From the NCBI RefSeq assembly GCF_002240355.1, contig NZ_CP016353.1:3212501-3276500 (forward strand): DNA of 64,000 bases, written 5' to 3'. The notes under the pieces are model-generated. The model saw only the letters and a program-made list of their open reading frames with translations, was not told where the DNA came from and did no database searches. This DNA comes from Prauserella marina (GTDB lineage Bacteria; Actinomycetota; Actinomycetes; Mycobacteriales; Pseudonocardiaceae). Shown piece after piece: positions 1 through 64,000 of this stretch. Every line of letters begins with the position of its first letter. Position 1 is the stretch's first letter. The position numbers were made by a program, and so were the translations under genes.

Positions 1-348
1 CCCAACGGGTTGTGCGAGATCCACCTGCACCATCTCGGCGGCGCGATGGCGAAGACACCGCCGGAGGCGACCGCGTTCGCGGTGCGCGATCACGACTACA
101 TCGTCAACGTCATCGCCCGCACGGCAACGGCGAGCGGCTACCGCGAGGCTGTCGACTGGGCGAAAGGCGTGACCTCGATGCTGGGTCCGGACGCGGCCAC
201 CTACGTCAACTTCACGGGTGAGGGCAGCGCGGACAGGGCGCGTGCGGCCTATCCAGGCGGGACCTATCGCAGGCTCGTCGAGGTGAAGGACCGCTACGAC
301 CCCACCAACCTGTTCAGCCTCAACCAGAACATCCAGCCGTCGCGGTGA
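1..348 (+). CDS. FAD-linked oxidoreductase, C-terminal end (berberine bridge enzyme type), partial
   Basis: The reading frame is open from the first base and stops at 346-348, so only the last 115 residues are present. The tail has the pattern of the BBE domain that closes the substrate site of FAD-linked oxidases: a YVNFTGEG segment, then an Ala-Tyr-Pro-Gly-Gly-Thr-Tyr segment, then RLVEVKDRYDPTNLF and a terminal NQNIQP. In this family the BBE segment follows an FAD-binding PCMH domain, which would lie before the window. Family members oxidise alcohols, sugars or alkaloid-like substrates using O2; the substrate here cannot be told. The next gene is convergent. Confidence 0.8.
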   Translation, partial: PNGLCEIHLHHLGGAMAKTPPEATAFAVRDHDYIVNVIARTATASGYREAVDWAKGVTSMLGPDAATYVNFTGEGSADRARAAYPGGTYRRLVEVKDRYDPTNLFSLNQNIQPSR

Positions 349-363
349 ACCAGGCGTGGCTGC

Positions 364-993
364 TCAGAGCCTGCGGGCTCTGGCCAGCCACGCGGCCATG
401 TCGGCGGTTGTGCCTTCGGCGAGGCCGAGCCGTCGCGCGTCCTGCTCGCCGACGACGACCCGGTACGTGCTCGGCCGCAGGTTTTCCAGTTCCCAGCCGT
501 CCGTGAACGCCTCGCGGATGACGCTGTCGCTGATCTGCGGCCCCAGCCCTGGTTCGGTGTCGGCCAGCGCGAGTACGTGCACGCGTGCTCCCGGAACGCA
601 CACCCCGTGCAGGCTGCCCGTGTAGGCGACGCGCTCGGCAGGCCCGAACACGTGGAACAGCGCGCTGTCCACGACCGTGTCGAATCTTGGCCCGCCGGTC
701 AGCCTCGTCGCGTCGGCGACGTCGAACCGCGCGGTGACCCCGCGCCGCGCGGCATTGGCGCGCGCCTTGTCGATGGCAGGGACCGAAAAATCCACGCCAA
801 CCACGTCGTAGCCGCGTTCGGCCAGGTAGATCGTGTGCTCGCCCATACCGCACCCGGCGTCGAGCACCGCGCCGTGGATCTCGCCCCGCCGTTCGAGTTC
901 CACGATCGCGGGCTGTGGCTCGTCGATGATCCACGGCGCGCCCGCCCCCTCGTAGGCATCGTCGAACGGGGAACGTGGTACCGAAGAATCCAT
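364..993 (-). CDS. class I SAM-dependent methyltransferase
   Basis: A 209-residue soluble protein. The SAM-binding glycine motif LDAGCGMGEHT is followed by the acidic end of strand beta2 (VVGVDFS) and a later FDTVVDSALFHVF segment in the motif II position. This is the Methyltransf_11/25-type fold, often called a thiopurine-methyltransferase-like or generic class I enzyme. I chose the ATG at 993 because GGGAG lies about eight bases upstream; an earlier in-frame ATG at 1023 adds ten basic residues without a better ribosome site. The gene is convergent with the flavoprotein fragment and divergent from the formate dehydrogenase operon. The substrate is unknown. Confidence 0.8.
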   Translation of the reverse strand: MDSSVPRSPFDDAYEGAGAPWIIDEPQPAIVELERRGEIHGAVLDAGCGMGEHTIYLAERGYDVVGVDFSVPAIDKARANAARRGVTARFDVADATRLTGGPRFDTVVDSALFHVFGPAERVAYTGSLHGVCVPGARVHVLALADTEPGLGPQISDSVIREAFTDGWELENLRPSTYRVVVGEQDARRLGLAEGTTADMAAWLARARRL

Positions 994-1165
994 GCCGTGG
1001 CTCCCTTTTCGCCGCTCGGCCACCTGAGGTCGAGGTTACCGGTGCGTGCCGTGATTCGCCCGCGCTTGTCGTGCCTGCTGAGACGGCTGTGGTGGAACGA
1101 GGGTTTGCCGGGCGGCGGCACCGGGTACGGCCAAGGAGGTCCATGTCGGTCGAGGGAGGTGCGGG

Positions 1166-1459
1166 TTGCCAAGCGCAGCGACCATCACGCGCCTGCTCGG
1201 CCAGGGGCTCGACTACGTCGCCGTCGCGAGACGCCTCGGCATTTCGCCCGGCACGGCCTACCTCATCCGCACCGGTGTACCGGCCGACGGTGGAGACACC
1301 GTCGCGGGCGCCCGGCGTGAATTGTTGCTGTCACACAGTCAGTCGCTGGTGCAGCCCAATTCGCACAACCCCACCGAACACGCCGAGGTGATGACGTGGC
1401 TGCGCCACAGGGCGCTTGGTGATCCGCAGATGCAGGCCGCCGCGTGGGAGACCCGCTGA
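1166..1459 (+). CDS. small helix-turn-helix protein leading the formate dehydrogenase operon
   Basis: A 97-residue protein with a TTG start at 1166, supported by a GGAGG six bases upstream. Residues about 18-36 (VAVARRLGISPGTAYLIRTG) form a clear helix-turn-helix of the kind that recognises DNA; the rest is hydrophilic, with a conserved-looking segment HNPTEHAEVMTWLRHRAL. It stops 39 bases before the GTG of the catalytic subunit and is in the same direction, so it is probably cotranscribed. It may regulate the operon or help in assembly; I cannot assign a family name. The close coupling to fdh is the main clue to its role. Confidence 0.7.
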   Translation: MPSAATITRLLGQGLDYVAVARRLGISPGTAYLIRTGVPADGGDTVAGARRELLLSHSQSLVQPNSHNPTEHAEVMTWLRHRALGDPQMQAAAWETR

Positions 1460-1498
1460 ACCGTCGTGGCACCGCCGCTACGGGTGAGGAGGTTGGCC

Positions 1499-4400
1499 GT
1501 GGGGTTTCGCGAGTGGATCGGCTCCTGGCCGGTGTACCGGCAGTTGAACGGAACGGACAGGGCGGGCAAGGCGGCCGCCGCGCGCTCGGCTGCCAGTCGC
1601 GCGCTTTCGGCGCGCACCCGCACGGCCGACAGAGTGGTGAAGTCGGTCTGCCCCTACTGCGCGGTGGGCTGCGCGCAGAACGTGTTCGTCAAGGACGACA
1701 AGGTGGTGCACGTCGAAGGCGACCCCGATTCGCCGGTCAGCAGGGGGCGGTTGTGCCCCAAGGGCGCGGCGACGCTACAGCTCACCACCGGCTCCGGACG
1801 GCGGACCGGAGTGCTCTACCGCGCGCCGAAAGCCACCGAATGGCGGGAAATCGACCTGGATACCGCCATGGCGATGGTGACCGACCGGATCATCGAAACC
1901 AGGCGGCGAACCTGGCAGGCCGAACTCGACGGCAGCCGTACGAACCGGACGATGGGCATCGCGAGCCTCGGCGGGGCGACCCTCGACAACGAGGAGAACT
2001 ACCTGATCAAAAAGCTGCTCACGGCGCTGGGCGTGGTGCAGGTGGAAAATCAGGCCAGGGTGTGCCACAGCTCGACGGTCATCGGGCTCGGCACCTCGTT
2101 CGGCAGGGGTGGCGCGACGACGTTCATGCAGGACCTCCAGCACTCGGATTGCATCGTCATCGAGGGCTCCAATTTCGCCGAATGTCATCCCGTCGGCTTC
2201 CAGTGGGTCATGGAGGCCAAGGCACGGGGCGCGAAGGTGATCCACGTCGATCCCCGCTTCACGAGGACGAGTGCCATGGCCGACCTGCACGTGCCGTTGC
2301 GGGCGGGTACCGACATCGCTTTCCTCGGCGGCATCATCAACCACGTACTCCAGACCGAATCCTATTTCCGGGACTACGTTCTCGACTACACCAACGCGGC
2401 GACGATCGTCGGCGAGGAATTCCAGGACACCGAGGATCTCGACGGCCTCTTCTCCGGTTTCGACGAGGACACCAGACACTACGCGTTCGACACCTGGTCC
2501 TACGAGGGAACGACCGTCGCGCCCGCTTCGGGGCAACGGGACCGGACTCCGGGGCGGCGCATCGACTCCGACTTCGCGGAGACCGGTGCCGGTGAGGGGC
2601 AGGGCTCGGGAGGTATCGCGCTGGGCGGGGAGAGCCCGCACCGCGACGAGACACTGACCCACCCTCGCTGTGTGCTGCAAATTCTCAAACGGCACTTCTC
2701 CCGCTATACCCCGGAAATGGTGCAGGACGTGTGCGGGATTCCCCGCGATACCTTCGAGGAGGTCTGCGCGGACCTCGTCGCGAACTCGGGGCCAGAGCGC
2801 ACCAGCGAGTTCGTGTACGCCGTCGGCTGGACCCAGCACACGACGGGCTCCCAGTTCATCAGGGCGGCCTCGGTGTTGCAGTTGCTGCTCGGCAACATCG
2901 GAAGGCCGGGCGGTGGCATCCAGGCGTTGCGAGGGCACGCCAGCATCCAGGGCTCCAGCGACATCCCGACTCTTTTCAACCTGCTGCCCGGTTACATTCC
3001 CATGCCATATGCCCATCACGGCCAGGATCTGCGCGAGTTCGTCGAGGCCGACGCCGCGAAAAAGGGGTTCTGGGCCGAGATGGAGTCCTATGTGGTCAGT
3101 TTGCTGAAGGCGTGGTGGGGCCCGGCGGCGACACCGGAGAACCAGTTCTGCTTCGACTATTTGCCACGGCTGACCGGAAGCCACGCGCACTACGACACCG
3201 TGCTCGAACAGATAGCCGGACGCTGCAAGGGCTACTTCCTCATGGGCGAGAATCCGGCTGTGGGCTCGGCCAACGCGAAGATGCAGCGGCTTGGCATGGC
3301 CAATCTCGAATGGCTCGTCGTGCGCGACTTCAACCTCACCGAAAGCGCGACCTGGTGGCGGGACGGTCCCGAGATCGAAACGGGAGAGCTGCGCACGGAG
3401 GACATCGACACCGAGGTCTTCTTCTTTCCAGCGGCCGCGCACACGGAGAAGGCGGGCAGCTTCACCAACACCAACCGCATGCTGCAATGGCATCACGAGG
3501 CGGTGGAGCCGAGTGGCGACTGTCGCAGCGACCTCTGGTTCATGTACCACCTTGGCCTGCGGATCCGTGATGAGCTCGCCGGTTCGACCGACGAGATCGA
3601 CCGGCCGGTCCAGCAACTCACCTGGGACTACCCGACGCAGGGGGCAAACAGGGAACCGGTCGCCGAGGCGGTGCTCGCCGAGATCAACGGCTGGAACCAC
3701 GACGGCGACCCGCTGTCGAGCTATACCCAGTTGCGGCCGGACGGCTCGACCGCCTGCGGCTGCTGGATCTACTGCGGCGTGTACGCCGAAGGCGTCAACC
3801 AGGCAGCCCGCCGCAAACCGGCGATGGAACAGGACTGGGTCGCGCGGGAATGGGCCTGGGCATGGCCCGCGAACCGGCGCATCCTCTACAACAGAGCGTC
3901 GGCGAGACCCGATGGAACACCGTGGAGCGAGCGCAAGAAGCTCGTGTGGTGGGACGCCGAGGCAAGCTGCTGGACCGGATACGACACCCCGGATTTCGAG
4001 GCGGACAAATCGCCGGACTACCGTCCTGGACCGGACGCGACCGGAGTGGCCGCACTGTCCGGAGTGGACCCGTTCATCATGCAGGCCGACGGGAAGGGCT
4101 GGTTGTTCGTACCGGCTGGTATCGCGGACGGCCCGCTTCCCGCGCACTACGAGCCGCAGGACTCGCCGTTTCCCAACGTTCTCTACCGGCAGCAGCGCAA
4201 CCCGGCGAGGCTCGTGTACCCGCACGAGCACAACCGGTACCAGCCCACGGGCACGACCAACGGTAGTCAGGTCTATCCGTTCGTCGTCACCACCTACCGG
4301 CTCACCGAGCACTTCACGGCCGGCGGCATGTCGCGCTGGACGCCCTACCTCGCCGAACTGCAACCGGAGGCGTTCTGCGAGGTGTCCCCTGAACTGGCGG

Positions 4401-4750
4401 CGACCCAGGGACTGCGCAACGGCGAATGGGCCACCATCATCACGCCGCGCAACGCCATCGAGGCACGAGTGCTGGTGACCGACCGGATGACGCCGCTGCG
4501 CGTGCACGGAAGGATCGTCGAGCAGATCGGGCTGCCCTATCACTGGGGCCCCAACGGGCTGAGCACCGGCGACGCGGCCAACGAGCTGTCCTCGATCGCG
4601 CTCGACCCCAGCGCCCACATCCAGGAGGTCAAGGCGTTCGGCGCCGACATCCGGCCAGGGCGAAGGCCCCGGGGCCCCGCACTGCCCGAACTCGTGCGCT
4701 CATACCAGCTTCTCGCGGGGATCACGAGCGAAACCGGGACGGAGGTCTGA
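1499..4750 (+). CDS. fdh: formate dehydrogenase, molybdenum/tungsten bis-MGD catalytic subunit (FdnG/FdoG-like, Cys form)
   Basis: A 1083-residue molybdopterin oxidoreductase that would oxidise formate to CO2. Cys51, Cys54, Cys58 and Cys86 (VCPYCAVGC and LCPKG) bind the N-terminal 4Fe-4S cluster. The metal ligand position, selenocysteine in E. coli FdnG, is Cys189 in QARVCHSST (codon TGC at 2063-2065), followed by the expected His. Later segments NFAECHPVGF and ENPAVGSANA fit the cofactor domains, and the C-terminal molydopterin-dinucleotide domain includes LPYHWGPNGLS. I chose GTG 1499 because GAGGAGG ends six bases before it; GTG 1466 upstream lacks a ribosome site. No Tat signal is visible at this start, so the enzyme probably faces the cytoplasm. 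The iron-sulfur subunit starts five bases after the stop. Confidence 0.93.
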   Translation: MGFREWIGSWPVYRQLNGTDRAGKAAAARSAASRALSARTRTADRVVKSVCPYCAVGCAQNVFVKDDKVVHVEGDPDSPVSRGRLCPKGAATLQLTTGSGRRTGVLYRAPKATEWREIDLDTAMAMVTDRIIETRRRTWQAELDGSRTNRTMGIASLGGATLDNEENYLIKKLLTALGVVQVENQARVCHSSTVIGLGTSFGRGGATTFMQDLQHSDCIVIEGSNFAECHPVGFQWVMEAKARGAKVIHVDPRFTRTSAMADLHVPLRAGTDIAFLGGIINHVLQTESYFRDYVLDYTNAATIVGEEFQDTEDLDGLFSGFDEDTRHYAFDTWSYEGTTVAPASGQRDRTPGRRIDSDFAETGAGEGQGSGGIALGGESPHRDETLTHPRCVLQILKRHFSRYTPEMVQDVCGIPRDTFEEVCADLVANSGPERTSEFVYAVGWTQHTTGSQFIRAASVLQLLLGNIGRPGGGIQALRGHASIQGSSDIPTLFNLLPGYIPMPYAHHGQDLREFVEADAAKKGFWAEMESYVVSLLKAWWGPAATPENQFCFDYLPRLTGSHAHYDTVLEQIAGRCKGYFLMGENPAVGSANAKMQRLGMANLEWLVVRDFNLTESATWWRDGPEIETGELRTEDIDTEVFFFPAAAHTEKAGSFTNTNRMLQWHHEAVEPSGDCRSDLWFMYHLGLRIRDELAGSTDEIDRPVQQLTWDYPTQGANREPVAEAVLAEINGWNHDGDPLSSYTQLRPDGSTACGCWIYCGVYAEGVNQAARRKPAMEQDWVAREWAWAWPANRRILYNRASARPDGTPWSERKKLVWWDAEASCWTGYDTPDFEADKSPDYRPGPDATGVAALSGVDPFIMQADGKGWLFVPAGIADGPLPAHYEPQDSPFPNVLYRQQRNPARLVYPHEHNRYQPTGTTNGSQVYPFVVTTYRLTEHFTAGGMSRWTPYLAELQPEAFCEVSPELAATQGLRNGEWATIITPRNAIEARVLVTDRMTPLRVHGRIVEQIGLPYHWGPNGLSTGDAANELSSIALDPSAHIQEVKAFGADIRPGRRPRGPALPELVRSYQLLAGITSETGTEV

Positions 4751-4755
4751 CCGGC

Positions 4756-5697
4756 ATGACATCCCATCTGCGCGATCTGCTCACCAGCGACGACCCTCCG
4801 CACGACGGTGGCTACGAGGATCCGCCGCCACGATACGGCTTTTTCACCGACACCAGCGTGTGCATCGGTTGCAAGGCGTGTGAGGTCGCCTGCAAGGAAT
4901 GGAACGGAATCCCCGACGACGGGCTGACCTTCACCGGTATGTCCTACGACAACACCGAGGGCCTCGGCGCCGACACCTGGCGGCACGTCGCGTTCATCGA
5001 GCAACGCAAGCCGCTCGGCTCCCAGCAGAACACGGCCGCCTCGGCCGGGACCGTCGACTTGGGACTGCCCGCGATGACCAAACCGGGCGAGGAGACGGGG
5101 GAGGAGCAACGGTCGGAGTTTCGCTGGCTCATGTCCTCGGACGTGTGCAAGCACTGCACCCACGCCGCCTGTCTCGACGTGTGCCCGACCGGCGCGCTGT
5201 TCCGCACGGAATTCGGGACGGTCGTGGTGCAGGAAGACATCTGCAATGGCTGCGGGTACTGCGTTCCCGCGTGTCCCTACGGTGTCATCGACCAGCGTGC
5301 CGACGACGGGCGAGTGTGGAAGTGCACGCTGTGCTACGACCGGCTCGGTGCGGGACAGGAACCGGCGTGCGCCAAGTCCTGTCCCACCGACTCCATCCAG
5401 TTCGGCGAACTCGACGAACTCCGTACTCGCGCGGATGCCCGCGTCCGGCAGTTGCACGACGCCGGGATCACCGACGCGCGGTTGTACGGCCACGATCCCG
5501 GTGATGGCGTCGGCGGAACCGGCGCGTTCTTCCTGTTGCTGGACGAACCCGAGGCATACGGGCTGCCACCCGATCCCGTCGTCACCACGCGCGACCTGCC
5601 CGACATGTGGAAGCGCGCGGGGCTCGCGGCCGCGACCCTGCTGGCGGGGCTCGCCGCGGCGTTCGTCAGGAAACCGTTCTCCTGGAGGAAACGATGA
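4756..5697 (+). CDS. formate dehydrogenase iron-sulfur (beta) subunit
   Basis: A 313-residue electron-transfer subunit with four ferredoxin-type cysteine groups: CIGCKACEVAC, CKHCTHAACLDVC, CNGCGYCVPAC and CTLCYDRLG...CAKSC. These hold four 4Fe-4S clusters passing electrons from the catalytic subunit to the membrane subunit. A hydrophobic helix near the end (AGLAAATLLAGLAAAFV) is the membrane anchor known from FdnH/HybA-type subunits. The ATG at 4756 follows GGAGG by ten bases. Its TGA overlaps the ATG of the next gene (ATGA), which indicates translational coupling. Confidence 0.93.
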   Translation: MTSHLRDLLTSDDPPHDGGYEDPPPRYGFFTDTSVCIGCKACEVACKEWNGIPDDGLTFTGMSYDNTEGLGADTWRHVAFIEQRKPLGSQQNTAASAGTVDLGLPAMTKPGEETGEEQRSEFRWLMSSDVCKHCTHAACLDVCPTGALFRTEFGTVVVQEDICNGCGYCVPACPYGVIDQRADDGRVWKCTLCYDRLGAGQEPACAKSCPTDSIQFGELDELRTRADARVRQLHDAGITDARLYGHDPGDGVGGTGAFFLLLDEPEAYGLPPDPVVTTRDLPDMWKRAGLAAATLLAGLAAAFVRKPFSWRKR

Positions 5698-6701
5698 CCG
5701 GCATCGACCCGCGCGCGGCCGACGCGACCGCGCCGCCCGAGCGAGAGGCCATGACGGGAGCACGTGGACGACGGCGGCGCAAGGCAGAGCAGGCGATGGT
5801 CCCCGACGCGAAATTCGGTTCGTACTACGGGAAACCCGTACTGAACAAGCCGACGTGGGCCGCGGCCGACATCGCGAGCTACCTGTTTCTCGGCGGTCTC
5901 GCCGGAGCCTCCTCGGTCATGGCAGCCGGTGCCGACCTCACCGGGAGGCGGGCGCTGGCTCGCGGGTGCAAGGCGGGCGCACTCGTTGCCGTGTCCGGTT
6001 CGCTGTACGCGCTGATCCACGACCTCGGCAGGCCCATGCGGTTCGTCAACATGCTGCGCACCGTGAAACCCAGTTCACCGATGAGCGTGGGGTCGTGGAT
6101 TCTCGCCGGGTACGGTCCGCAAGCCGGAATCGCCGCGCTGACGGAGGTCACCGGTCTGCTGCCGGGGATCGGCAGGGCCGCGACCATCGGAGCCGGGATG
6201 TTCGGGCCCGCGGTCGCGGCCTACACGGCGCCGCTGATGGCCGACACCGCCGTGCCAACGTGGCACGACGGTTATCGGGAACTGCCGTTCGTGTTCGCCG
6301 GTTCGGCCGCGAGCGCGGCTGGCGGCTGGGGATTGCTGATCGCGCCGCCGGGTGAGGCGGCCCCTGCCCGCAAGGCCACCATCGTGGGTGGTGCGCTCGA
6401 ACTCGGCGCGACGAGCCTGATGGAGCGGCGAATGGGGTTGTCGGCTGAGCCGTTGCGTCAGGGCACAGCGGGCAAGCTGATGCGCGCGGCCAAAGGGCTG
6501 ACCGTCGCCGGCGCGGTGGTGGGCGGTGTGCTCGGCAGGAAGTCGAGGGCCGTCGCGGCCGTGGGCGGGCTCGCGTCGCTGGCCGGTGCTGCGTGCACGC
6601 GGTTCGGCTTCTTCCACGCCGGTGTGGCTTCCGCCGAGGACCCGAAATACACGGTACGTCCCCAGCGCGAACGTCTTGAACGTGAGCGCGACCCCGCTTG
6701 A
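5694..6701 (+). CDS. NrfD/PsrC-like membrane subunit of the formate dehydrogenase
   Basis: A 335-residue polytopic protein. After a basic hydrophilic N-terminus, several hydrophobic helices start with ADIASYLFLGGLAGASSVMA, the usual opening of NrfD/polysulfide reductase membrane subunits, followed by the loop HDLGRPMRFVNMLRTVKPSSPMS typical of the family. Such subunits anchor the complex and pass electrons to menaquinone without heme, in contrast to the cytochrome b subunit of E. coli Fdn. The ATG at 5694 overlaps the beta-subunit stop and has GGAGG five bases upstream. It is the last gene of the operon; a 34-base intergenic repeat follows 11 bases after the stop. Confidence 0.85.
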   Translation: MTGIDPRAADATAPPEREAMTGARGRRRRKAEQAMVPDAKFGSYYGKPVLNKPTWAAADIASYLFLGGLAGASSVMAAGADLTGRRALARGCKAGALVAVSGSLYALIHDLGRPMRFVNMLRTVKPSSPMSVGSWILAGYGPQAGIAALTEVTGLLPGIGRAATIGAGMFGPAVAAYTAPLMADTAVPTWHDGYRELPFVFAGSAASAAGGWGLLIAPPGEAAPARKATIVGGALELGATSLMERRMGLSAEPLRQGTAGKLMRAAKGLTVAGAVVGGVLGRKSRAVAAVGGLASLAGAACTRFGFFHAGVASAEDPKYTVRPQRERLERERDPA

Positions 6702-6712
6702 CACCGACCCGT

Positions 6713-6746
6713 CGCGAGTCCCCCGTCCAGGACGCCGAGATCCGCG
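6713..6746 (+). repeat. 34-base intergenic repeat, copy A
   Basis: The element begins CGCGAGTCCCCCG and ends GAGATCCGCG. It differs from copy C (51987-52020) at two positions and from the inverted copy B (7609-7642) at three. It lies just after the formate dehydrogenase operon. It contains a small GTCC-A-GGAC dyad and CGCG at both ends. Function unknown. Confidence 0.75.
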
Positions 6747-6897
6747 TTCGGGCGGGTGAGACGCGCGCTCACCTGTCGCATGTCGCGATCGGGTCGGCGG
6801 AAGAGACGGCGCGGTGTACGCGAACCTCGGGTCACCGGAAGCGGGCCGCGCAGCGGGAATGCACGCCACCCTCGGTGGCATGGTCACCGAATTCGCG

Positions 6898-6926
6898 TTG
6901 CCTCGCTCCGGTGCCCGGCCTACGGT
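6898..6926 (+). promoter_or_regulatory. promoter of a leaderless gene
   Basis: TTGCCT at 6898-6903 and TACGGT at 6921-6926 are 17 bases apart, close to the primary-sigma consensus. The -10 box ends six bases before the GTG at 6933, so transcription should start at or next to the start codon and give a leaderless mRNA. No ribosome site is present. Confidence 0.65.
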
Positions 6927-6932
6927 TCCCGC

Positions 6933-7586
6933 GTGGATCTCTTCTCCCGTTCGTGGAACGCCTTGCGCGCGGCAGTGGACGAGCTGTCCGGCGAGGACTG
7001 GAAACGCCCGTCTGGCTGTGCGGGCTGGCTCGTCCGAGACCTGGTGTGTCACCTGGTCATCGACGCCCAGGACGTGTTGATCACGCTGGTCACTCCCGTC
7101 GATGCCGAGCCGACCGCCGACGCGGCCGGCTACTGGAAACTCGTCGACCCTCCCACTGGTGACGATCCGCTCGACGCGCTGATCCCGAGGCTGGCCGCGG
7201 CCTACGGTGACCCGGAGTTGCTCCGGTTCCACCTCGACGACGTCGGGTCCGCCGCAGGCCGCGCCGCCGTGCTCGCGGACCGCTCCGCCACCGTCGGTAC
7301 GCGGGACATGGTGCTGACGGCGGGCGATTACCTGACCGCCTACGTTCTGGAGTGGACGCTGCACCACCTCGACCTGATCGCCCACCTGTCGCCGGTCGCA
7401 GGGCCACCGGAGGAGACGCTGGCCGCGGCTCGCTCCACGCTGGAGAGGATCGTCGGCTCGGCGCTTCCCTTGTCGTTGTCCGACAAGGACGCGCTGCTGG
7501 TCTTGACGGGCCGCCGTTCGGCCACCGGCGAGGAAATGGCCGCGCTGGGAGACCTCGCTGCACGGTTGCCATTGGCACTCGGCTGA
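6933..7586 (+). CDS. maleylpyruvate isomerase / DinB-like (mycothiol-dependent enzyme fold) protein
   Basis: A 217-residue protein with the N-terminal helical bundle of the MDMPI/DinB superfamily: WNALRAAVDELSGEDWKRPSGC then GWLVRDLVCHLVID, where the His is the usual first metal ligand, and a later YVLEWTLHHLDLIAHL segment that supplies more His ligands. Proteins of this group in actinobacteria bind a metal and often use mycothiol as a thiol cofactor. The GTG at 6933 is chosen from the promoter position; the open frame upstream has no coding character. It is monocistronic and convergent with the VKOR gene. The specific reaction is unknown. Confidence 0.7.
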   Translation: MDLFSRSWNALRAAVDELSGEDWKRPSGCAGWLVRDLVCHLVIDAQDVLITLVTPVDAEPTADAAGYWKLVDPPTGDDPLDALIPRLAAAYGDPELLRFHLDDVGSAAGRAAVLADRSATVGTRDMVLTAGDYLTAYVLEWTLHHLDLIAHLSPVAGPPEETLAAARSTLERIVGSALPLSLSDKDALLVLTGRRSATGEEMAALGDLAARLPLALG

Positions 7587-7608
7587 CCGGACTGGCCGGT
7601 TCGGCCGA

Positions 7609-7642
7609 CGCGGATCTCGCCGTTCTGGACGGGGGACACGCG
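7609..7642 (-). repeat. 34-base intergenic repeat, copy B (inverted)
   Basis: This is the reverse complement of the element at 6713-6746 with three differences, lying between the convergent genes ending at 7586 and 7661. Just before it, GGCCG-GTT-CGGCC could fold as a short hairpin. Confidence 0.75.
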
Positions 7643-7660
7643 CGGCCGGCGGGTCGGGCC

Positions 7661-8287
7661 TCAGGTGACCAGGCTCGTCCAATAGGACCAGAACCGTTGC
7701 CCGATGAGGACGACGACGATGAGCATCCAGAACAGCAGCGGGGCGAGGTGATGGCGGCCGAGGGCTGATGCGGCTCCGTCGCCGAACCGCAGATTGCCCG
7801 CGACCACGTTGTGAACCGTGGTGTACCAGAAGATCGGGATCATGACCGCCCAGACGATCATGCAGTACGGGCACAGTGCTCCGATGTCGTAGAGGCTCTG
7901 CGCGATCAGCCAGTGGATGAACCCGACCCCGAACAGCGTGCCGACCTGAAGCCCCAGCCAGAACCAGCGCGGCAACCTGGCACCGGCGAGCAGCGCGACA
8001 CCGATGGTCGTGACGACCGGGAACGCGCCGACCCCGATGACCGGGTTGGGGAACCCGAACGCCGCGGCCTGCGCGCTTTGCATGACCGATCCGCACGACA
8101 GCGTGGCGTCGATGGAGCACGACGGCTGATAGAAGGGGTTCTCCAGCAGCGCGATGCGTTCGAGGAGCAGGACGAACGACGCGGCGAAGCCGACGAGCCC
8201 GCCGACGGCCAGCACCCACGCCGTGATCAGCCGGACGCGTACTCCGGTGTCCTCGGCAACCGCGTCGTCCGCTGCGGTCGGGGCCAT
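7661..8287 (-). CDS. vitamin K epoxide reductase family protein (VKOR)
   Basis: A 208-residue membrane protein with about five hydrophobic helices. Two cysteine pairs define the family: CSIDATLSCGSVM in the loop after the first helix and the active-site CPYC in ALCPYCMIVW. Bacterial VKOR takes electrons from a DsbA-like oxidase and passes them to quinone, so it supports disulfide-bond formation in exported proteins, the role DsbB has in E. coli. A Ser follows the loop cysteines in the Gly-Ser-Val context seen in homologs. The start ATG at 8287 follows an AGAGG-type site. The 284 bases upstream (8288-8571) hold no gene I can support. Confidence 0.9.
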   Translation of the reverse strand: MAPTAADDAVAEDTGVRVRLITAWVLAVGGLVGFAASFVLLLERIALLENPFYQPSCSIDATLSCGSVMQSAQAAAFGFPNPVIGVGAFPVVTTIGVALLAGARLPRWFWLGLQVGTLFGVGFIHWLIAQSLYDIGALCPYCMIVWAVMIPIFWYTTVHNVVAGNLRFGDGAASALGRHHLAPLLFWMLIVVVLIGQRFWSYWTSLVT

Positions 8288-8571
8288 GTTCGGTGATCCT
8301 CTCGTTCTGGCACACCGGCAAACAGGCCAGACCTCGCCGTCACTCCGCCGTCCCAGTGAATTCCGTCGCTTTCACGGTACGCCGCGAGTTCCCCTTGCCC
8401 TGATCGGGGGACGACGCCCCTCATTGCTCATGGCAGGTCTACGACCACTCGCCTGCGGGCTCAAGACCCGTGGTTACGCGGAGACCGAGGCCGCGTTGCG
8501 GGCGATGGTGGCTGCGGCGGCAGCCGTCCGCGAGGGCTGAGTGGTGTGCCGGCCCGCGTGCCGCAGGGTGC

Positions 8572-9162
8572 TCACTCGCGGTGCCGCGCCCTGATCCACG
8601 CGCGGTGGCCGTCGAGGTAGGGCTCGATGTCGTGCACCCTGCCGAGCACGACGTCGGCTGGTGCCAGCAGCCTGCCGTCGAGGACGATGGCGTGCGCCCG
8701 CGAGAGCTGGTGCGCGGCCTGCCACCATTCCTCGTCGTCCCACAGCCGGAACACCCGGGGCGTCGCGTCGACGACGATCGTGATCTCGCCGGTGGCTTCG
8801 GAGCCGGGGAGGTTCAGCCGCTGGGTCGCCTTGAGCGGCCCGGCGGCCATGGTCCCTTCGAACCGGCCCAGTGGTAGGGAATGGCCCAGCCGCAAGTCGT
8901 TGACGAGCTGGGCCGGTTCCCTGCGAGTGGTGAACACGAACAATTCCGGAGTGGTGGTGCCGCCCGGATCACCGTGTGCGAGGCCGGCGGTGACGAGCGC
9001 GCCGTCCTCGGCGAAGGCCCAGTAGCCCGTCATCCGCCTTCCCGGCCAACCGGTTCGGCCGAACAGCGGCAGTTCGGCCGCGCTGTGCCGGATGCGGGCC
9101 TCGGTGCGAGCGTGGTGGGCCCAGAATCGCTTCGCCGCCCTGCGCCTGCTCCGGAACCTCAT
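8572..9162 (-). CDS. conserved hypothetical protein
   Basis: A 196-residue soluble protein, basic at the N-terminus (FRSRRRAAKRFWAHH), followed by a beta-rich region: MTGYWAFAEDGALVTAGLAHG, then ELFVFTTRRE, GEITIVVDATPRVFRLWDDEEWW. There is no signal peptide or membrane segment and I recognise no family. The ATG at 9162 is the first in-frame start; no clear ribosome site was found. It is 65 bases downstream of the yceI-like gene in the same direction, so the two may be cotranscribed. Confidence 0.6.
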   Translation of the reverse strand: MRFRSRRRAAKRFWAHHARTEARIRHSAAELPLFGRTGWPGRRMTGYWAFAEDGALVTAGLAHGDPGGTTTPELFVFTTRREPAQLVNDLRLGHSLPLGRFEGTMAAGPLKATQRLNLPGSEATGEITIVVDATPRVFRLWDDEEWWQAAHQLSRAHAIVLDGRLLAPADVVLGRVHDIEPYLDGHRAWIRARHRE

Positions 9163-9227
9163 CCGGTCATCGTGGCACGCGGACGTCGCCGCCGATGCCC
9201 TTTCGCCGCACGGGTTTTCCAAACCCG

Positions 9228-9755
9228 TCAGCGGGGCGTGGCGACCAGGTCGGCCGTCAGCACGAGATGCCTGCCCGTCATGCCCTTCATCGCGGTGATG
9301 CCGAACGCGTAGCGGTCGACGGTGCCGGTGGCGCTGATGCGCGGCCGCCCTTCGTGGGCACTCGCCCCGGTGACGGTGAGATCGAACGCCGAGGTCGTTT
9401 CTCGCACGGTGAGCGCACCGTGAAGAATCCACGTGCCGTCGCTGTGTTCCAGCCCCGTCGAGACGAACGTGATGTCCGGGTGCCGTTCCACGTCGAGGTA
9501 CTGCGCCGACCGCACGGTTGAGTCGCGTGTGGACAGTCCGGTGTGGAAGCTGTTCGCCGCGATCGTCGCGGTCACCGACGAGTCGTGCACCGGATCGGTG
9601 ACCTCGATGTGCCCTTCCCTGAGTTCGAACGTGCCGCGCACGGGCGCGAGCCCGAAGAGGTGCCGGGTGGTGAACGAGATCGAGGAGTTGCCGTGATCGA
9701 TCCGGTAGCCGCCCGGGGCGGGGATCACGATGTCGGGTGTACTCACGGATGCCAT
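9228..9755 (-). CDS. YceI family protein
   Basis: A 175-residue YceI-like beta-barrel protein. The opening GYRIDHGNSSISFTTRHLFG, the later VRGTFELREGHIEV and SAQYLDVERHPDITFVSTG, and the closing DRYAFGITAMKGM are the conserved blocks of the family, which binds isoprenoid or fatty amide ligands in a lipocalin-like fold. There is no signal peptide, so this member is cytoplasmic. The ATG at 9755 follows AAAGGGA; in-frame codons upstream lack a ribosome site. The divergent sensor kinase begins at about 9907. Confidence 0.88.
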   Translation of the reverse strand: MASVSTPDIVIPAPGGYRIDHGNSSISFTTRHLFGLAPVRGTFELREGHIEVTDPVHDSSVTATIAANSFHTGLSTRDSTVRSAQYLDVERHPDITFVSTGLEHSDGTWILHGALTVRETTSAFDLTVTGASAHEGRPRISATGTVDRYAFGITAMKGMTGRHLVLTADLVATPR

Positions 9756-9906
9756 GACGACGTCCCTTTCTGCTGGGGTCCTTGAATGTTCCCACCATCG
9801 GCCGCCCCGGTGGGTTCGCGCATCGGCCGGAGGACGAGACCGGCATCGACCGGAGCAGGGCGGCACATAGACCTTGGTCGATACCGGTGAAGGCCGGCTC
9901 GGCCGT

Positions 9907-11052
9907 ATGGTCACGGATGTGCACAACGCGTTCGTCCGTGGCAGGCACCGCGTGCCGCTGGTCGTCGCCGTCGGGCTGCTCACCGCCGCGACGGCCTACG
10001 GCCAGTGGGCTTCCGGTGTCAGGGGCTTGGCTTTCGCGGCGGACCTTGCGCTGGGTGTGCTCGCCTGCGCGGGGCTGTTCCTGGTGTTCGTGAGGCCGGT
10101 GCCCGGGGCGCTCACCCTTGCCGTGCTGGCGATGTTCGCGCCCACCGTCACTCCCTCGGCCAGTATCGGGACCCTGGAGGTGGCGAGGACCCGGTCGCTG
10201 CCGGTCGCGATCGGGGTCGCCCTCGCCGGTCTCGGCACCCATGTCTTGCGGGGACTGTGGCTCCCGGTCTCCGGCCTCCCGTTCGGCTGGTGGGTGGTGC
10301 TCATCGGCGTCAGCCAAGCCGCGCTCGTGGCGTGGGGCGCGCTGGTCAAGGCACATGGTGCGCTCATCGCGTCGCTGCGGGAGAGGACGCGGCGGGCCGA
10401 GGAGGAACAGGGCAGGAGGGTCGCCGAGGCACGAGCGGCGGAGCGCGCCGCCATCGCGCGGGAGATGCACGACGTCCTCGCTCACCGGCTTTCGCTGGTG
10501 GCGACCTACGCCGGGGCGCTGGAATATCGCACCGACCACGCTCCGGAACGACTCGCCGACGCGGCGGGGGTGGTCAGGGCGGGAGTGCACCAGGCACTCG
10601 ACGAGCTGAGGGGGGTAATCGCCGTGCTGAGGGAAGACGAGGAGCGCGGGACGGCTTCCCGCTCGCCGCTGCCCGGGCTCGCCGACCTTCCCGCGCTGAT
10701 CGCCGAGAGCGAGGCCATCGGAACGCCCGTCGACCTGCACGACACGCTGCGCGGCGCGGACACGGTGCCCTTGCCGACGGGACGTACGGTGTACCGCGTC
10801 GTGCAGGAGGCGCTGACCAATGCCCGCAAGCACGCGCACGGCGAGCCGGTGCGGGTGTCGTTGCGCGGTTCGGCGGGTACGGGGCTCGACATCGAGATAC
10901 GCAATCCGCTCGGCACCGGCCGGGGCGGCGACGGAAAGGGGACCGGTCTGGTCGGGCTCACCGAGCGGGTCCGCCTCGCGGGCGGCACCCTCGACCACCA
11001 CAAGACGGCACGCGAGTTCCGCGTGCACGCCTCGCTGCCGTGGCCGGCATGA
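9907..11052 (+). CDS. two-component sensor histidine kinase (NarL/DesK class)
   Basis: A 381-residue membrane kinase. The N-terminal third has four or five hydrophobic helices with no sizeable extracellular domain. The HisKA_3 phosphoacceptor box is AAIAREMHDVLAHRLSLV, and the ATP-binding domain shows ALTNARKHAHG (N box) and GKGTGLVGLTERV (G box). The signal is unknown; the membrane-only sensor suggests a membrane or cell-wall cue. Start choice is uncertain: ATG 9907 is used, TTG 9874 is possible, and neither has a good ribosome site. The stop overlaps the response regulator ATG (ATGA). Confidence 0.88.
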   Translation: MVTDVHNAFVRGRHRVPLVVAVGLLTAATAYGQWASGVRGLAFAADLALGVLACAGLFLVFVRPVPGALTLAVLAMFAPTVTPSASIGTLEVARTRSLPVAIGVALAGLGTHVLRGLWLPVSGLPFGWWVVLIGVSQAALVAWGALVKAHGALIASLRERTRRAEEEQGRRVAEARAAERAAIAREMHDVLAHRLSLVATYAGALEYRTDHAPERLADAAGVVRAGVHQALDELRGVIAVLREDEERGTASRSPLPGLADLPALIAESEAIGTPVDLHDTLRGADTVPLPTGRTVYRVVQEALTNARKHAHGEPVRVSLRGSAGTGLDIEIRNPLGTGRGGDGKGTGLVGLTERVRLAGGTLDHHKTAREFRVHASLPWPA

Positions 11053-11702
11053 CCTCCCCGGTGAGGGTGCTCGTCGTCGACGACGACGCTCTCGTGCGAG
11101 CGGGGCTGACGCTGATGCTCGACGGTGTCGCTGGCATCGTGGTCGTCGCGGAGGCTGGTGATGGCTCCGAGGTCCGCGGCGTGCTCGACGCCCACCCTGT
11201 CGACGTCGTGCTGATGGACATCCGGATGCCGGGAACGGACGGGATCAGCGCGACCGAGCAGGTGCGCGCGCGAGCCGACCCTCCCGAGGTCGTCATCCTG
11301 ACGACGTTCGACGCCGACGAGAACGTGCTTCGGGCGCTTCGGGCGGGAGCGGGGGGTTTCCTGCTGAAGGATTCGCCACCCGCGGACCTCGTCGACGCCG
11401 TCGTCACGGTCGCGGCGGGGGACCCGATCCTGTCGCCCCGCATCACCCGGCGCTTGATGGAGCGGGCGGCGACCGAGGCAGGCGCCTACGAGCGGGCCCG
11501 GTCGGCTCTCGCCGCCCTGACCTACCGCGAGCACGAGGTCGCGCTCGCGGTAGGTCAGGGAAAGACCAACGCGGAGATCGCCGCGCGCCTTCGCGTCAGC
11601 GTCGCGACGGTGAAAGCGCACATGACCAGGGTCATGGCCAAGCTCGACGTCGGCAATCGCACGCAGATCGCGTTGCTGATGCACGACGCCGGGCTGTGCT
11701 GA
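11049..11702 (+). CDS. NarL/LuxR-type response regulator
   Basis: A 217-residue regulator. The receiver domain has the acidic pair VVDDD, the phosphoacceptor Asp57 in VVLMDIRMPG, and the conserved Lys in GFLLKDSPP. The C-terminal LuxR helix-turn-helix starts LTYREHEVALAVGQGKTNAE and includes VSVATVKAHMTRVMAKL. It is translationally coupled to the kinase, so the two form a pair. The next gene is convergent only nine bases away, and no separate terminator fits in that gap. Confidence 0.93.
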   Translation: MTSPVRVLVVDDDALVRAGLTLMLDGVAGIVVVAEAGDGSEVRGVLDAHPVDVVLMDIRMPGTDGISATEQVRARADPPEVVILTTFDADENVLRALRAGAGGFLLKDSPPADLVDAVVTVAAGDPILSPRITRRLMERAATEAGAYERARSALAALTYREHEVALAVGQGKTNAEIAARLRVSVATVKAHMTRVMAKLDVGNRTQIALLMHDAGLC

Positions 11703-11711
11703 GGGGCGAGG

Positions 11712-13208
11712 TCAGGCGGAGGGCACGGTCTGCGCCGGCTGCCGCTGGCGCAGCAGCAGAAACGCCTGAACGCCGGTGTAGGCGAGCAGGATCGCGCCGA
11801 CGATGGCACTGATCTGGACACCGTTGACGAACGACGCCCGTGCCACGTCCAGCAGTGCCTCACCTTCCGAGGGGGGCAGGTTCGCCGCCGTCGCGACGGC
11901 GCCACCGAGGGTTTCGTGCGCAGGTGCCGCGGCGTCGGCCGGAATCCCCGAGCGGTACACGGCCGTGGCGATGCTGCCGAGCACCGCGGTGCCGAGAGCA
12001 CCGCCGAGTTCGAAACCGGTCTCGGAGATCGCCGAAGCCGCGCCTGCGCGCTCGGGTGGCGCCGTGGTGATGATCAGGTCGTTGGTCAGCGTCTCCGAGA
12101 GCGGCACACCGAAACCGACCAGCGCCATGCCGGTGACGAGCAACGCGAGTCCACTGTCGACACCGACCCCGATCAGCGTCGTGAAACCGGCGGCCGCGAT
12201 GAGCAGGCCCGCGCCGATCAGCCAGCGCACGGGGAACCGGCGGGCCAGCTTCGCCGCCGCGAGCGAACCGGCGACACCGGCGACGGTGGTGGGCAGCAGC
12301 CACAACGCCGCCGTCATCGGCCGCAGCCCGAGCACGAGCTGAAGATACTGCGGGACAAGGAAAAGCAAGCCCACCATCGCGAAGACGCCCAGCATGTTGG
12401 TCAGTACCGACGCGCTGAACGCCCTGTGCTTGAACAGGTCCAGGTCGAGCATCGGGTCCTTGAGCCGCCGCTGCCTGCGAACGAACACGACACCGATCGC
12501 GAGACCGGCCAGCGCGCTCACGGCGGCGATCGGTTCGACGCCGTACTCGGCGAAGCGTTTGATCCCGTAGACGACCGGCAAGACGGCGGCGAGCGAGAGC
12601 ACGGCCGAGAGCGGATCGAACCGGCCCGGGTTGGGGTCGCGTGCCTCCGGCAGCAGGAAGGGGCCGACGACGAGCAGCAGCACCATCACCGGAACGTTGA
12701 TGAGGAACACCGAACCCCACCAGAAGTGTTCGAGCAGCCAGCCGCCGAGTACCGGGCCGAGCGCCATGCCACCGGAGAATCCGGAGCCCCACACGGCGAT
12801 CGCGATCCTGCGCTGGGCTGGGTCGAGGAACATGCCCCTGATGAGCGAAAGGGTCGAGGGCATGAGCGTCGCCCCTCCGACGCCGAGCAGTGCCCTCGCC
12901 ACGATGAGCAGGGTCGCGTTGGGCGCGAAAGCGGCGAACACCGAGGCGATACCGAAGGCAACGGCACCGGCAAGGAGCAGTTTCCTGCGGCCGACGCGGT
13001 CACCGAGCGTGCCCATGAGCACGAGCAGGCCGGCGAGCACGAACGAATAAATGTCGACGATCCACAGCTGCTCCGCCCCGGTGGGGCCGAGGTCCTCACT
13101 CAGATAGGGCAGCGCGAAACCGAGCACGGTCATGTCGACGCTGATGAGCAGTACTGGCAGCACCAGTACTGCCAGCGCGAGCCATTCCCGGCGACCCGCC
13201 TTGACCAC
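11712..13208 (-). CDS. MFS drug exporter, DHA2 (EmrB/QacA) family
   Basis: A 498-residue, 14-helix transporter. Motif A (GTLGDRVGRRKLLL) and the antiporter motif C (SGFSGGMALGPVLGG) identify the DHA2 proton-coupled multidrug family. The start is GTG 13208 with GGAGAG about eight bases upstream. It is divergent from a TetR gene, with two 24-base operators filling the shared promoter region, so it is probably derepressed when the TetR protein binds a drug-like ligand. Confidence 0.92.
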   Translation of the reverse strand: MVKAGRREWLALAVLVLPVLLISVDMTVLGFALPYLSEDLGPTGAEQLWIVDIYSFVLAGLLVLMGTLGDRVGRRKLLLAGAVAFGIASVFAAFAPNATLLIVARALLGVGGATLMPSTLSLIRGMFLDPAQRRIAIAVWGSGFSGGMALGPVLGGWLLEHFWWGSVFLINVPVMVLLLVVGPFLLPEARDPNPGRFDPLSAVLSLAAVLPVVYGIKRFAEYGVEPIAAVSALAGLAIGVVFVRRQRRLKDPMLDLDLFKHRAFSASVLTNMLGVFAMVGLLFLVPQYLQLVLGLRPMTAALWLLPTTVAGVAGSLAAAKLARRFPVRWLIGAGLLIAAAGFTTLIGVGVDSGLALLVTGMALVGFGVPLSETLTNDLIITTAPPERAGAASAISETGFELGGALGTAVLGSIATAVYRSGIPADAAAPAHETLGGAVATAANLPPSEGEALLDVARASFVNGVQISAIVGAILLAYTGVQAFLLLRQRQPAQTVPSA

Positions 13209-13225
13209 GACACACTCTCCTCGTT

Positions 13226-13249
13226 ACTAAACAGTCCGGACGGTACAGT
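13226..13249. promoter_or_regulatory. TetR operator, site 1
   Basis: A 24-base imperfect palindrome with outer ACT...AGT ends and an inner GTCCGGAC core. A near-identical copy begins exactly 40 bases away at 13266. The transporter -10-like TACTGT on the minus strand overlaps this site, so binding should block transport gene transcription. Confidence 0.75.
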
Positions 13250-13265
13250 AAGCACCGCTCTCGAA

Positions 13266-13289
13266 ACTAAACCGTCCAGACGGTACAGT
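13266..13289. promoter_or_regulatory. TetR operator, site 2, overlapping the -10 box of the TetR gene
   Basis: A 24-base palindrome with ACT...AGT ends and CCGTC-CA-GACGG in the centre, matching site 1 in 22 of 24 bases. Its last six bases (TACAGT, 13284-13289) are also a good -10 box six bases before the ATG at 13296, so the TetR gene is likely leaderless and autorepressed. Confidence 0.75.
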
Positions 13290-13295
13290 CAAACG

Positions 13296-13832
13296 ATGGC
13301 TCGTCCTTCAGCACGTGAACAGATCCTGGACGCGTACCAGGACGTACTGCTCGACAGCGGCCCCGGCGGGGTGACCCTCGATGCCGTCGCGGCGAGAGCG
13401 GAGGTCTCCAAAGGTGGCCTGCTCTACCACTTCGGTTCCAAGGACGCCCTGCTCGACGGCCTGCTCGACCGGCTGGACCGGCTCAGCGCGACCGACATCG
13501 AAGCGGCGAGAGTCGCCCCAGAGGGGCTTGTTCGCTACTACCTCACCACGTCGGTGACTGACGCCAGCATGGACAATCCCGCGCACAAGGCGTCCGTCGC
13601 GGCGCTGCGCATGCTGGGTAGTGAGCAGAGAGTGGCGAAGGCCATGGCCGATGTTACCCGTAAGTGGGAGCAAGCACTGCGGGACGAAGTGGACGATCCG
13701 CTGACGGCGGAGATACTGGCGCTCATCGGCGACGGCCTGTATCTGCGGGCGACCATGGGCGAGCGAGCGGCCCCGCTGCTCGACGATCCGGCGGCGTTGT
13801 TCCGCAGAATCGGGCTCGCCGAGAACACCTGA
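13296..13832 (+). CDS. TetR/AcrR family repressor of the adjacent DHA2 exporter
   Basis: A 178-residue regulator. The N-terminal TetR helix-turn-helix runs through about residue 50 (GVTLDAVAARAEVSKGGLLYHFGSK); the C-terminal domain, which binds ligand and dimerises, is of the TetR_C type often paired with DHA2 pumps. It is divergent from the exporter and separated from it by two matching operators, which is the usual arrangement of a ligand-responsive repressor and its pump. A small hairpin (GTTCCG-GCG-CGGAAC, 13840-13854) follows the stop and may act as a weak terminator. Confidence 0.9.
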   Translation: MARPSAREQILDAYQDVLLDSGPGGVTLDAVAARAEVSKGGLLYHFGSKDALLDGLLDRLDRLSATDIEAARVAPEGLVRYYLTTSVTDASMDNPAHKASVAALRMLGSEQRVAKAMADVTRKWEQALRDEVDDPLTAEILALIGDGLYLRATMGERAAPLLDDPAALFRRIGLAENT

Positions 13833-13883
13833 TCCCGAGGTTCCGGCGCGGAACGAGGAAGGGCGCGGCCCCGTCGTAGCGGC

Positions 13884-14495
13884 GTGAACAGGACGACACG
13901 GACGGCATGGACGCAACGGCGGGGAGCGCTGAGCTGCGCACTGGGGGTGATCGCCGCGTTCGCGCTGTCCGCCTGCGCGTCGAAGGGCGGGGCGGAGCCG
14001 GAGCCCGCGCGGACGTCGGCTTCGGCTTCGGAGGAGCGGCCGGTGCGGATCTCGGGTGACCACGTCGCCTTCACGGTCGTTGCCGGTGCCCCGCTGACCG
14101 GTGTTCACGAGTCGGGCTGGCCCTCGGCCGACTGTCCGGGCGTCGGCTACGAGTTCGCGGGCGGCGACCTGGTCGTGGAGGCGTTCCCTCCGGAATGCGA
14201 GAGGAAGACGGACCGGGTGGGAAATGGTCACCACGGGTACTATCGTTCCCTTTCGGATGTGCCACAACCGGTCGACGTGCAGCGGGTGAAGACCGGAATC
14301 GGTGAGGCCGAGGTGTTCACCCAGGAGTATTTCGAATGCACCAATTCCTGTTCGGACTGGCAGGAGCCGGTCGCGATCGTGACGCTCGACGATCCGGTCG
14401 ACGGCGACTACCCGGCGCTGGTCGTACGAGGAGTGAAGGACGCCATTGACACGGACGCGCTCGTCGCCGTTCTCAGGACGCTGGAGACCGGCTGA
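13884..14495 (+). CDS. putative lipoprotein, function unknown
   Basis: A 203-residue exported protein. A basic start (NRTTRTAWTQRRG) and a hydrophobic helix end in a lipobox, LSAC, with Cys31 as the lipidation site, so the mature protein should sit on the outer face of the membrane. A Ser/Ala/Glu-rich linker follows. The mature part carries four more cysteines (in SADCPGVG, PPECERK and ECTNSCSD) that could form disulfides. No family was recognised. The start is GTG 13884, 51 bases after the TetR stop in the same direction. Confidence 0.7.
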   Translation: MNRTTRTAWTQRRGALSCALGVIAAFALSACASKGGAEPEPARTSASASEERPVRISGDHVAFTVVAGAPLTGVHESGWPSADCPGVGYEFAGGDLVVEAFPPECERKTDRVGNGHHGYYRSLSDVPQPVDVQRVKTGIGEAEVFTQEYFECTNSCSDWQEPVAIVTLDDPVDGDYPALVVRGVKDAIDTDALVAVLRTLETG

Positions 14496-14646
14496 GAACC
14501 CGATGTCTGGCCGGGTGGTACTCGTCGCGCGTTGTCTTCGTCGTTCCGCGGGTTGAAAAGCGGGACCATTCGCGGACGAGTGATCCCGTTGCCCGGCCAT
14601 GAGGGTTCTGCGAGGATTTTGTTCCTCACGTCCGAAGGAGTACCTG

Positions 14647-15051
14647 ATGGCTTCTCGTCTCAACCCGTACATCAGCTTTGACGGCACGGCAAAGCAAGCG
14701 ATGGAATTCTACCGGGACGTTTTCGGTGGCGATCTTGCCCTGAATACGTTCGGTGAGTCCGGTATGGCCGGATCCGAAGGTGCCGACAAAGTCATGCACG
14801 CGATGCTGGAGACCAGCAGTGGATTCGCGCTCATGGCTTCGGATACGCCGCCGGGAATGGAATACAATCCGGGAACGAACATTTCGGTGAGTTTGTCCGG
14901 TGACGACGCCGCGGAATTGCGCTCCTACTGGGACAAACTGTCCAAAGACGGCACGGTGACGGTTCCGCTGGAGAAGCAAATGTGGGGCGACGAATTCGGT
15001 GCCTGCACCGACCGGTTCGGCATCGGGTGGATGGTCAACATCACCCAGTAA
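14647..15051 (+). CDS. VOC family protein (PhnB-like, glyoxalase fold)
   Basis: A 134-residue protein of the vicinal oxygen chelate fold. The opening NPYISFDGTAKQAMEFYRDVF and the block LALNTFGESGM are the hallmarks of the PhnB/YdhR-like group, and the end (WGDEFGACTDRFGIGWMVNI) matches the second half of the fold. The ATG at 14647 has AAGGAG seven bases upstream. The reaction is unknown; such proteins occur widely as stress or resistance accessories. Its 3' end overlaps the next gene, on the other strand, by 11 bases. Confidence 0.88.
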   Translation: MASRLNPYISFDGTAKQAMEFYRDVFGGDLALNTFGESGMAGSEGADKVMHAMLETSSGFALMASDTPPGMEYNPGTNISVSLSGDDAAELRSYWDKLSKDGTVTVPLEKQMWGDEFGACTDRFGIGWMVNITQ

Positions 15052-15241
15052 CCGAGTCCGCGTGCCGGGCGCGTACGTCAGCAGTCCCGGACGGGGCGCC
15101 GAGTTCTGCGTTGATGCGGTCGAGTTCCGCGTTCGGGTCGCCGAGATGCGCGATGACGACGAGGAGGGTGCTCACCGCCGCGATCCGGATGACCCACGGC
15201 AACCAGCCCTGGAGCAGCGAAGCATCGCCCGGTTCCGTCAT
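15041..15241 (-). CDS. small single-span membrane protein
   Basis: A possible 66-residue protein with one clear hydrophobic helix (WLPWVIRIAAVSTLLVVIAHL) followed by a charged, helical tail (NAELDRINAELG). The ATG at 15241 gives the shortest sensible product; the frame is open further upstream, but that part has no coding character. No ribosome site is obvious. The tail-to-tail 11-base overlap with the VOC gene is tolerable. Whether it is expressed is uncertain. Confidence 0.45.
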   Translation of the reverse strand: MTEPGDASLLQGWLPWVIRIAAVSTLLVVIAHLGDPNAELDRINAELGAPSGTADVRARHADSVTG

Positions 15242-15507
15242 CGCGGCACCGCGCCCGCGTGCTGGACGGTCAGGTTCACGGTCCACCTCCGGAACCTTCC
15301 TCGCTCCGCGCCCTCTTGGCGGAGCCTGTACCGGCACCACTACGACCGCGAGAGTTGCCTGCCGGTCGGCGAACGGTTAGCCGAAGGTAAACGCCGCTTT
15401 GTCCGTTGTCGGCGTATTGATACGGTGCGTGCCCGTGGCCGGAATGGTGGACCGTGCCGCCTGCCCGGTGGCGGAACTGACGGTATTGCGGGGGAGCGGG
15501 ACAGGAC

Positions 15508-15891
15508 ATGCCTGAGGAGGGGCCGGGCTGGGGCACGGCGTGGGGCGTCGCGGCGATGCTCGTGATGGTGTCGTTGTGTTGTGTTCCCCTCGCCAGCGCC
15601 ATGGCGTCGGGAAACCTGCCCAGAAACCACACTGTCGGACTGCGGATCAAGGCGACGATGCGCTCGGACGCGGCCTGGGTCGCGGGTAACCGGGCGGCGG
15701 CGAGTCTTGTGCGGCGGACGGCGATCGCGAGCGCTGTCACCGGGGCCTGCACGGTGCCGGTGGCAGGTATCCCGGTGCTCTACCTCATGGTGATGGCGTG
15801 CTGGGCGTGTGTACTCGTCGCCGGTATGTGGAAGGCAACGGGTGTGGCGCGGGAGGCGGCGCTCCGGGCTCACGACGCGGGAGAGACCTGA
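15508..15891 (+). CDS. SdpI-like integral membrane protein
   Basis: A 127-residue membrane protein with three hydrophobic segments (starting WGVAAMLVMVSLCCVPLA, TAIASAVTGACTVP and LYLMVMACWACVLVAGM). The loop NHTVGLRIKATMRSDAAWV resembles the G-[IL]-R-T...W signature of the SdpI/YhfL family, whose founding member gives immunity to a toxin in Bacillus. Here it stands alone with no toxin gene nearby, so immunity is only a family analogy. A strong hairpin follows. Confidence 0.6.
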   Translation: MPEEGPGWGTAWGVAAMLVMVSLCCVPLASAMASGNLPRNHTVGLRIKATMRSDAAWVAGNRAAASLVRRTAIASAVTGACTVPVAGIPVLYLMVMACWACVLVAGMWKATGVAREAALRAHDAGET

Positions 15892-15935
15892 GACTCACCC
15901 GCGAGTTCCGTGTCAGCGGACGGTGACCGGACGAA

Positions 15936-15979
15936 CCCGGCCCGCTCACGGCGCCGTGTGGGCGGGTGAGCGGGCCGGG
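15936..15979. terminator. bidirectional hairpin terminator
   Basis: A perfect 14-base stem, CCCGGCCCGCTCAC (15936-15949) pairing with 15966-15979, with a 16-base loop. It lies between the convergent SdpI-like gene (ends 15891) and MHS transporter gene (ends 15986) and could end transcription from both sides. There is no T-tract, as is common in actinobacterial terminators. Confidence 0.75.
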
Positions 15980-15985
15980 GTCCGG

Positions 15986-17320
15986 CTACGCGACGGCGTC
16001 GAGATCGACGCCCTTGGTCTCCTTGCTCGTCGCCACCGCGATGACCGTCACCGCCATGGTGATCACCAGATAGCCGACGACCGTGGCGACGCCGAACGAG
16101 TCGATGAGCCACACCGCGATGAGCGGAGCCGGGGCACCGGCGATGATCGACGAACCCTGGAACACGAGCGAGGCACCGGCGTAGCGGTAGCGGGTCGGGA
16201 ACAGCTCGGTGATCCAGGCGGCCTCCGAGCCGGCGAGCATGCCGTGGAAGAAGGCACCGACGCACACGCCGATCCACAGCATCGGCAGGCTTTCCGACTG
16301 CACGAGCCAGAAGAACGCGGGTGCCCACACCACGAGGACCGCCGAAGGCACGAGCATGGCGATCTTGCGCCCGACGCGGTCGGACCAGTGTCCTCCGCCG
16401 ATCATCCCGATGAACTGGGCAAGCGACCCGAACGTCACCGCCATGATCACGTCGCCTCGGTCGTAGTCGAAATACGTTGCCGCGTAGGCGATGACGAACA
16501 CGGTGTAGATGTAGAACGCGATGTTCTCACCGAGCCGCATTCCGAGCCCGTGCAACACCGCGCGCGGCCGGGACAGCGCTTGCAGCACGCTGGAGCGTTC
16601 GGTGGTGGCCGAGCGTTCTTCCGCGTTGGCCTGCGCCGCCTTGAACACCGGCGATTCCTCGACGCTGCGCCGGATCCAGAAGCCGACGACGAGCAGCGGG
16701 ATGGCGACGAGGAAGGCGATGCGCCATGCCCATTCGTCGAAAGCGTCGCCGGGGAAGACGAACGCGATCGCGCTGACGACGGCGGTGGCCAGCACGGTGC
16801 CAAGCGGCGCACCGGCCTGCGGCCATGCTGCCCAGAAGCCACGCCGTTTCGGCTCGCCGTACTCGCTGACCATGAGCACCGCCGCGCCGAACTCCCCGCC
16901 GAGCGCGAAGCCCTGCACCATGCGGAGCACGACGAGCATGAGTGTTGCCCAGATGCCGATCTGCTCGTAGGTCGGCAGCAGGCCGATCATGGCCGTGGAG
17001 ACACCGAGCAGGAGGAAGGTGATGACCAGCATGGGTTTGCGGCCCAGCTTGTCACCGAGGTGACCGAACACGATGCCGCCGAGCGGGCGGGCGATGAAGC
17101 CGAGCCCCTGGGTCGCCAGCGCGAGGAGCAGCTTGACGATTCCGCTGTCACCGGGGAAGAACAGCGGGCCAAGAACCGTCGCGGCGAGAATGCCGTAGAT
17201 CGCGAAGTCGTACCATTCGAGTACGGCTCCAGCCATGCTTCCGGCGAGTACGCGCCGGAAGCTGGTCTTGTTGGTCGAGCTGTCGTCGGCCGACACAGCC
17301 CGATCCACCGGTGACGTCAT
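15986..17320 (-). CDS. MFS transporter, metabolite:H+ symporter (MHS) family
   Basis: A 444-residue 12-helix carrier. The opening GAVLEWYDFAIYG, motif A (GHLGDKLGRKPML) and VQGFALGGEFGAAVL define the MHS family, which includes shikimate, proline/betaine and dicarboxylate carriers. It starts 37 bases after the P450 stop on the same strand, so it is probably in one transcript with it and may import the P450 substrate or a related carboxylate. Confidence 0.9.
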   Translation of the reverse strand: MTSPVDRAVSADDSSTNKTSFRRVLAGSMAGAVLEWYDFAIYGILAATVLGPLFFPGDSGIVKLLLALATQGLGFIARPLGGIVFGHLGDKLGRKPMLVITFLLLGVSTAMIGLLPTYEQIGIWATLMLVVLRMVQGFALGGEFGAAVLMVSEYGEPKRRGFWAAWPQAGAPLGTVLATAVVSAIAFVFPGDAFDEWAWRIAFLVAIPLLVVGFWIRRSVEESPVFKAAQANAEERSATTERSSVLQALSRPRAVLHGLGMRLGENIAFYIYTVFVIAYAATYFDYDRGDVIMAVTFGSLAQFIGMIGGGHWSDRVGRKIAMLVPSAVLVVWAPAFFWLVQSESLPMLWIGVCVGAFFHGMLAGSEAAWITELFPTRYRYAGASLVFQGSSIIAGAPAPLIAVWLIDSFGVATVVGYLVITMAVTVIAVATSKETKGVDLDAVA

Positions 17321-17357
17321 TGTCGGTGCCTTTCCAGAAATAAAGATGGCCGGTAAA

Positions 17358-19673
17358 TCAGAGACCGAGGGTGAGTGTGCCGCCGGTCGCGCGGGAGCAG
17401 CAGGTCATCATCAGCGTGTTCGCCGACCGTTCCGCCTTGGTCAGCACCAGATCGCGGTGATCGACGTCGCCGGAGATCACGGTTGCCTCGCAGGAACCGC
17501 AGAGACCTTCCTCGCAGTCGCTCTGGATGTCGATGCCCGCGGCGCGCAGCGCGGAGAGCACGGTCTGGTCGGGGGCGACCTCGACGGTCAGGTCCGAATC
17601 GGCGAGTTCGACGGAGAAACCGTGCTCCACGGCCGGATCCAGCTCCGCGCGGGTGCCGCTGAAATGCTCGACCCGCAGCGCGTCCTCCGGCCAGTGCCGG
17701 GTGGCCTCGGCGAGCGCCGACAGCAAACGATCGGGACCACAGCCGTAGACCTGAGTACCCGCGGCGGGCTCGGCGAGCAGAGCCGCGACATCGAGCCGGT
17801 CGCCATCGGACCCGAGGTAGACGCGCAGGTGCTCACCGTGATCGTCGCGGAGCCTGCCGAGAAACGCGGTCGCGGCGGCGTTTCTTCCGCAGTAATGCAG
17901 TTCGTAGTCGGCTCCCTCGGCCTTGAGGGCATCGGCCATCGCGATGATGGGGGTGATGCCGATGCCGCCCGCGACGAGCACGTAGCGGGCGGCGGTCAGG
18001 GCGAGCCGGAAATGGTTGCGCGGGCCCCGCATGGTCAGCGTGTCGCCTTCGCGCAGCCGTTCGTGGATGTAGCGAGACCCGCCCCTTCCGTCCGGCTCGT
18101 CGAGGACGGCGATCCGGTATCTGCCGGTCTCGGCTGGGTCGCCGCACAGCGAGTACTGCCTGGACAGCCCGCCGACCTCGATGTCGATGTGGGAGCCGGG
18201 GGACCACGAAGGAAGCGGTCTCCCTTGCGCGTCGGTCAGCGTCAGCGTCAGCACACCGGACGCGGCGGCCCTGATCGACTCGACGCGGACGGTTCTGCTG
18301 ATGGCCCGTGTGGACGGTTCACCGATCCGCATCGGTTGCGCCTTGGCCAGGACTCCCGGATCGGTACGCTCGGGATTGGCCCCGGGATCCCACTGAACCC
18401 ACAGGTGGTCCGGACCACGGAACGACGTGTTGGGCAGGTAGGTGAATTCCTGGTCCGGCACCAGTTCGAGGTGGGGGAGCCTGCTGGTCAGTTCTTCGAG
18501 GAACACCTGGAGTTCCATCCTGGCCAGGTTCTTGCCCATGCACTGGTGGCTGCCGTAGCCGAAAGTCAGGTGCTCGGCGGCGTTCTCGCGGCGGATGTCG
18601 AATTCGTCGGGGTTGTCGAAGTGCCGTTCGTCGTGGTTGGCGGAGGAGTTGACGATGAGCAGCTTCGCGCCACGGGGGATGGGCACGCCACCGATGGTGG
18701 TGTCGGCGGTGACCAGCCGACGCCATGCCGCGACGGAACCGGAATGTCGCAGGCATTCCTCGACGGCGTTCGGGATGAGGCTGGGATTCGCGCAGATCTC
18801 CTCCCAGACACTTCTGTTCTCCAGCAACAGTTTGATCGCGTTGGCCGCGGCGTTGGCCGTTGTCTCGTGGGCGGCGACGATCCCGGCCATCATGATCGAA
18901 TGCAGGTAGGAATCGGTGATGACGTCCGGCATCTCCCGCTGGGCCCTGATGCTGAACGGCATCCAGCCAGGACCTGAGGGGTCCTTGCGGAGCTTGTCCA
19001 CGACGGTTCCCGCGAACCGCCAGAACTTGCCCACCGCCTCGGCAACCGCGACCTGCTCCTCAGGGGAGGGCCGTCCCCAGGTGTTCACGGTGTGCGCGAT
19101 CGAGTATTCGCGCAGTGTCGCCATGTCCTCCTCCGGGACGCCGAGGAAGTGCAGCGCGACGGTGAGCGGAACCTCCCACAGCATGTCGTCGACGAGGTCG
19201 ACCCTGCCGGCGTCGACGAACCTGTCGACGTACTCGCGGGCGAGCCCGCGCACCATGGGTTCGTGCGCGGCGAGGCGTTCCGGTGTGAACGGATCCATGA
19301 GCGCCCGCCTGCGCGGCATGTGCGCGGGCTCGTCCTCGTTCACGAGCGTGCGGTTCATGGCGTAGTCGTATTTGGCGAGCGTCGCGGTGGCCTCGTCGGA
19401 GACCGGGGTGATCTTCTCCAGCGCGATGGACGGGGAGAACAGAATGTTGTCCCTGAACACGGCCTTGACGTCGGCGTAGCGGGTCACCACCCAGTAGCCG
19501 ATCTCGGGGCTGTAGAAGACGGGTTCCTCGTCCCGCGCCCAGCGCACCGACGCCGGTGGATCGGCCTGATAGGCGTCGCCGAACGGGTCGAACGCGGCGG
19601 CTCGCGGGGATACCGGGCAACCGCCGGTCGCCGTCATGGCCGAGTGGTCGACGGGGCACGACCCTGTGCTCAT
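17358..19673 (-). CDS. self-sufficient cytochrome P450 fused to FMN/2Fe-2S reductase (CYP116B type)
   Basis: A 771-residue fusion in three parts. The P450 domain (about 1-440) has the oxygen-activation segment AGIVAAHETT (263-272), ExxR at Glu306-Arg309, and the heme-thiolate motif FGYGSHQCMG with Cys378. The reductase domain has the FMN-binding RQYSL and the nucleotide motif GGIGITPI. The C-terminal plant-type ferredoxin has CEEGLCGSC and a final Cys in MTCCSR. This order, P450-PDR reductase-ferredoxin, is that of CYP116B2 (P450RhF), a single-chain NAD(P)H-dependent hydroxylase. ATG 19673 was chosen over 19709 because of the GGAGG before it. A nested palindrome at 19707-19732 lies just upstream. 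Confidence 0.95.
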   Translation of the reverse strand: MSTGSCPVDHSAMTATGGCPVSPRAAAFDPFGDAYQADPPASVRWARDEEPVFYSPEIGYWVVTRYADVKAVFRDNILFSPSIALEKITPVSDEATATLAKYDYAMNRTLVNEDEPAHMPRRRALMDPFTPERLAAHEPMVRGLAREYVDRFVDAGRVDLVDDMLWEVPLTVALHFLGVPEEDMATLREYSIAHTVNTWGRPSPEEQVAVAEAVGKFWRFAGTVVDKLRKDPSGPGWMPFSIRAQREMPDVITDSYLHSIMMAGIVAAHETTANAAANAIKLLLENRSVWEEICANPSLIPNAVEECLRHSGSVAAWRRLVTADTTIGGVPIPRGAKLLIVNSSANHDERHFDNPDEFDIRRENAAEHLTFGYGSHQCMGKNLARMELQVFLEELTSRLPHLELVPDQEFTYLPNTSFRGPDHLWVQWDPGANPERTDPGVLAKAQPMRIGEPSTRAISRTVRVESIRAAASGVLTLTLTDAQGRPLPSWSPGSHIDIEVGGLSRQYSLCGDPAETGRYRIAVLDEPDGRGGSRYIHERLREGDTLTMRGPRNHFRLALTAARYVLVAGGIGITPIIAMADALKAEGADYELHYCGRNAAATAFLGRLRDDHGEHLRVYLGSDGDRLDVAALLAEPAAGTQVYGCGPDRLLSALAEATRHWPEDALRVEHFSGTRAELDPAVEHGFSVELADSDLTVEVAPDQTVLSALRAAGIDIQSDCEEGLCGSCEATVISGDVDHRDLVLTKAERSANTLMMTCCSRATGGTLTLGL

Positions 19674-19706
19674 ACTTCCGCAGCCTCCGTGATCAACTTT
19701 GACCTG

Positions 19707-19732
19707 CACAGTTACTAATAACGAACACTGTG
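19707..19732. promoter_or_regulatory. nested palindrome, candidate IclR operator
   Basis: CACAGT at 19707-19712 pairs with ACTGTG at 19727-19732, and inside them GTTA-CTAA-TAAC (19711-19722) is a second palindrome. It is AT-rich against a GC-rich background and 34 bases upstream of the P450 start, a fitting place for control by the neighbouring IclR protein. Confidence 0.5.
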
Positions 19733-19864
19733 TCTCGGTAATCGAACATGGAGAGGCTAAGTGGCGGCCGGGACGCCGTCAAGAGTCGTGTGCGGTGAGC
19801 GGGCGCGAGAAGCGGAAAACGGTGAAGCGCGACGAAGCGAGGGAACGGCCGGTGAGCCGGGAAA

Positions 19865-20548
19865 TCAGGCCGAGAGCAGGCTTTCGAACTGGCGGGCCGT
19901 GCGCATGACGGCTTCGGCGGCCGAGCCGGTGTCGAGTCCTTCGATGGCCACGACGCCGACACAGCGCTCGACGAGCCCTGACGCGCGCACTGGCGCCGGC
20001 AGCCGGATTCCGGCCGCGATGCCGACGGCCCCGCGTTCGAGTTCGCCCTTCGTCAGGCTGTAACCAGCCTCGCGGGCCTGCTTGACCGCCTCGGGATCAC
20101 GAGAGCTTTCCGGCCTGTTCGCCAGTATGGCGATGCCGGCCGCGCCCTGGGTCAGCGGATGCCTGCTGCCCACCTTGTAGCCGACGGTCAGTACCGTGCC
20201 CTCCGGTTCGGCCACCAGAATGGCGACGCAGTCGCCGCCGTCGGCGGCGGAGACGAAGGCGGTCGCGTGGGTTTCGTTGGCGAGACCGTGCAATAGCGGC
20301 TTCGCGTCGGCGGCGAACTCCGGCTCGAACCGAGAAGCCAGCACCGCGACACCCACGGCGAGCCGCAGCCTGCCGTCATCGGCGCGGGTGATGAGGAGAT
20401 GCTCCTCCAGTGTCGCGACGATCCGGTAGCAGATCGCGCGGTGAATGTTCAGTTCACCGGCGAGCTCCGCGACCGTGATTCCGCCCTGTGCCCTGGAAAT
20501 CACGTCGAGCGCGCGCAAGCCCCTGTCGAGCGTCTGCAACGTGCTCAT
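19865..20548 (-). CDS. IclR family transcriptional regulator
   Basis: A 227-residue regulator with a winged helix-turn-helix at residues about 8-60 (LRALDVISRAQGGITVAELA...NIHRAICYRIVATLEE) and an effector-binding domain ending in VVAIEGLDTGSAAEAV. The ATG at 20548 has GAGAGG upstream. It lies 191 bases before the P450-transporter pair on the same strand, so it probably controls those genes in response to an aromatic or carboxylic acid. Confidence 0.9.
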   Translation of the reverse strand: MSTLQTLDRGLRALDVISRAQGGITVAELAGELNIHRAICYRIVATLEEHLLITRADDGRLRLAVGVAVLASRFEPEFAADAKPLLHGLANETHATAFVSAADGGDCVAILVAEPEGTVLTVGYKVGSRHPLTQGAAGIAILANRPESSRDPEAVKQAREAGYSLTKGELERGAVGIAAGIRLPAPVRASGLVERCVGVVAIEGLDTGSAAEAVMRTARQFESLLSA

Positions 20549-20578
20549 GCGTTCCTCTCGGCCGGTGTGGCATCGACC

Positions 20579-21403
20579 TTACTGGGTGCGTTCGCCGTCG
20601 CCGGTCGCGGCGGGTTCCGGTTCCGGAAGCGGCTCGCCGGTCTCCAGCAGGGTTTTGAGGCCGGACACGAGCGAAGGCCAGCCGTTGCTGACGGTGGCCA
20701 GTACGGTGCTGCCGGGATCGAAGCCGCCGTGCACGACGGTCAGCTTGACCACCTCGCCCCGCGGTTCGATGTCGAACGTCACGGTGGACCGGCGTTCGGC
20801 GGTCACCTCGGCGAGGAATGCGTCGTCGAAGCCGTGCTTGCCCGCGAACTCCGGGGTGAAGGTGTGCCAGGTGTAGGCGAGGCGCCGGTATGGCTGGTAG
20901 TCGAGGACGACCTGTGCCGGATCCTCGGTGCGCAGGCCCTGTTCGAGCCAGGTCATCGGTGATCCCGGTTTCCAGTCGGTCTCGAACTCCACACCCCAGT
21001 ACCTGCTGGTGAACGCGGGATCGGTGAGCGCCTGCCACAACTTCTCCGGAGTGGTCCTGATGTAGGTGGTATAGACGAATTCGGTGCCGGTCACGGATTG
21101 TTCCTCCAGTGCGGTCTTGAGGTCGGCGAGCGCGCGAACCCGCTGCCTGTCGTAGCGGCTGATCCAGCGGTCGCCGATGGCGTTGATCGGTTCGGCGTTG
21201 AGGAAATGCAGGGTCTCCCTGCCTCTGCGGGTCGTCGTCACGAGGTTGGCCTTGATCAGCAGGGTGAGGTGCTTGCTCACCGACTGCCGTGCCATGTCGA
21301 GCCCCGCGCACAGTTCGCGCAGGCTCTGCCCGTTGCGGGTGTTGAGGCTGTCGAGCAGTTGCCTCCTGCTCGGATCGGCCAGTGCCTTGAAGACCTCGTC
21401 CAT
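20579..21403 (-). CDS. fused ArsR-type HTH and SRPBCC (AHSA1-like) domain protein
   Basis: A 274-residue two-domain protein. Residues 1-90 are an ArsR winged helix (MDEVFKALADPSRRQLLDSL, then LCAGLDMARQSVSKHLTLL). Residues about 105-255 are an AHSA1/SRPBCC ligand-binding fold (VYTTYIRTTPEKLWQALTDP...SRYWG; WHTFTPEF; TVVHGGFDPGSTV). In the common actinobacterial layout these are two adjacent genes; here they form one reading frame. The start at 21403 is the first Met before the helix-turn-helix. The SRPBCC part may sense a hydrophobic ligand and tune DNA binding. Confidence 0.85.
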   Translation of the reverse strand: MDEVFKALADPSRRQLLDSLNTRNGQSLRELCAGLDMARQSVSKHLTLLIKANLVTTTRRGRETLHFLNAEPINAIGDRWISRYDRQRVRALADLKTALEEQSVTGTEFVYTTYIRTTPEKLWQALTDPAFTSRYWGVEFETDWKPGSPMTWLEQGLRTEDPAQVVLDYQPYRRLAYTWHTFTPEFAGKHGFDDAFLAEVTAERRSTVTFDIEPRGEVVKLTVVHGGFDPGSTVLATVSNGWPSLVSGLKTLLETGEPLPEPEPAATGDGERTQ

Positions 21404-21498
21404 GGATACGGTCGCCACCTCGAATACGCAGCCGGTTGGCTGCCAAAACGATAAGCAGTCAACCGGCTGCATGTCAAACTCGGGCTGTCGGTGCCTGG

Positions 21499-22071
21499 TC
21501 AGCTCGCGGTCCGGCTGCTCTGTCCCAGCAGCAGCTCGGTGCGGCGCACGGCAGCGGCCCGCTCGTCGCCGTTGACGGCCAGTGCCAGCACGACGGGATC
21601 GTCGGGCCCGCGTCGCCGTCTGATCTCGGCGATCCGGTCGGGGAAGGACACCGGCTCTCCTTCGGGACTGGTGGTCATGTCGCAGTACCACAGCGCGTCT
21701 CGTAGCGGCGTGTGCTCGTCCTCGAAGGCAGACAACTGGTCGGCGAACCCGCACAGCCGGGCGACGGCCGCCGCGCCGGCGTGGTGGGCGACGAGGGCGC
21801 ACACCCGGCTGGGAAGTCCTTCGGCTGCCAGGAATCTGGCGCCGTCGAGCTGGTGGAATCCGGTATCGGCCAGCGGTGTGGCATAGCCGATGTCGTGCAG
21901 CCACGCCGCCCCGACGAGCAGATCCTGTTCCTCGGCGGGGAGTATGCCCGCGATCTGATCCGCGCGTCGCCCCACGCCACGTACGTGCGCGAAGCGGCGG
22001 GGGAGTTCCTCTGCGAGATAACGATTGGCGAGCTGCCGTGCCCAGGTGCTCACCGGCCCCGTTGAGGTCAT
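21499..22071 (-). CDS. HD domain phosphohydrolase-like protein
   Basis: A 190-residue protein with the metal-binding HD motif in AAWLHDIGYATPL and further His residues in ALVAHHAGAA, as expected for the HD superfamily of phosphohydrolases and nucleases. The substrate is unknown. The ATG at 22071 is preceded by a TAGCCT -10 box six bases away and no ribosome site, so the mRNA is probably leaderless. Confidence 0.78.
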   Translation of the reverse strand: MTSTGPVSTWARQLANRYLAEELPRRFAHVRGVGRRADQIAGILPAEEQDLLVGAAWLHDIGYATPLADTGFHQLDGARFLAAEGLPSRVCALVAHHAGAAAVARLCGFADQLSAFEDEHTPLRDALWYCDMTTSPEGEPVSFPDRIAEIRRRRGPDDPVVLALAVNGDERAAAVRRTELLLGQSSRTAS

Positions 22072-22077
22072 GGGATC

Positions 22078-22083
22078 AGGCTA
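22078..22083 (-). promoter_or_regulatory. -10 box of the leaderless HD gene
   Basis: TAGCCT on the minus strand ends six bases before the ATG at 22071. I see no convincing -35 box. Confidence 0.5.
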
Positions 22084-22133
22084 AATTGTGCCGGCCTTCG
22101 CTGTCTCCTCAGGTGAGAACTTTGCCGGGAAAA

Positions 22134-22180
22134 CGTGGTGGCGGGCCGGGATGAACGAGACATTCCGGCCCGCCACCACG
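22134..22180 (-). terminator. 20-bp hairpin terminator of the ABC exporter gene
   Basis: The arms 22134-22153 and 22161-22180 pair over 20 positions (one G-T wobble) with a 7-base loop AACGAGA. On the minus strand the stem is followed by TTTT, which fits an intrinsic terminator 42 bases after the exporter stop at 22222. Confidence 0.8.
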
Positions 22181-22221
22181 GTGTTCGCGCTCTACTGTGG
22201 ATGATCGGGTCCCCGGTGATC

Positions 22222-23976
22222 TCAGCCGGGCCGGGCGGCCATGGTGCCGCCGAGCCGCAGCGCCTCGACGAGCCTCGCGTACAGCTCGTCACTCGCGAGG
22301 AGTTCCTCGTGGGTGCCGCTCGCCCGGATCTCGGCCTCGTCGAGCACGATGATGCGGTCGGCGTCGATCACCGTGGACAGCCGGTGCGCGATCGTCACGA
22401 CGGCCCCGGTCTCCGCCCTGCGGACGATGCACTCGTGGATCGCGGCCTCGGTCAGCCCGTCGACCTGCGCGGTGGCCTCGTCGAGCAGGAGCACGTCGGG
22501 CGTGCGCAGAATGGCTCTGGCCAGCGCGATGCGCTGCCGCTGCCCGCCGGACAGCGAGGTGTTGGTCAGCGGAGTGTCGAGCCCGTCTTCCAGCGAGGCG
22601 ATCTTGTCGTCGAGCCGCACTTCGGCGAGCGCGGCGAACAATTCCCGCTCCGTGGCGTCGGGATGGGTGAGGAGCAGGTTGTCCCTGATCGTGCCGCCGA
22701 CCGTGGGGGTTTCCTGTTCGACGTAGGCAATCCGCTTCCTGACTTCGGAGTGGCGGTAATCCCGGTAGGGCCGTCCCGCGAGCCGCAGTTCACCGCTCTG
22801 CGGTTCGAGGAAACGCAGGATGAGGGAGAACAACGTCGTCTTTCCCGCGCCGGAGGGACCGACGATGGCCGTGTGCCCGACCCGCGGAATCGCGAGGTCG
22901 ATGTTCTTCACCGCGGGTTCGGCCCCTGGTGCGTAGACGGCGCTGACCCCGGTCAGCTCCAGCACCGGCGCGCTGGGATCGGGAACAGCCACCGTGTCGG
23001 GGACGGGATCGTGCTCCACGTCGAGGGACTGCACGTCCTTGATGCGGCCCGCGGCGGCGAGGCCCGACTGCAACGCGGTCACGTTGGTGCTCAGTTCGGT
23101 GATCGGGTCCATGAGGCCGAAGGCGTAGAGCAGGAACGCGATGAGTGCCGAGACCTCCAGCTGGCCCTCGCTCACCCGCCACGCGCCGACTCCGAGGATG
23201 AGGATGATCGCGAGCTGAAGTCCGGACCAGGCGATGGTCCAGCTCACCGCTTCCCTGCGGACGGCGTGGATGCTGTGCTCGGCCGCGGCGCGGGCGTCGC
23301 CGAGGATGTGCTCGGACTGCCTGCGTTCGGCCCTGCTGACCTTGACCGTGCGGATGGCCCTCAGCGCGACCTCCAGCGTGCCGCCGAGCTTGCCGAGGTG
23401 TTCCTGTGAGCGTTCCTGTGCCTTGGCGATTCCGGGCATGAGCACGCCGAATAACACGGAGACCACGACCAGCGCTCCGACCGTCGTCGCGAGCAGGACG
23501 AGGTCGAGCACGCCCATCAGGACCAAACTGCCCACGAGCATGATCGAGCCGTTGATGAGGCTGACGACGCTGGAGGAGGCCGCTTCCCGTAGCAGAACCG
23601 TGTCGGAGGTGACCCTGGCGACGAACTCTCCGGTCGGCCTTCCCGTGACAGCCGCCACGGTGGCCCTGAACGTCCTGCGGACCATGGATTCCCGTGCTTC
23701 GAGCACCAACCGCTCGCCGAGTGAGCCGAGCAGGATCCATTGCCACAGTCCGACGGCCGCGCCGACGACGAGCAGGAAGAGCAGGGCGACGATCGGACCG
23801 CTCAGTGAGCCGTCCGCGCCGAGCGAGTCGAGTACCCACTTGGTCACCATCGGGGTCGCCAGCCCCATGGCGGAGCCGAGCAGGGCGAGCAGCAGCCCGA
23901 GTACCAGGGTCCGGCGGTGCGGTCTCGCGAACGACCAGAGGACGGCGGCACGGGAACGATAGGTTGGAGCACTCAT
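22222..23976 (-). CDS. ABC exporter, fused membrane and ATPase domains (LmrA/MsbA-like multidrug type)
   Basis: A 584-residue half-transporter. The first 310 residues carry six membrane helices; the ATPase has Walker A GPSGAGKTT, signature LSGGQRQRIALARA, Walker B VLLLDEATA and a switch His in TIAHRLS. It should act as a homodimer in the membrane, exporting lipophilic compounds. A perfect 20-base palindrome sits eight bases upstream of its ATG and is shared with the divergent TetR gene, so it is likely repressed by it. Confidence 0.92.
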   Translation of the reverse strand: MSAPTYRSRAAVLWSFARPHRRTLVLGLLLALLGSAMGLATPMVTKWVLDSLGADGSLSGPIVALLFLLVVGAAVGLWQWILLGSLGERLVLEARESMVRRTFRATVAAVTGRPTGEFVARVTSDTVLLREAASSSVVSLINGSIMLVGSLVLMGVLDLVLLATTVGALVVVSVLFGVLMPGIAKAQERSQEHLGKLGGTLEVALRAIRTVKVSRAERRQSEHILGDARAAAEHSIHAVRREAVSWTIAWSGLQLAIILILGVGAWRVSEGQLEVSALIAFLLYAFGLMDPITELSTNVTALQSGLAAAGRIKDVQSLDVEHDPVPDTVAVPDPSAPVLELTGVSAVYAPGAEPAVKNIDLAIPRVGHTAIVGPSGAGKTTLFSLILRFLEPQSGELRLAGRPYRDYRHSEVRKRIAYVEQETPTVGGTIRDNLLLTHPDATERELFAALAEVRLDDKIASLEDGLDTPLTNTSLSGGQRQRIALARAILRTPDVLLLDEATAQVDGLTEAAIHECIVRRAETGAVVTIAHRLSTVIDADRIIVLDEAEIRASGTHEELLASDELYARLVEALRLGGTMAARPG

Positions 23977-23983
23977 GACCGTT

Positions 23984-24003
23984 ATGGAACATCAATGTTC
24001 CAT
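23984..24003. promoter_or_regulatory. TetR operator between ABC exporter and TetR genes
   Basis: ATGGAACAT-CA-ATGTTCCAT is a perfect palindrome with 9-base arms in the 73-base divergent region. It directly precedes the exporter start and lies 47 bases before the regulator start, which suggests control of both genes. Confidence 0.8.
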
Positions 24004-24037
24004 TTTTGTCCATCGAGTTTCAAAACGGGTCACGTGC

Positions 24038-24043
24038 TACGGT
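24038..24043 (+). promoter_or_regulatory. -10 box of the leaderless TetR gene
   Basis: TACGGT ends six bases before the GTG at 24050. No ribosome site is present and the -35 region is weak. Confidence 0.5.
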
Positions 24044-24049
24044 CGTCCG

Positions 24050-24631
24050 GTGATCCAGCAGCGCGATGCCGTCGCGGAGACAGGTGCCCGGGCCAGGACG
24101 AGGAAGGCGATCCTCGACGCCGCCGTTTCCGTGCTGTCCAAGGATTCCACCGCGAGCCTCGGCGAGATCGCCGCCGAGGCGGGGGTCGGGCGAACGACGA
24201 TGCACCGGTACTTCCCCGAGCGCTCCGACCTGCTCACCGCGATCGGCGCCGAAGCGCTCGGCAAGGTCGCCGTGGCGACCGAGAGGGCGAAGGTCGACGA
24301 GGGCACCGCGGCCGAGGCACTGGAGCGGCTGGCGCTGGAACTGTTCGACCTCGGCGATCTGCTGATGCTGGCTTTCAACGACCCCGGGTTGACCAACAGC
24401 CCCGACTGGGAGACCGAGACCGAGGCCGATCAGGCCACCGCGCGGTTGCTCGACCGGATCCGTGTCGAAGGAGGCGACCCGGAACTCGACGCGGACTGGC
24501 TCGTCCAGGTGCTGTGGTCCGTGCTGTACGCGGCCTGGACACACACGAGGGAGAACGGTGTACCGAGGCAGCAGGCGCTGCGTCTGTGCCTGCGCACGCT
24601 GCGCAACGCGACGGGACTGGGCGGAGCCTGA
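24050..24631 (+). CDS. TetR family regulator of the ABC exporter
   Basis: A 193-residue regulator with the N-terminal helix-turn-helix RTRKAILDAAVSVLSK...LGEIAAEAGVGRTTMHRYF and a helical ligand domain containing a Trp- and Leu-rich segment near the end (LVQVLWSVLYAAWTH). GTG 24050 is the start: the -10 box TACGGT and the lack of coding character upstream both favour it. It is divergent from the exporter with one shared palindrome. Confidence 0.88.
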   Translation: MIQQRDAVAETGARARTRKAILDAAVSVLSKDSTASLGEIAAEAGVGRTTMHRYFPERSDLLTAIGAEALGKVAVATERAKVDEGTAAEALERLALELFDLGDLLMLAFNDPGLTNSPDWETETEADQATARLLDRIRVEGGDPELDADWLVQVLWSVLYAAWTHTRENGVPRQQALRLCLRTLRNATGLGGA

Positions 24632-24650
24632 AACGCCGTCGACGGTCCGA

Positions 24651-26012
24651 TCAGGACAGGAAAGTGGGCAACGGGCGGGGGTCCGGCGTCGGCGCCCAGC
24701 GGCCGTCGCGAATGGTGTAGTCCCAGCAAGTACGACCCTGGGTGATGTCGTGCAGCGCCCGCAGCAGCCGCTCGACGTGCTCCTCCTTCGAGCCGAGGCC
24801 GAGGCTCACGCGCAGCGCCTGCTGCCCGGAACCACCCGCGTCGCCGATGAGCCTCCTCGTGGCGATGTGCGCGCAGAACGCGCCGTCGCGCACGCCGATG
24901 CCGTACTCGGCCGACAGCACGGCGGCCACCCAGTTCGGCTGGAATCCGTCGATGACGAAGCTGATCGTGCCGACCTGGTCGTTCTGGCCGTCCCCGGCGA
25001 ACAGCCTCAGCACGCGCAGGCCCGCGACCTCGGCGAGACCTGAGGTGAGCCGGTCGAGCAGCGCCGTCTCGTGGTCCTCGATCTGCTGCCATTGCGTGGC
25101 CAGTTCCGTGCAGGCAACGCCAAGCGCGTACACGCCGACGGTGTTGGGGGAGCCCGCTTCGTGCCGCTCGGCGCCGGTGTTCCAGACGACCTCGACACCG
25201 GTTTCCTTACCCTGAACGAGTTTGCTGGCACCACCGCCAGCGAGGTAGGGCTCCGCGGCTCGAAGCCAGTCGGACCTTCCCACCAGGGCGCCGGCGCCGA
25301 ACGGGGCGTAGAGCTTGTGTCCCGAAAGGGCCACGTAGTCAGCGCCGAGTTCCCGCAGGGAAACCCTGCGGTGGGGAGCCAGTTGCGCGGCGTCCACGAC
25401 GATCCGCGCGCCGGCCTCGTGGGCGACCTCGGTCAGTTCGGCGACGGGCAGTAGTTCACCGGTGACGTTCGAGGCACCTGCCGCCACCACGAGCCGGGGG
25501 CCCTCCGGGCATTCGGCGAGCGCCTTCGCGACGGCGGTGACCGCTTCGCTCCTGGTGCGCGGGGCGGGAAGGCGGCGAACGTGGTGACCGCGCCACGGCA
25601 GCAGCGCGGCGTGGTGCTCGGTGTCGAACAGCACGACCGCTGTTCCCCTCGGTACCGCGCGGGCCAGCAGGTTCAGCGAATCCGTCGTGTTGCGCGTGAA
25701 GACGACGGAGTCACAGGAACGGCCGCCGACGAAGGTGTGGACCGCTTGCCGTGCGCGCTCGTAGATGGTGGTCGACACCTGGGACGCGAAACCGGCACCC
25801 CTGTGCACGCTGGCGTACCACGGCAGGAACTCGTCGACCGCGCGGCGGACCGAACTCAAACAGGGAGCGCTCGCCGCGTGGTCGAAGTTGGCGTATCCCA
25901 CGGATTCTCCGGTGACCAGCGGGACGGTGAGCTCGGCTCCCGCCGTCTCCGGCACCGTCGCGATCGGGTTGGCGATCGTGTCGTCGGCGATGGGATTCAG
26001 AGTGCTGGTCAT
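24651..26012 (-). CDS. class V aminotransferase-fold PLP enzyme (cysteine desulfurase-like), under SAM-IV control
   Basis: A 453-residue PLP enzyme. The cofactor lysine is Lys233 in ALSGHKLYAPFGAG and the cofactor-binding Asp is Asp207 in VVDAAQL; NFDHAASAP and FTRNTTDSLNLLARA are the usual phosphate-site and N-terminal blocks. The His-Lys pair is typical of the NifS/SufS/CsdA branch, so a role in cysteine or selenocysteine C-S bond chemistry is likely, but the exact reaction is not proven. The ATG at 26012 follows GGAGG by five bases. The leader is a SAM-IV riboswitch, which links this gene to methionine/SAM homeostasis: it should be switched off when SAM is abundant. Confidence 0.88.
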   Translation of the reverse strand: MTSTLNPIADDTIANPIATVPETAGAELTVPLVTGESVGYANFDHAASAPCLSSVRRAVDEFLPWYASVHRGAGFASQVSTTIYERARQAVHTFVGGRSCDSVVFTRNTTDSLNLLARAVPRGTAVVLFDTEHHAALLPWRGHHVRRLPAPRTRSEAVTAVAKALAECPEGPRLVVAAGASNVTGELLPVAELTEVAHEAGARIVVDAAQLAPHRRVSLRELGADYVALSGHKLYAPFGAGALVGRSDWLRAAEPYLAGGGASKLVQGKETGVEVVWNTGAERHEAGSPNTVGVYALGVACTELATQWQQIEDHETALLDRLTSGLAEVAGLRVLRLFAGDGQNDQVGTISFVIDGFQPNWVAAVLSAEYGIGVRDGAFCAHIATRRLIGDAGGSGQQALRVSLGLGSKEEHVERLLRALHDITQGRTCWDYTIRDGRWAPTPDPRPLPTFLS

Positions 26013-26044
26013 CGTGCCTCCTCGGCGGTCCTGGGGACCCTGCG

Positions 26045-26162
26045 AGGGGCCCGCGCTTGCCCGCCGCTTTCCGGCGAGCCAGGTCGTCACCCGGGGCACC
26101 CCACCACGGTAGGAGGGTTGCCGGCCAGCAAGCCGGGGCTTGAACGCTGGCACTCATGACCT
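26045..26162 (-). promoter_or_regulatory. SAM-IV riboswitch
   Basis: Read on the minus strand from 26161, the leader begins GGTCATGAG and pairs with GACC (from 26085) to close P1. Inside are a P2 stem GCCAGC/GCTGGC with an inner AAGC/GCTT, the SAM-binding core GGCCGGCAACCCTCC, a CCTCC/GGTGGGG region, and after P1 a 3' stem with AAGCGCGGG that can form the pseudoknot. This order matches the actinobacterial SAM-IV class. The aminotransferase ATG is 33 bases downstream of the aptamer, so it probably controls translation through the GGAGG. Confidence 0.88.
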
Positions 26163-26170
26163 TGCCGAGG

Positions 26171-26176
26171 ACGATA
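26171..26176 (-). promoter_or_regulatory. -10 box upstream of the SAM-IV riboswitch
   Basis: TATCGT on the minus strand lies nine bases before the first aptamer base, placing the transcript start right at the riboswitch. No good -35 box was found. Confidence 0.45.
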
Positions 26177-26251
26177 CCTCAGCCGTGGCCGCCGAAGCGA
26201 GTGGGTAATCGTGTTGCCTGCGGCACACCCAAGATCGTTACGCGCGGAAGG

Positions 26252-28255
26252 TCAGTTCCCGGCGTCGGGCGGGATTCCTCGGCGGACGTCGCCGGGATGG
26301 CGCCGCACCTTGTGCGGGTCGCGCCGCCCGCTGGAATCGAGCTGCCACGGCACGCTCGTCACCATCACGTCCGGTTCGAACAGCAGGCGGCCCTTGAGGC
26401 GCAGCGCGCTCTGGTTGTGCAGCAGGTTCTCCCACCAGTGCCCGACGACGTACTCGGGAACGTACACGCTGACAAGTGTGCGGGATTGCTTGTCCCGCAA
26501 GTGTTTGATGTAGCCGAGGATGGGTCGGGTCACTTCCCGGTACGGCGATTCGAGCACCTTCAGCGGTACCTCGATGCCGCGTTCCTCCCACTGCCGCCGC
26601 AATTGCCGGGTGTCCTCGTCGTTGACGTTGATGGTGATCGCGGTGAGGGTGTCGGGTTTCGTGGCCCTGGCGAACGCCAGCGCTCTCATCGCCGGTTTGT
26701 TCACTGTGGACACCAGCACGAGCGCGTGCACCCTGCTGGGGAGCAGGGCGGCGGCCGGTTCGGGGCGTAGTTCGTCGGTGATCCGCCGGTAGTGCCGGTG
26801 AATAGCGCGCATCAACAGGAACAGGAGGGGGATCGCGATCACGACGAGGTAGGCGCCGTGAGTGAACTTGGTGAGCAGCACGACGACGAGTACGACACCG
26901 GTGAAACAGGCGCCGAAGGCGTTGATGAACCTGGCTCTGTGCATGCGGCGCCGCTCGGCGGGATCCTCGGTGCGCGCGAGTTCGCGGTTCCAGTGCCTGA
27001 CCATTCCGGCCTGGCAGAGCGTGAACGACGTGAACACGCCGACGATGTAGAGCTGGATGAGCCGGGTCGTCGAACCGTCGAAGGCGTAGATCAGCACGGC
27101 CGCGATCGCGGCCAGCGCGATGATGCCGTTGGAGAAGGTGAGCCGGTCGCCGCGCGTGAGCAACTGGCGGGGGAGGAACCGGTCTCTGGCCAGAATCGAG
27201 CCGAGCAAAGGAAAACCGTTGAAGGCCGTGTTGGCGGCGAGCACCAGAATGAGCGCCGCGGTCGCCTGCAACAGATAGAACAGCACACTGGTGTCGCCGC
27301 CGAACACGGCGGCGGCGATCTGCGCGATGACGGTCCGCTGTGCCTCGGTCGTGCAGTCGCCGGGAAAACCGACGAGATCGCACGGATTCTCGGCGACCTT
27401 GACCTGCGCCACGAGTGCCAGCACGGTGATGCCGGCGAACATCACGATGGAAAGCAGGCCCATCGCCGCCATGGTGGCCGCCGCGTTGCGCCCCTTGGGT
27501 TTGCGGAAAGCGGGCACCCCGTTGGAGATCGCTTCCGCGCCGGTCAGCGCGGTGCAGCCGGACGAGAAGGCGCGCAGCACCAGGAAGGCCACCGCGAACC
27601 AGGTGAGGCCGACCTGCTCGGCCTTGATGTCCCAGTCCGCGCTCTCGGCGACGGGAGGCGAGCCTGCCGCGGTCCTGGCCAGCCCGACGACGATCATGAT
27701 GAAAACGCACCCGACGAACAGGTAGGTGGGCACGGCGAACGCCCGCCCGGATTCCCTCACCCCGCGCAGGTTGACGGCGGTGAGCACGACGATGAGCGCG
27801 ATGTTGAGGGGAACGCGGTAGGCGTTGAGCTCCGGGATCGCGGAGATGACGTTGTCCACTCCCGCGGCCACGGACACGGCCACCGTCATGATGTAGTCGA
27901 CGAGCAGGGCTCCGGCGACCACGAGCCCGGCCGAGCGGCCGAGGTTGCGGGAGGCGACCTCGTAGGAGCCACCGCCGCTGGGATAGGCCTGGACGACCTG
28001 CCGGTAGGACAGGACCACGACCGCGAGCAGCACGACGACGGCCATGGCCACCCATGGGGCCAGGTGCAGGAACGCGATTCCGCCCAGCGACAGGATCAGC
28101 AGGATCTCCTGCGTCGCGTAGGTGACCGACGACAACGGGTCGCTCGCGAAGATCGGCAATGCCAGTCGTTTGGGGAGCAGTTCGTGGCCGAGCCGGTCGC
28201 TGCGGAAGGGGCGGCCGAGCAGCAGGCGCTTCAGCACTGAGGCGGGGGAGGCCAC
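26252..28255 (-). CDS. APC family amino acid/cation permease with C-terminal cytoplasmic domain
   Basis: A 667-residue permease. About 12 membrane helices follow the opening LPIFASDPLSSVTYATQEIL; the segments YPSGGGSYEVASRNLG and GAEAISNGVPAFRKPKGRNA are typical of the APC subgroup related to KimA/YdaO-type transporters. The last ~170 residues (from LVLVSTVNKPAM) form a soluble, USP-like regulatory domain. Substrate could be an amino acid or K+; the sequence does not decide. GTG 28255 is chosen because a TACGCT -10 box ends six bases before it and no ribosome site exists, so the mRNA is likely leaderless. It is divergent from ppk2. Confidence 0.85.
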   Translation of the reverse strand: MASPASVLKRLLLGRPFRSDRLGHELLPKRLALPIFASDPLSSVTYATQEILLILSLGGIAFLHLAPWVAMAVVVLLAVVVLSYRQVVQAYPSGGGSYEVASRNLGRSAGLVVAGALLVDYIMTVAVSVAAGVDNVISAIPELNAYRVPLNIALIVVLTAVNLRGVRESGRAFAVPTYLFVGCVFIMIVVGLARTAAGSPPVAESADWDIKAEQVGLTWFAVAFLVLRAFSSGCTALTGAEAISNGVPAFRKPKGRNAAATMAAMGLLSIVMFAGITVLALVAQVKVAENPCDLVGFPGDCTTEAQRTVIAQIAAAVFGGDTSVLFYLLQATAALILVLAANTAFNGFPLLGSILARDRFLPRQLLTRGDRLTFSNGIIALAAIAAVLIYAFDGSTTRLIQLYIVGVFTSFTLCQAGMVRHWNRELARTEDPAERRRMHRARFINAFGACFTGVVLVVVLLTKFTHGAYLVVIAIPLLFLLMRAIHRHYRRITDELRPEPAAALLPSRVHALVLVSTVNKPAMRALAFARATKPDTLTAITINVNDEDTRQLRRQWEERGIEVPLKVLESPYREVTRPILGYIKHLRDKQSRTLVSVYVPEYVVGHWWENLLHNQSALRLKGRLLFEPDVMVTSVPWQLDSSGRRDPHKVRRHPGDVRRGIPPDAGN

Positions 28256-28261
28256 GCGGGC

Positions 28262-28267
28262 AGCGTA
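28262..28267 (-). promoter_or_regulatory. -10 box of the leaderless APC permease gene
   Basis: TACGCT on the minus strand ends six bases before the GTG at 28255. Confidence 0.5.
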
Positions 28268-28391
28268 AGCGCGGTACCGGCGGTGCGCAGCCGCTGCGCA
28301 CGGAGGGGGGAACGGCGCGGGCCCACGGCTGTTGTTGCGGAGGAGGAGCCGGCTCGGCAGCATCGACGCAGGCGGAGGAAAGGGCGCGGAG

Positions 28392-29231
28392 ATGGCCGGT
28401 GTGACAGAAGTACCGATGGATGGGCCCGCGCGGCCCTTCAAGTTGCCGAGGGTGCTCTACGAGCGGGAGCTGGCGAGGTTGCAGGCCGAACTGGTCAAGC
28501 TCCAGGAATGGGTGCGTACGGAAGGCGTCAGGGTCGTCATCGTCTTCGAGGGAAGGGACGCGGCCGGAAAGGGCAGCACGATCAGGCGGTTCGCTGAGCG
28601 GCTGAATCCCAGGGTCGTGCGCATCGCGGCGTTGCCCAAACCCGACGAGCGCGAGCGCACGGAGTGGTACTTCCAGCGCTACATCGCGCATCTGCCCGCC
28701 GGCGGGGAGATCGTGCTCTTCGACAGGAGCTGGTACAACCGCGCCGGCGTGGAAAAGGTCATGGGCTACTGCACGCCGGAGGAGTACACCCGGTTCCTCC
28801 AGCAATGTCCCGTCTTCGAGCGGCTGCTCGTCGACGACGGCATCCTGCTGCGCAAGTACTGGTTCTCCGTGAGCATGGAAGAACAGGAACGCCGGTTCAG
28901 GGCCAGGAAGAACGACCCGATGCGGCAGTGGAAGCTCTCACCGACCGACCTCGAATCCATGGCGCACTGGGACGACTACTCCCGCGCGAAGGACGACATG
29001 CTCGTGCACACCGACACCGCGGAATCGCCGTGGTTCGTGGTGGAGAGCGAACGCAAACGCAACGGCCGCATCAACATGATCGCCCACCTGCTGTCCACGA
29101 TCCCCTATCGCGAGGTGCGGCGGCCGGAGATCGTCTTCCCCGAGCGCCCGGAGACCACCGGCTACCCGAGACCGGATCGCGCGTTGCAGACCTACGTGCC
29201 GGACCACGCGGCGACGCTGCTCGACGACTGA
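28392..29231 (+). CDS. ppk2: polyphosphate kinase 2
   Basis: A 279-residue PPK2-family kinase that moves phosphate between polyphosphate and nucleoside diphosphates. Walker A is FEGRDAAGKGS, the Walker B region FDRSWYNRAG carries the catalytic Asp and Arg, and the lid is RRFRARKNDPMRQWKLSPTD. The short single-domain length and PKPDERERTEWYFQRY block fit class I. The ATG at 28392 has AAAGGG upstream; the frame is open earlier but without coding character. It is convergent with gudD, 14 bases apart. Confidence 0.95.
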   Translation: MAGVTEVPMDGPARPFKLPRVLYERELARLQAELVKLQEWVRTEGVRVVIVFEGRDAAGKGSTIRRFAERLNPRVVRIAALPKPDERERTEWYFQRYIAHLPAGGEIVLFDRSWYNRAGVEKVMGYCTPEEYTRFLQQCPVFERLLVDDGILLRKYWFSVSMEEQERRFRARKNDPMRQWKLSPTDLESMAHWDDYSRAKDDMLVHTDTAESPWFVVESERKRNGRINMIAHLLSTIPYREVRRPEIVFPERPETTGYPRPDRALQTYVPDHAATLLDD

Positions 29232-29245
29232 ACGGTGCGGGCGCG

Positions 29246-30592
29246 TCAGCCGGATGGCGTGCCCGCCCGGTCCAGCGCGGGGCGCTTCGGGTCGAATTCC
29301 CAGCCCGGCACCAGGTAGCGCATGGCTGCGGCGTCGTCTCTCGCGCCGAGGTTCCGGTCGCGGTGGCACTCGTGGGCCTGCTCGACCCGGTCGAGATCGA
29401 GTTCGATGCCGAGTCCTGGCGCGCTGGGAACCGTGAGAGTGCCGTCGCGCAGCGGGATGGGTTCCGTGGTGAGCCGTTGCCCGTCCTGCCAGATCCAGTG
29501 GGTGTCGATCGCGGTGATGTCGCCGGGGGCGGCCGCCGCCACGTGGGTGAACATGGCAAGTGAGACGTCGAAGTGGTTGTTGGAGTGCGATCCCCAGGTC
29601 AGACCCCATGCCTGGCAGAGCTGGGCGACCCTCACGGAGCCGTGCATGGTCCAGAAGTGCGGATCGGCAAGCGGGATGTCCACCGCGTGTTCCCTGATGG
29701 CGTGCCCGAGTTGCCGCCAATCGGTGGCGACCATGTTGGTGGCCACCGGCAGGCCGGTCGCCCTGCGGAACTCGGCGAGCACTTCCCTGCCCGAGTAGCC
29801 GTCCTCCGTGCCGCACGGATCCTCGGCGTAGGCCAGTATGTCGCGGAGTCGCCTTCCTCGCGGGATCGCTTCGGCGAGCGGCCAGCCGCCGTTGGGATCG
29901 AGGGTGACGTTCGCGGCGGGAAACCGCTCGGCGAGCGCGGTGACGACGGCGACCTCCTCGTCGCCAGGCAATACTCCGCCCTTGAGTTTGAAGTCCTTGA
30001 ATCCGTACCTGGCTTTCGCCGCCTCGGCGAGGGCGATGACCGAATCGGCGTCGAGCGCCGGTTCGTCCCGTAACCGCAGCCATCCGCTGCTCTCGCCGGT
30101 TCCCGCGCGGTAGTCCAGATCGGTCTCGCGCCGGTCGCCGACGAAGAAGAGGTACCCGAGCGCCGGCACCTCTTCACGGTACTTTCCGTCGCCGAGCAGC
30201 GCCGCGACCGGCAATTCGAGGTACTGGCCGAGCAGGTCGAGCAGCGCGGCCTCGATGGCGGTGCGCGCGTGGACGGTGACGCGAAGATCGAAGGTCTGGC
30301 GCCCCCTTCCGGCCGCGTCCGCGCTCGCGAACGTCTCGCCGACCGTGCGCAGCACCGCGTGATGATCGCCCAGCCTGGCACCGGTGACCAGCGGTTCCGC
30401 CTGCCGCAGCACGTTGGTGATCGCGGGGCCTCCCGGCACCTCGCCCACACCGGTCCTGCCATCGGAGTCGGTGAGGATCAGCAGGTTGCGGGTGAAGAAC
30501 GGGTCGTGTGCTCCGCTGAGGTTGAGCAGCATGCTGTCCCGGCCCGCGACGGGCACGACGCGGTAGCCGGTGACGATGGGTGTTCTCGGCAC
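29246..30592 (-). CDS. gudD: glucarate dehydratase
   Basis: A 448-residue enolase-superfamily enzyme that dehydrates D-glucarate (or idarate) to 5-keto-4-deoxyglucarate. The catalytic Lys-x-Lys is in [14 protein letters not shown], metal ligands are in VTLDPNGG and YAEDPC, and the His-Asn region is [20 protein letters not shown]. The end ([23 protein letters not shown]) matches E. coli GudD closely. The GTG at 30592 starts four bases after the stop of a second, related gene, so the two form an operon. No kdgD or garD partner is visible nearby. Confidence 0.92.
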
Positions 30593-30596
30593 GGGG

Positions 30597-31896
30597 TCAC
30601 CACCTCGGTGGGGTCGGGTCGAAGGCGGGCTGGAAACGGCGGAGGTAGGCGGTGTCGTCGCGTTCGGTGATGCCACAGCCGAGGTACTGCTCGTGGAGCC
30701 GAGCCAGCGCGTCGGTGTCGAGTTCGACGCCGAGCCCCGGCGCGGTCGGCACGGCGACGGCTCCACCGGAGAAGGACAGCGCGCCCGCCGCGATGACGTC
30801 CTCGTCCGGGTCCTTCCACGGCCAGTGGGTGTCGCAGGCGTAGCCGAGTGAGGGTGTCGCCGCGGCGAGGTGGGTCATCGCGGCGAGGCTGATGCCGAGG
30901 TGGGAGTTGGAGTGCATGGACAGTCCGAGACCGAACGTGTCGCACAGGCCCGCGAGCAGGCGGGACCGGCCGAGCCCTCCCCAGAAGTGGTGGTCGGAGA
31001 GGACGATCCGCACGGCGTCGCTCGCCACGGCGGGGGGGGGGGGGGGGAAGGTGGTCGAAGGCGACGACGCACATGTTGGTGGCCAGTGGCATCGGAACCT
31101 CGCGGGCGACCTCGGCCATGCCCTCGATGCCCGGGGTGGGGTCCTCCAGGTATTCGAGCACGCCCTCAAGCCGTCTGCCGACCTCGATGGAGGCCGGCAC
31201 GCTCCACGCGCCGTTGGGGTCGATGCGCAGCGGCAGGCCGGGAAAGGCTTGCCTGAGCGCGAGCACGGCGTCGATCTCTTCCTCCGGTGGAAAGACTCCA
31301 CCCTTGAGTTTGATCGCGGAGAAGCCGTACTCGCCGATCATGGTCGTCGCCTGGCGCACGAGCTGTTCGGGGTCGAGGGCAGGGCCCCACCCGTCGGGTT
31401 CGGCGCCGGGGTGGCCTTGCCACTTGTAGAAGAGGTAGGCGCTGTAGTCGACCCGGTCCCTGACGGCGCCGCCGAGCAGGTCGCTCACCGGGCGTCCGAG
31501 TACCTTCCCCTGGATGTCGAGGCAGGCGACCTCGAAGGGGGAGGCCACCCTGTACCTCGTGTCGCTGCCGGTGACCATGCCGCTCATGCCGTGGCCGCCG
31601 GTGGTGTTCTCGCCGCTGAGCGACCGGCCGACTCGCCGCTCCAGTTCGTTGGTGTTCCACACGTCGAGGCCGGTGAGCTGGGTGGCAGCGCCACGCAGCC
31701 TGGCCAGGTGTGCCGCGTCGCCGTAGCTTTCGCCGAGCCCGCTGATCCCGGAGTCGGTGACGATCTCGATGATCGATCGCACCGCGAAGGGTTCGTGAAC
31801 CCCGACCGTGTTGAGCAGCGGGGGATCGTGGAAGGCGACCGGGGTGATGCGGACGTCCTCGATCTTGTGTTGCTCCCCTGACTCGTGCTCGGTCAC
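30597..31896 (-). pseudogene. glucarate dehydratase paralog, frameshifted at a 16-base homopolymer
   Basis: An enolase-superfamily acid-sugar dehydratase split between two frames. The first frame, from GTG 31896 (GGAGG six bases upstream), encodes the capping domain and part of the barrel, including AIKLKGGVFPPEEE (Lys-x-Lys) and LRIDPNGAWS, up to CVVAFDHLPP. The second frame continues correctly with [33 protein letters not shown] and an end like GudD. The break lies in a run of 16 C on the coding strand (31032-31047); a multiple of three C would restore the frame. It could be a sequencing error, a mutation, or slippage-controlled expression. Apart from this the protein looks complete. It differs from gudD and may use another acid sugar. 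Confidence 0.85.
31032..31047. repeat. 16-base G homopolymer inside a coding region
   Basis: Sixteen consecutive G on the plus strand, inside the glucarate-dehydratase paralog, exactly where its reading frame breaks. Homologs are expected to have only about two Pro codons here. Confidence 0.9.
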
Positions 31897-32532
31897 CGTT
31901 TGCCTCCGGCGGTCGGCATGTCGGACGAGCCGGAGTCTAACCACACGCTGTCTACATGGGTAGACACTTGACAGGAATCGAGACAGCTAGCTACCGGGCT
32001 GGGTGTCCGGTCTGTTCGGTTGCGGAGGGGTGGCGGTTCGTCGTGACCGCCTTCGGCGAGCCAGTCGCGCGAAGGGCGAGGCTTTCGCTGACCCTGTGTG
32101 CTGATTTCTGGGTGAATCTCCCCAGTGGGTGACATCGAGGCTGGCGAATCGGGCACGCACAGTGCCCTAGATCTGTCGGGTCCGATGTGGATTTCAGCGC
32201 GGAGAATGTTACGAAAAAGGTAGAGCAAGCGACGCCGGACCGGTTTACGATTATTCCTCGAATCTTTGCCGGAATGACAGGCAAACCGTGTTTCGGGTGA
32301 TCGTTCTCGTTGCCGCGCTGGGGTTTCCTTCGATTTCGGCGCTTGGTTCAAGATCGCCGGAAGGGCATTATTTCTGTGTGCTGGGTCCCGGGCATCCCCC
32401 GAGCAAGGGATTGGCCTGGGCAGTGCCGAAGATCGGCGTGTTAGCTTGACATTCCCGGCAGGGGGAGGCGCAACTGTCGGAATATTGCGATGGTTTTAAC
32501 AATCCTTTGTAGACATTGGAGGCCCGACTCCA
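31897..32532. other. 636-base intergenic region, AT-richer than its surroundings
   Basis: I see no gene here. It holds the minus-strand leader of the dehydratase operon, with a TAGACT -10-like box (31934-31939) and the palindrome at 31949-31966, and the plus-strand upstream region of the STAS gene. A TTGACA at 32446-32451 has no -10 box at the right distance. The middle part (about 32190-32300) is distinctly richer in A and T, and a short unsupported open frame crosses it. Confidence 0.6.
31949..31966. promoter_or_regulatory. palindromic operator upstream of the glucarate dehydratase operon
   Basis: TGTCTAC-ATGG-GTAGACA has perfect 7-base arms and lies just upstream of a TAGACT -10-like box on the minus strand. 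The half-site TGTCTAC also occurs at 46112. GntR-type regulators commonly control acid-sugar genes and bind sites of this shape, but no regulator gene is adjacent. Confidence 0.6.
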
Positions 32533-32910
32533 ATGGAGACTTTGGTTAGGGGACGGGGAATGTTCTCAATTACAGTGGCCCACACCTCGACGGGCTGCGC
32601 GCTGGTGACCGTCGTCGGTGAAATCGACGCGGGCTCCATGATCGAACTGGGGCCTGAACTGGAACGGTTGCCGGACGGTGTTTCGACCGCTGTCGTGGTC
32701 GACCTTTCCAGGGTGCCGTACTGCTCGTGCAGCGGTGTCGGCATGTTCGTCGAACTACTCAGCCGCACGCGTCACGACGGGGTGCCGTTGGCGCTGGTGA
32801 TCGGTACTCACGCGGTACGGCGCGCGTTCGAGGTCCTCGACGTCAGCAGGCTCTTCGCCATTCGTGACGACCACACGTCGGCACTGTCGGCTGTGCGCAT
32901 GGCGGCGTGA
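32533..32910 (+). CDS. STAS domain protein (anti-sigma factor antagonist type)
   Basis: A 125-residue single-domain protein. VTVVGEIDAGSMIELGPEL and VVVDLSRVPYCSCSGVGMFVELL are the two halves of the STAS fold. The Ser in CSGVGM is at the position phosphorylated by anti-sigma kinases in SpoIIAA/RsbV proteins, but the usual preceding Asp is replaced by Cys-Ser-Cys. Such proteins release a sigma factor by binding its anti-sigma factor; no kinase or sigma gene is near. ATG 32533 has GGAGG ten bases upstream; ATG 32560 is an alternative. Confidence 0.88.
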   Translation: METLVRGRGMFSITVAHTSTGCALVTVVGEIDAGSMIELGPELERLPDGVSTAVVVDLSRVPYCSCSGVGMFVELLSRTRHDGVPLALVIGTHAVRRAFEVLDVSRLFAIRDDHTSALSAVRMAA

Positions 32911-33377
32911 CCGGGGGAGTTCATCGGTTGTTCGCGGTCTGAGGCTGACCGGGGGCAACCCGCCGAGTAGGCCCGTGGGGCGGGCCGAGTGAGTGGTCGG
33001 CCGTGGCGATCGGCGCCGTTCGTGCGGGAGGCGCGAGGCCCGGCGGTAGCGAAGGAACGTGGACCCGGTCAGGGCGAGGCCCGGCCCGCGGGCCGGCGCT
33101 CCGTCGGGGAGGCGTTGTCAGGGTCGGCCTGGCCCGGGGGAGGGGAGCGGCCGTGTGGCCGGGATGTGACATCTCGGCCACACGGCTCTTTCCGTTGGCG
33201 GAGGGCTTGTCGCCCTGTGGCGAAGGGTCCGGATCTCGGCTGGCGGAGTATCGACCAGTGTATAACGACCTATACAGCCTGGCTTTGGTCGGCACCCAAT
33301 CGCCGCTCCACTCTAGACGGACCTCCTGATCACAAACCGCCCAGAGGTCGACGGTCACCGGGCCTGGATGAGCGAGG
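32911..33377. other. 467-base region between convergent genes
   Basis: I see no supported gene. The GC-rich first part has long unlikely open frames on both strands. Near the far end is a palindrome at 33259-33276 in AT-rich DNA. The flanking genes both end here, so a promoter-like palindrome is unexpected. Confidence 0.5.
33259..33276. promoter_or_regulatory. orphan palindrome TGTATA-N6-TATACA
   Basis: Perfect 6-base arms around ACGACC. It resembles a regulator site or a pair of facing -10 boxes, yet it lies between the 3' ends of two genes. It could serve an unannotated small RNA. Confidence 0.4.
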
Positions 33378-34565
33378 CTAACCCGCTTCGCTGAGCAGGC
33401 GCCTGCCGATGATCATGCGCTGGATGTCGGCCGTGCCCTCGCCGATGAGCAACATGGGCGCCTCGCGGTAGAGCCGTTCGATCTCGTATTCCTTGGAGTA
33501 GCCGTAGCCGCCGTGAATGCGGAAGGCGTCCTCGACGACCTCGGCGCAGTACTCGCTCGCGAGGTACTTGGCCATCCCGGCTTCGAGGTCGTTGCGTTCG
33601 CCCGAGTCCTTGCGGCGCGCTGCCATGACCATCATCTGGTGCGCGGCGGTGACCTTGGTGGCCATCTCGGCGAGCCGGAACAGCACGGCCTGGTGTTCGG
33701 CGATCTTCTTGCCGAACGTCTCGCGCTGGAGGGCGTATTCGCGGCCGAGTTCGAACGCCCGCGCCGCCACCCCGCAGGCACGGGCGGCGACGTTGACGCG
33801 GCCGACTTCGACCCCGTCCATCATCTGGTGGAAGCCGTGTCCCGGCGTGCCACCGAGGAGCTGGTCGTCGTCGATGCGGTGGCCGTCGAGGATCAGCTCG
33901 GTCGTGTCGACGCCCTTGTAGCCCATCTTGTCGATCTTGCCGGGAACGGTGACGCCCTGCGCGGTCTCGCCGAAGCCGGGTTCCTTCTCGATGAGAAACG
34001 TGGACATGTTCCGGTACACCGAGTCCGCGCCGGTGTCGGTCTTGACGAGTGTCGCGACGAGGTTGGCCGATCCGCCGTTGGTCAGCCACATCTTCTGTCC
34101 GTTGATGGTCCAGCCATCGCCGGTGCGTACGGCTTTCGTCGTGATGGCCGAGACGTCGGAGCCGCAGCCCGGTTCGCTCATGGAGAAGGCGCCGCGCAAC
34201 TCGCCGGTGGCCATGCGGGGGAGATAGCGGCGTTTCTGTTCTTCGGTGCCGTACCTCAGCAACAGGTGCACGACGATGAAATGGGTGTTGATGATGCCGC
34301 TGACCGACATCCAGCCCCTGGAAAGTTCCTCGACGGCGAGTGCGTAGGTGAGCAGTGATTCCCCGAGGCCGCCGTATTCCTCGGGGACGACGAGGCCGAA
34401 CATGCCCATGTTCTTGAGTCCTTCGACGATGTCGGCGGGGTACTCGTCGGCGTGTTCGAGTGCCGTGGCGGTGGGGATGATCTGCTCGTCGACGAATTCC
34501 TTGACGAGCGCGAGCAGGTCTCGCTGTGTTTCGGTGAGTCCTTCGGTGTGTCGTAGCCTGCTCAT
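33378..34565 (-). CDS. acyl-CoA dehydrogenase
   Basis: A 395-residue FAD enzyme. The middle domain has FSMSEPGCGSDV and TINGQKMWLTNGGSANL; the C-terminal domain has FGKKIAEHQAVLFRLAEMAT, FRIHGGYGYSKEYEIERLYR and the catalytic Glu in LIGEGTADIQRMIIGR. This is a standard short/medium-chain acyl-CoA dehydrogenase that makes a 2,3-double bond in an acyl-CoA. The ATG at 34565 is the first start with family homology downstream; an upstream ATG at 34649 adds unrelated residues. It follows the ABC importer operon by 93 bases downstream on the same strand. Confidence 0.92.
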   Translation of the reverse strand: MSRLRHTEGLTETQRDLLALVKEFVDEQIIPTATALEHADEYPADIVEGLKNMGMFGLVVPEEYGGLGESLLTYALAVEELSRGWMSVSGIINTHFIVVHLLLRYGTEEQKRRYLPRMATGELRGAFSMSEPGCGSDVSAITTKAVRTGDGWTINGQKMWLTNGGSANLVATLVKTDTGADSVYRNMSTFLIEKEPGFGETAQGVTVPGKIDKMGYKGVDTTELILDGHRIDDDQLLGGTPGHGFHQMMDGVEVGRVNVAARACGVAARAFELGREYALQRETFGKKIAEHQAVLFRLAEMATKVTAAHQMMVMAARRKDSGERNDLEAGMAKYLASEYCAEVVEDAFRIHGGYGYSKEYEIERLYREAPMLLIGEGTADIQRMIIGRRLLSEAG

Positions 34566-34658
34566 GGCGTCGCGGTCTCCGTTACGAGTGTCGGGGTTGC
34601 CGTACGTGGGCTGGGTGCGGCGCGGATCGGGAGCTGACCCGCGCCGCACCGGCTGGGG

Positions 34659-35792
34659 TCATCCGGTGAAGTGGAACGCCTGGTTCCAGGTGCGGATGGT
34701 GCTTTCGGAGAAGCGGTCAGCGTCCTCTGGGGTGAAGAGGTGGAACTGGTCGGAGTCGGCGGCGGGGAGCTGGTATTCGCCGGTCGGCTGGGGTTCGAGG
34801 CCGGGCCGGGCCGGTACGAATCCTTGCGCGGCGGCGAATTTCTGCCCTGCCTTGGACATGGTCCAGTTGATGAAGAGCTGCGCGGCGGGGCTCTGCTCAC
34901 CCGCCGGTGTCAGGCCCATGAGGTTGAAGGAGCCGGACATGCCGTCCTCGGGGACGACGAGCTTGATGGGCGCACCGGCGACCTCGGCGCCGTAAGTGCT
35001 GTTGAAGCCCAGTGTCGCGACGGCGATCTCGCCCCTGGCGAGTGCTTCGAGCTGCACCGAGGTGGTGTCGAAGATGCGTGGTTGCTGCTTGCCGAGATCC
35101 TTGAGGTAGTCCTCGCCGAAGGTGTCGAGCTGGAAGTGGGCGAGTGCGGTCACCGTGCCGCCCGCTCCGGCGTGGACGACGCCGAGTTTGCCTTTCCATT
35201 TGGGGTCGGTGAGGTCGGCCCACTTGGCAGGCACGTCGTCGCCGGCGATGGCCGAGGAGTTGTAGCCGAAGGTGTAGGCGGAGTAGTAGGCGGTGAGGTA
35301 TTGGCCTTCGTTGAACACGACGTTGTCGGCTTCGGCCAGTTCGTCGTAGGAGGGCGGTTTGTAGGGGGTGAAGACGCCGCGTTCGGCGAATTGTTCGGCC
35401 ACGAGCGGGTCGGTGACGCGGACGACGCCCGCTCCGAGCTGGTTGGCTCCGTGTTCACTGAGGACCCGCTCGGAGAGTTTGTTGGTCGGCATCCTGGTGA
35501 GTTCGATGTCGATGCCGGTTTCGGCTTTGAATCTGGCGGTGGTGAGGTCTTCGCTTTCCTTGCCGGATCCGGAGTAGAGGACGACGGTGTCGTTTTTGGC
35601 GGCTTCGAACAGTTCCTTGTCGGCGATTTGCTCGCCGTCGATGACGAGTCCGTTGCTGGTGTCCACTTCGGGCATGGGCAGCACTTCGTTTTGGGCCGCG
35701 TCGCTGGCCGCGGAGCCGCCGGAGCCACCACCGCAGGCGGCGACGGTCAGTAAGACCGTTGTGGCGAGCGGGATCAGCAGTTTCTTCCGCAT
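34659..35792 (-). CDS. ABC importer substrate-binding lipoprotein (family 1, Fe3+/organic anion type)
   Basis: A 377-residue exported binding protein. The signal peptide RKKLLIPLATTVLLTVAAC ends in a lipobox with Cys20. After an N-terminal segment the fold begins TVVLYSGSGKESEDLTTARF, as in FbpA/FutA-like and 2-aminoethylphosphonate-type proteins; a YYSAYTFGYN segment could supply tyrosine ligands, but the exact FbpA iron site is not evident. Given the CoA-catabolism genes around it, an organic acid or anion is as likely a ligand as iron. The ATG at 35792 has AAGGAG nine bases upstream. It is the third gene of its importer operon. Confidence 0.85.
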   Translation of the reverse strand: MRKKLLIPLATTVLLTVAACGGGSGGSAASDAAQNEVLPMPEVDTSNGLVIDGEQIADKELFEAAKNDTVVLYSGSGKESEDLTTARFKAETGIDIELTRMPTNKLSERVLSEHGANQLGAGVVRVTDPLVAEQFAERGVFTPYKPPSYDELAEADNVVFNEGQYLTAYYSAYTFGYNSSAIAGDDVPAKWADLTDPKWKGKLGVVHAGAGGTVTALAHFQLDTFGEDYLKDLGKQQPRIFDTTSVQLEALARGEIAVATLGFNSTYGAEVAGAPIKLVVPEDGMSGSFNLMGLTPAGEQSPAAQLFINWTMSKAGQKFAAAQGFVPARPGLEPQPTGEYQLPAADSDQFHLFTPEDADRFSESTIRTWNQAFHFTG

Positions 35793-35839
35793 AGGATGCA
35801 ACTCCTTTGTCGTTTCCTCTGTCGTTGTTCGAAGTGCTG

Positions 35840-37600
35840 CTAGGGGGTGAGTCCGCCGCCGGATCCGATGCGGCGGGGCAGGTAGGAGAGTACGAACATG
35901 ATGGCGCAGTAGATGACGCTCATCGCTGCCGCTTGTTGTAGCGCTCCGCCGTTTTCGAACTGGTCGAAGATGGTGATGGAGAGGATGTGTGTGTCCGATG
36001 TGTACAGGAAGAGCGGGACGGTGAGTTCGCGCATGCTGAGCATGAGCAGCATGAGGAAGGTCGAGGCGAGGCCGACTCGCATGAGCGGGACGGTGATGGA
36101 CATGATGGCGCGGGATCGGCGTGCTCCGTGGAGGACGGCGTTGTCTTCGAGGTCGCGTTCGGTGGACTGGATGGAGGAGGCGATGCCGCGTAGCCCCTGT
36201 GGCATTTGGACCGCGATGAATGCGATGACCATGACCCAGAGGGTTCCGTAGAGCGGGAACGGCATGACCAGCCAGGTCCACAGTAGACCCATGCCGAGGA
36301 CGATGGCGGGGATGGCCAGCGGCACCATGGAGATGCCTTCGAGCAGTCCTCTACCGCGTGCCTTGGTGCGGTAGACGGTGTAGCCGACGAGGAAGGCGAG
36401 TACGGTGCCTGCCGCGGCGGAGGTGAGGGCGACGATGACGCTGTTGCCGGCGGAGTCGAGGAACAGGCCGGAGCTGAGCACGTTGCCGAAGATGCCGAAG
36501 TCGATGGCGCCGGGTTGGGAGAGGTCGCTGAAGGACTGCATGTAGGGCGAGGTGCGGACGGCGGTGAGGATGAGTGCTGCGAGCGGCAGGATGATGGAGA
36601 GCAGTAGGTAGACGAGCGCGATGGCGAACAGTGGCCATTTCCATTTGCCGAGCGTGATGCGGCGGGCTTTGAGTCCTTTGCCGGAGACGGTGGTGTAGGA
36701 GCGGCGGGCCAGTATTCGGCGTTGTCCGAGTGTCACGAGGAGTACGACGATGACGAGGACGACGGCCATGACGGCTGCTTCGTTGCCTCGGGAAGGTGAG
36801 GCGTTCATGAGCCGGTAGATGAAGGTTGGCAGTGTATCGATCTGGCCTGGGGTGGCGAGTACCTGTGATACGGGGAAGTTTTCGAAGATGTGGGTGAACA
36901 CGAGTAGTGCGGAGCCGAGGATGGCGGGCATGGCGAGTGGGAAGGTGACGTTGCGGAGCATGCGCCAGGTGGATCCGCCGTGTACGCCGGCCGCGTCTTC
37001 GAGGTCGGGGTTCATGAGTGACATCGAGCTGTGCATGAGCAGGAACGCGTAGGGCGCGTAGAACATGCCCATGACGAGTACGACGCCGCCGAGGCTGTAG
37101 ATGTTGACGGTGAAGTCGATGCCGAGGTCTTGGAAGCCGATGTTGAGCAGGCCGGCGACGGGGCTGCCGAGGATGGACCAGGCGAGTGCGCCGACGTAGG
37201 AGGGCAGGAACAGCGGCATGAGGCCGATGAAGAAGACGAAGCCACGCATGGGGATGTTGGTGCGGGCGGTGACGAAGGCGAGGAAGCCGCCGATGAGTAG
37301 TGCCAGCAGGGTTCCCGACACGCCGATGATGAGAGAGTTGAGGGTTGCCTTGAGTACGCCGGGTTCGGTGAACACGGCGATGTGGTCGAGGGTGAGGTCG
37401 AAGTTGATGTTGCCTGGTCGTGGGATGTCGACGCTGAAGGCGGCGAGCAGGACGAATCCGGCCGGTACGAGGATGAGGAACGCGATGAGGACGAGCAGGG
37501 GGAGGCTGCTCCAGCCGCGTGGTTTGCGGATGCGCCTGCGTGGGCTTGGTGGTGCGGGCGCGGGTGTGGTGGCGGGGTCTCGGGTGTCGGTGATGGTCAT
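35840..37600 (-). CDS. ABC importer permease, duplicated (FbpB-like)
   Basis: A 586-residue permease made of two homologous halves with about six helices each. Each half carries the EAA-type ATPase-contact loop, DLEDAAGVHGGSTWRMLRNV in the first and DLEDNAVLHGARRSRAIMSI in the second. Fused permeases of this kind serve ferric-iron, thiamine and phosphonate importers. Its ATG overlaps the stop of the ATPase gene by four bases. Confidence 0.92.
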   Translation of the reverse strand: MTITDTRDPATTPAPAPPSPRRRIRKPRGWSSLPLLVLIAFLILVPAGFVLLAAFSVDIPRPGNINFDLTLDHIAVFTEPGVLKATLNSLIIGVSGTLLALLIGGFLAFVTARTNIPMRGFVFFIGLMPLFLPSYVGALAWSILGSPVAGLLNIGFQDLGIDFTVNIYSLGGVVLVMGMFYAPYAFLLMHSSMSLMNPDLEDAAGVHGGSTWRMLRNVTFPLAMPAILGSALLVFTHIFENFPVSQVLATPGQIDTLPTFIYRLMNASPSRGNEAAVMAVVLVIVVLLVTLGQRRILARRSYTTVSGKGLKARRITLGKWKWPLFAIALVYLLLSIILPLAALILTAVRTSPYMQSFSDLSQPGAIDFGIFGNVLSSGLFLDSAGNSVIVALTSAAAGTVLAFLVGYTVYRTKARGRGLLEGISMVPLAIPAIVLGMGLLWTWLVMPFPLYGTLWVMVIAFIAVQMPQGLRGIASSIQSTERDLEDNAVLHGARRSRAIMSITVPLMRVGLASTFLMLLMLSMRELTVPLFLYTSDTHILSITIFDQFENGGALQQAAAMSVIYCAIMFVLSYLPRRIGSGGGLTP

Positions 37601-38733
37601 GCCGCGACCTCGTCCTCCGTGGGGACGCTGCCGCTCTCGCTGACCTCGTCGGGGATGACGAGCACGGCGGCGGGGTCGATGTCGACGTGTGCGCGGGCGC
37701 CTCGGGGGAGGGTTCCGGCACCGGCGGGGCAGATGGCGTCGAGTTGGGGTCCGTTGTCGATGGCGATTTGGTAGCGCACGGAGGAGCCTTGGTAGACGCG
37801 GACCTCGATCGTGCCGGTGAGAGTGTTGGTGCCGGCGGGGGCGCCGGGTAGGTCGTTCTCGGCGCGGACGCGGATGTCTTCGGGGCGGATGGCGATGCTG
37901 GCGGCGCCGGGCGGGCTGGTCGCGGAGGCGTCGAGGGTCATGGGGTGGTCGGCGAGTTCGATTGTGTTGCCCGTGGCGCCGGCGGTGCCTGCGATGGTGA
38001 AGACGTTGGTGACGCCCATGAAGCGGGCGATGGAGGCGCTGGCTGGGGCGGCGTAGACGGCTTCGGGGGTGCCGAGCTGGGTGATGTGGCCTGCTTGCAT
38101 GATGGCGATGCGGTCGGCCAGCGCGAGTGCCTCTTGCTGGTCGTGGGTGACGTAGAGGCTGGTGAGTCCGCGTTCTTGCTGGATGTGCCTGAGTTCGACG
38201 CGGAGGTCGTCGCGCAGTCGTGCGTCCAGGTTGGACAGTGGTTCGTCGAGTAGCAGCACGCTGGGTTCCATGGCCATGCTGCGGGCGAGTGCGACGCGTT
38301 GCATCTGGCCGCCGCTGAGTTGGCTGGCTCCGCGTTCGGCGAGGTGGCCGAGGCCGACGAGGCCGAGTACTTCCATGGCCTTGTCGCGGGCGGGGCCGCG
38401 TTTGATCTTTTTCATGCGCAGCGGGAAGGTGACGTTTTCGAGCACGGTTTTGTGTGGCCAGACGGCGTAGGACTGGAAGACCATGCCGACGTTGCGTTTG
38501 AACGAGGGTACGGAGCGGCCGGTGTCGTGGTCGAAGACCGTGGTGTCGCCGATGGTGATGCTGCCGCCCGTGGGTTCCTCAAGTCCGGCGATGCAGCGCA
38601 TGGTGCTTGTTTTGCCGCAGCCGGATTGGCCGAGCAGGACGATCGATTCGCCGTCCTTGATGGTGAGGTCGAGCCCTTCGACAGCGGCGACACCGCCGTA
38701 GGCGAGGCTGAGGTTGGTGATGGTCACCTGCAT
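37597..38733 (-). CDS. ABC importer ATPase (FbpC/PotA-like)
   Basis: A 378-residue ATPase. Walker A is GQSGCGKTS, the Q loop VGMVFQSYAVWPH, the signature LSGGQMQRVALARS, Walker B VLLLDEPLSNLD and the switch His in YVTHDQQEALALAD. The C-terminal third is a TOBE domain (IAIRPEDIRV...GSSVRYQIAID). The ATG at 38733 follows AAGGAG by six bases. It is the first gene of the importer and lies 24 bases after the acyl-CoA synthetase. Confidence 0.93.
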   Translation of the reverse strand: MQVTITNLSLAYGGVAAVEGLDLTIKDGESIVLLGQSGCGKTSTMRCIAGLEEPTGGSITIGDTTVFDHDTGRSVPSFKRNVGMVFQSYAVWPHKTVLENVTFPLRMKKIKRGPARDKAMEVLGLVGLGHLAERGASQLSGGQMQRVALARSMAMEPSVLLLDEPLSNLDARLRDDLRVELRHIQQERGLTSLYVTHDQQEALALADRIAIMQAGHITQLGTPEAVYAAPASASIARFMGVTNVFTIAGTAGATGNTIELADHPMTLDASATSPPGAASIAIRPEDIRVRAENDLPGAPAGTNTLTGTIEVRVYQGSSVRYQIAIDNGPQLDAICPAGAGTLPRGARAHVDIDPAAVLVIPDEVSESGSVPTEDEVAA

Positions 38734-38757
38734 GACGGTCTCCTTCCTGGGTTTTCT

Positions 38758-40845
38758 CTAGCGGCCGGTGACCCGCACGAGGGCGTCGAGTGCGACGGCG
38801 CCGTTGCCGGGGGTGCCAACGGTGAGGGGGTTGATTTCGGCTTCGATGACGTCGGGGCGGTCGGTGGCGAGGTTGGATATGGCGACGATGGTGTCGGCGA
38901 GTGCGTCGATGTCGCCTGAGTCGGCGCCTCGGAAGCCGGAGAGGGTACCGAGGCCGCGGACATCGGCGATCATGTCGCGGGCGGTGTCGGTGTCGACGGG
39001 GGCGAGGCGCACGGTGGAGTCGGAGTACAGCTCGGCGTAGATGCCGCCTGCTGCCAGTAGCACGATGGGGCCCGCGGCTGGGCTGACGCGGTAGCCGACG
39101 AGTGCTTCGGCGATGCCGGGTTTGGCCATGGGCTGGACGAGTACTTCGCCGAGGGTGATGGTGGGGTCGTAGGCGGCGACGTTGGTGGTGATGCGGGTGA
39201 TGGCGGTGCGGAGGCTTGCGGCGTCGGGAATGTCGAGTGCGACGGCGCCTGCTTCGGTTTTGTGGGGCAGGGCTTCGGAGAGGGCTTTGACGGCGACGGG
39301 GTAGTCGAAGGGGAGGTCGGGTTCGGTTGTGCCGGTGGTGTCGAGTACGACGGAGTCGACGGTGGTGATTCCCTGGTCGGCGAGTAGCCGGGAGGATTCG
39401 GCTTCGTCGAGGATTCGGCTGGTCGTGGGTGCGGGGGCGCCGTGGAGGGTGTCGGCGCGGACGGTGGGCGGGGTGCGGTCGAGTGCTCCGGCGATGGCGT
39501 CGGCGCAGGCTTCGGGGGTGCGGAAGGCGGCGACTCCGGCGTTGTCGAGCAGGCGGAGGGTGTGCAGGGCGTCGGGGAGTGCGAAGGCGGCGAGGGGGAC
39601 TTGTCCTTCGGCGCGTTCGGCGATGGCTTTGACGGCGAGTTCTGGGTTGGAGCGGGCCGAGGAGCCGATGACGAAGCACACGAGGTCGAATTCGCCGCTG
39701 TTCTGCATGATTTCGATGGCGGAGCGGACGAGTTCGTGTTTGGCGCCGGCGAGGGTGAGGTCGGCGATGAGGTTGGGGGCGACGGGGACGCCTGCTTCGG
39801 CGAAGCGGTCGAGGACGGTGCTGCTGGGGGCGACGACTTTGACGTCGCGGGTGGCGAGCTGGTCGACCATGATGGCGGCGCCGCCGCCGGTGGTGGTGAT
39901 GATGCCGACGCGGGCGGGTTCTTTGCGGGGGGTCGCGGGGAGTTTCCGCAGGAGCGCTGGTGCTTCGATGAGTGCTTCGAGTTGGTCGACGCGGGCGAAT
40001 CCGCAGGCGCGGAAGAAGGCGTCGGATTCGCTGTCGGCTCCGGCGAGTGCGCCTGTGTGTGATACGGACAGTGCGGCTGCTTCTTCGGAGCGGCCGAGTT
40101 TGTAGACGACGACGGGTTTGCCTGCCTGGTGGGCTTTGTGGGCGAAGTCGGCGAGTTCGTCGGTGTGTTGCAGTGATTCCATGAACAGCGCGTATGCGCT
40201 GATGCCTTGGTCGTCGACGGTGGCGGCGCACAGTGTGCCGATGGAGATGTCGGCTTCGCCGCCGACGGAGACGAGTCCGGCGAAGCCGATGCCGCGGGCT
40301 TTGCCTCTGCTGACGAGGGCGCCGATGATGCTGCCGGATTGGGAGGCGACGAACAGGTCGCCTTGGAGGAGTTCTTCGTCGAAGGCGGCGTTGGCGGTGA
40401 GCAGCAGGTTGTTGCGGGGGTTGACGACGCCGAGGCTGCTGGGTCCGATGAGGCGGACGCCGCCTTCTCGCGCGGTGTCGCGGAGGCGTTGCTGGCGTTG
40501 TAGCCCTTCGGGGCCTTCTTCGCCGAAGCCGCTGGCGAGGATGGTGGCGACGGGGACGCCGAGCCGGGCGCATTCGCGGACGGTGTCGATGGCGGGTTCG
40601 GCGTTGGTGAGGATGTAGACGTGGTCGGGTACTTCGGGCAGGGCGGTGAGGTTGGGGTGGCAGCGTTCGCCGAGTACTTCGTCGCGGGCGGGGTTGACCA
40701 GGTGGACGGTGCCCGCGTAGCCGGCTTTGCGGAGGAAGCGTTGTGGCCGGGAGGTGGTTTTCGCGGGGTCGCCGGACGCGCCGACGATGGCGACGCTGCG
40801 TGGGTGCAGGAGGCTGTCGGCGAAGGTGTGGTTGGTGTCAACCAT
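38758..40845 (-). CDS. acyl-CoA synthetase, ADP-forming (acetate-CoA ligase family)
   Basis: A 695-residue enzyme that makes an acyl-CoA from a carboxylic acid, ATP and CoA through a phosphohistidine. An N-terminal CoA-binding Rossmann domain (SVAIVGASGDPAKTTSRPQR) is followed by succinyl-CoA-ligase-like domains with the phosphorylated His in SVSHTGALAGADSE, and a C-terminal ATP-grasp domain (DYPVAVKALSEALPHKTEAG; VLVQPMAKPGIAEALVG). The fused layout is that of ACD and Pat-like acetyl-CoA synthetases, but no acetyltransferase domain is present. It precedes the importer genes on the same strand and probably activates the imported acid. Confidence 0.9.
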   Translation of the reverse strand: MVDTNHTFADSLLHPRSVAIVGASGDPAKTTSRPQRFLRKAGYAGTVHLVNPARDEVLGERCHPNLTALPEVPDHVYILTNAEPAIDTVRECARLGVPVATILASGFGEEGPEGLQRQQRLRDTAREGGVRLIGPSSLGVVNPRNNLLLTANAAFDEELLQGDLFVASQSGSIIGALVSRGKARGIGFAGLVSVGGEADISIGTLCAATVDDQGISAYALFMESLQHTDELADFAHKAHQAGKPVVVYKLGRSEEAAALSVSHTGALAGADSESDAFFRACGFARVDQLEALIEAPALLRKLPATPRKEPARVGIITTTGGGAAIMVDQLATRDVKVVAPSSTVLDRFAEAGVPVAPNLIADLTLAGAKHELVRSAIEIMQNSGEFDLVCFVIGSSARSNPELAVKAIAERAEGQVPLAAFALPDALHTLRLLDNAGVAAFRTPEACADAIAGALDRTPPTVRADTLHGAPAPTTSRILDEAESSRLLADQGITTVDSVVLDTTGTTEPDLPFDYPVAVKALSEALPHKTEAGAVALDIPDAASLRTAITRITTNVAAYDPTITLGEVLVQPMAKPGIAEALVGYRVSPAAGPIVLLAAGGIYAELYSDSTVRLAPVDTDTARDMIADVRGLGTLSGFRGADSGDIDALADTIVAISNLATDRPDVIEAEINPLTVGTPGNGAVALDALVRVTGR

Positions 40846-40898
40846 GGTGTTCCTTGTTTCCGTTCGTTCGGTGGGCTCGGTGCCGTGGGGGTGGTGGG

Positions 40899-42125
40899 TC
40901 AGGGCGGGGTGCCGCCCGCGATGCCCTTGGCGATGAGCGCGGCGATGTGGGTGTCGCTGAGGCCGAGTACTCCGGAGAGGACGGTGGCGGTGTCGGCGCC
41001 GAGGTGGGGTGCGGTCGGCGCGGGTCGTGCGGCGGTGTCGTCCCAGCGGATGGGTGAGCGGGCGGTGAGGACGGGGCCGATGCCGGGCTGGTCGGTGTTG
41101 GTGACGATGGAGTCGGTCGAGCCGGTGGTGTGCTCGGCTTCCAGGGTTGCCGCGAGTTCGCCGATGGTGTTGTAGGGGGCGTGGAGCGCGCCCGCGTTGT
41201 CGAGTGCTGCCGTGGCCTTGGGCAGGTCGTGGTCGGTGAACCAGCGTTGGAGCACGGAGGAGATGAGTCGCCGGTTGGCGTATCGTCCGTCCTCTGTGGA
41301 CAGGTCGATGCGCAGGGTTGTGGTGAGTGCGTCGAAGACGGGCTGGGTTCCGGTCGCTGTTTGCAGTGCCTGCCATTGGCGCGGGGTCATGGCCATGACC
41401 ATGACGTGCCGGTTGTCGCGGGTGGTCAGTACGTCGCCGTAGGTGCCGAAGACGTAGTTGCCGTCGCGTTGGCGGGGGGCGCCGAGCTGGGCTTCGGCGA
41501 GCCAGCCGAGGTCGGCGACGGAGGTGATGGCGACGTCTTCGAGCGCGATGCGCAGGTGGGCGCCTTCGCCGGTGCGCTGTCGCCGCCACAGCGCGGCCAG
41601 TAGCGCGGTGGCGGCGTGGCTTCCGGTGATGAGGTCCCATGCGGGCAGGGTGTGGTTGACGGCGGTGGTGCCGGAGCCGGTGAGGTAGGGGATTCCGGTG
41701 GTGGCGTTGACGGTGTAGTCGAGTGCGGGGCTTCCGTCGCGGCGGCCTTGGACGGCGAGGTGGATGAGGTCGGGGCGGTGCGCGCGAAGGACGTCGTCGG
41801 ACAGCCAGTCGCGGCCTGCCCTGTTGTGCAGCAGCAGTCCTGATTCCGGTCCCGGTGCGGCGATGAGTGCCGCGAGTAGTTCTTTGCCTTCGTCGGTGGT
41901 GAGGTTGAGTTCGACGGAGCGTTTGCCCTTGTTGAGGCCGGTCCAGTAGAGGCTGGTGCCGGATGGGGCGAGTGGCCAGCGGGTGACGTCGGGGGCGCCG
42001 CCGATCGGGTCGACGCGGATGACGTCGGCGCCGAGCCTGGCCAGTCCCATGCCGCCGGAGGGGCCCGCGACGTAGCTGGCGCATTCGACGACGCGGACTC
42101 CGGTGAGTGGGAGCGGTGCGGTCAC
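40899..42125 (-). CDS. class III CoA transferase (CaiB/BaiF family)
   Basis: A 408-residue CoA transferase that moves CoA from a donor acyl-CoA to a carboxylic acid. The opening LTGVRVVECASYVAGPSGGM and the segment LARLGADVIRVDP are the family hallmarks; the catalytic Asp is probably Asp136 in GSPALDYTVNATTG. The GTG at 42125 overlaps the stop of the MmgE/PrpD gene (GTGA). It provides a second way to activate an acid beside the ADP-forming synthetase. Confidence 0.9.
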   Translation of the reverse strand: MTAPLPLTGVRVVECASYVAGPSGGMGLARLGADVIRVDPIGGAPDVTRWPLAPSGTSLYWTGLNKGKRSVELNLTTDEGKELLAALIAAPGPESGLLLHNRAGRDWLSDDVLRAHRPDLIHLAVQGRRDGSPALDYTVNATTGIPYLTGSGTTAVNHTLPAWDLITGSHAATALLAALWRRQRTGEGAHLRIALEDVAITSVADLGWLAEAQLGAPRQRDGNYVFGTYGDVLTTRDNRHVMVMAMTPRQWQALQTATGTQPVFDALTTTLRIDLSTEDGRYANRRLISSVLQRWFTDHDLPKATAALDNAGALHAPYNTIGELAATLEAEHTTGSTDSIVTNTDQPGIGPVLTARSPIRWDDTAARPAPTAPHLGADTATVLSGVLGLSDTHIAALIAKGIAGGTPP

Positions 42126-43498
42126 GATGTTGTTCCCGTGCGCAGGAGGGTGTCGGCGGTGTCGAGGAAGCCGAGGTCGTGGAAGGCCCATACCGCGTCG
42201 GCGAGTTTGCCAGCGGCTTCGGCGCCGAGGATGGGGTCGATGAGGCCGTGGAATTTGCCGGTGAGTGATTCGTCGGTCATCGGGTTGGCCGGTTCGCCGT
42301 AGGGCTGTTCGACGGTGGCGCTGACCGTGTCGCCGTCGCGGAGGGTCAGGGTGAGGGTCGCGGGCCGGGCTGTGGGGTAGGCGGCTTGCGCGATGTCGTC
42401 GGTGTGGACGGTGACGGCGCCCGCCAGCCTGCGGATGTCGGTTTCGGCGCGGGTGTCGTCGTCGAATTCGGTGAGGGTGACCGTGCCTCGGGACAGTGCG
42501 ACGGCGACGGCGTAGGGGATGCTCATCTGTGCGTCGAGGAAGCTGGCGGCGTCGGTGTGCGCGTGGTGGGTGGCGACGGTGTAGGTGCCGACGGTGGCCG
42601 AGACGACGTCGTGGGTGGTGAGCCCGTGCCGTTCGCGGAGTGCGAGCGCGGCGTCGATGGGGCCGTGCAGGTGGCGGCAGCTGGGGTAGGGCTTGACGTA
42701 GGTGTCGAGCAGGACCCAGCGCTGCCCGAGGGAGGTGGTGACGGTGCCGGGATCCCAGTCGTCGCGGGCGAACGCGGCGAAGTAGCCGTGGCCGCCTTCC
42801 AGCACGGTGTGCGGTCCGGTGACGCCCGCGGCGGCCAGTTGTGCGCTGGCGATGCCGTCGCGGGCGGCTTTGCCGGGATGCACTCGTTTGACCTCGGCGG
42901 ATTGTCCGAGGAATTCGAAGAGCCCTCCCGCGTGGGAGCCGGCGATGCCGAGCGCGTCGCTGGTGCGTCGGGCGTCGTTGCCCAGTAGCGCGCTGACTCC
43001 GGCCGCTGCGGCCATGACTCCGGCGAGCGGGGTGTTGTGGAAGTGGTTGCGCCAGGTCGAGGGGTGTCCTGCCGCGGCGAGCCGGCAGGTCAGTTCGAGT
43101 GCGATGGCCGAGGCGGTGAGTGTCCGTTGTGGATCGCTGCCGTGTTCTTGCGCGGCGGCGAGCACGGCTGGCAGGGCCACGGCGCTGGGGTGGACGCTGC
43201 CGGGGGTGTAGCCGTCGTCGACTTCGAGGCCGTGTGCGCTGGTGCCGTTGACGAGGGCGGCGCCGAGTGCCGAGAGCCTGCCGGCGCCGATGCCGGTGGC
43301 GCCGGTTCCGGTCGTGCCGTATGAGTTGGCGGCGTGGGCGGCGACGGCGCGGGAGACCGGGGTGGTGGCTCCGGCGACGACTCCGGCGAGGTGGTCGAGC
43401 ACGAGGCGTTTGACGTGGTGTTGCACCTCTGGCGGCGGGGTGCTCTGTGTGGCGGCCCAGGAGGCGACGGTGGCGGTGAGTCCGTTCTGGTCGCTCAT
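42122..43498 (-). CDS. MmgE/PrpD family protein, copy 1
   Basis: A 458-residue protein of the 2-methylcitrate dehydratase/cis-aconitate decarboxylase fold. The motifs NGTSAHGLEVDDGYTPGSVHPS, KRVHPGKAARDGI and VKPYPSCRHLHGPIDAAL form the active-site loops known in the family, which handles tricarboxylic acids and related compounds by dehydration, isomerisation or decarboxylation. The ATG at 43498 overlaps the preceding acyl-CoA dehydrogenase stop (ATGA). A paralog lies at 44699; the two are clearly different proteins, and a heteromer or two steps are possible. Confidence 0.9.
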   Translation of the reverse strand: MSDQNGLTATVASWAATQSTPPPEVQHHVKRLVLDHLAGVVAGATTPVSRAVAAHAANSYGTTGTGATGIGAGRLSALGAALVNGTSAHGLEVDDGYTPGSVHPSAVALPAVLAAAQEHGSDPQRTLTASAIALELTCRLAAAGHPSTWRNHFHNTPLAGVMAAAAGVSALLGNDARRTSDALGIAGSHAGGLFEFLGQSAEVKRVHPGKAARDGIASAQLAAAGVTGPHTVLEGGHGYFAAFARDDWDPGTVTTSLGQRWVLLDTYVKPYPSCRHLHGPIDAALALRERHGLTTHDVVSATVGTYTVATHHAHTDAASFLDAQMSIPYAVAVALSRGTVTLTEFDDDTRAETDIRRLAGAVTVHTDDIAQAAYPTARPATLTLTLRDGDTVSATVEQPYGEPANPMTDESLTGKFHGLIDPILGAEAAGKLADAVWAFHDLGFLDTADTLLRTGTTS

Positions 43499-44658
43499 CG
43501 GCCGGCCTCCGTGGTCTCCCTGGTGGGGCGCTGGCTGAACTTCTGGCCGAGTACGTTCTGGGCGATGGTGTTGCGCAGGACCTCGACCGAGCCGCCCGCG
43601 ATCATCCAGCCGCGTGTCCTGCGCACGATGTATTCGAGTGGGAACTCGGTGGAGTAGCCGCTTGCGCCGAACATTTGCAGCGCGTCGTTGGCGACCTTGA
43701 ACGCGGTTTCGTTGGCGTGCAGTTTGGCGATGGCCGCTTCGGTGGGGTCGGGTACTCCGGTGTCGGCATTGGACACCGCGCGCATGAGCAGCATCTTGGC
43801 CGCGTCGAGCTGAACCCTCATGTCGGCGAATTTCCATTGCAGGCCCTGGAACTCGGAGAGGGTTCGGCCGAATGCCTTGCGGGTCTTGACGTGGTCGACG
43901 GCTCGTTCGTAGGCGGATTCGGCGAGTGCCAGTGCCCGGGATGCGTTGCCCATGCGTTCGACGCCGAACACCGACAGCATCTTCTTGACGGCTCCGGAGT
44001 CGGCGAGTACGTAGTCCTTGGGGATGCGGGCGTTGTCGAAGTAGAGCTGGCAGTGCCGTTCGCCCGACATGTAGGTTTCGGTTTTGCCTCTTGAGAAGCC
44101 GGGTGCGTCGACGGGGACGACGACGGCGCCGATGTCGCGGCTGCGTGGCCCGAAGCGGCACCAGACGACGGAATGGGTGATGTCGGGGCCGTGGGAGTTC
44201 CAGCATTTTTGCCCGTTGAGCACGACTTCGTCGCCGTCGTATTCGGCGCGGGTGGTGAGGTCGGTGAGCGCGGTACCGGCTTCCGGTTCGCTCATACCGG
44301 CGCTGACCAGACCGTCACCGCGCAGCAGCGGGGCCAGCACCTCGTCGTGGACGCGTCGCGAGCCGAAGTGGGCGATCTGCCGGATCGCGCCGAAGTTGGC
44401 TGCCTGGAAGGCGTCGGCGCTGTGCGGGCAGATCTTGCTGATGGTCATCATGACGAGAACGGCGTCGAGTAGTCCCGCGCCCTGGCCGCCGACCTCGACG
44501 GGCAGGGTCAGTCCGGTGAGTTCGTTCGCGGCGAGGGTCTTCAAGCTGTCCCAGGCGAAGCCGTCCCGCGTGAAGGCGTGGGCTGCGAACTCGCGTTGGG
44601 CGAGTGTGCCGACGGAGTCGACGAGGGCCTTTTGTTCGTCGGTGAGCTGGAAGTCCAT
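43495..44658 (-). CDS. acyl-CoA dehydrogenase with the catalytic base in the isovaleryl-CoA-dehydrogenase position
   Basis: A 387-residue FAD enzyme: GMSEPEAGTALTDL, LNGQKCWNSHG, then TRKAFGRTLSEFQGLQWKFADM and MFGASGYSTEFPLEYIVRR. The usual catalytic Glu before Gly-Thr is missing: the sequence reads WMIAGGSVEVLRN. Instead a Glu occurs in VFGVERMGN, which aligns with Glu254 of human isovaleryl-CoA dehydrogenase. A substrate branched near the carboxyl end is therefore plausible. The ATG at 44658 has AAGGAG upstream, and the gene is coupled to the MmgE/PrpD gene that follows. Confidence 0.9.
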   Translation of the reverse strand: MDFQLTDEQKALVDSVGTLAQREFAAHAFTRDGFAWDSLKTLAANELTGLTLPVEVGGQGAGLLDAVLVMMTISKICPHSADAFQAANFGAIRQIAHFGSRRVHDEVLAPLLRGDGLVSAGMSEPEAGTALTDLTTRAEYDGDEVVLNGQKCWNSHGPDITHSVVWCRFGPRSRDIGAVVVPVDAPGFSRGKTETYMSGERHCQLYFDNARIPKDYVLADSGAVKKMLSVFGVERMGNASRALALAESAYERAVDHVKTRKAFGRTLSEFQGLQWKFADMRVQLDAAKMLLMRAVSNADTGVPDPTEAAIAKLHANETAFKVANDALQMFGASGYSTEFPLEYIVRRTRGWMIAGGSVEVLRNTIAQNVLGQKFSQRPTRETTEAGR

Positions 44659-44698
44659 ATCTCCACTTCTCCTTGCGGGGTAGGGACGTGCGGAAGGG

Positions 44699-46042
44699 TC
44701 AGCGGCCGAGCGCGGCGACCGAGGTGGCGACCTCGTCGGCGGTGAATGCGGCGAACCGGGTGGTGAGGGTGTCGACCGCCGCGAGGACCCCGGCGGGGTC
44801 GTGGCCGCCGACGGTGGCGCAGGCCGCTGTTTTCGCGGCGAGTGCGTCGGCGCCGAGCGGGTGCAGGGGCGATCCGGTCATGGGGGCGGTCGCCGAGGAC
44901 ACGGCGCCGCCGGTGGTGTGCACGTGCACCGTGGCCGGTGCCATCGTGGCGGTCGTCCGCTGGTCCTGGTGCACGGTGACCAGTGCGGCTGCCCTTTCGA
45001 TGCGGTCGTCGAGCAGGTCGGGGCCCGCGATGGTGGTGAGGTCGACCTTTCCGGTGACCAGTTGGGCGGCGACGAGCCACGGGATGGAGAACTGGGCGTC
45101 GATGACGGGACGGCCCCTGCGTTCGAAGGGGCGGGACACGAGTGCGTAGGCGGCGCCTTCGGGTACGTGCACGGTGATCGAGGAGATGTCGGCGGGGGAC
45201 AGGTCGGCGGTGGCTTGCGCGGCGGCGGTGATGGCGGCGTGGGTGTAGCGGCAGGCGGGGTAGGGCTTGAGGGAAAGCCGTGCGCCTTCCCATCCCGGTT
45301 CGCGCAGGATCGCCGCCGCGGGCCCCGGCGCGGCGGCGAGCAGACCGTATTCGCCGTCCGCCCAGCCTGAGGGGCCTTCGACCCCGGCGCGCGCGAGAAA
45401 CGCGGCGGTGAGTCCACTCTGGACGGCAAGTCCGGGCTGGAGGCGTTTGTTGACGGCACTGTCGGCGACGACCTGCCTGCTGTGCGGGGAACCGGCTGCG
45501 GGAAGCGCGAGTGCCATGGCGTTGCCGATGCCCTCGGCGTCGAGGCCCATGGTGCGGGCGGCGGCCGCGGCGGCGGCGACGGAGCCGAGCCCTGAGGTGC
45601 GCACCATGCCTTTTTGCGGGCCGATCGCCAGCGACAACCTGGCCAGTACCTGGATTCCGGTGACGAGGCCGTCGAGGATGTCGCTTCCGCCGCGCCGGGT
45701 GTGGATTCCGGCGGCGAGCGCGGAGGGCAGGGCTATGGCCATGGTGTGGACGACGGCGTCGTCGTGGGTGTCGTCGAAGTCCCAGGCGTGGATGAGCGCC
45801 GAGCAGGCGAGTGCCGCTTGTGTGGGGGGCAGGCTCAGTCCGGTCCACGGGACGGGAACTGAGCCGGAACCCTGGTCGCGCAACGCGTCGAGGCTCGGCT
45901 GGATCCCGGTGGCGGTGGCGCCTGCCGAGGCGATGCCGAGTGCGTCGCGCAGCAGCAGGGTGCCGGTTTCCCGTTCGGAGGGGGAGAGTCCTGCCCAGCT
46001 CATGCCTGCCAGTTCGGCAGGCCACTTCGTCGTGGTTTCCAT
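44699..46042 (-). CDS. MmgE/PrpD family protein, copy 2
   Basis: A 447-residue relative of copy 1, with LIHAWDFDDTHDDAVVHTMA in the place of the first active-site loop, VNKRLQPGLAVQSGL in the second, and LKPYPACRYTHAAITAA in the third. The Asp-Asp-Thr-His version of the first loop is the more classical one. It is the first gene of the minus-strand catabolic operon. The ATG at 46042 follows GGGAG. Divergent promoters with the hydroxyacyl-CoA dehydrogenase lie in the 98 bases upstream. Confidence 0.9.
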   Translation of the reverse strand: METTTKWPAELAGMSWAGLSPSERETGTLLLRDALGIASAGATATGIQPSLDALRDQGSGSVPVPWTGLSLPPTQAALACSALIHAWDFDDTHDDAVVHTMAIALPSALAAGIHTRRGGSDILDGLVTGIQVLARLSLAIGPQKGMVRTSGLGSVAAAAAAARTMGLDAEGIGNAMALALPAAGSPHSRQVVADSAVNKRLQPGLAVQSGLTAAFLARAGVEGPSGWADGEYGLLAAAPGPAAAILREPGWEGARLSLKPYPACRYTHAAITAAAQATADLSPADISSITVHVPEGAAYALVSRPFERRGRPVIDAQFSIPWLVAAQLVTGKVDLTTIAGPDLLDDRIERAAALVTVHQDQRTTATMAPATVHVHTTGGAVSSATAPMTGSPLHPLGADALAAKTAACATVGGHDPAGVLAAVDTLTTRFAAFTADEVATSVAALGR

Positions 46043-46098
46043 GGGGCTCCCAGGTTTTGATGGTCGATGTCACTAATCGACTACCGGGAACGTACATA

Positions 46099-46120
46099 CT
46101 CTATAGAGTGTTGTCTACAA
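46099..46120. promoter_or_regulatory. adjacent palindromes in the divergent promoter of the catabolic region
   Basis: ACTCTATAGAGT (46099-46110 region) is a perfect 12-base palindrome and TTGTCTACAA (46111-46120) fits the TNGTNNACNA pattern of FadR-subfamily GntR operators. They lie between the two divergent catabolic transcripts; a GntR gene is at 47902. Confidence 0.55.
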
Positions 46121-46140
46121 GAAATTGAGGAGTTGATTTG

Positions 46141-47088
46141 ATGAGTGCGTCAGCGAGGACAGCACCCACCCCGGCAGCCCAGGAAGCCTTGCCCTGCTCT
46201 GGCGACAGGGTGGCGGTGATCGGCGCCGGCATCATGGGACGAGGCATCGCGCGAGCCTTCGCCTCCGCGGGCGCGGCCGTGACACTGGTGGACGCCGACG
46301 ACACCGGCGCCCGCGCCGCGATCGACGTACTGCGGACCGACCTCACCCGCGGTGCCCGCCGCGATCCCGCGCTCGACGTTGAAGGGACACTCGGGCGCAT
46401 CCGGCCCGAAGGGACACTGGAAGCGGTCGGCGAGGCGAGCGCCGTCATCGAATGCGTACCGGAAGACCTCGACCTCAAACGCGGCATCTTCCAGCGGCTC
46501 GCCGAACTCGCGCCGCGCGACGCCCTGCTGAGCACCAACACCTCCGCCCTGCCCATCACCTCGATCGCCTCCGCCACCGCCGAACCGCACCGCGTGGTGG
46601 GACTGCACTTCTTCAACCCGGTGCACAGGATGAAACTCGTCGAGGTGATCGCCGGTCTGGCCACCGGCGAGGCGACCGTGACCGAGGCCCGCGCACTGTG
46701 CGAACGCGCGGGCAAGACCACGGTGCGCGTCACCGACCGCGCGGGATTCGTGACCAGCAGGGTCAACGTCCTGATCGGCAACGAGGCGTTCCACCTGCTC
46801 ACCGAAGGCGTCGCCGACGCCGAGGAAATCGACATCGCGCTCACCAATGGCCTGAACCACCCGATGGGCCCCTTCGAGCTGATCGACCTCGTCGGGCTCG
46901 ACACCCGGCTCTCGGTGCTGCGGTCACTGCACGAATCACTCGGCGACCGGTTCCGCCCCGACCCCACACTCGTCAGCCTCGTCCAGGCGGGCAGGCTCGG
47001 CCGCAAGACCGGACACGGCGTCTACCGCTACGACGAGGACGGCGCCCGCATCCCCGGCAGCGGCCTCAAGCAGGGAGGCAGGCCATGA
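46141..47088 (+). CDS. 3-hydroxyacyl-CoA dehydrogenase
   Basis: A 315-residue NAD enzyme oxidising (S)-3-hydroxyacyl-CoA to 3-ketoacyl-CoA. The N-terminal Rossmann fold has VIGAGIMGRGIARAFASAG and the catalytic His is in GLHFFNPVHRMKLVEVI; the C-terminal helical domain has HPMGPFELIDLVGLDT. ATG 46141 has AGGAG eight bases upstream; the TTG just before it (46138) is less likely. The stop overlaps the ATG of the enoyl-CoA hydratase. Confidence 0.93.
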   Translation: MSASARTAPTPAAQEALPCSGDRVAVIGAGIMGRGIARAFASAGAAVTLVDADDTGARAAIDVLRTDLTRGARRDPALDVEGTLGRIRPEGTLEAVGEASAVIECVPEDLDLKRGIFQRLAELAPRDALLSTNTSALPITSIASATAEPHRVVGLHFFNPVHRMKLVEVIAGLATGEATVTEARALCERAGKTTVRVTDRAGFVTSRVNVLIGNEAFHLLTEGVADAEEIDIALTNGLNHPMGPFELIDLVGLDTRLSVLRSLHESLGDRFRPDPTLVSLVQAGRLGRKTGHGVYRYDEDGARIPGSGLKQGGRP

Positions 47089-47825
47089 TCGTCCGGCTCG
47101 ACCACGACAATGGCGTCAACACCCTCACCCTCGACCGGCCCGCCAAACGCAACGCGCTCAACGTCGAGATGTCCGAGGCGATCTCCGGCGCCCTCGATCA
47201 AGCCCGCGAGCAACCCGGCATCCTCGTCGTCCGCAGCAGCACACCAGGCACGTTCGTCGCCGGAGCCGACATCGCCGACCTCGCTCAGCGCACCAGAGCC
47301 GAAGCGCTGAGCAGGCTCAACCAGCAACTGTTCCTCAAACTGGAGGAATTCCCGTGGCCGAGCGTGGCCGTCGTCGACGGGCCCGCGCTCGGCGGCGGCT
47401 GCGAACTGGCGCTGGCCTGCGACTTTCGCGTCGGCTCCTCCCGCTCGCTGTGGGGGCTGCCGGAAGTACGGCTCGGCATCATCCCCTCCGCGGGCGGGTT
47501 GTGGCGGCTGCCGAGGCTCATCGGCTGGGCCGCCGCGACCGAACTGATCTACACCGGCCGCAGGGTCGGCGCCGACGAAGCGCGGCAACTGGGGCTGCTG
47601 CACCGGTTGTGTGAGCCGGCCGAGCTGGAGGGCACAATGGACGGTCTGCTCGGCGAGCTGCGGAAGGCGTCACTGACCGCTGTCCGGTACGCGAAGGAGG
47701 CCATGAAGGCGCCGCACGACCGCAACCGGGTCGGCGACGCGGCACTGCAGGCACTGTGCTTCGAGTCCGAGGATGCCCGGCAACGCCTCGGTGCCTTCCT
47801 CGCCCGCTCGAAGGGCACGTCCTGA
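47085..47825 (+). CDS. enoyl-CoA hydratase/isomerase
   Basis: A 246-residue crotonase-fold protein. The oxyanion-hole segments are FVAGADIADL and GPALGGGCELALACDF; a catalytic Glu is in GLPEVRLGIIPSAGG, while the position of the first crotonase Glu is less clear, so isomerase activity is possible. ATG 47085 follows GGGAGG by six bases and overlaps the dehydrogenase stop. It should add water to a 2,3-enoyl-CoA in the same pathway. Confidence 0.9.
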   Translation: MIVRLDHDNGVNTLTLDRPAKRNALNVEMSEAISGALDQAREQPGILVVRSSTPGTFVAGADIADLAQRTRAEALSRLNQQLFLKLEEFPWPSVAVVDGPALGGGCELALACDFRVGSSRSLWGLPEVRLGIIPSAGGLWRLPRLIGWAAATELIYTGRRVGADEARQLGLLHRLCEPAELEGTMDGLLGELRKASLTAVRYAKEAMKAPHDRNRVGDAALQALCFESEDARQRLGAFLARSKGTS

Positions 47826-47901
47826 CCACCGAGGAACCGAGTTCACGACATACTGATGCCGAGCGCCTTTCCTGGGGCGGTCGCCGGACGAGAGGATTGC
47901 G

Positions 47902-48594
47902 ATGGCGTCGGAGACCGAGCCGTTGCGGCCACCGCAAAGCAGAACGGCCTACGTGGTCGAGCGGCTCAAGGAGGACCTGGCCAACGGGCTGATCCAGCCG
48001 GGCGAGACGATCAAGCAGACCGTGCTGGCCAAACGATACGGGGTCAGCCCGACTCCGGTTCGCGAAGCACTGCGCATGCTGGAGTCCGACGGTGCCATCA
48101 CCTACCTGCCGCACAGGGGCGCCTCGGTGAGGGAGATGGCTCCCGACGCCGCGGTCGACCTGTACCGGATGCGGGCCAGCGCCGAAGGTACCGCGACCGA
48201 AATGGCGGTCGAGCGGATGACGCCGTCGGGGCTGGCGCTCATCGAGGAACAGCACGTCGCGTTGAACAAGGCACGAGAAAAGGGAGCCAGTTCGGCGAAA
48301 CTGTCACAACTGAACAGGTCACTGCACTTCACCATCTACGCGCAGAGTTCGCCGCTGGTGGTCGAGTACCTCGAACTGTTGTGGACGCGCTTCACCCCGT
48401 CGACGACCATCTGGACCGGCGAGCATTCCGGCGACCTCAACGACGACCACGAGGCGATCATGGACGCGATCAGGAAAGGTGACGCCAAGCGCGCGGGTGC
48501 CCTGATGTCGGAGCACATCCTGCGGGCGTCTCGGATCAGGGCGCAGGATCCCTCGGTCCGCGCCGAGGGAACCCACACCGACATGGAGACCTGA
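47902..48594 (+). CDS. GntR family regulator, FCD (FadR) subfamily
   Basis: A 230-residue regulator. The winged helix has YVVERLKEDLANGLIQPGE and RYGVSPTPVREALRMLESD; the helical FCD domain carries metal-ligand His residues in LNRSLHFTIY and LMSEHILRASR, so it probably senses a carboxylic acid. AGAGGA lies six bases before the ATG. Its place inside the catabolic region makes it the likely regulator of both transcripts. Confidence 0.92.
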   Translation: MASETEPLRPPQSRTAYVVERLKEDLANGLIQPGETIKQTVLAKRYGVSPTPVREALRMLESDGAITYLPHRGASVREMAPDAAVDLYRMRASAEGTATEMAVERMTPSGLALIEEQHVALNKAREKGASSAKLSQLNRSLHFTIYAQSSPLVVEYLELLWTRFTPSTTIWTGEHSGDLNDDHEAIMDAIRKGDAKRAGALMSEHILRASRIRAQDPSVRAEGTHTDMET

Positions 48595-48607
48595 ACCGGG
48601 CCGCTGG

Positions 48608-49573
48608 TTAGTGGGCGTTTCCGCTGATGATCCGGCGTCCTTTCTGGGTGCCGGTCAGCGTCCACCCTTCGTCGTCCCTGCTGGCGGTGAATGTCGTCGC
48701 TCTGTCCACATAGGCCGGAGTGAGCAGACTGAAGTCGTAGTGCGTCAAGGGTTTCGGCCCGGTAGCTCGGCGCGCGACGTCGAGCAGCAACAGTGCGCTG
48801 AGCGGGCCATGCACGACGAGGTCGGCGTGTCCCTCGACGCCGGTCGCGTACCGGTGGTCGTAGTGGATGCGGTGCGGGTTGTAGGTCAGCGCGCTGAACC
48901 GGAACAGCGTGACCGGGTCAGGGGTGAGTGTCGTGGTGATCTCCGGCTCCGGTCGTGGTGGCGGGGTCCGGTCCGCTCGTGGGCCGGACTGGGCGGGGGC
49001 CGCGCCGTCGTAGCGCAGTACGACCTTGCGGCGTTCGGTCAGCGCGAGACCGTCCTGCGATCCGGAGATCTCGGAGTTTTCGGCGGTGGTGTAGGCGTGC
49101 AGTTCGGTGAGCACCAGCAGCCAGCCGGTGCGTCCTGGCCGGATGCGGCAGTCTTCCAGCAGGCTGAGGCGGGTGACCTCGTCGCCGACGCGCAGCGGAG
49201 TGGTCAGGTCCATGGTCGCGCCGCCGAAGACCCTGCGCCGTGGCCGGTTGGTCGGCATCAGCGCGTGATCGGCGGCGTGACCGTCCTCGGCGAGCGTGCC
49301 GCGGGCGATCGGGTCGCGGAAGTAGACCTCCTGCCAGCCGAGGGGGAGCGGGTCGCCTTCCCGCTCGGCTGGTGGTTCGACGCCGAGGACACCGGCCAGT
49401 GCCTGTGCTCGCCACGGGTCGATGACCGAGGTGGTGCCGAACACCGGCGGCGCGAAGTCGCCGACCATGCCGACCAGTTCGGCCGGTGCCTCGTCCGGCA
49501 CGTCGAGCCGGGCCGGGGTCCATGGTTCGGGCAGGGACTGGACAACCACGTTGTTGCTGCTACATTCCTCCAT
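48608..49573 (-). CDS. MaoC-type hydratase (double hotdog, mesaconyl-C4-CoA hydratase/HTD2-like)
   Basis: A 321-residue acyl-thioester hydratase with two hotdog domains. The C-terminal half carries TYNPHRIHYDHRYA, the Asp/His hydratase site, and VVHGPLSALLLLDVARR. The N-terminal half (LPLGWQEVYFRDP...MDLTTPLRVGDEVTRLS) is a degenerate copy. Known relatives hydrate mesaconyl-C4-CoA or itaconyl-CoA, or serve as fungal-type HTD2 dehydratases. The ATG at 49573 is preceded by TAGACT seven bases upstream and no ribosome site, so it is probably leaderless. It is divergent from the thiolase and convergent with the GntR gene. Confidence 0.82.
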   Translation of the reverse strand: MEECSSNNVVVQSLPEPWTPARLDVPDEAPAELVGMVGDFAPPVFGTTSVIDPWRAQALAGVLGVEPPAEREGDPLPLGWQEVYFRDPIARGTLAEDGHAADHALMPTNRPRRRVFGGATMDLTTPLRVGDEVTRLSLLEDCRIRPGRTGWLLVLTELHAYTTAENSEISGSQDGLALTERRKVVLRYDGAAPAQSGPRADRTPPPRPEPEITTTLTPDPVTLFRFSALTYNPHRIHYDHRYATGVEGHADLVVHGPLSALLLLDVARRATGPKPLTHYDFSLLTPAYVDRATTFTASRDDEGWTLTGTQKGRRIISGNAH

Positions 49574-49580
49574 ATTCAAT

Positions 49581-49592
49581 AGTCTATAGAGG
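49581..49592. promoter_or_regulatory. divergent promoter with TCTATAGA palindrome
   Basis: On the minus strand TAGACT (49586-49581) is a -10 box for the MaoC-type gene. The overlapping TCTATAGA palindrome recalls the ACTCTATAGAGT in the other divergent promoter near 46100. Only 26 bases separate the two start codons, so one bound regulator could affect both genes. Confidence 0.5.
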
Positions 49593-49599
49593 TGGGTCC

Positions 49600-50817
49600 A
49601 TGCTGGGACAAGACATCGTCGTGTGTTCGCCATTGCGTACCCCGGTCGGCCGGTTCGGTGGGGGCCTGGCTTCCACGCCGGTCGTCGATCTCGCCTCCGC
49701 CGTGCTCAGCGCCGTCATGGACCGCGCCGCGCTCGACCCGGCCGTGGTCGACGACGTCATTCTCGGCCACGCCTATCCCACGTCGGAGGCGCCCGCGCTG
49801 GGCAGGGTGGCCGCGCTCGACGCGGGCCTGCCCTCGACCGTGGGCGGCATGCAGGTGGACCGCCGGTGCGGTTCGGGACTGCAAGCCGTCCTGCAAGCGG
49901 CGGCGCAGGTCGCCACCGGCGTGAGCTCGGTGGTGCTCGCCGGTGGCGCGGAGAACATGAGCCAGGCGCCCTTCTACAGCACCACGATGCGATGGGGCGC
50001 CGCCTCTCCCGCCGTGACCCTGCACGACTCGCTCGCAAGGGGAAGAGTCACCGCGGGAGGCCGCACTCAGCCGGTTCCCGGCGGGATGATCGAGACGGCC
50101 GAGAACCTGCGCAGGGAATACGGCATCAGCAGGAGCAGACAGGACGAGTACGCCCTGCTGTCCCAGCGGCGCGCGGCCACCGCGATCGCCGAAGGCCGCT
50201 TCGCCGACGAGATCGTTCCGGTCGCCACCACCGTGCGGCGCAAGGAAGTACTCGTCGACGCCGACGAGCATCCCCGCCCCGGCACGACGCTGGAGCAGCT
50301 CGCGGCGCTGCGCCCGGTGATGGGCAAGAACGACCCCGAGGCCACGGTTACCGCGGGCAACGCGAGCGGGCAGAACGACGGCGCCGCCGCGTGTGTGGTC
50401 ACCACGCCGGAGCGGGCCGCCGAGCTGGGACTGGAACCCATGGCGCGGATCGTCGAATGGGCCGTCGCCGGAGTGCCCGCGGCGACCATGGGCATCGGGC
50501 CCGTCGGCGCCACGGCCAAGGTGCTCGGCAAAGCCGGGCTCAGCATGGCCGATCTCGGGCTCATCGAACTGAACGAGGCGTTCGCGGCCCAGGTACTGGC
50601 CTGCTACGACGAATGGGGTCTGACCGAGGACGACATCGCGGCGAGAGTCAACGTCAACGGCTCCGGGATCTCGCTCGGCCATCCCGTCGGCGCGACCGGT
50701 GTGCGGATCCTGTGCACCCTGGTCAGGGAAATGCGCAGGCGCGACGTTCGCTACGGGCTCGAAACGATGTGCATCGGAGGGGGTCAAGGGCTGGCCGCCT
50801 TGTTCGAACTGGCATGA
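49600..50817 (+). CDS. thiolase (acetyl-CoA acyltransferase)
   Basis: A 405-residue thiolase that cleaves a 3-ketoacyl-CoA with CoA. Cys90 in VDRRCGSGLQA is the acyl-accepting residue; LNEAFAAQ, the His in SLGHPVGATG and the second Cys in TMCIGGGQG complete the active site. GAGGTGG precedes the ATG at 49600. The stop overlaps the ATG of the MFS gene. It is the terminal step of the pathway encoded around it. Confidence 0.93.
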   Translation: MLGQDIVVCSPLRTPVGRFGGGLASTPVVDLASAVLSAVMDRAALDPAVVDDVILGHAYPTSEAPALGRVAALDAGLPSTVGGMQVDRRCGSGLQAVLQAAAQVATGVSSVVLAGGAENMSQAPFYSTTMRWGAASPAVTLHDSLARGRVTAGGRTQPVPGGMIETAENLRREYGISRSRQDEYALLSQRRAATAIAEGRFADEIVPVATTVRRKEVLVDADEHPRPGTTLEQLAALRPVMGKNDPEATVTAGNASGQNDGAAACVVTTPERAAELGLEPMARIVEWAVAGVPAATMGIGPVGATAKVLGKAGLSMADLGLIELNEAFAAQVLACYDEWGLTEDDIAARVNVNGSGISLGHPVGATGVRILCTLVREMRRRDVRYGLETMCIGGGQGLAALFELA

Positions 50818-51983
50818 GATCGTGGTACCCGCACCTCTGCGTCGTCACGGCACTGTCCCAAGCGGCCTACAACGCCGCGAGGATGCTGGTCTCCTACCGG
50901 GCGCTCGCGCTCGGCGGGGACGGCATCGCCCTCGGTGTGATCACCGCACTGTTCGCGTTGCTCCCGCTCGTCATCGCGATGCACGTGGGAAGGGCTGTCG
51001 ACAATGGACGGCCGGCCGGTGTTCTTCGTTCCGGCATCGTGCTGACGATACTGGCCCTCCTGGTCATCACCGCCAGCGACAACCTGCTCGTGCTCGGTCT
51101 CGGCAACGTACTGCTGGGCTTCGGGCAGATCCTCGTCACCGTGTCCTCGCAGGGATTCGTCCCGCTACTGTCCACACCGGACCAGCTTGACCGCAGGTTC
51201 GCGGGCTGGACGCTGGCCGTGTCGGTCGGGCAGACGGCGGGACTGCCCATCGCGGGTGTGGTCTCCTCGGCCAGCAGCGGCGATGCCGGTGTCGTCACCA
51301 CACCGGCGCTGCTCGCGCTCGCCGGGCTCGTCGTGCTCGCGGTGCCCTCGGCCATGCTGCTTCCGGTGCTGCGGCGGCCACCCTCGGCCCCCGCCGAAGG
51401 CAAGAGCCAGTCGGTGGTGACCATGCTCGGCATCCCCGGCATGCGGCCCGCCGTCTTCAGTAGCCTCGTCGTGCTCACGTCGATGGACGTGCTGTCGGCC
51501 TTCCTGCCCGTGCTCGGTGAGGAATTCGGGTTCAGCGTGCTGCTGGTGACCGCCCTGCTGACCCTGCGCACCGGATCGTCGATCGTGTCGAGAGCGTTTC
51601 TGCCCGCGCTACTGCGGATGGTGCCGCGACGATGGCTGCTGCTGTCGGCCACCTTGTGCTCGGCGCTGCCGATGGCGGCCATCCCGCTCGCGGGCAACCC
51701 CGTGTTCATGGGGGTGCTGCTCGTCGTCGTCGGGTTCTTCTGGGGCATCGGCCAGCCGCTGACCATGACCTGGGTGGTGAACCTGGTGTCGGTGCGCAGC
51801 AGAGCGTCGGCATTGTCCTTGCGGCTGACCGGAAACCGGCTCGGTCAGGTACTCGTGCCACTGGGCGCGGGCGCCATCGCGGGGATCACCGGAGTCGGCT
51901 CGGTGTTCGTGGTCACCGGAGCACTGCTGTGGACCTCCAGCGGGTTCACCTGGCGAGCGGTCCGCCGCCGGCGAGCGAACTGA
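50814..51983 (+). CDS. MFS transporter
   Basis: A 389-residue membrane protein with about 12 helices and the major-facilitator loop AMHVGRAVDNGRPAGVLRSG after the second helix in the position of motif A. It is translationally coupled to the thiolase (ATGA), so it probably moves a substrate or product of the same pathway, but the family branch is not specific. Confidence 0.82.
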   Translation: MRSWYPHLCVVTALSQAAYNAARMLVSYRALALGGDGIALGVITALFALLPLVIAMHVGRAVDNGRPAGVLRSGIVLTILALLVITASDNLLVLGLGNVLLGFGQILVTVSSQGFVPLLSTPDQLDRRFAGWTLAVSVGQTAGLPIAGVVSSASSGDAGVVTTPALLALAGLVVLAVPSAMLLPVLRRPPSAPAEGKSQSVVTMLGIPGMRPAVFSSLVVLTSMDVLSAFLPVLGEEFGFSVLLVTALLTLRTGSSIVSRAFLPALLRMVPRRWLLLSATLCSALPMAAIPLAGNPVFMGVLLVVVGFFWGIGQPLTMTWVVNLVSVRSRASALSLRLTGNRLGQVLVPLGAGAIAGITGVGSVFVVTGALLWTSSGFTWRAVRRRRAN

Positions 51984-51986
51984 CCC

Positions 51987-52020
51987 CGCGAGTCCCCCGC
52001 CCAGGACACCGAGATCCGCG
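51987..52020 (+). repeat. 34-base intergenic repeat, copy C
   Basis: Same element as 6713-6746 with two differences, 45 kb away. It starts four bases after the MFS stop codon and ends 19 bases before the -10 box of the next gene. Confidence 0.75.
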
Positions 52021-52039
52021 AACGCCGGGCCACGGCCGG

Positions 52040-52045
52040 TAGCCT
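52040..52045 (+). promoter_or_regulatory. -10 box of a leaderless methyltransferase gene
   Basis: TAGCCT ends seven bases before the ATG at 52053. The matching -35 region would overlap the end of repeat copy C. Confidence 0.45.
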
Positions 52046-52052
52046 GAGCGTC

Positions 52053-52757
52053 ATGACCGGCCCCGGTTTTCAGCCCACGCTCGGAGCCGACGGCATCGCC
52101 CGCATCCGCCGGTGGCATGAAGAGTCCTACCAGGCCCGCAAGAACGCTCCCGCCACGCCGCGGACCTACCACTACCTCGGCCTGACCCTCACCGTGCCGC
52201 CCGAGGTCATGCCGATCACCCCCGTGTCGCATCTGCTGGGCGAGCGGGTCGCCGCCGAGGCCGGACCTGGCGATCGGGTGCTGGACATGGGGACGGGCTG
52301 CGGGGTCAACGCGATACTGGCCGCCAGGGCCGGTGCCGACGTCGTGGCCGTCGACACCAACCCCTTCGCGGTGCGGGCCGCGGTCGCCAACGCCGAACGC
52401 AACGGGGTCGGCGACCGGGTCGAGGTGCGCTCCGGTGACGTGTACAGCACGGTCGAGGGCAGCTTCGACCTGATGATCTTCGATCCGCCGTTTCGCTGGT
52501 TCGCGCCACGCGATCTTGCCGAAACAGCGACGACCGACGAGAACTACCGGGCGATGACGGAGTTCTTCGTCGGGGCGCGATCGCGGCTGACCGCGCGGGG
52601 CAGGCTGCTGATCTTCTTTGGCACCTCAGGCGATCTCGGCTACCTTCGCGCGCTGGCCGAAGACCACGGATTCCGGGTGGAGACCGTGGCGACCGGAACC
52701 GCGACCAGGGACGAGGTCACGGTCGGCTACCACACCTTTCTGATGACGCCGTCCTGA
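52053..52757 (+). CDS. class I SAM-dependent methyltransferase (HemK/RlmJ-like N-methyltransferase fold)
   Basis: A 234-residue enzyme. The SAM-binding motif is VLDMGTGCGVNAILAARAG, the acidic residue is in VAVDTNPFAV, and the catalytic motif is FDPPF, a member of the (N/D)PPY/F class that methylates amino groups of protein, RNA or DNA. The relatives include PrmC-like and RsmC-like enzymes; the target cannot be told. The mRNA appears leaderless. Confidence 0.82.
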   Translation: MTGPGFQPTLGADGIARIRRWHEESYQARKNAPATPRTYHYLGLTLTVPPEVMPITPVSHLLGERVAAEAGPGDRVLDMGTGCGVNAILAARAGADVVAVDTNPFAVRAAVANAERNGVGDRVEVRSGDVYSTVEGSFDLMIFDPPFRWFAPRDLAETATTDENYRAMTEFFVGARSRLTARGRLLIFFGTSGDLGYLRALAEDHGFRVETVATGTATRDEVTVGYHTFLMTPS

Positions 52758-52796
52758 CCCCGCCGACCGTGACCGGCTACAATGGACAGGCAGGCC

Positions 52797-53111
52797 CTAC
52801 TCTGTCGCGCTGAACTTCGCCTTGTACGCGGCGGCCTGGTCGAGGGATTCCATCGCGTAGGCGACGTGGCCGACCGCGACCCGCCCATCGACTGCCTCGA
52901 TGACGCGCGCGGCGTCGGGAGTGCTGAATCCGCCGCACAATTCGAGAAGTTCGATCCCGTCCTGTTCGATGAGGTCGACGGCGACGTCCGCCGCGCGGGA
53001 TTCATCGGCCACCGGCACGAGGATCGTCCGTGCCCCTTCGCGTTCGATGACGGTGCGGTCGCGCCGAGGGTCCGTGCCGGGATGCCCGTAGATGAAAGCC
53101 CAGGTGATCAA
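52797..53111 (-). CDS. DUF6506-like small protein
   Basis: A 104-residue protein starting at TTG 53111 with GAGGAGG nine bases upstream. The pattern TWAFIYGHPGTDPRRDR, TILVPVADES, ELLELCGGFSTPDAARVIEA and VGHVAYAMESLDQAAAYKAKF matches my memory of the DUF6506 family, small cytoplasmic proteins with no known role. It lies 69 bases downstream of the cupin gene on the same strand, so it may be the last gene of the nitrate reductase transcript. Confidence 0.65.
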   Translation of the reverse strand: MITWAFIYGHPGTDPRRDRTVIEREGARTILVPVADESRAADVAVDLIEQDGIELLELCGGFSTPDAARVIEAVDGRVAVGHVAYAMESLDQAAAYKAKFSATE

Positions 53112-53180
53112 CTCGTGAAACCTCCTCGATGAATGGCTTTCAGCATAGCGAGCCGCCTGCGGCCACAACCGAGGTTCCGC

Positions 53181-53516
53181 TCAGCGCAACGCCACCGTCA
53201 GCAACACCGCCGAATCGGTCGTCGCGCGAAGACCGTGCCGCTCCGGGGGAATCGGAACCAGGTCGTCCGCGGTGAGCCGCCATTCCCGCTGCGCCGTGTG
53301 CAGCTTGACCCTGCCGACGATGACGTGCAACGTCGCCGCGGGTGGTGCTTCGTGCTCGGACAGTTCGGCGCCCTCGGCCATGGCGATGACGGTCGCTCGT
53401 TGCGAGGTTCCCGACACGATGGTGCGGGCCGCGCGGGAGGAGTGGTGCTCGCGGGCCTCTTCCAGCAGTTCGGCCGCCAGCGCGTTGATGGAGATGATGT
53501 CGGTGCGTTTGCTCAT
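53181..53516 (-). CDS. small cupin protein coupled to narI
   Basis: A 111-residue single-cupin protein: EGAELSEHEAPPAATLHVIVG is cupin motif 1 with fewer metal ligands than usual, and ADDLVPIPPERHGLRATTDSAVLL is motif 2. The ATG at 53516 overlaps the narI stop (ATGA), so it belongs to the nar operon in this organism. It may sense or bind a small molecule or metal during nitrate respiration; that is inference from position only. Confidence 0.8.
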   Translation of the reverse strand: MSKRTDIISINALAAELLEEAREHHSSRAARTIVSGTSQRATVIAMAEGAELSEHEAPPAATLHVIVGRVKLHTAQREWRLTADDLVPIPPERHGLRATTDSAVLLTVALR

Positions 53517-54241
53517 CGGACTGCCTCCCAGCCTCTGCGCGGACTACGGCTGCCCAGCGTGTCGTCGCGACTACGGTAGACGATGTAGGGCCTCGTCAGG
53601 TACCCGACGGGCATGGAGAACACGTGCACGAGCCTGCTGAACGGCCAGAAACCGAACAGAAGGAACGCCGACAGCGCGTGCAACTGGAAACCCAGCGTGG
53701 CACTGGCCATGAGTTCCGGCTGCGGCTGGAGATAGAAGATCGACCGGAACCACGGTGACACCGTCTCGCGATAGTCGTGCGGGTCGCCGGTGAGGTTGCC
53801 CAGCACCGTCGTTCCCAGACCGAGCAGCAGCGTGCCGACGAGCAGTACGTACATGAGCTTGTCGTTGCGGGTGGTCGCCGAGAACACGGGGCCGACGCTG
53901 CGTCTGCGGTAGATCAGGATGGCAGCGCCGCCGAGGGTGAGCACGCCCGCGACCGTGCCCAGCGCGACGGCGATGACGTGGTAGGCGGTGTCGGAAAGAC
54001 CGATCGCCTCGGTCCAGGTTTTGGGGATCAGCAAGCCCATGACGTGGCCGAGGATGACGAACAGGATGCCGAAGTGGAACATCGGGCTTCCCCACCTCAG
54101 CAGCCTTCGCTCGTAGAGCTGGGAAGATCGTGTGGTCCAGCCGAACTTGTCGTAGCGGTAGCGCCAGATGTGACCGACCACGAACACCGCGATCGCCACG
54201 TAGGGCAGGACTCCCCACAACACGAGGTCGGTGGCACTCAT
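53513..54241 (-). CDS. narI: respiratory nitrate reductase gamma subunit (cytochrome b)
   Basis: A 242-residue membrane subunit with five hydrophobic helices that takes electrons from menaquinol through two hemes b. Heme-ligand His residues are expected in VGHIWRYRYDKFGW, FHFGILFVILGHVMG, DTAYHVIA and LGFQLHALSAFLLF. The opening LWGVLPYVAIAVFVVGH is standard for NarI. The ATG at 54241 overlaps the narJ stop by four bases. Confidence 0.95.
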   Translation of the reverse strand: MSATDLVLWGVLPYVAIAVFVVGHIWRYRYDKFGWTTRSSQLYERRLLRWGSPMFHFGILFVILGHVMGLLIPKTWTEAIGLSDTAYHVIAVALGTVAGVLTLGGAAILIYRRRSVGPVFSATTRNDKLMYVLLVGTLLLGLGTTVLGNLTGDPHDYRETVSPWFRSIFYLQPQPELMASATLGFQLHALSAFLLFGFWPFSRLVHVFSMPVGYLTRPYIVYRSRDDTLGSRSPRRGWEAVR

Positions 54242-54876
54242 CGGCGGACCCCCCGCGCTGGCATGTACTCGGGGGGCGCGAACGGCGCGAGGCCGACCTC
54301 TTCCTCGGGGGGACCGGCCTCGGCCAGCGCGAGCATCGCCTTGCGGTCCCGTTTTCCCAGCGCGGGCAACGTCGCCGACACCGAGTCGAGCACGGGCGCC
54401 CACGGCGAGGAATGCTCCTGGAGGCCGCGCCGCATCAGTTCGAGTCCCGCCCTGTGCTCACACAGCAGCCGGAGGCCGGTTTCGCTGTTGCCGCTGGCCG
54501 CGAACTCCAGCACCACCGCGATGTGGTCGGGTAGTTCGCCGTCGTCGAGCCGCATCCCCGCCGACTGGTAGGCGTGTTTGAACCGCAGCAACGCCATGCC
54601 GCGTTTGCGGGTGTCGCCGTAGGCGAAGTAGGTCAGGTACGGGCTGAACCGTTTGCGGTGGTCGAAGGTCGCCACGTATTCGGCGGCCACCGCGGCGGGC
54701 GGTGTCGTGGAAAGGTAGGTCAGAAACGCGATGAGCCCGGCGCCGTAGGTTTCCGGCAGGCGTTCGGCGATGGTGCGCACCAGCCCGGCGTTGTCGATCA
54801 CCCGCTCGTCGGGGTAGCTCAGCAGCAATGACTGGGCCTGCCACGCGACAGGCCGGTCGTGGTCCACTTCGGTCAT
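54238..54876 (-). CDS. narJ: nitrate reductase molybdenum cofactor assembly chaperone
   Basis: A 212-residue all-helical TorD/NarJ-type chaperone needed to insert the molybdenum cofactor into NarG; it is not part of the final enzyme. The core AEYVATFDHRKRFSPYLTYFAYGDTRKRG is the family signature. The ATG at 54876 has GGAGG seven bases upstream and overlaps the narH stop by one base (TGATG). Confidence 0.93.
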   Translation of the reverse strand: MTEVDHDRPVAWQAQSLLLSYPDERVIDNAGLVRTIAERLPETYGAGLIAFLTYLSTTPPAAVAAEYVATFDHRKRFSPYLTYFAYGDTRKRGMALLRFKHAYQSAGMRLDDGELPDHIAVVLEFAASGNSETGLRLLCEHRAGLELMRRGLQEHSSPWAPVLDSVSATLPALGKRDRKAMLALAEAGPPEEEVGLAPFAPPEYMPARGVRR

Positions 54877-56546
54877 CACCGCGCCTCCGATCCGGATTGG
54901 TTCTTCGGAGGGAAGAGCCCTTCGGGGTTTCCCTTTCCGTCCCAGTTCAACAGGTTCACCCTGTTGCCCTTGTCGACAGGAGCGGCGAGTGTGTCGCTGG
55001 TCTGCCGGTCCTTGAGCATGTGGAAGTTCTCCACCGCGATCGGCGAGTTCCCTCCGGAGCTCTCCCCGAAGGGGCCCGACTCGTTCATGCCGGGCCCGCC
55101 TTCGTAGTCGAGGCTGCACTCGGTCGCCAGCTCTTCCAGGCCGTGCGCCTGCTCCGCATGGGCCGGCGGGATGACGTAGCGCTCGTCGTACTTGGCCAGC
55201 GCCAGCAGCCGGTACATGTCGTACATGTCCTCTTCGGACATTCCCGCTTTTTCCGGTATCTCCGCCCGCGGTGGTCTGCCCAGGTTGATGTCGCGCATAT
55301 AGGCGCGCATGGCGGCGAGCTTGCGCAGGATGTCGTTGACCGGCTCCGGATCGCCCGCGGTGAAGAGCTGGGCAAGGTACTCGACGGGGATACGCAGCGC
55401 GTCGATGGCGCCGAAGAGGTTGCCGTGGTCCTCGGCGTCGTGTCCGGTGTCGCGCACGACGTTCACGACGGGCGAGAGCGGCGGAATGTACCAGACCATG
55501 GGCATCGTCCGGTATTCCGGATGCAGCGGAAGCGCGACCCGGTACTTGTTGATCAGCGAGTAGATGGGGGAGTGCTGCGCGGCCTCGATCCAGTCGGCGG
55601 GAATACCCGCCGCTTCGGCCTCCCTGACCACATCGGGATCGTGGGGGTCGAGCAGGATCTCGCGCTGCGCGCGGTAGAGGTCGGTGTCGTCGGGGGTCGT
55701 CGCCGCTTCGAGTACCCGGTCGGCGTCATAGAGCACGAGCCCGATGTAGCGCAGCCTGCCGACGCAGGTTTCCGCGCACACCGTGGGCATGCCGACCTCG
55801 ACCCTGGGAAAGCAGAACGTGCACTTCTCGGCTTTGCCGGTGCGGTGGTTGAAGTACACCTTCTTGTAGGGGCAGCCGGAGACGCACATACGCCAGCCCC
55901 TGCACCGGTCCTGATCGACCAGCACGATGCCGTCCTCGGTGCGTTTGTAGATCGCGCCGGAAGGGCACGAGGCCGCGCACGAGGGGTTGAGGCAGTGCTC
56001 GCAGATACGGGGCAGATAGAACATGAACGTCTGCTCGAACTCGAACCGCACCTTGTCGGCAATGTCCTTGAGCAGCGGATCCTTGTCGCCGTGGTCCGGC
56101 GCGCCGCCGAGGTCGTCGTCCCAGTTTGCTGACCAGGTGATCGCCGTGTTCTCGCCGGTGATCAATGACCGGGGCCTCGCGACGGGCGTGTGTTCCTGCA
56201 ACGGCGCCGAGGTCAGGTTGTCGTAGTCGTAGGTCCACGGTTCGTAGTAGTCGTCGAGGCTGGGAAGTTTGGGGTTGGCGAAGATCGTCAGCAGTTTCCT
56301 GAACCGGCCACCGCCCTTGAGTTTGAGTTTTCCTCGCTTGCCGAGTTTCCAGCCGCCGAGCCACTTCCGCTGGTCCTCGTAGGTGCGCGGATATCCTTGG
56401 CCAGGCCGGGTTTCCACGTTGTTGAACCACACGTACTCGACGCCCGAGCGGTTGGTCCACGCCTGTTTGCACGTGACGGAGCAGGTGTGGCAGCCGATGC
56501 ACTTGTCGAGGTTCATCACCATCGCCATCTGGGCCATGGGTTTCAT
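54876..56546 (-). CDS. narH: respiratory nitrate reductase beta (iron-sulfur) subunit
   Basis: A 556-residue electron-transfer subunit. CIGCHTCSVTCKQAW, CEHCLNPSCAASC, CRGWRMCVSGCPYKK and CTFCFPR...CAETC give three 4Fe-4S clusters and one 3Fe-4S cluster; the Trp in CRGWRMC replaces the Cys of the 3Fe-4S site, as in known NarH proteins. The length matches M. tuberculosis NarH. Its ATG overlaps the narG stop by one base. Confidence 0.96.
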   Translation of the reverse strand: MKPMAQMAMVMNLDKCIGCHTCSVTCKQAWTNRSGVEYVWFNNVETRPGQGYPRTYEDQRKWLGGWKLGKRGKLKLKGGGRFRKLLTIFANPKLPSLDDYYEPWTYDYDNLTSAPLQEHTPVARPRSLITGENTAITWSANWDDDLGGAPDHGDKDPLLKDIADKVRFEFEQTFMFYLPRICEHCLNPSCAASCPSGAIYKRTEDGIVLVDQDRCRGWRMCVSGCPYKKVYFNHRTGKAEKCTFCFPRVEVGMPTVCAETCVGRLRYIGLVLYDADRVLEAATTPDDTDLYRAQREILLDPHDPDVVREAEAAGIPADWIEAAQHSPIYSLINKYRVALPLHPEYRTMPMVWYIPPLSPVVNVVRDTGHDAEDHGNLFGAIDALRIPVEYLAQLFTAGDPEPVNDILRKLAAMRAYMRDINLGRPPRAEIPEKAGMSEEDMYDMYRLLALAKYDERYVIPPAHAEQAHGLEELATECSLDYEGGPGMNESGPFGESSGGNSPIAVENFHMLKDRQTSDTLAAPVDKGNRVNLLNWDGKGNPEGLFPPKNQSGSEAR

Positions 56547-59500
56547 CAGTAGCGCACCTCCTGGCTTCGGCGGCGGATCACGGTCACCTCGTCCCGTTGA
56601 TTACCGGTGGGGCCGAGATAGTTGAACGCGAAGGACAACTGGGCGTAGGCGCCGATGAGATGACTCGGTTTGATCATCAGGCGGGTCAGCGAGTTGTGGA
56701 TTCCGCCGCGCTTGCCCGAGGTCTCGGCCAGCGGTACGTCGATCAACCGGTCCTGCGCGTGATGCATGTAGACGGTGCCTTGTGGCATCCGGTGTGACAC
56801 CACGGCCCTGGCGACGACGACACCGTTGCGGTTGACCGCCTCGATCCAGTCGTTGTCGTGAACACCGATCTTGTCGGCATCCGGTGTGGACATCCAGATC
56901 GTCGGGCCACCTCGGGAAAGGCTGAGCATGAACAGGTTGTCCTGGTACTCCGAGTGGATGGACCACTTGCTGTGCGGGGTCAGGTAACGCACGGTGAGCC
57001 CTAGTTCGCCCTGCTCGCCGAGGTGTGGTTCGCCGAACAGGGCGGCCATGTTCAGCGGCGGCCGGTACACCGGGAGGCATTCGCCCAGTTCGGCCATCCA
57101 GTCGTGGTCGAGGAAGAAATGCTGACGTCCCGTCAGGGTGTGCCACGGTTTGAGCCGCTCCACGTTGACCGTGAACGGTGAATAGCGGCGGCCCCCTGTT
57201 TCCGAACCCGACCACTCCGGCGAGGTGATGACCGGGACGGGCGCCGCCCTGGTGTCGGCGAAGGTGATCTGCTTGCCCTCGTGTTCGGCGGCGAGGTCGG
57301 CCAGCCGCATGCCGGTCCTGTGCTCCAGCATCCGGAAGCCCTCGGTGGCCAGGTGTCCGTTGGTGGTGCCGGACATCGCGAGGACGGCCTCACAGGCATG
57401 CAGATCCCGCACCAGCGAAGGGCGGCCGTCGGCGGGCCCGCCCCTGATCGTTCCGTTCTGGTGCTTGAGATACTCCACCGAGCGGCCCAGTTTGTAGGGA
57501 ACTCCCTTGGTGACGGCACCGAGCGAGTCGGCCAGCGGCCCCAGCGCGCCCATCTTCGCCGCGATGGCGCCGTAGTCGCGCGACACCACGGTGATCTTCG
57601 GCATCGTGACCCCGGGAACCGGTTCGCACTCGCCGTACTTCCAGTCCAGCACTTTGCCGTGTGGGGTGGCCAGCTCGTCGGGCGTGTCGTGCAGCAGCGG
57701 CGAGGCCACCAGGTCCCTGCGCACGCCGAGCCGTTCGGCGGCCAGCTCGCTGAACGCGTGCGCGATCTCCTGGAACGCCTGCCAGTCGGTGCGGGTCTGC
57801 CACGGCGGTGCGATGGCGGGATTGAACGAGTGGATGAACGGATGCATGTCGGTGGTGTTGAGGTCGTGCTTCTCGTACCAGGTCGCCGCGGGCAGTACCA
57901 CGTCCGAGTACAGCGTCGTGCTCGTCATCCGGAAGTCCAGCGTCAGCAGCAGATCCAGCTTCCCCTCCGGGGCTTCGTCGTGCCACACCACGTCGCGAGG
58001 ACGGTTGCCGGGAGGCGCCTCGCTCGCGCGTAGCGACGAATCGGCGCCGAGCAGGTGCCGCAGGAAGTACTCGTCGCCTTTCGCGGAGGAACCGAGCAGG
58101 TTCGCCCGCCACACACTGAGGATCCGGGGGAAGTTTTCCGGCGAGTCGGGGTCCTCGCACGCGAAGCGCAACGCGCCCGATTTCAGTTGCGACACCACAT
58201 AGTCGCCGGGTTCCATTCCCGCCTGCTCGGCGTCGTCGGCCAGTTCGAGCGGGTTGCGGTCGAACGTGGGATACGAGGGCATCCAGCCCAGCCTCGCCGA
58301 TTTCGCGAGCACGTCGGCCGCGGTCTGACCGGCGAGCCTGCCCTCCGCGGTCGCCGAAACCATACTGTCGGTGGTGAAGGCGTCGTAGCGGAACTGGTTG
58401 GTGTGCAGGTACCAGTAGCCGGTCTGGATCATCTGCCGCGCGGGACGTGACCAGTCCAGTCCCATCGCGAGCTGGGTCCACCCGGTCACCGGCCTGCATT
58501 TTTCCTGCCCCACGTAGTGGGCCCAGCCGCCGCCGTTGACGCCCTGGCAACCGGTGAGGGTCGTCAGCGCGAGGAAAGCACGGTAGATCGTGTCGGAGTG
58601 GAACCAATGATTGGTTCCAGCCCCCATGATGATCATGGATCGGCCACGGGACTCTTCGGCGTTGGCGGCGAACTCCCTGCCGATCCGTGCCGCGGCCTCG
58701 GCGGGGACTCCGGTGATGGTTTCCTGCCACGCGGGAGTGCAGGGCTGGCTCGCGTCGTCGTATCCGCTCGGCCAGTTGCCGGGCAGCCCCTGCCTGCGCA
58801 CCCCGTACTGCGCGAGCAGCAGGTCGTACACGGTCGTGACGAGATGCCCTCCGATTCGTTTGACGGGAACGCCTCTGCGCAGCACACCGGCCGATCCGTC
58901 AGGGGCGTCGAACCTCGGCAGCTCCAGCAGCACCGAGCCCTCGCCGCCGACGGACAGCATCGGGTCGACGTCGCCGAGGTCGAGGTTCCACCTTCCCGCG
59001 CCCTGTTCGCCGAATCGGTGCCCCAGCGACCCGCCCGGCACCACCGGTTTGCCGGTCGCCGAGTCCAGCAGCACGGTCTTGAACGCCGCGTGCTCGCCGC
59101 CCGCCTCGTCGTCGAGATCGGCGGCGGTGAGGAACTTGCCGGGAACGTAGGTCTCGCCGCGCGGATCGAGCCGGACGAGGAAAGGCAGGTCGGTGTAGCG
59201 CTTGACGTAGTCGGTGAAGTACGGGGTCTGCCGCTCCACGAAGAACTCCCGCAGCACCACGTGCCCCATCGCCATTGCCAGCGCGCCGTCGGTACCGGGT
59301 TGCGCGGCAAGCCATTCGTCGGCGAACTTCACGTTGTCGGCGTAGTCGGGGGACACGGCGATGACCTTCTGCCCCCGGTAGCGGGCCTCCGCCATCCAGT
59401 GCGCGTCCGGGGTGCGGGTGACCGGAACGTTGGAACCCCACATGATGAGGTAACCGGCGTCCCACCAGTCGCCGGATTCCGGTACGTCGGTCTGGTCGCC

Positions 59501-60256
59501 GAACACCTGCGGTGAGGCGACGGGAAGGTCGGCGTACCAGTCGTAGAACGACAGCATCGAACCGCCCAGCAGGGATACGAACCTGGCGCCGGAGGCGTGC
59601 GAGATCATCGACATCGCCGGGATGGGGGAGAACCCGGCGATCCGGTCAGGACCGTACTTCTCGATGGTGTGCACGTGGGCTGCGGCGATGAGTTCACATG
59701 CCTCCGCCCACGAAGCCCGCACCAGCCCGCCTTTTCCGCGCGCCGACTTGTAGCGGCGCGCGCGTTCGGGGTCGCCGGTCAGTTCGGCCCACGCGTCCAC
59801 CGGATTTCCCGTGCGTGCCTTGGCTTCCCGGTACATCTCCAGCAGAACTCCCCTGATGTAGGGGTAGCGCACGCGGGTCGGCGAGTAGGTGTACCACGAG
59901 AACGCGGCTCCCCTCGGGCAGCCGCGTGGCTCGTACTCCGGCCGGTCCGCTCCGGTGGAGGGGTAGTCGGTTTCCTGGGTTTCCCAGGTGATGATCCCGT
60001 CCTTGACGTAGACCTTCCACGAGCAGGATCCGGTGCAGTTGACGCCGTGGGTCGAACGGACGACCTTGTCGTGGCTCCACCGGTCGCGGTAGAACGCGTC
60101 GGCCTGTCTGCCGCCGTGCTTGGTCATGGTGCGCAGGTCGGGCGAGATCTCCGTTCTCGTGAAGAACCGCCTCGTCTTGACGAGCGCGTCGATGAGGCCA
60201 TTGTCCAGACCTTCGCCGCGTGACCCGCTCGCGGATGGAGTTTTGCGATTGCCCAC
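56546..60256 (-). CDS. narG: respiratory nitrate reductase alpha (molybdenum) subunit
   Basis: A 1236-residue catalytic subunit reducing nitrate to nitrite at a bis-MGD molybdenum centre. His70, Cys74, Cys78 and Cys113 (THGVNCTGSC and RGCPRGA) bind the FS0 cluster, with His as first ligand as in all NarG. Asp243 in WYADLP is the molybdenum ligand. GTG 60256 follows AAGGGG by nine bases; it is 31 bases after narK. No Tat signal is needed, as NarG faces the cytoplasm. Confidence 0.97.
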   Translation of the reverse strand: MGNRKTPSASGSRGEGLDNGLIDALVKTRRFFTRTEISPDLRTMTKHGGRQADAFYRDRWSHDKVVRSTHGVNCTGSCSWKVYVKDGIITWETQETDYPSTGADRPEYEPRGCPRGAAFSWYTYSPTRVRYPYIRGVLLEMYREAKARTGNPVDAWAELTGDPERARRYKSARGKGGLVRASWAEACELIAAAHVHTIEKYGPDRIAGFSPIPAMSMISHASGARFVSLLGGSMLSFYDWYADLPVASPQVFGDQTDVPESGDWWDAGYLIMWGSNVPVTRTPDAHWMAEARYRGQKVIAVSPDYADNVKFADEWLAAQPGTDGALAMAMGHVVLREFFVERQTPYFTDYVKRYTDLPFLVRLDPRGETYVPGKFLTAADLDDEAGGEHAAFKTVLLDSATGKPVVPGGSLGHRFGEQGAGRWNLDLGDVDPMLSVGGEGSVLLELPRFDAPDGSAGVLRRGVPVKRIGGHLVTTVYDLLLAQYGVRRQGLPGNWPSGYDDASQPCTPAWQETITGVPAEAAARIGREFAANAEESRGRSMIIMGAGTNHWFHSDTIYRAFLALTTLTGCQGVNGGGWAHYVGQEKCRPVTGWTQLAMGLDWSRPARQMIQTGYWYLHTNQFRYDAFTTDSMVSATAEGRLAGQTAADVLAKSARLGWMPSYPTFDRNPLELADDAEQAGMEPGDYVVSQLKSGALRFACEDPDSPENFPRILSVWRANLLGSSAKGDEYFLRHLLGADSSLRASEAPPGNRPRDVVWHDEAPEGKLDLLLTLDFRMTSTTLYSDVVLPAATWYEKHDLNTTDMHPFIHSFNPAIAPPWQTRTDWQAFQEIAHAFSELAAERLGVRRDLVASPLLHDTPDELATPHGKVLDWKYGECEPVPGVTMPKITVVSRDYGAIAAKMGALGPLADSLGAVTKGVPYKLGRSVEYLKHQNGTIRGGPADGRPSLVRDLHACEAVLAMSGTTNGHLATEGFRMLEHRTGMRLADLAAEHEGKQITFADTRAAPVPVITSPEWSGSETGGRRYSPFTVNVERLKPWHTLTGRQHFFLDHDWMAELGECLPVYRPPLNMAALFGEPHLGEQGELGLTVRYLTPHSKWSIHSEYQDNLFMLSLSRGGPTIWMSTPDADKIGVHDNDWIEAVNRNGVVVARAVVSHRMPQGTVYMHHAQDRLIDVPLAETSGKRGGIHNSLTRLMIKPSHLIGAYAQLSFAFNYLGPTGNQRDEVTVIRRRSQEVRY

Positions 60257-60287
60257 CTGGCTGCCCCTTCCGCCTTCTCGTCACCGC

Positions 60288-61541
60288 TCACGTGCTCGCG
60301 CCGGCGGTGCTTTCCTGTCGTGCGTGCTTGTCGACTGCCTTGCGTACGGTCGTGGTGGTGAACACGAACAGCAGCAACGACACCAGCGCCAGCGCGGCGA
60401 GACCCAGCGCGTAGGAACCCAGCGCACCGTAGATTCCGCCCATCACCAGCGGCGGCACGAAACCGCCGAGTCCGCCGGCCGCGCCGACGAAACCGGTGAC
60501 CGAGCCGACCCTGCCCGCCGGTGTCAGCAGCGAGACGAGCGCGAACACCGCGCCACTGCCCGCGCCGAGCGCTCCCGCCATGACGAGAAACGCGATGGTG
60601 CCGACCGGCATCAGGTCCGGAGTGAACGATTGCACCGCCGCGCCGGCCGTCACCACGGCAAGCGACACCGCCGTCACGGCGACCGCGCCGAACTTGTCGG
60701 AAAGCCAGCCGCCGACAGGGCGCATCACGACCGCGAGCAACACGAAGCCCGCCATCCGGTTGGACGCGTCCGATGGAGACAGTTCGTAGGCGTTCTTGAG
60801 ATAGGACGGCAAGTACACCGAGAACGCGACGTAGCCGCCGAAAGCCAGCGCGTACAGCGCCGATGCCTGCCAGGTTGCCGAAAGCCGCATGGTCTCGGCG
60901 AGCCTGCGGCCGAGTGGTTCGTTCTGTGGCGGCCTGCCTGGCGCGTCGCGCAACAACAACGCGGCCACGACCGCGTAGATCCCGAGCGCGACAGCGGTGA
61001 CGATGAACGGGGTTTGCAGGTTGAACCTGTTCATCAGGTTGACGGTGGTGAGCGCGGCGATCGCCGTTCCGCCCATACCCATGCCGAAAATGCCGATCGC
61101 GAAGCCGCGCTTGCCTGGCGGAAACCACGCGTTGACGAAGGGAACGCCGATGGCGAACGCGGTGCCGCCGATGCCGAGGAAGAAGCCGCCGATGAGCAGT
61201 GCGGCCAATGACGAGTGGCCGAGAAAACCGAGGAACAGCACCGGGATCACGGTGACGACGGAGATCAGCGGGAACAGGATCCGGCCGCCGTACCGGTCGG
61301 TGAGCGCGCCGACGGGGATGCGGCCGAGCGAGCCGACCAGCACGGGAACGGCGACGAGCACCGACTGTTCGAACGAGCTGAGATCGAGTGTTTGCGTGAA
61401 GTGCGCCGCGAGCGGGCTCAGCAGCGCCCATGCCCAGAAATTCAGCGCGAAACCGATGGTGGCCAGCACCAGCATCAGCACGGGGTGACCGGAGGGTGTC
61501 TGCTGATCAGCGGTGTCCCGCGCCGGCCGATGCTTGTTCAT
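60288..61541 (-). CDS. narK: nitrate/nitrite transporter (NarK family MFS)
   Basis: A 417-residue 12-helix carrier. GFALNFWAWALLSPLA in the first helix and the paired glycine-rich nitrate signatures GIFGMGMGGTAIAAL and GSVTGFVGAAGGLGGFVPPL in helices 5 and 11 are the hallmark of the family; each half also has the conserved Arg in transmembrane positions. It imports nitrate and probably exports nitrite, and is the first gene of the nar operon. The ATG at 61541 has GAGGGG upstream. Confidence 0.93.
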   Translation of the reverse strand: MNKHRPARDTADQQTPSGHPVLMLVLATIGFALNFWAWALLSPLAAHFTQTLDLSSFEQSVLVAVPVLVGSLGRIPVGALTDRYGGRILFPLISVVTVIPVLFLGFLGHSSLAALLIGGFFLGIGGTAFAIGVPFVNAWFPPGKRGFAIGIFGMGMGGTAIAALTTVNLMNRFNLQTPFIVTAVALGIYAVVAALLLRDAPGRPPQNEPLGRRLAETMRLSATWQASALYALAFGGYVAFSVYLPSYLKNAYELSPSDASNRMAGFVLLAVVMRPVGGWLSDKFGAVAVTAVSLAVVTAGAAVQSFTPDLMPVGTIAFLVMAGALGAGSGAVFALVSLLTPAGRVGSVTGFVGAAGGLGGFVPPLVMGGIYGALGSYALGLAALALVSLLLFVFTTTTVRKAVDKHARQESTAGAST

Positions 61542-61706
61542 CGCCGTCCCCTCGGTGTCGTGTCCCCTGCCGGGTCATCATCGGTCCCGGCCTGCGCGCC
61601 TGCCACCGGAGTGATTCCGAACGGGTGAGCCCCGGCGACAATGGAGCGGAGACGATCGCGAAGCTATCCGGGACGAACGGGCTACGAACAGAGGAGAACG
61701 GCACCG

Positions 61707-62462
61707 ATGAGCAAGGTCGATCTGCACGAGGATTCCGGCCGTTGGACACTGACGCTCGCCGACCCCGGCAGGCGCAACTGCCTTGACGAACGCATGTGCG
61801 CGGACCTTGTCGACGCCGCGAGCATCGTCGCGGCCGACGAGCGGGCCAGGACACTGGTCGTCACGGGCGAAGGCAGCGCGTTCTGCGCTGGAGCCGACCT
61901 GCCCGCGCTGTTCGACTCCACCGAAGGCAAAGCCACCGGCGAGATCCGAGGGCAGCTGCACGCCGTCTACGACAGTTTCCTGCGGCTGCGTTCGCTGCGC
62001 GTGCCGACGATCGCCGCCGTGCACGGGCCCGCGGTGGGAGCGGGCCTGAACCTCGCCATGGTGTGCGACGTGCGGATCGCGGGACCGCGTGCCTCGTTCG
62101 CGGCGACGTTCACCAAGATCGGTCTGCACCCCGGCGGTGGCTGCACCTACTTCCTCGTCGAAGCTCTCGGCAAGCAGCGGGCACTGGCGATGTTGCTCGA
62201 CGGTGGCGCGCTCGACGGGGCAGCGGCCGTCGACGCGGGACTCGCGCTCGAACTGGCCGACGATCCGGTCGCCGCGGCGCACGAGCGGGCGGCGGCGTGG
62301 GCGGCGCTCGATCCCGCGCTGGTCGCCGACATCAAGACCGCGGTGGGTATCGCGGGGCGCGGTGACTTCGCGGCCAGCCTGGAATTCGAGTCGTGGGCAC
62401 AGGCGAGCACGGCCACCGGGCCGGCCATTCAGCAGGCGGTCGCCCGGTTCCGCAGGTCATGA
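61707..62462 (+). CDS. enoyl-CoA hydratase/isomerase family protein
   Basis: A 251-residue crotonase-fold protein with oxyanion-hole segments FCAGADLPALF and GPAVGAGLNLAMVCDVRIAG. At the usual second acid position it reads FTKIGLHPGGGCTY, so one expected Glu is replaced (KIGLHPGGG), which argues against classical hydratase activity. The ATG at 61707 has GAGGAG ten bases upstream. It is divergent from narK, and its stop overlaps that of the LysR gene (TCATGA). Confidence 0.85.
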   Translation: MSKVDLHEDSGRWTLTLADPGRRNCLDERMCADLVDAASIVAADERARTLVVTGEGSAFCAGADLPALFDSTEGKATGEIRGQLHAVYDSFLRLRSLRVPTIAAVHGPAVGAGLNLAMVCDVRIAGPRASFAATFTKIGLHPGGGCTYFLVEALGKQRALAMLLDGGALDGAAAVDAGLALELADDPVAAAHERAAAWAALDPALVADIKTAVGIAGRGDFAASLEFESWAQASTATGPAIQQAVARFRRS

Positions 62463-63386
62463 ACCCGTCGCGGCAGGTGTCTCGGCGGCGAGTTCGGCCA
62501 CCGAGGCCAGGCATTGGCGTAACCACTGGTGGCCCGCGTCCCGTTCGTGCACCGGATGCCAAACCGCCGACTCGACGAACCTGGTCGGCTCGCCCCGCAG
62601 TTCGACGATCCTGACCTCGCCCGAGCCGGTCAGCCGGTCGGCGACCCCGCGCGGAACCAGTCCCGCCCTGTTCGTGCCGCGAACCAGCAACGGGACGGAA
62701 AGAAACGACTCCACCGTCGCGGCGATCAGCGGAACCGTCTCCGCCGCGCGAAGCCCCAGCGCGGGTACCTCGTCGACCGAGGAGCCTCCCGCCACCACCC
62801 ACGGCAGCGCCGACAGTTCGGCGACGGTCGCGCTGCCGCCGACCACCTGCCGGTCGGCGTCCACGACGGCGACCCACTCGTCCACCAACAGGTCCTGTGA
62901 GGGCAGCCCGGTGACAACGCCCTTGCGCAGTACCAGCGCGTCGACGGTGCGCAGGCACTCGTCGACCCTGTCGATCGTGCCGGGCGGACATGACAGCAGC
63001 CGAAGCCGGACGTTCGGCGCCCGTTCCGCGATGATCCGGTGCAACCAGGGGCCCGCGGTGGCCATACCGTAGTCGGAGGCGAGAACCGTGAACTCGCGTT
63101 CGGCCGTGGCCGGATCGAAGTCGGGCATGCTGGTGAACACTCGCTCCGCTCCCGCGAGCGCGGTGCCGAGCAGCGGACGCAAATGCTCGGCGAGCGGGGT
63201 GAGCTCGTACTGGTTGCCTCGGCGCACGAGCAGATCGTCGGCGAAATGCCTGCGAAGCCGGCCCAGCGCGGTGGACATCGTCGGCTGGCTCAGGCCGATC
63301 CGGTGGGCGGCTTTGGTGACACTCTTCTCGGCGAGCAACGCATCCAGCAGCACCATCAGATTGAGGTCGAGGCCGCGCGGATGCAC
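62457..63386 (-). CDS. LysR family transcriptional regulator
   Basis: A 309-residue regulator: winged helix HPRGLDLNLMVLLDALLAEK and KAAHRIGLSQPTMSTALGRLR, then a periplasmic-binding-type effector domain. The DLNLL start is typical of the NodD/LinR-like branch. GTG 63386 is chosen because a TACCCT -10 box ends six bases before it; no ribosome site is present. It is divergent from the reductase gene at 63479 and probably controls it. Confidence 0.9.
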   Translation of the reverse strand: MHPRGLDLNLMVLLDALLAEKSVTKAAHRIGLSQPTMSTALGRLRRHFADDLLVRRGNQYELTPLAEHLRPLLGTALAGAERVFTSMPDFDPATAEREFTVLASDYGMATAGPWLHRIIAERAPNVRLRLLSCPPGTIDRVDECLRTVDALVLRKGVVTGLPSQDLLVDEWVAVVDADRQVVGGSATVAELSALPWVVAGGSSVDEVPALGLRAAETVPLIAATVESFLSVPLLVRGTNRAGLVPRGVADRLTGSGEVRIVELRGEPTRFVESAVWHPVHERDAGHQWLRQCLASVAELAAETPAATGS

Positions 63387-63392
63387 CGGCAC

Positions 63393-63398
63393 AGGGTA
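63393..63398 (-). promoter_or_regulatory. -10 box of the leaderless LysR gene
   Basis: TACCCT on the minus strand ends six bases before the GTG at 63386. Confidence 0.5.
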
Positions 63399-63478
63399 TC
63401 GGAGCGCCCAATACCGGGCAGGGTGCAGCATGATGAACCCGATGTGCCCGTGCGCCTGACGAGCCGAGGGAGGTGTCC

Positions 63479-64000
63479 ATGACCGGGTTCGAGCTGCGGT
63501 TGCGGATCACCGGCGCTGACTCGCGGCCAGGGGACGTCCGCTCGCTGCGGCTGCGCGACGACGGCGGCGGCCGGCTTCCCGGCTTTACCCCCGGCAGTCA
63601 CCTCGTGCTCGACTGCGCTGGGCGGCGCAACGCCTACTCGCTCACCGGCCCCGCCATGGCGCCTGAGGAGTATCACCTGTCGGTGCTGCTGCGTTCCTCG
63701 GGCAATGGTGGGTCCGCCTACCTGCACGGTCTCGACGTCGGTTCCGTCGTCCGGTCCTCGCGGCCCCGCAGCGCCTTCCCTCCGGTCGCGACGGCACGAC
63801 ATCATCTCTTCGTCGCGGGCGGTATCGGGATCACCCCCATGCTCGCGCACGTACGGGAAGCGCTGCGCTGGGACCGTTCGTTCACCCTCGTCTACGTGTA
63901 CCGGCGTGGCCGAGGCGCCCACCTTCCCGAACTCAGGGCACTGTGCGGCGACCGGCTGTCCGAGCCGCGCGGCCGCGACGAGACCAGAGCCGTGCTCGGC
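63479..64000 (+). CDS. phthalate dioxygenase reductase-type oxidoreductase, N-terminal part (cut by window end)
   Basis: The frame is open to the window end, giving 174 residues. GGGAGG lies five bases before the ATG. The FMN-binding barrel has FTPGSHLVLDCAGRRNAYSLTGP, where Tyr-Ser-Leu fits the PDR signature, and GNGGSAYLHGLDVGSVV; the nucleotide domain begins LFVAGGIGITPML. A C-terminal 2Fe-2S ferredoxin domain would be expected beyond the window. Such proteins pass electrons from NADH to Rieske oxygenases or demethylases (VanB type). The partner oxygenase is not in the window. Confidence 0.85.
   Translation, partial: MTGFELRLRITGADSRPGDVRSLRLRDDGGGRLPGFTPGSHLVLDCAGRRNAYSLTGPAMAPEEYHLSVLLRSSGNGGSAYLHGLDVGSVVRSSRPRSAFPPVATARHHLFVAGGIGITPMLAHVREALRWDRSFTLVYVYRRGRGAHLPELRALCGDRLSEPRGRDETRAVLG

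Follow-up and report, generated by a model that had tools for sequence, protein, structure and literature searches.

To our knowledge, no reaction has been assigned to most members of the MmgE/PrpD family. Acinetobacter-type beta-oxidation of dicarboxylates is encoded by the dca genes, and the methylmuconolactone/4-methyl-3-oxoadipate branch forms part of catechol ortho-cleavage, a route in which thiolysis of 4-methyl-3-oxoadipyl-CoA would yield methylsuccinyl-C1-CoA. In the MmgE/PrpD substrates known so far a 1,4-dicarboxylate is present, and one member, Msi, is a (S)-(R)-methylsuccinate isomerase whose second catalytic base is Tyr148 (P. aeruginosa numbering) and which is nearly confined to Pseudomonadota (96.2%) (PMC12290011). 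Here, we describe a locus of ca. 18 kb from Prauserella marina (genome G000), located at 33.4-52.0 kb of the window, i.e., the whole stretch of 64,000 nucleotides that was analysed. Its ca. 15 genes are most likely a co-regulated and patchily inherited set by which a soil actinobacterium imports a branched organic acid and breaks it down to acetyl-CoA and pyruvate. Judging from the sequences, the substrate class is most likely a methyl-branched di- or tricarboxylate, which supports the branched or polycarboxylic acid pathway of the original prediction; its view that the pathway is undescribed is supported as well, as far as the searches reach.

All the genes that had been named are present, uninterrupted and in their expected places, with family matches (Pfam) for the named proteins. 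The ABC importer comprises a solute-binding lipoprotein (SBP, SBP_bac_6; 34659..35792, minus strand; 47-86% identity in relatives, the 47% coming from a 57-residue fragment), a permease with two BPD domains (35840..37600, minus; 60-91%) and an ATPase with a TOBE domain (37597..38733, minus) that overlaps the permease by 4 bases; it resembles PhnS2/T2/U2, far under the NCBIfam cut-offs. The same 4-base stop/start overlap recurs at ACAD1/MmgE2, MmgE2/CoAT, HCDH/ECH and thiolase/MFS, five in total with ATPase/permease, bearing out the translational overlaps that had been claimed. On the plus strand lie a 3-hydroxyacyl-CoA dehydrogenase (HCDH, 46141..47088), an enoyl-CoA hydratase (ECH, 47085..47825), a thiolase (49600..50817; NF004853, 642 bits against a cut-off of 551) and an MFS carrier (50814..51983); 10 of the 12 relatives have an orthologue of the carrier (40-79%) close to the core. 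Improved starts are used for CoAT (42125, GTG), MmgE2 (43498), the ADP-forming acyl-CoA synthetase (40845), SBP (35792), ACAD2 (34565) and MaoC (49573, picked by the nine-base spacing to a palindrome, as in P. cavernicola).

Comparison of gene order, the check proposed in the original prediction, showed the genes to be co-conserved in actinobacterial relatives; the lack of co-conservation that was to refute the prediction was not observed. In 12 of the 13 loci found (window included; taxa include Prauserella, Amycolatopsis, Pseudonocardia, Nocardia, Knoellia and Intrasporangium), MmgE1, ACAD1 and MmgE2 form an unbroken core, the trees of MmgE1 and MmgE2 agree in most groups, and an FCD-type GntR regulator (47902..48594, plus) is found near the core in all 13 (orthologues in 12/12 relatives, 47-83% identity). 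On this comparative evidence, the genes form a real functional unit. All 12 other MmgE1 genomes have a CoA transferase that belongs to the branch of mesaconyl-CoA C1-C4 transferase (Mct; E<=1e-40), and in half of them (6/12) it is encoded on a different contig or >=37 kb away. Such a transferase is present in 23 of the 117 Pseudonocardiaceae that were regarded as lacking MmgE1 (E<=1e-80) and in none of five genomes having an MmgE2 locus without MmgE1 (MmgE1 being searched genome-wide in two of these, G022 and G424). Thiolase and 3-hydroxyacyl dehydrogenase accompany this transferase, in cis or in trans, in many loci. A separate operon with a different GntR protein (29%) carries the lower genes of P. 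cavernicola and P. flavalba, and its promoter has no palindrome at <=1 mismatch; a Prauserella without MmgE1 (G063) carries this lower-gene operon as well, so the tail would serve other inputs too. The MmgE2-only clusters have the importer in common with the MmgE1 loci, and no tail genes were seen in the stretches read.

The two divergent promoters of the locus, MmgE1/HCDH and MaoC/thiolase, each contain an operator-like palindrome, TCTATAGA (46100..46107 and 49583..49590; 0.04 sites expected in the window). Across 580,643 bases of loci, 17 exact sites were counted, 16 of them intergenic, i.e., both window sites plus 14 others at <=205 bases from a called start. In six whole genomes, the strict pattern occurs seven times, always before genes of the system (reversed control, 0), and one of these sites, which was unforeseen, precedes an unlinked MaoC orthologue and is the only second strict site of that sister genome. 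The palindrome marks the promoters of the system, and the GntR protein may be its binder, released by the acid or one of its CoA esters.

The tail of the predicted pathway resembles known itaconate/methylsuccinate breakdown, a question that homology largely resolves, leaving the reactions of MmgE1 and MmgE2 as the probable novel part. CoAT (class III; 40899..42125, minus) matches TIGR04253 at 345.7 bits (next family 101.8), which is below that model's cut-off of 725, and is closest to the Mct structures 8apq/7xkg. In PMC9813914 and PMC9196870, which supplied the marker residues, a Leu/Ile gate at position 43 is said to mark intramolecular CoA transferases. CoAT keeps Mct Asp165, Arg47 and Tyr136 (aligned to 7xkg/8apq, using a manually counted chain offset of 21), and among 14 relatives in a motif search the Asp motif is present in 13 (absent in L085) and the Tyr motif in all; no Leu/Ile was found at position 43, which is Pro in the window and Pro/Ala/Ser or a shorter loop in relatives. 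Of the two activating enzymes of the original prediction, the ADP-forming synthetase stands as the proposed activator, while CoAT is probably intramolecular, with a reservation over Leu43. MaoC (48608..49573, minus) has a single, weak hit in Pfam (FAS1_DH_region, E 5e-5) and none in NCBIfam, yet it aligns with itaconyl-CoA hydratase 8khg (E 3e-32, over 8khg residues 28-237 of 275) and with P. aeruginosa Ich (35% over 261 columns), i.e., over most of the protein, and appears to be an itaconyl/mesaconyl-C4-CoA hydratase-like enzyme. The claim that a citramalyl-CoA lyase is missing holds for the 18 kb (no Ccl/RipC homologue among the cluster genes, 33-52 kb) but not beyond it: an unlinked homologue (G000:C1:4973476-4974279) shares 46% identity with P. 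aeruginosa Ccl and 49-52% with the Knoellia lyase (itself 46% to Ccl), and 4 of the 12 relatives, i.e., 4 of 13 loci, have a copy inside the cluster, three of these copies falling under the RipC cut-off. The 200 bases inspected at the unlinked gene showed no palindrome at <=1 mismatch. The conclusion, drawn from the missing lyase, that the locus is unrelated to the itaconate route is therefore not supported, as CoAT, MaoC and a lyase in cis or in trans would make up an itaconate/methylsuccinate tail.

Both MmgE1 (44699..46042, minus) and MmgE2 (42122..43498, minus) contain both Pfam domains of the family. By alignment, MmgE2 keeps all six of His88, Glu91, His102, His152, Lys202 and Lys266 (Msi numbering) and MmgE1 five of the six, with Asp for Glu91 and the substrate-binding His152 replaced by Val/Ile in 13/13. 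The equivalent of Msi Tyr148, kept in the four proteobacterial MmgE proteins tested, is absent from all 13 MmgE2 (Trp) and all 13 MmgE1 (gap). MmgE1 forms its own clade (support 100/100), and what its predicted model shares with the structures compared for cis-aconitate decarboxylase (7br9/6r6u/6r6t) is the fold alone (TM 0.77-0.84). Assignment to PrpD (2-methylcitrate dehydratase) was rejected (42.2 and 20.2 bits, NCBIfam cut-off 950).

ACAD1 (43495..44658, minus) has the isovaleryl-type glutamate that had been reported for one of the two dehydrogenases, found in 15/15 aligned ACAD1-type rows, and is the candidate for the first dehydrogenation. Its best solved relative is AcdDPN7 (5af7), and its best NCBIfam model is 3-sulfinopropanoyl-CoA desulfinase (283 bits, cut-off 600). 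A Gln replacing the dehydrogenase base is diagnostic of 3-sulfinopropionyl-CoA desulfinase (Acd); this identity was rejected for ACAD1, since all 15 rows have Glu where 5af7 has Gln. ACAD2 (33378..34565, minus) has the usual MCAD-type glutamate, is nearest to FadE3 4iv6 and (2S)-methylsuccinyl-C1-CoA dehydrogenase (MCD) 6es9, and is proposed for the second, methylsuccinyl-CoA-like dehydrogenation. With positions counted by hand, it keeps MCD Arg421 and catalytic Glu535 but differs in the residues that form the methyl pocket and contact the carboxylate (R252->T, A285->F, F287->M, R376->K). Orthologues of ACAD2 have CoAT or thiolase nearby, both in Nocardia and in the operons of P. cavernicola and P. 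flavalba. The synthetase (ACD, 38758..40845, minus) is nearest to 4-hydroxybutyrate-CoA ligase 8wzu and DMSP lyase 7cm9, and its pairing with ACAD1 is seen in actinobacteria and on proteobacterial plasmids.

The sequence itself shows the genes, the conserved unit that they form and the shared promoter palindrome. On this basis, we infer the pathway steps and lean towards a catabolic regulon under GntR/FCD control, with a methyl-branched di- or tricarboxylic acid as its substrate. The acid would be taken up by the ABC importer, altered in its free form by MmgE1 and MmgE2 through proton-transfer chemistry at the carbon beside a carboxylate (isomerisation, dehydration or decarboxylation) and converted to a CoA thioester by ACD. 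One round of beta-oxidation by ACAD1, ECH, HCDH and thiolase would give acetyl-CoA and methylsuccinyl-CoA with its thioester beside the methyl branch (C1), from which ACAD2 (or ACAD1) would form mesaconyl-C1-CoA; the Mct-like transferase would shift the CoA from C1 to C4, MaoC would hydrate mesaconyl-C4-CoA to citramalyl-CoA, and the Ccl/RipC-like lyase (cis in four relatives, trans in G000) would cleave it to acetyl-CoA and pyruvate. In Pseudonocardia parietis (L078), thiolase-CoAT sits together with muconate cycloisomerase, pcaD, pcaI and pcaJ in a cluster for catechol ortho-cleavage, a context suggesting that the thiolase acts before Mct, with methylsuccinyl-CoA as product. The 3-methyladipate skeleton needed for the beta-oxidation round is without the 1,4-dicarboxylate of known MmgE/PrpD substrates, so that this round and the MmgE/PrpD step fit no single named acid yet.

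An alternative, which we judge unlikely, is the C5 methylsuccinate/itaconate pathway proper. In this account, methylsuccinate would be activated by ACD and isomerised by the MmgE proteins, ACAD1 would dehydrogenate methylsuccinyl-CoA, and CoAT, MaoC and lyase would complete the route. Proteins of the same kinds make up the P. aeruginosa cluster (L069), its Mcd shares the isovaleryl-type glutamate of ACAD1, and the Ich and Ccl resemblances of MaoC (35%) and the Knoellia lyase (46%) fit as well; however, the isomerase tyrosine is missing in 13/13 of both MmgE proteins, identities of MmgE1, MmgE2, ACAD1 and ACAD2 to Msi/Mcd are just 27-33%, and HCDH, ECH and thiolase would have to serve something else, with thiolase and 3-hydroxyacyl dehydrogenase standing idle although they go with CoAT in many loci. 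The presence of an Mct-branch CoAT in 12/12 other MmgE1 genomes and 0/5 MmgE2-only ones, together with lyases in cis in 4/13 loci, speaks against an unbranched polycarboxylate or adipate-like acid, for which CoAT would be an ordinary intermolecular activating transferase, MaoC a plain enoyl-CoA hydratase, and acetyl-CoA and succinyl-CoA the products. We regard this as rather improbable, even if CoAT lacks Leu43, the ACAD1-ACD pair also occurs in MmgE2-only clusters, and the pair lies on plasmids beside fused HCDH/ECH (L059-L062, i.e., 4/7 of L059-L065), once with 3-oxoadipyl-CoA thiolase and a DcaP porin; dicarboxylate porin or tripartite tricarboxylate transporters are found in some of the seven loci.

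A sulfur- or nitrogen-containing acid, with a desulfinase-like ACAD1 and an importer of 2-aminoethylphosphonate type, is highly improbable: 5af7, the desulfinase model, the PhnS2/T2/U2-like importer and the likeness of ACD to DMSP lyase 7cm9 all hint at it, but the NCBIfam models concerned are far under cut-off and the dehydrogenase Glu is in place in 15/15 rows. Within the methyl-branched acid regulon that we favor, one speculative and rather doubtful possibility is that MmgE1 and MmgE2 are two new enzymes, sequential or one hetero-oligomer, acting on a tricarboxylic acid, with MmgE2 isomerising or dehydrating and MmgE1 decarboxylating like cis-aconitate decarboxylase, from which the methyl(ene) branch would arise. 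To deal with this branch, the cell would need Mct, a hydratase of the itaconyl type and citramalyl-CoA lyase, which would explain both why MmgE1 is found only with Mct and the tail-less MmgE2-only clusters. If true, the genes would encode a new catabolic pathway dedicated to a natural tricarboxylate.

The two MmgE/PrpD proteins gain a fixed setting, a likely regulator with its operator and a likely end product, making their chemistry directly testable. The regulon would also provide an actinobacterial example of a tail of the itaconate/methylsuccinate type, coupled to a beta-oxidation round, and would point to a branched acid frequent enough for soil actinomycetes to retain fifteen genes for it.

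Compared with described systems, the locus and its relatives share with the pseudomonad/Cupriavidus ich-mcd-msi-ict-ccl clusters (PMC12290011, PMC9875883) an MmgE/PrpD protein, acyl-CoA dehydrogenase, CaiB-type transferase, MaoC hydratase and (in relatives' clusters) lyase, as well as the proposed end, citramalyl-CoA to acetyl-CoA and pyruvate. They differ in having a pair of MmgE/PrpD proteins that both lack the tyrosine of the isomerase, an ADP-forming ligase in place of Ict (CoAT, of the Mct branch, is 26% identical to Ict), extra HCDH, ECH, thiolase, second dehydrogenase and ABC importer, a GntR regulator and an actinobacterial host. The second cycle of the 3-hydroxypropionate bicycle likewise uses Mct, mesaconyl-C4-CoA hydratase and citramalyl-CoA lyase, and CoAT is closest to Chloroflexus/Roseiflexus Mct, with the three marker residues kept; here, however, the setting is catabolic, the Leu43 gate is missing and MaoC was compared with Ich only. 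The plasmid loci (L059-L065) and dca-type systems have ACAD1 and ACD adjacent or one gene apart, but those stretches gave no match to an Mct-branch CoAT, a hydratase of the itaconyl-CoA type or a lyase; in L063, the edge of the stretch truncates an annotated CoA ester lyase. As in the methylmuconolactone/4-methyl-3-oxoadipate branch (L078), where thiolase adjoins an Mct-branch CoAT after pcaIJ, thiolysis may feed the transferase, but entry there is from an aromatic ring, whereas here it would be by an imported acid and MmgE/PrpD steps.

A strong case can be made that this region is a unit dedicated to catabolism, and that it has an operator of its own. All proteins named in the original prediction were found by Pfam, uninterrupted and in their predicted places; the MaoC protein, which is like itaconyl-CoA hydratase (Ich), gave a weak match there and a clear one in a separate comparison. 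On the reverse strand, from 46042 to 33378, run in this order the first MmgE/PrpD protein (MmgE1), the first acyl-CoA dehydrogenase (ACAD1), the second MmgE/PrpD protein (MmgE2), the class III CoA transferase (CoAT), the ADP-forming acyl-CoA synthetase (ACD), the ABC ATPase, permease and binding lipoprotein, and the second acyl-CoA dehydrogenase (ACAD2). The forward-strand genes for a 3-hydroxyacyl-CoA dehydrogenase (HCDH), an enoyl-CoA hydratase (ECH) and an FCD-type GntR regulator diverge from this run and, beyond GntR, the reverse-strand MaoC gene diverges from a forward thiolase-MFS carrier pair. The translational overlaps predicted for the cluster amount to five 4-base overlaps.

A scan for MmgE1 over one genome per species (84,980 genomes) returned 30 loci, the ten best of which (45-74% identity) were compared gene by gene; with two further genomes (G148 and G552) and the window they make up the 13 loci considered here. 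The other 20 loci, which are weaker (L014-L033, 26-35% identity), were left out of the membership count, since they showed neither ACAD1 nor any comparable ACD or importer. The comparison of gene order across actinobacterial genomes, proposed as a check on the original prediction, showed the genes to be co-conserved: the core MmgE1-ACAD1-MmgE2 is contiguous in 12 of the 13 loci, ACD (54-79% identical in the relatives) follows it in the same 12, and a GntR orthologue lies near it in all 13. In the window, in Knoellia and in A. acididurans, CoAT separates the core from ACD. The ABC importer is present in 10/13 loci; it was not found in the stretches read of both Amycolatopsis, G009 (a metagenome bin of the Propionibacteriales) has just an ATPase at 36%, and G552 shows the binding protein as a fragment at the locus edge. 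G009 is also the exception to the core (MmgE1-MmgE2), its figures being weak as those of a metagenome bin with no ACAD1 match and broken ACD and CoAT matches. With MmgE1 as query, the same bin (L012/L053) gives 23 matches (E ≤ 0.001), against 15 in the runner-up among ten genomes. The distribution of MmgE1 is rare and patchy (6/297 Pseudonocardiaceae at E ≤ 1e-60; 2/394 Actinomycetes, the window's genome included, at E ≤ 1e-70). Given that the MmgE1 and MmgE2 trees agree in most groups, the unit seems to travel together.

The operator palindrome, TCTATAGA, occurs twice in the window, at both divergent promoters, against 0.04 occurrences expected, and 17 exact sites are found in 580,643 bases of cluster regions. 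Outside the window, 14 of the 15 sites are intergenic and no more than 205 bases from a called start; among them are sites at ECH2 operons (Nocardia, P. parietis, G148) and one in G022 that precedes a thioesterase gene only. The fifteenth, in G930, lies 18 bases inside the called thioesterase start and 97 bases ahead of ACD. At the MmgE1 promoter the palindrome is exact in seven of the 13 loci and has one mismatch in four, with no site within one mismatch in G005 and no exact site in G009. A stricter pattern, ATNNTCTATAGANT, gave seven sites in six whole genomes, all before genes of the system, and none for the reversed control, albeit the pattern was written after most sites were known and only the site at the P. 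cavernicola MaoC gene was unforeseen; G148 has no site of this stricter form. The unforeseen site is nine bases before the start of the MaoC orthologue (64% identical to the window's) on another contig, and in the window the MaoC and thiolase starts are likewise nine bases from the palindrome, which ties the hydratase to the core where the two are unlinked. An extended operator pattern with two mismatches gave 24 matches in 12 genomes versus 61 for the reversed control.

The window (without a lyase) and Knoellia have the full gene set within one cluster. In place of HCDH/ECH, the loci of Nocardia, both Pseudonocardia, Intrasporangium, G148 and G552 carry a MaoC protein of ca. 155 residues together with a FabG-like dehydrogenase and a different enoyl-CoA hydratase. 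P. cavernicola and P. flavalba carry a separate seven-gene operon elsewhere (GntR-ECH2-CoAT-SDR-thiolase-MaoC2-ACAD2), found also, as far as the contig reaches, in a Prauserella without MmgE1 (G063). A related cluster type in G930, G424 and G022 combines GntR and MmgE2, whose copies from such clusters branch within MmgE2 in the tree, with an ACAD1 of 52%, a fused HCDH/ECH and the same importer (51-70% to the window's); G930 has ACD and thiolase as well. No MmgE1, CoAT, ACAD2 or Ich-like MaoC was seen in the stretches read. The acids imported by these MmgE2-only clusters are probably similar to the window's, and the contrast between the two types suggests that MmgE1 goes together with the terminal steps discussed below. 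Another MmgE2-type cluster (L090 and L091, in G896 and G914) has an 880-residue ACD-like protein and, in G896, a DUF6282 protein and a D-2-hydroxyacid dehydrogenase with homologues in G914.

We hold with moderate confidence that the pathway ends via mesaconyl- and citramalyl-CoA. CoAT scores 345.7 bits against the mesaconyl-CoA C1-C4 transferase (Mct) model (cut-off 725, not reached) and 101.8 against the next family, its nearest solved structures are 7xkg and 8apq, and it keeps Asp165, Arg47 and Tyr136, described as Mct residues in the parts consulted of PMC9813914 and PMC9196870. The Leu/Ile43 gate is absent from the window and relatives alike, and on these residues a strictly intramolecular Mct appears a weakened assignment. 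Mct-branch proteins (E ≤ 1e-40) occur in 12/12 other MmgE1 genomes (six of which have the gene on a different contig or no less than 37 kb distant), and in none of five genomes whose MmgE2 locus has no MmgE1 (MmgE1 searched genome-wide in G022 and G424 only). At E ≤ 1e-80 they occur in 26/120 Pseudonocardiaceae, or 23/117 without the three MmgE1 genomes (G000, the window's own, G024 and G094), the 117 being taken as MmgE1-less from a family-wide search rather than genome by genome. The Fisher values (1e-6, 1e-4 and 2e-4) ignore kinship and mix the limits of 1e-40 and 1e-80, and are indications only. In P. parietis the thiolase-CoAT pair lies among muconate cycloisomerase, pcaD, pcaI and pcaJ, each above the matching model's cut-off; there, a methyl-substituted 3-oxoadipyl-CoA would be thiolysed to methylsuccinyl-C1-CoA, which may be just what a C1-to-C4 transferase is needed for. 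This catechol ortho-cleavage cluster with a thiolase and an Mct-branch CoA transferase (L078, C1:252000-270000) is itself a candidate route for methyl-substituted catechols.

The prediction that no citramalyl-CoA lyase is present holds for the window's cluster; its genome and the clusters of four relatives have homologues. HpcH/HpaI proteins with RipC/Ccl as best NCBIfam match, below cut-off, overlap ACAD2 in Knoellia, adjoin CoAT in Intrasporangium and adjoin the thiolase in the Propionibacteriales bin; in G552 the neighbour of CoAT is such a protein, at 55% identity to that of Intrasporangium. Among five HpcH/HpaI places in the window's genome, an unlinked one (C1:4973476-4974279) shares 49-52% identity with the Knoellia lyase and 46% with P. 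aeruginosa Ccl; the 200 bases examined there showed no palindrome within one mismatch. ACAD2 (usual glutamate in 4/4 rows) is nearest to FadE3, then to methylsuccinyl-CoA dehydrogenase, whose specificity residues, as given in the part consulted of PMC5798300, it lacks; this counts against a simple assignment, and by sequence ACAD2 looks less like an enzyme of that type.

For the MmgE/PrpD proteins, the closest precedent is the pseudomonad itaconate cluster, whose member is a methylsuccinate isomerase with His102 and Tyr148 as proposed bases (PMC12290011, consulted in part). Aligned to the P. aeruginosa protein (L069), MmgE2 keeps His88, Glu91, His102, His152, Lys202 and Lys266 with Trp at 148 in 13/13, and MmgE1 keeps His88, Asp91, His102 and both lysines, with no Tyr148 and Val/Ile for His152 in 13/13; the tyrosine is present in four MmgE proteins encoded on proteobacterial plasmids. 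As the tyrosine is missing, an isomerase of the known kind was rejected for both. MmgE1 forms a separate clade (support 100/100) and is modelled with a normal fold (pLDDT 86.6; TM 0.77-0.84 to cis-aconitate decarboxylase and IDS epimerase). The methylcitrate pathway was likewise rejected, since both proteins score far short of the PrpD model and the genome carries another MmgE/PrpD gene, apart from this cluster.

The isovaleryl-type base predicted for one acyl-CoA dehydrogenase is borne out in ACAD1, where the glutamate is present in all 15 ACAD1-type rows aligned; a desulfinase role was rejected. ACAD1 and ACD occur together in L067 and in all seven plasmid matches opened (of 25 listed), each with an acetate-CoA-ligase-family gene nearby, and four of the stretches (L059, L060, L064 and L067) also hold MmgE/PrpD genes. 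ACAD1 with ACD looks like an older module by which dicarboxylates are activated and oxidised. These stretches (L059-L065, L067) come from plasmids of proteobacteria and, in one case, of Rhodococcus, and some include tripartite tricarboxylate transporters; on an Acinetobacter plasmid (L060:6001-7073) an MmgE/PrpD gene near ACAD1, ACD, thiolase and a DcaP porin is annotated as two fragments.

Elsewhere in the window, all on the reverse strand, respiratory nitrate reductase genes (narG, narH, delta, gamma) and a NarK-family transporter (53513-61541) lie beside the cluster. A SAM-IV riboswitch (26048-26161; Rfam 110.3 bits, gathering 38) covers the 5' end of an open frame (24651-26153) for a SufS-like/class V aminotransferase. 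The glucarate dehydratase region (29246-31944) has a near-full copy (768.6 bits, cut-off 828.7) and, upstream, a second whose N-terminal (30478-31944) and C-terminal (30597-31301) parts are in different frames, probably a frameshifted paralogue. A 783-residue protein (17358-19709) matches cytochrome P450 at its front and PaaE/GbcB-type reductases at its end.

The substrate can be assigned only weakly. Importer matches were too broad to point to one substrate, searches of the open-access literature found no description of such a cluster, and the main text of a dicarboxylate transposon study (PMC12543098), in the part consulted, does not mention MmgE. The known MmgE/PrpD substrates have a 1,4-dicarboxylate in common (PMC12290011, in part). 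A C7 acid skeleton (3-methyladipate, for example) suits the terminal steps and the thiolase but is at odds with what is known of MmgE chemistry; a tricarboxylate decarboxylated by MmgE1 would reconcile them.
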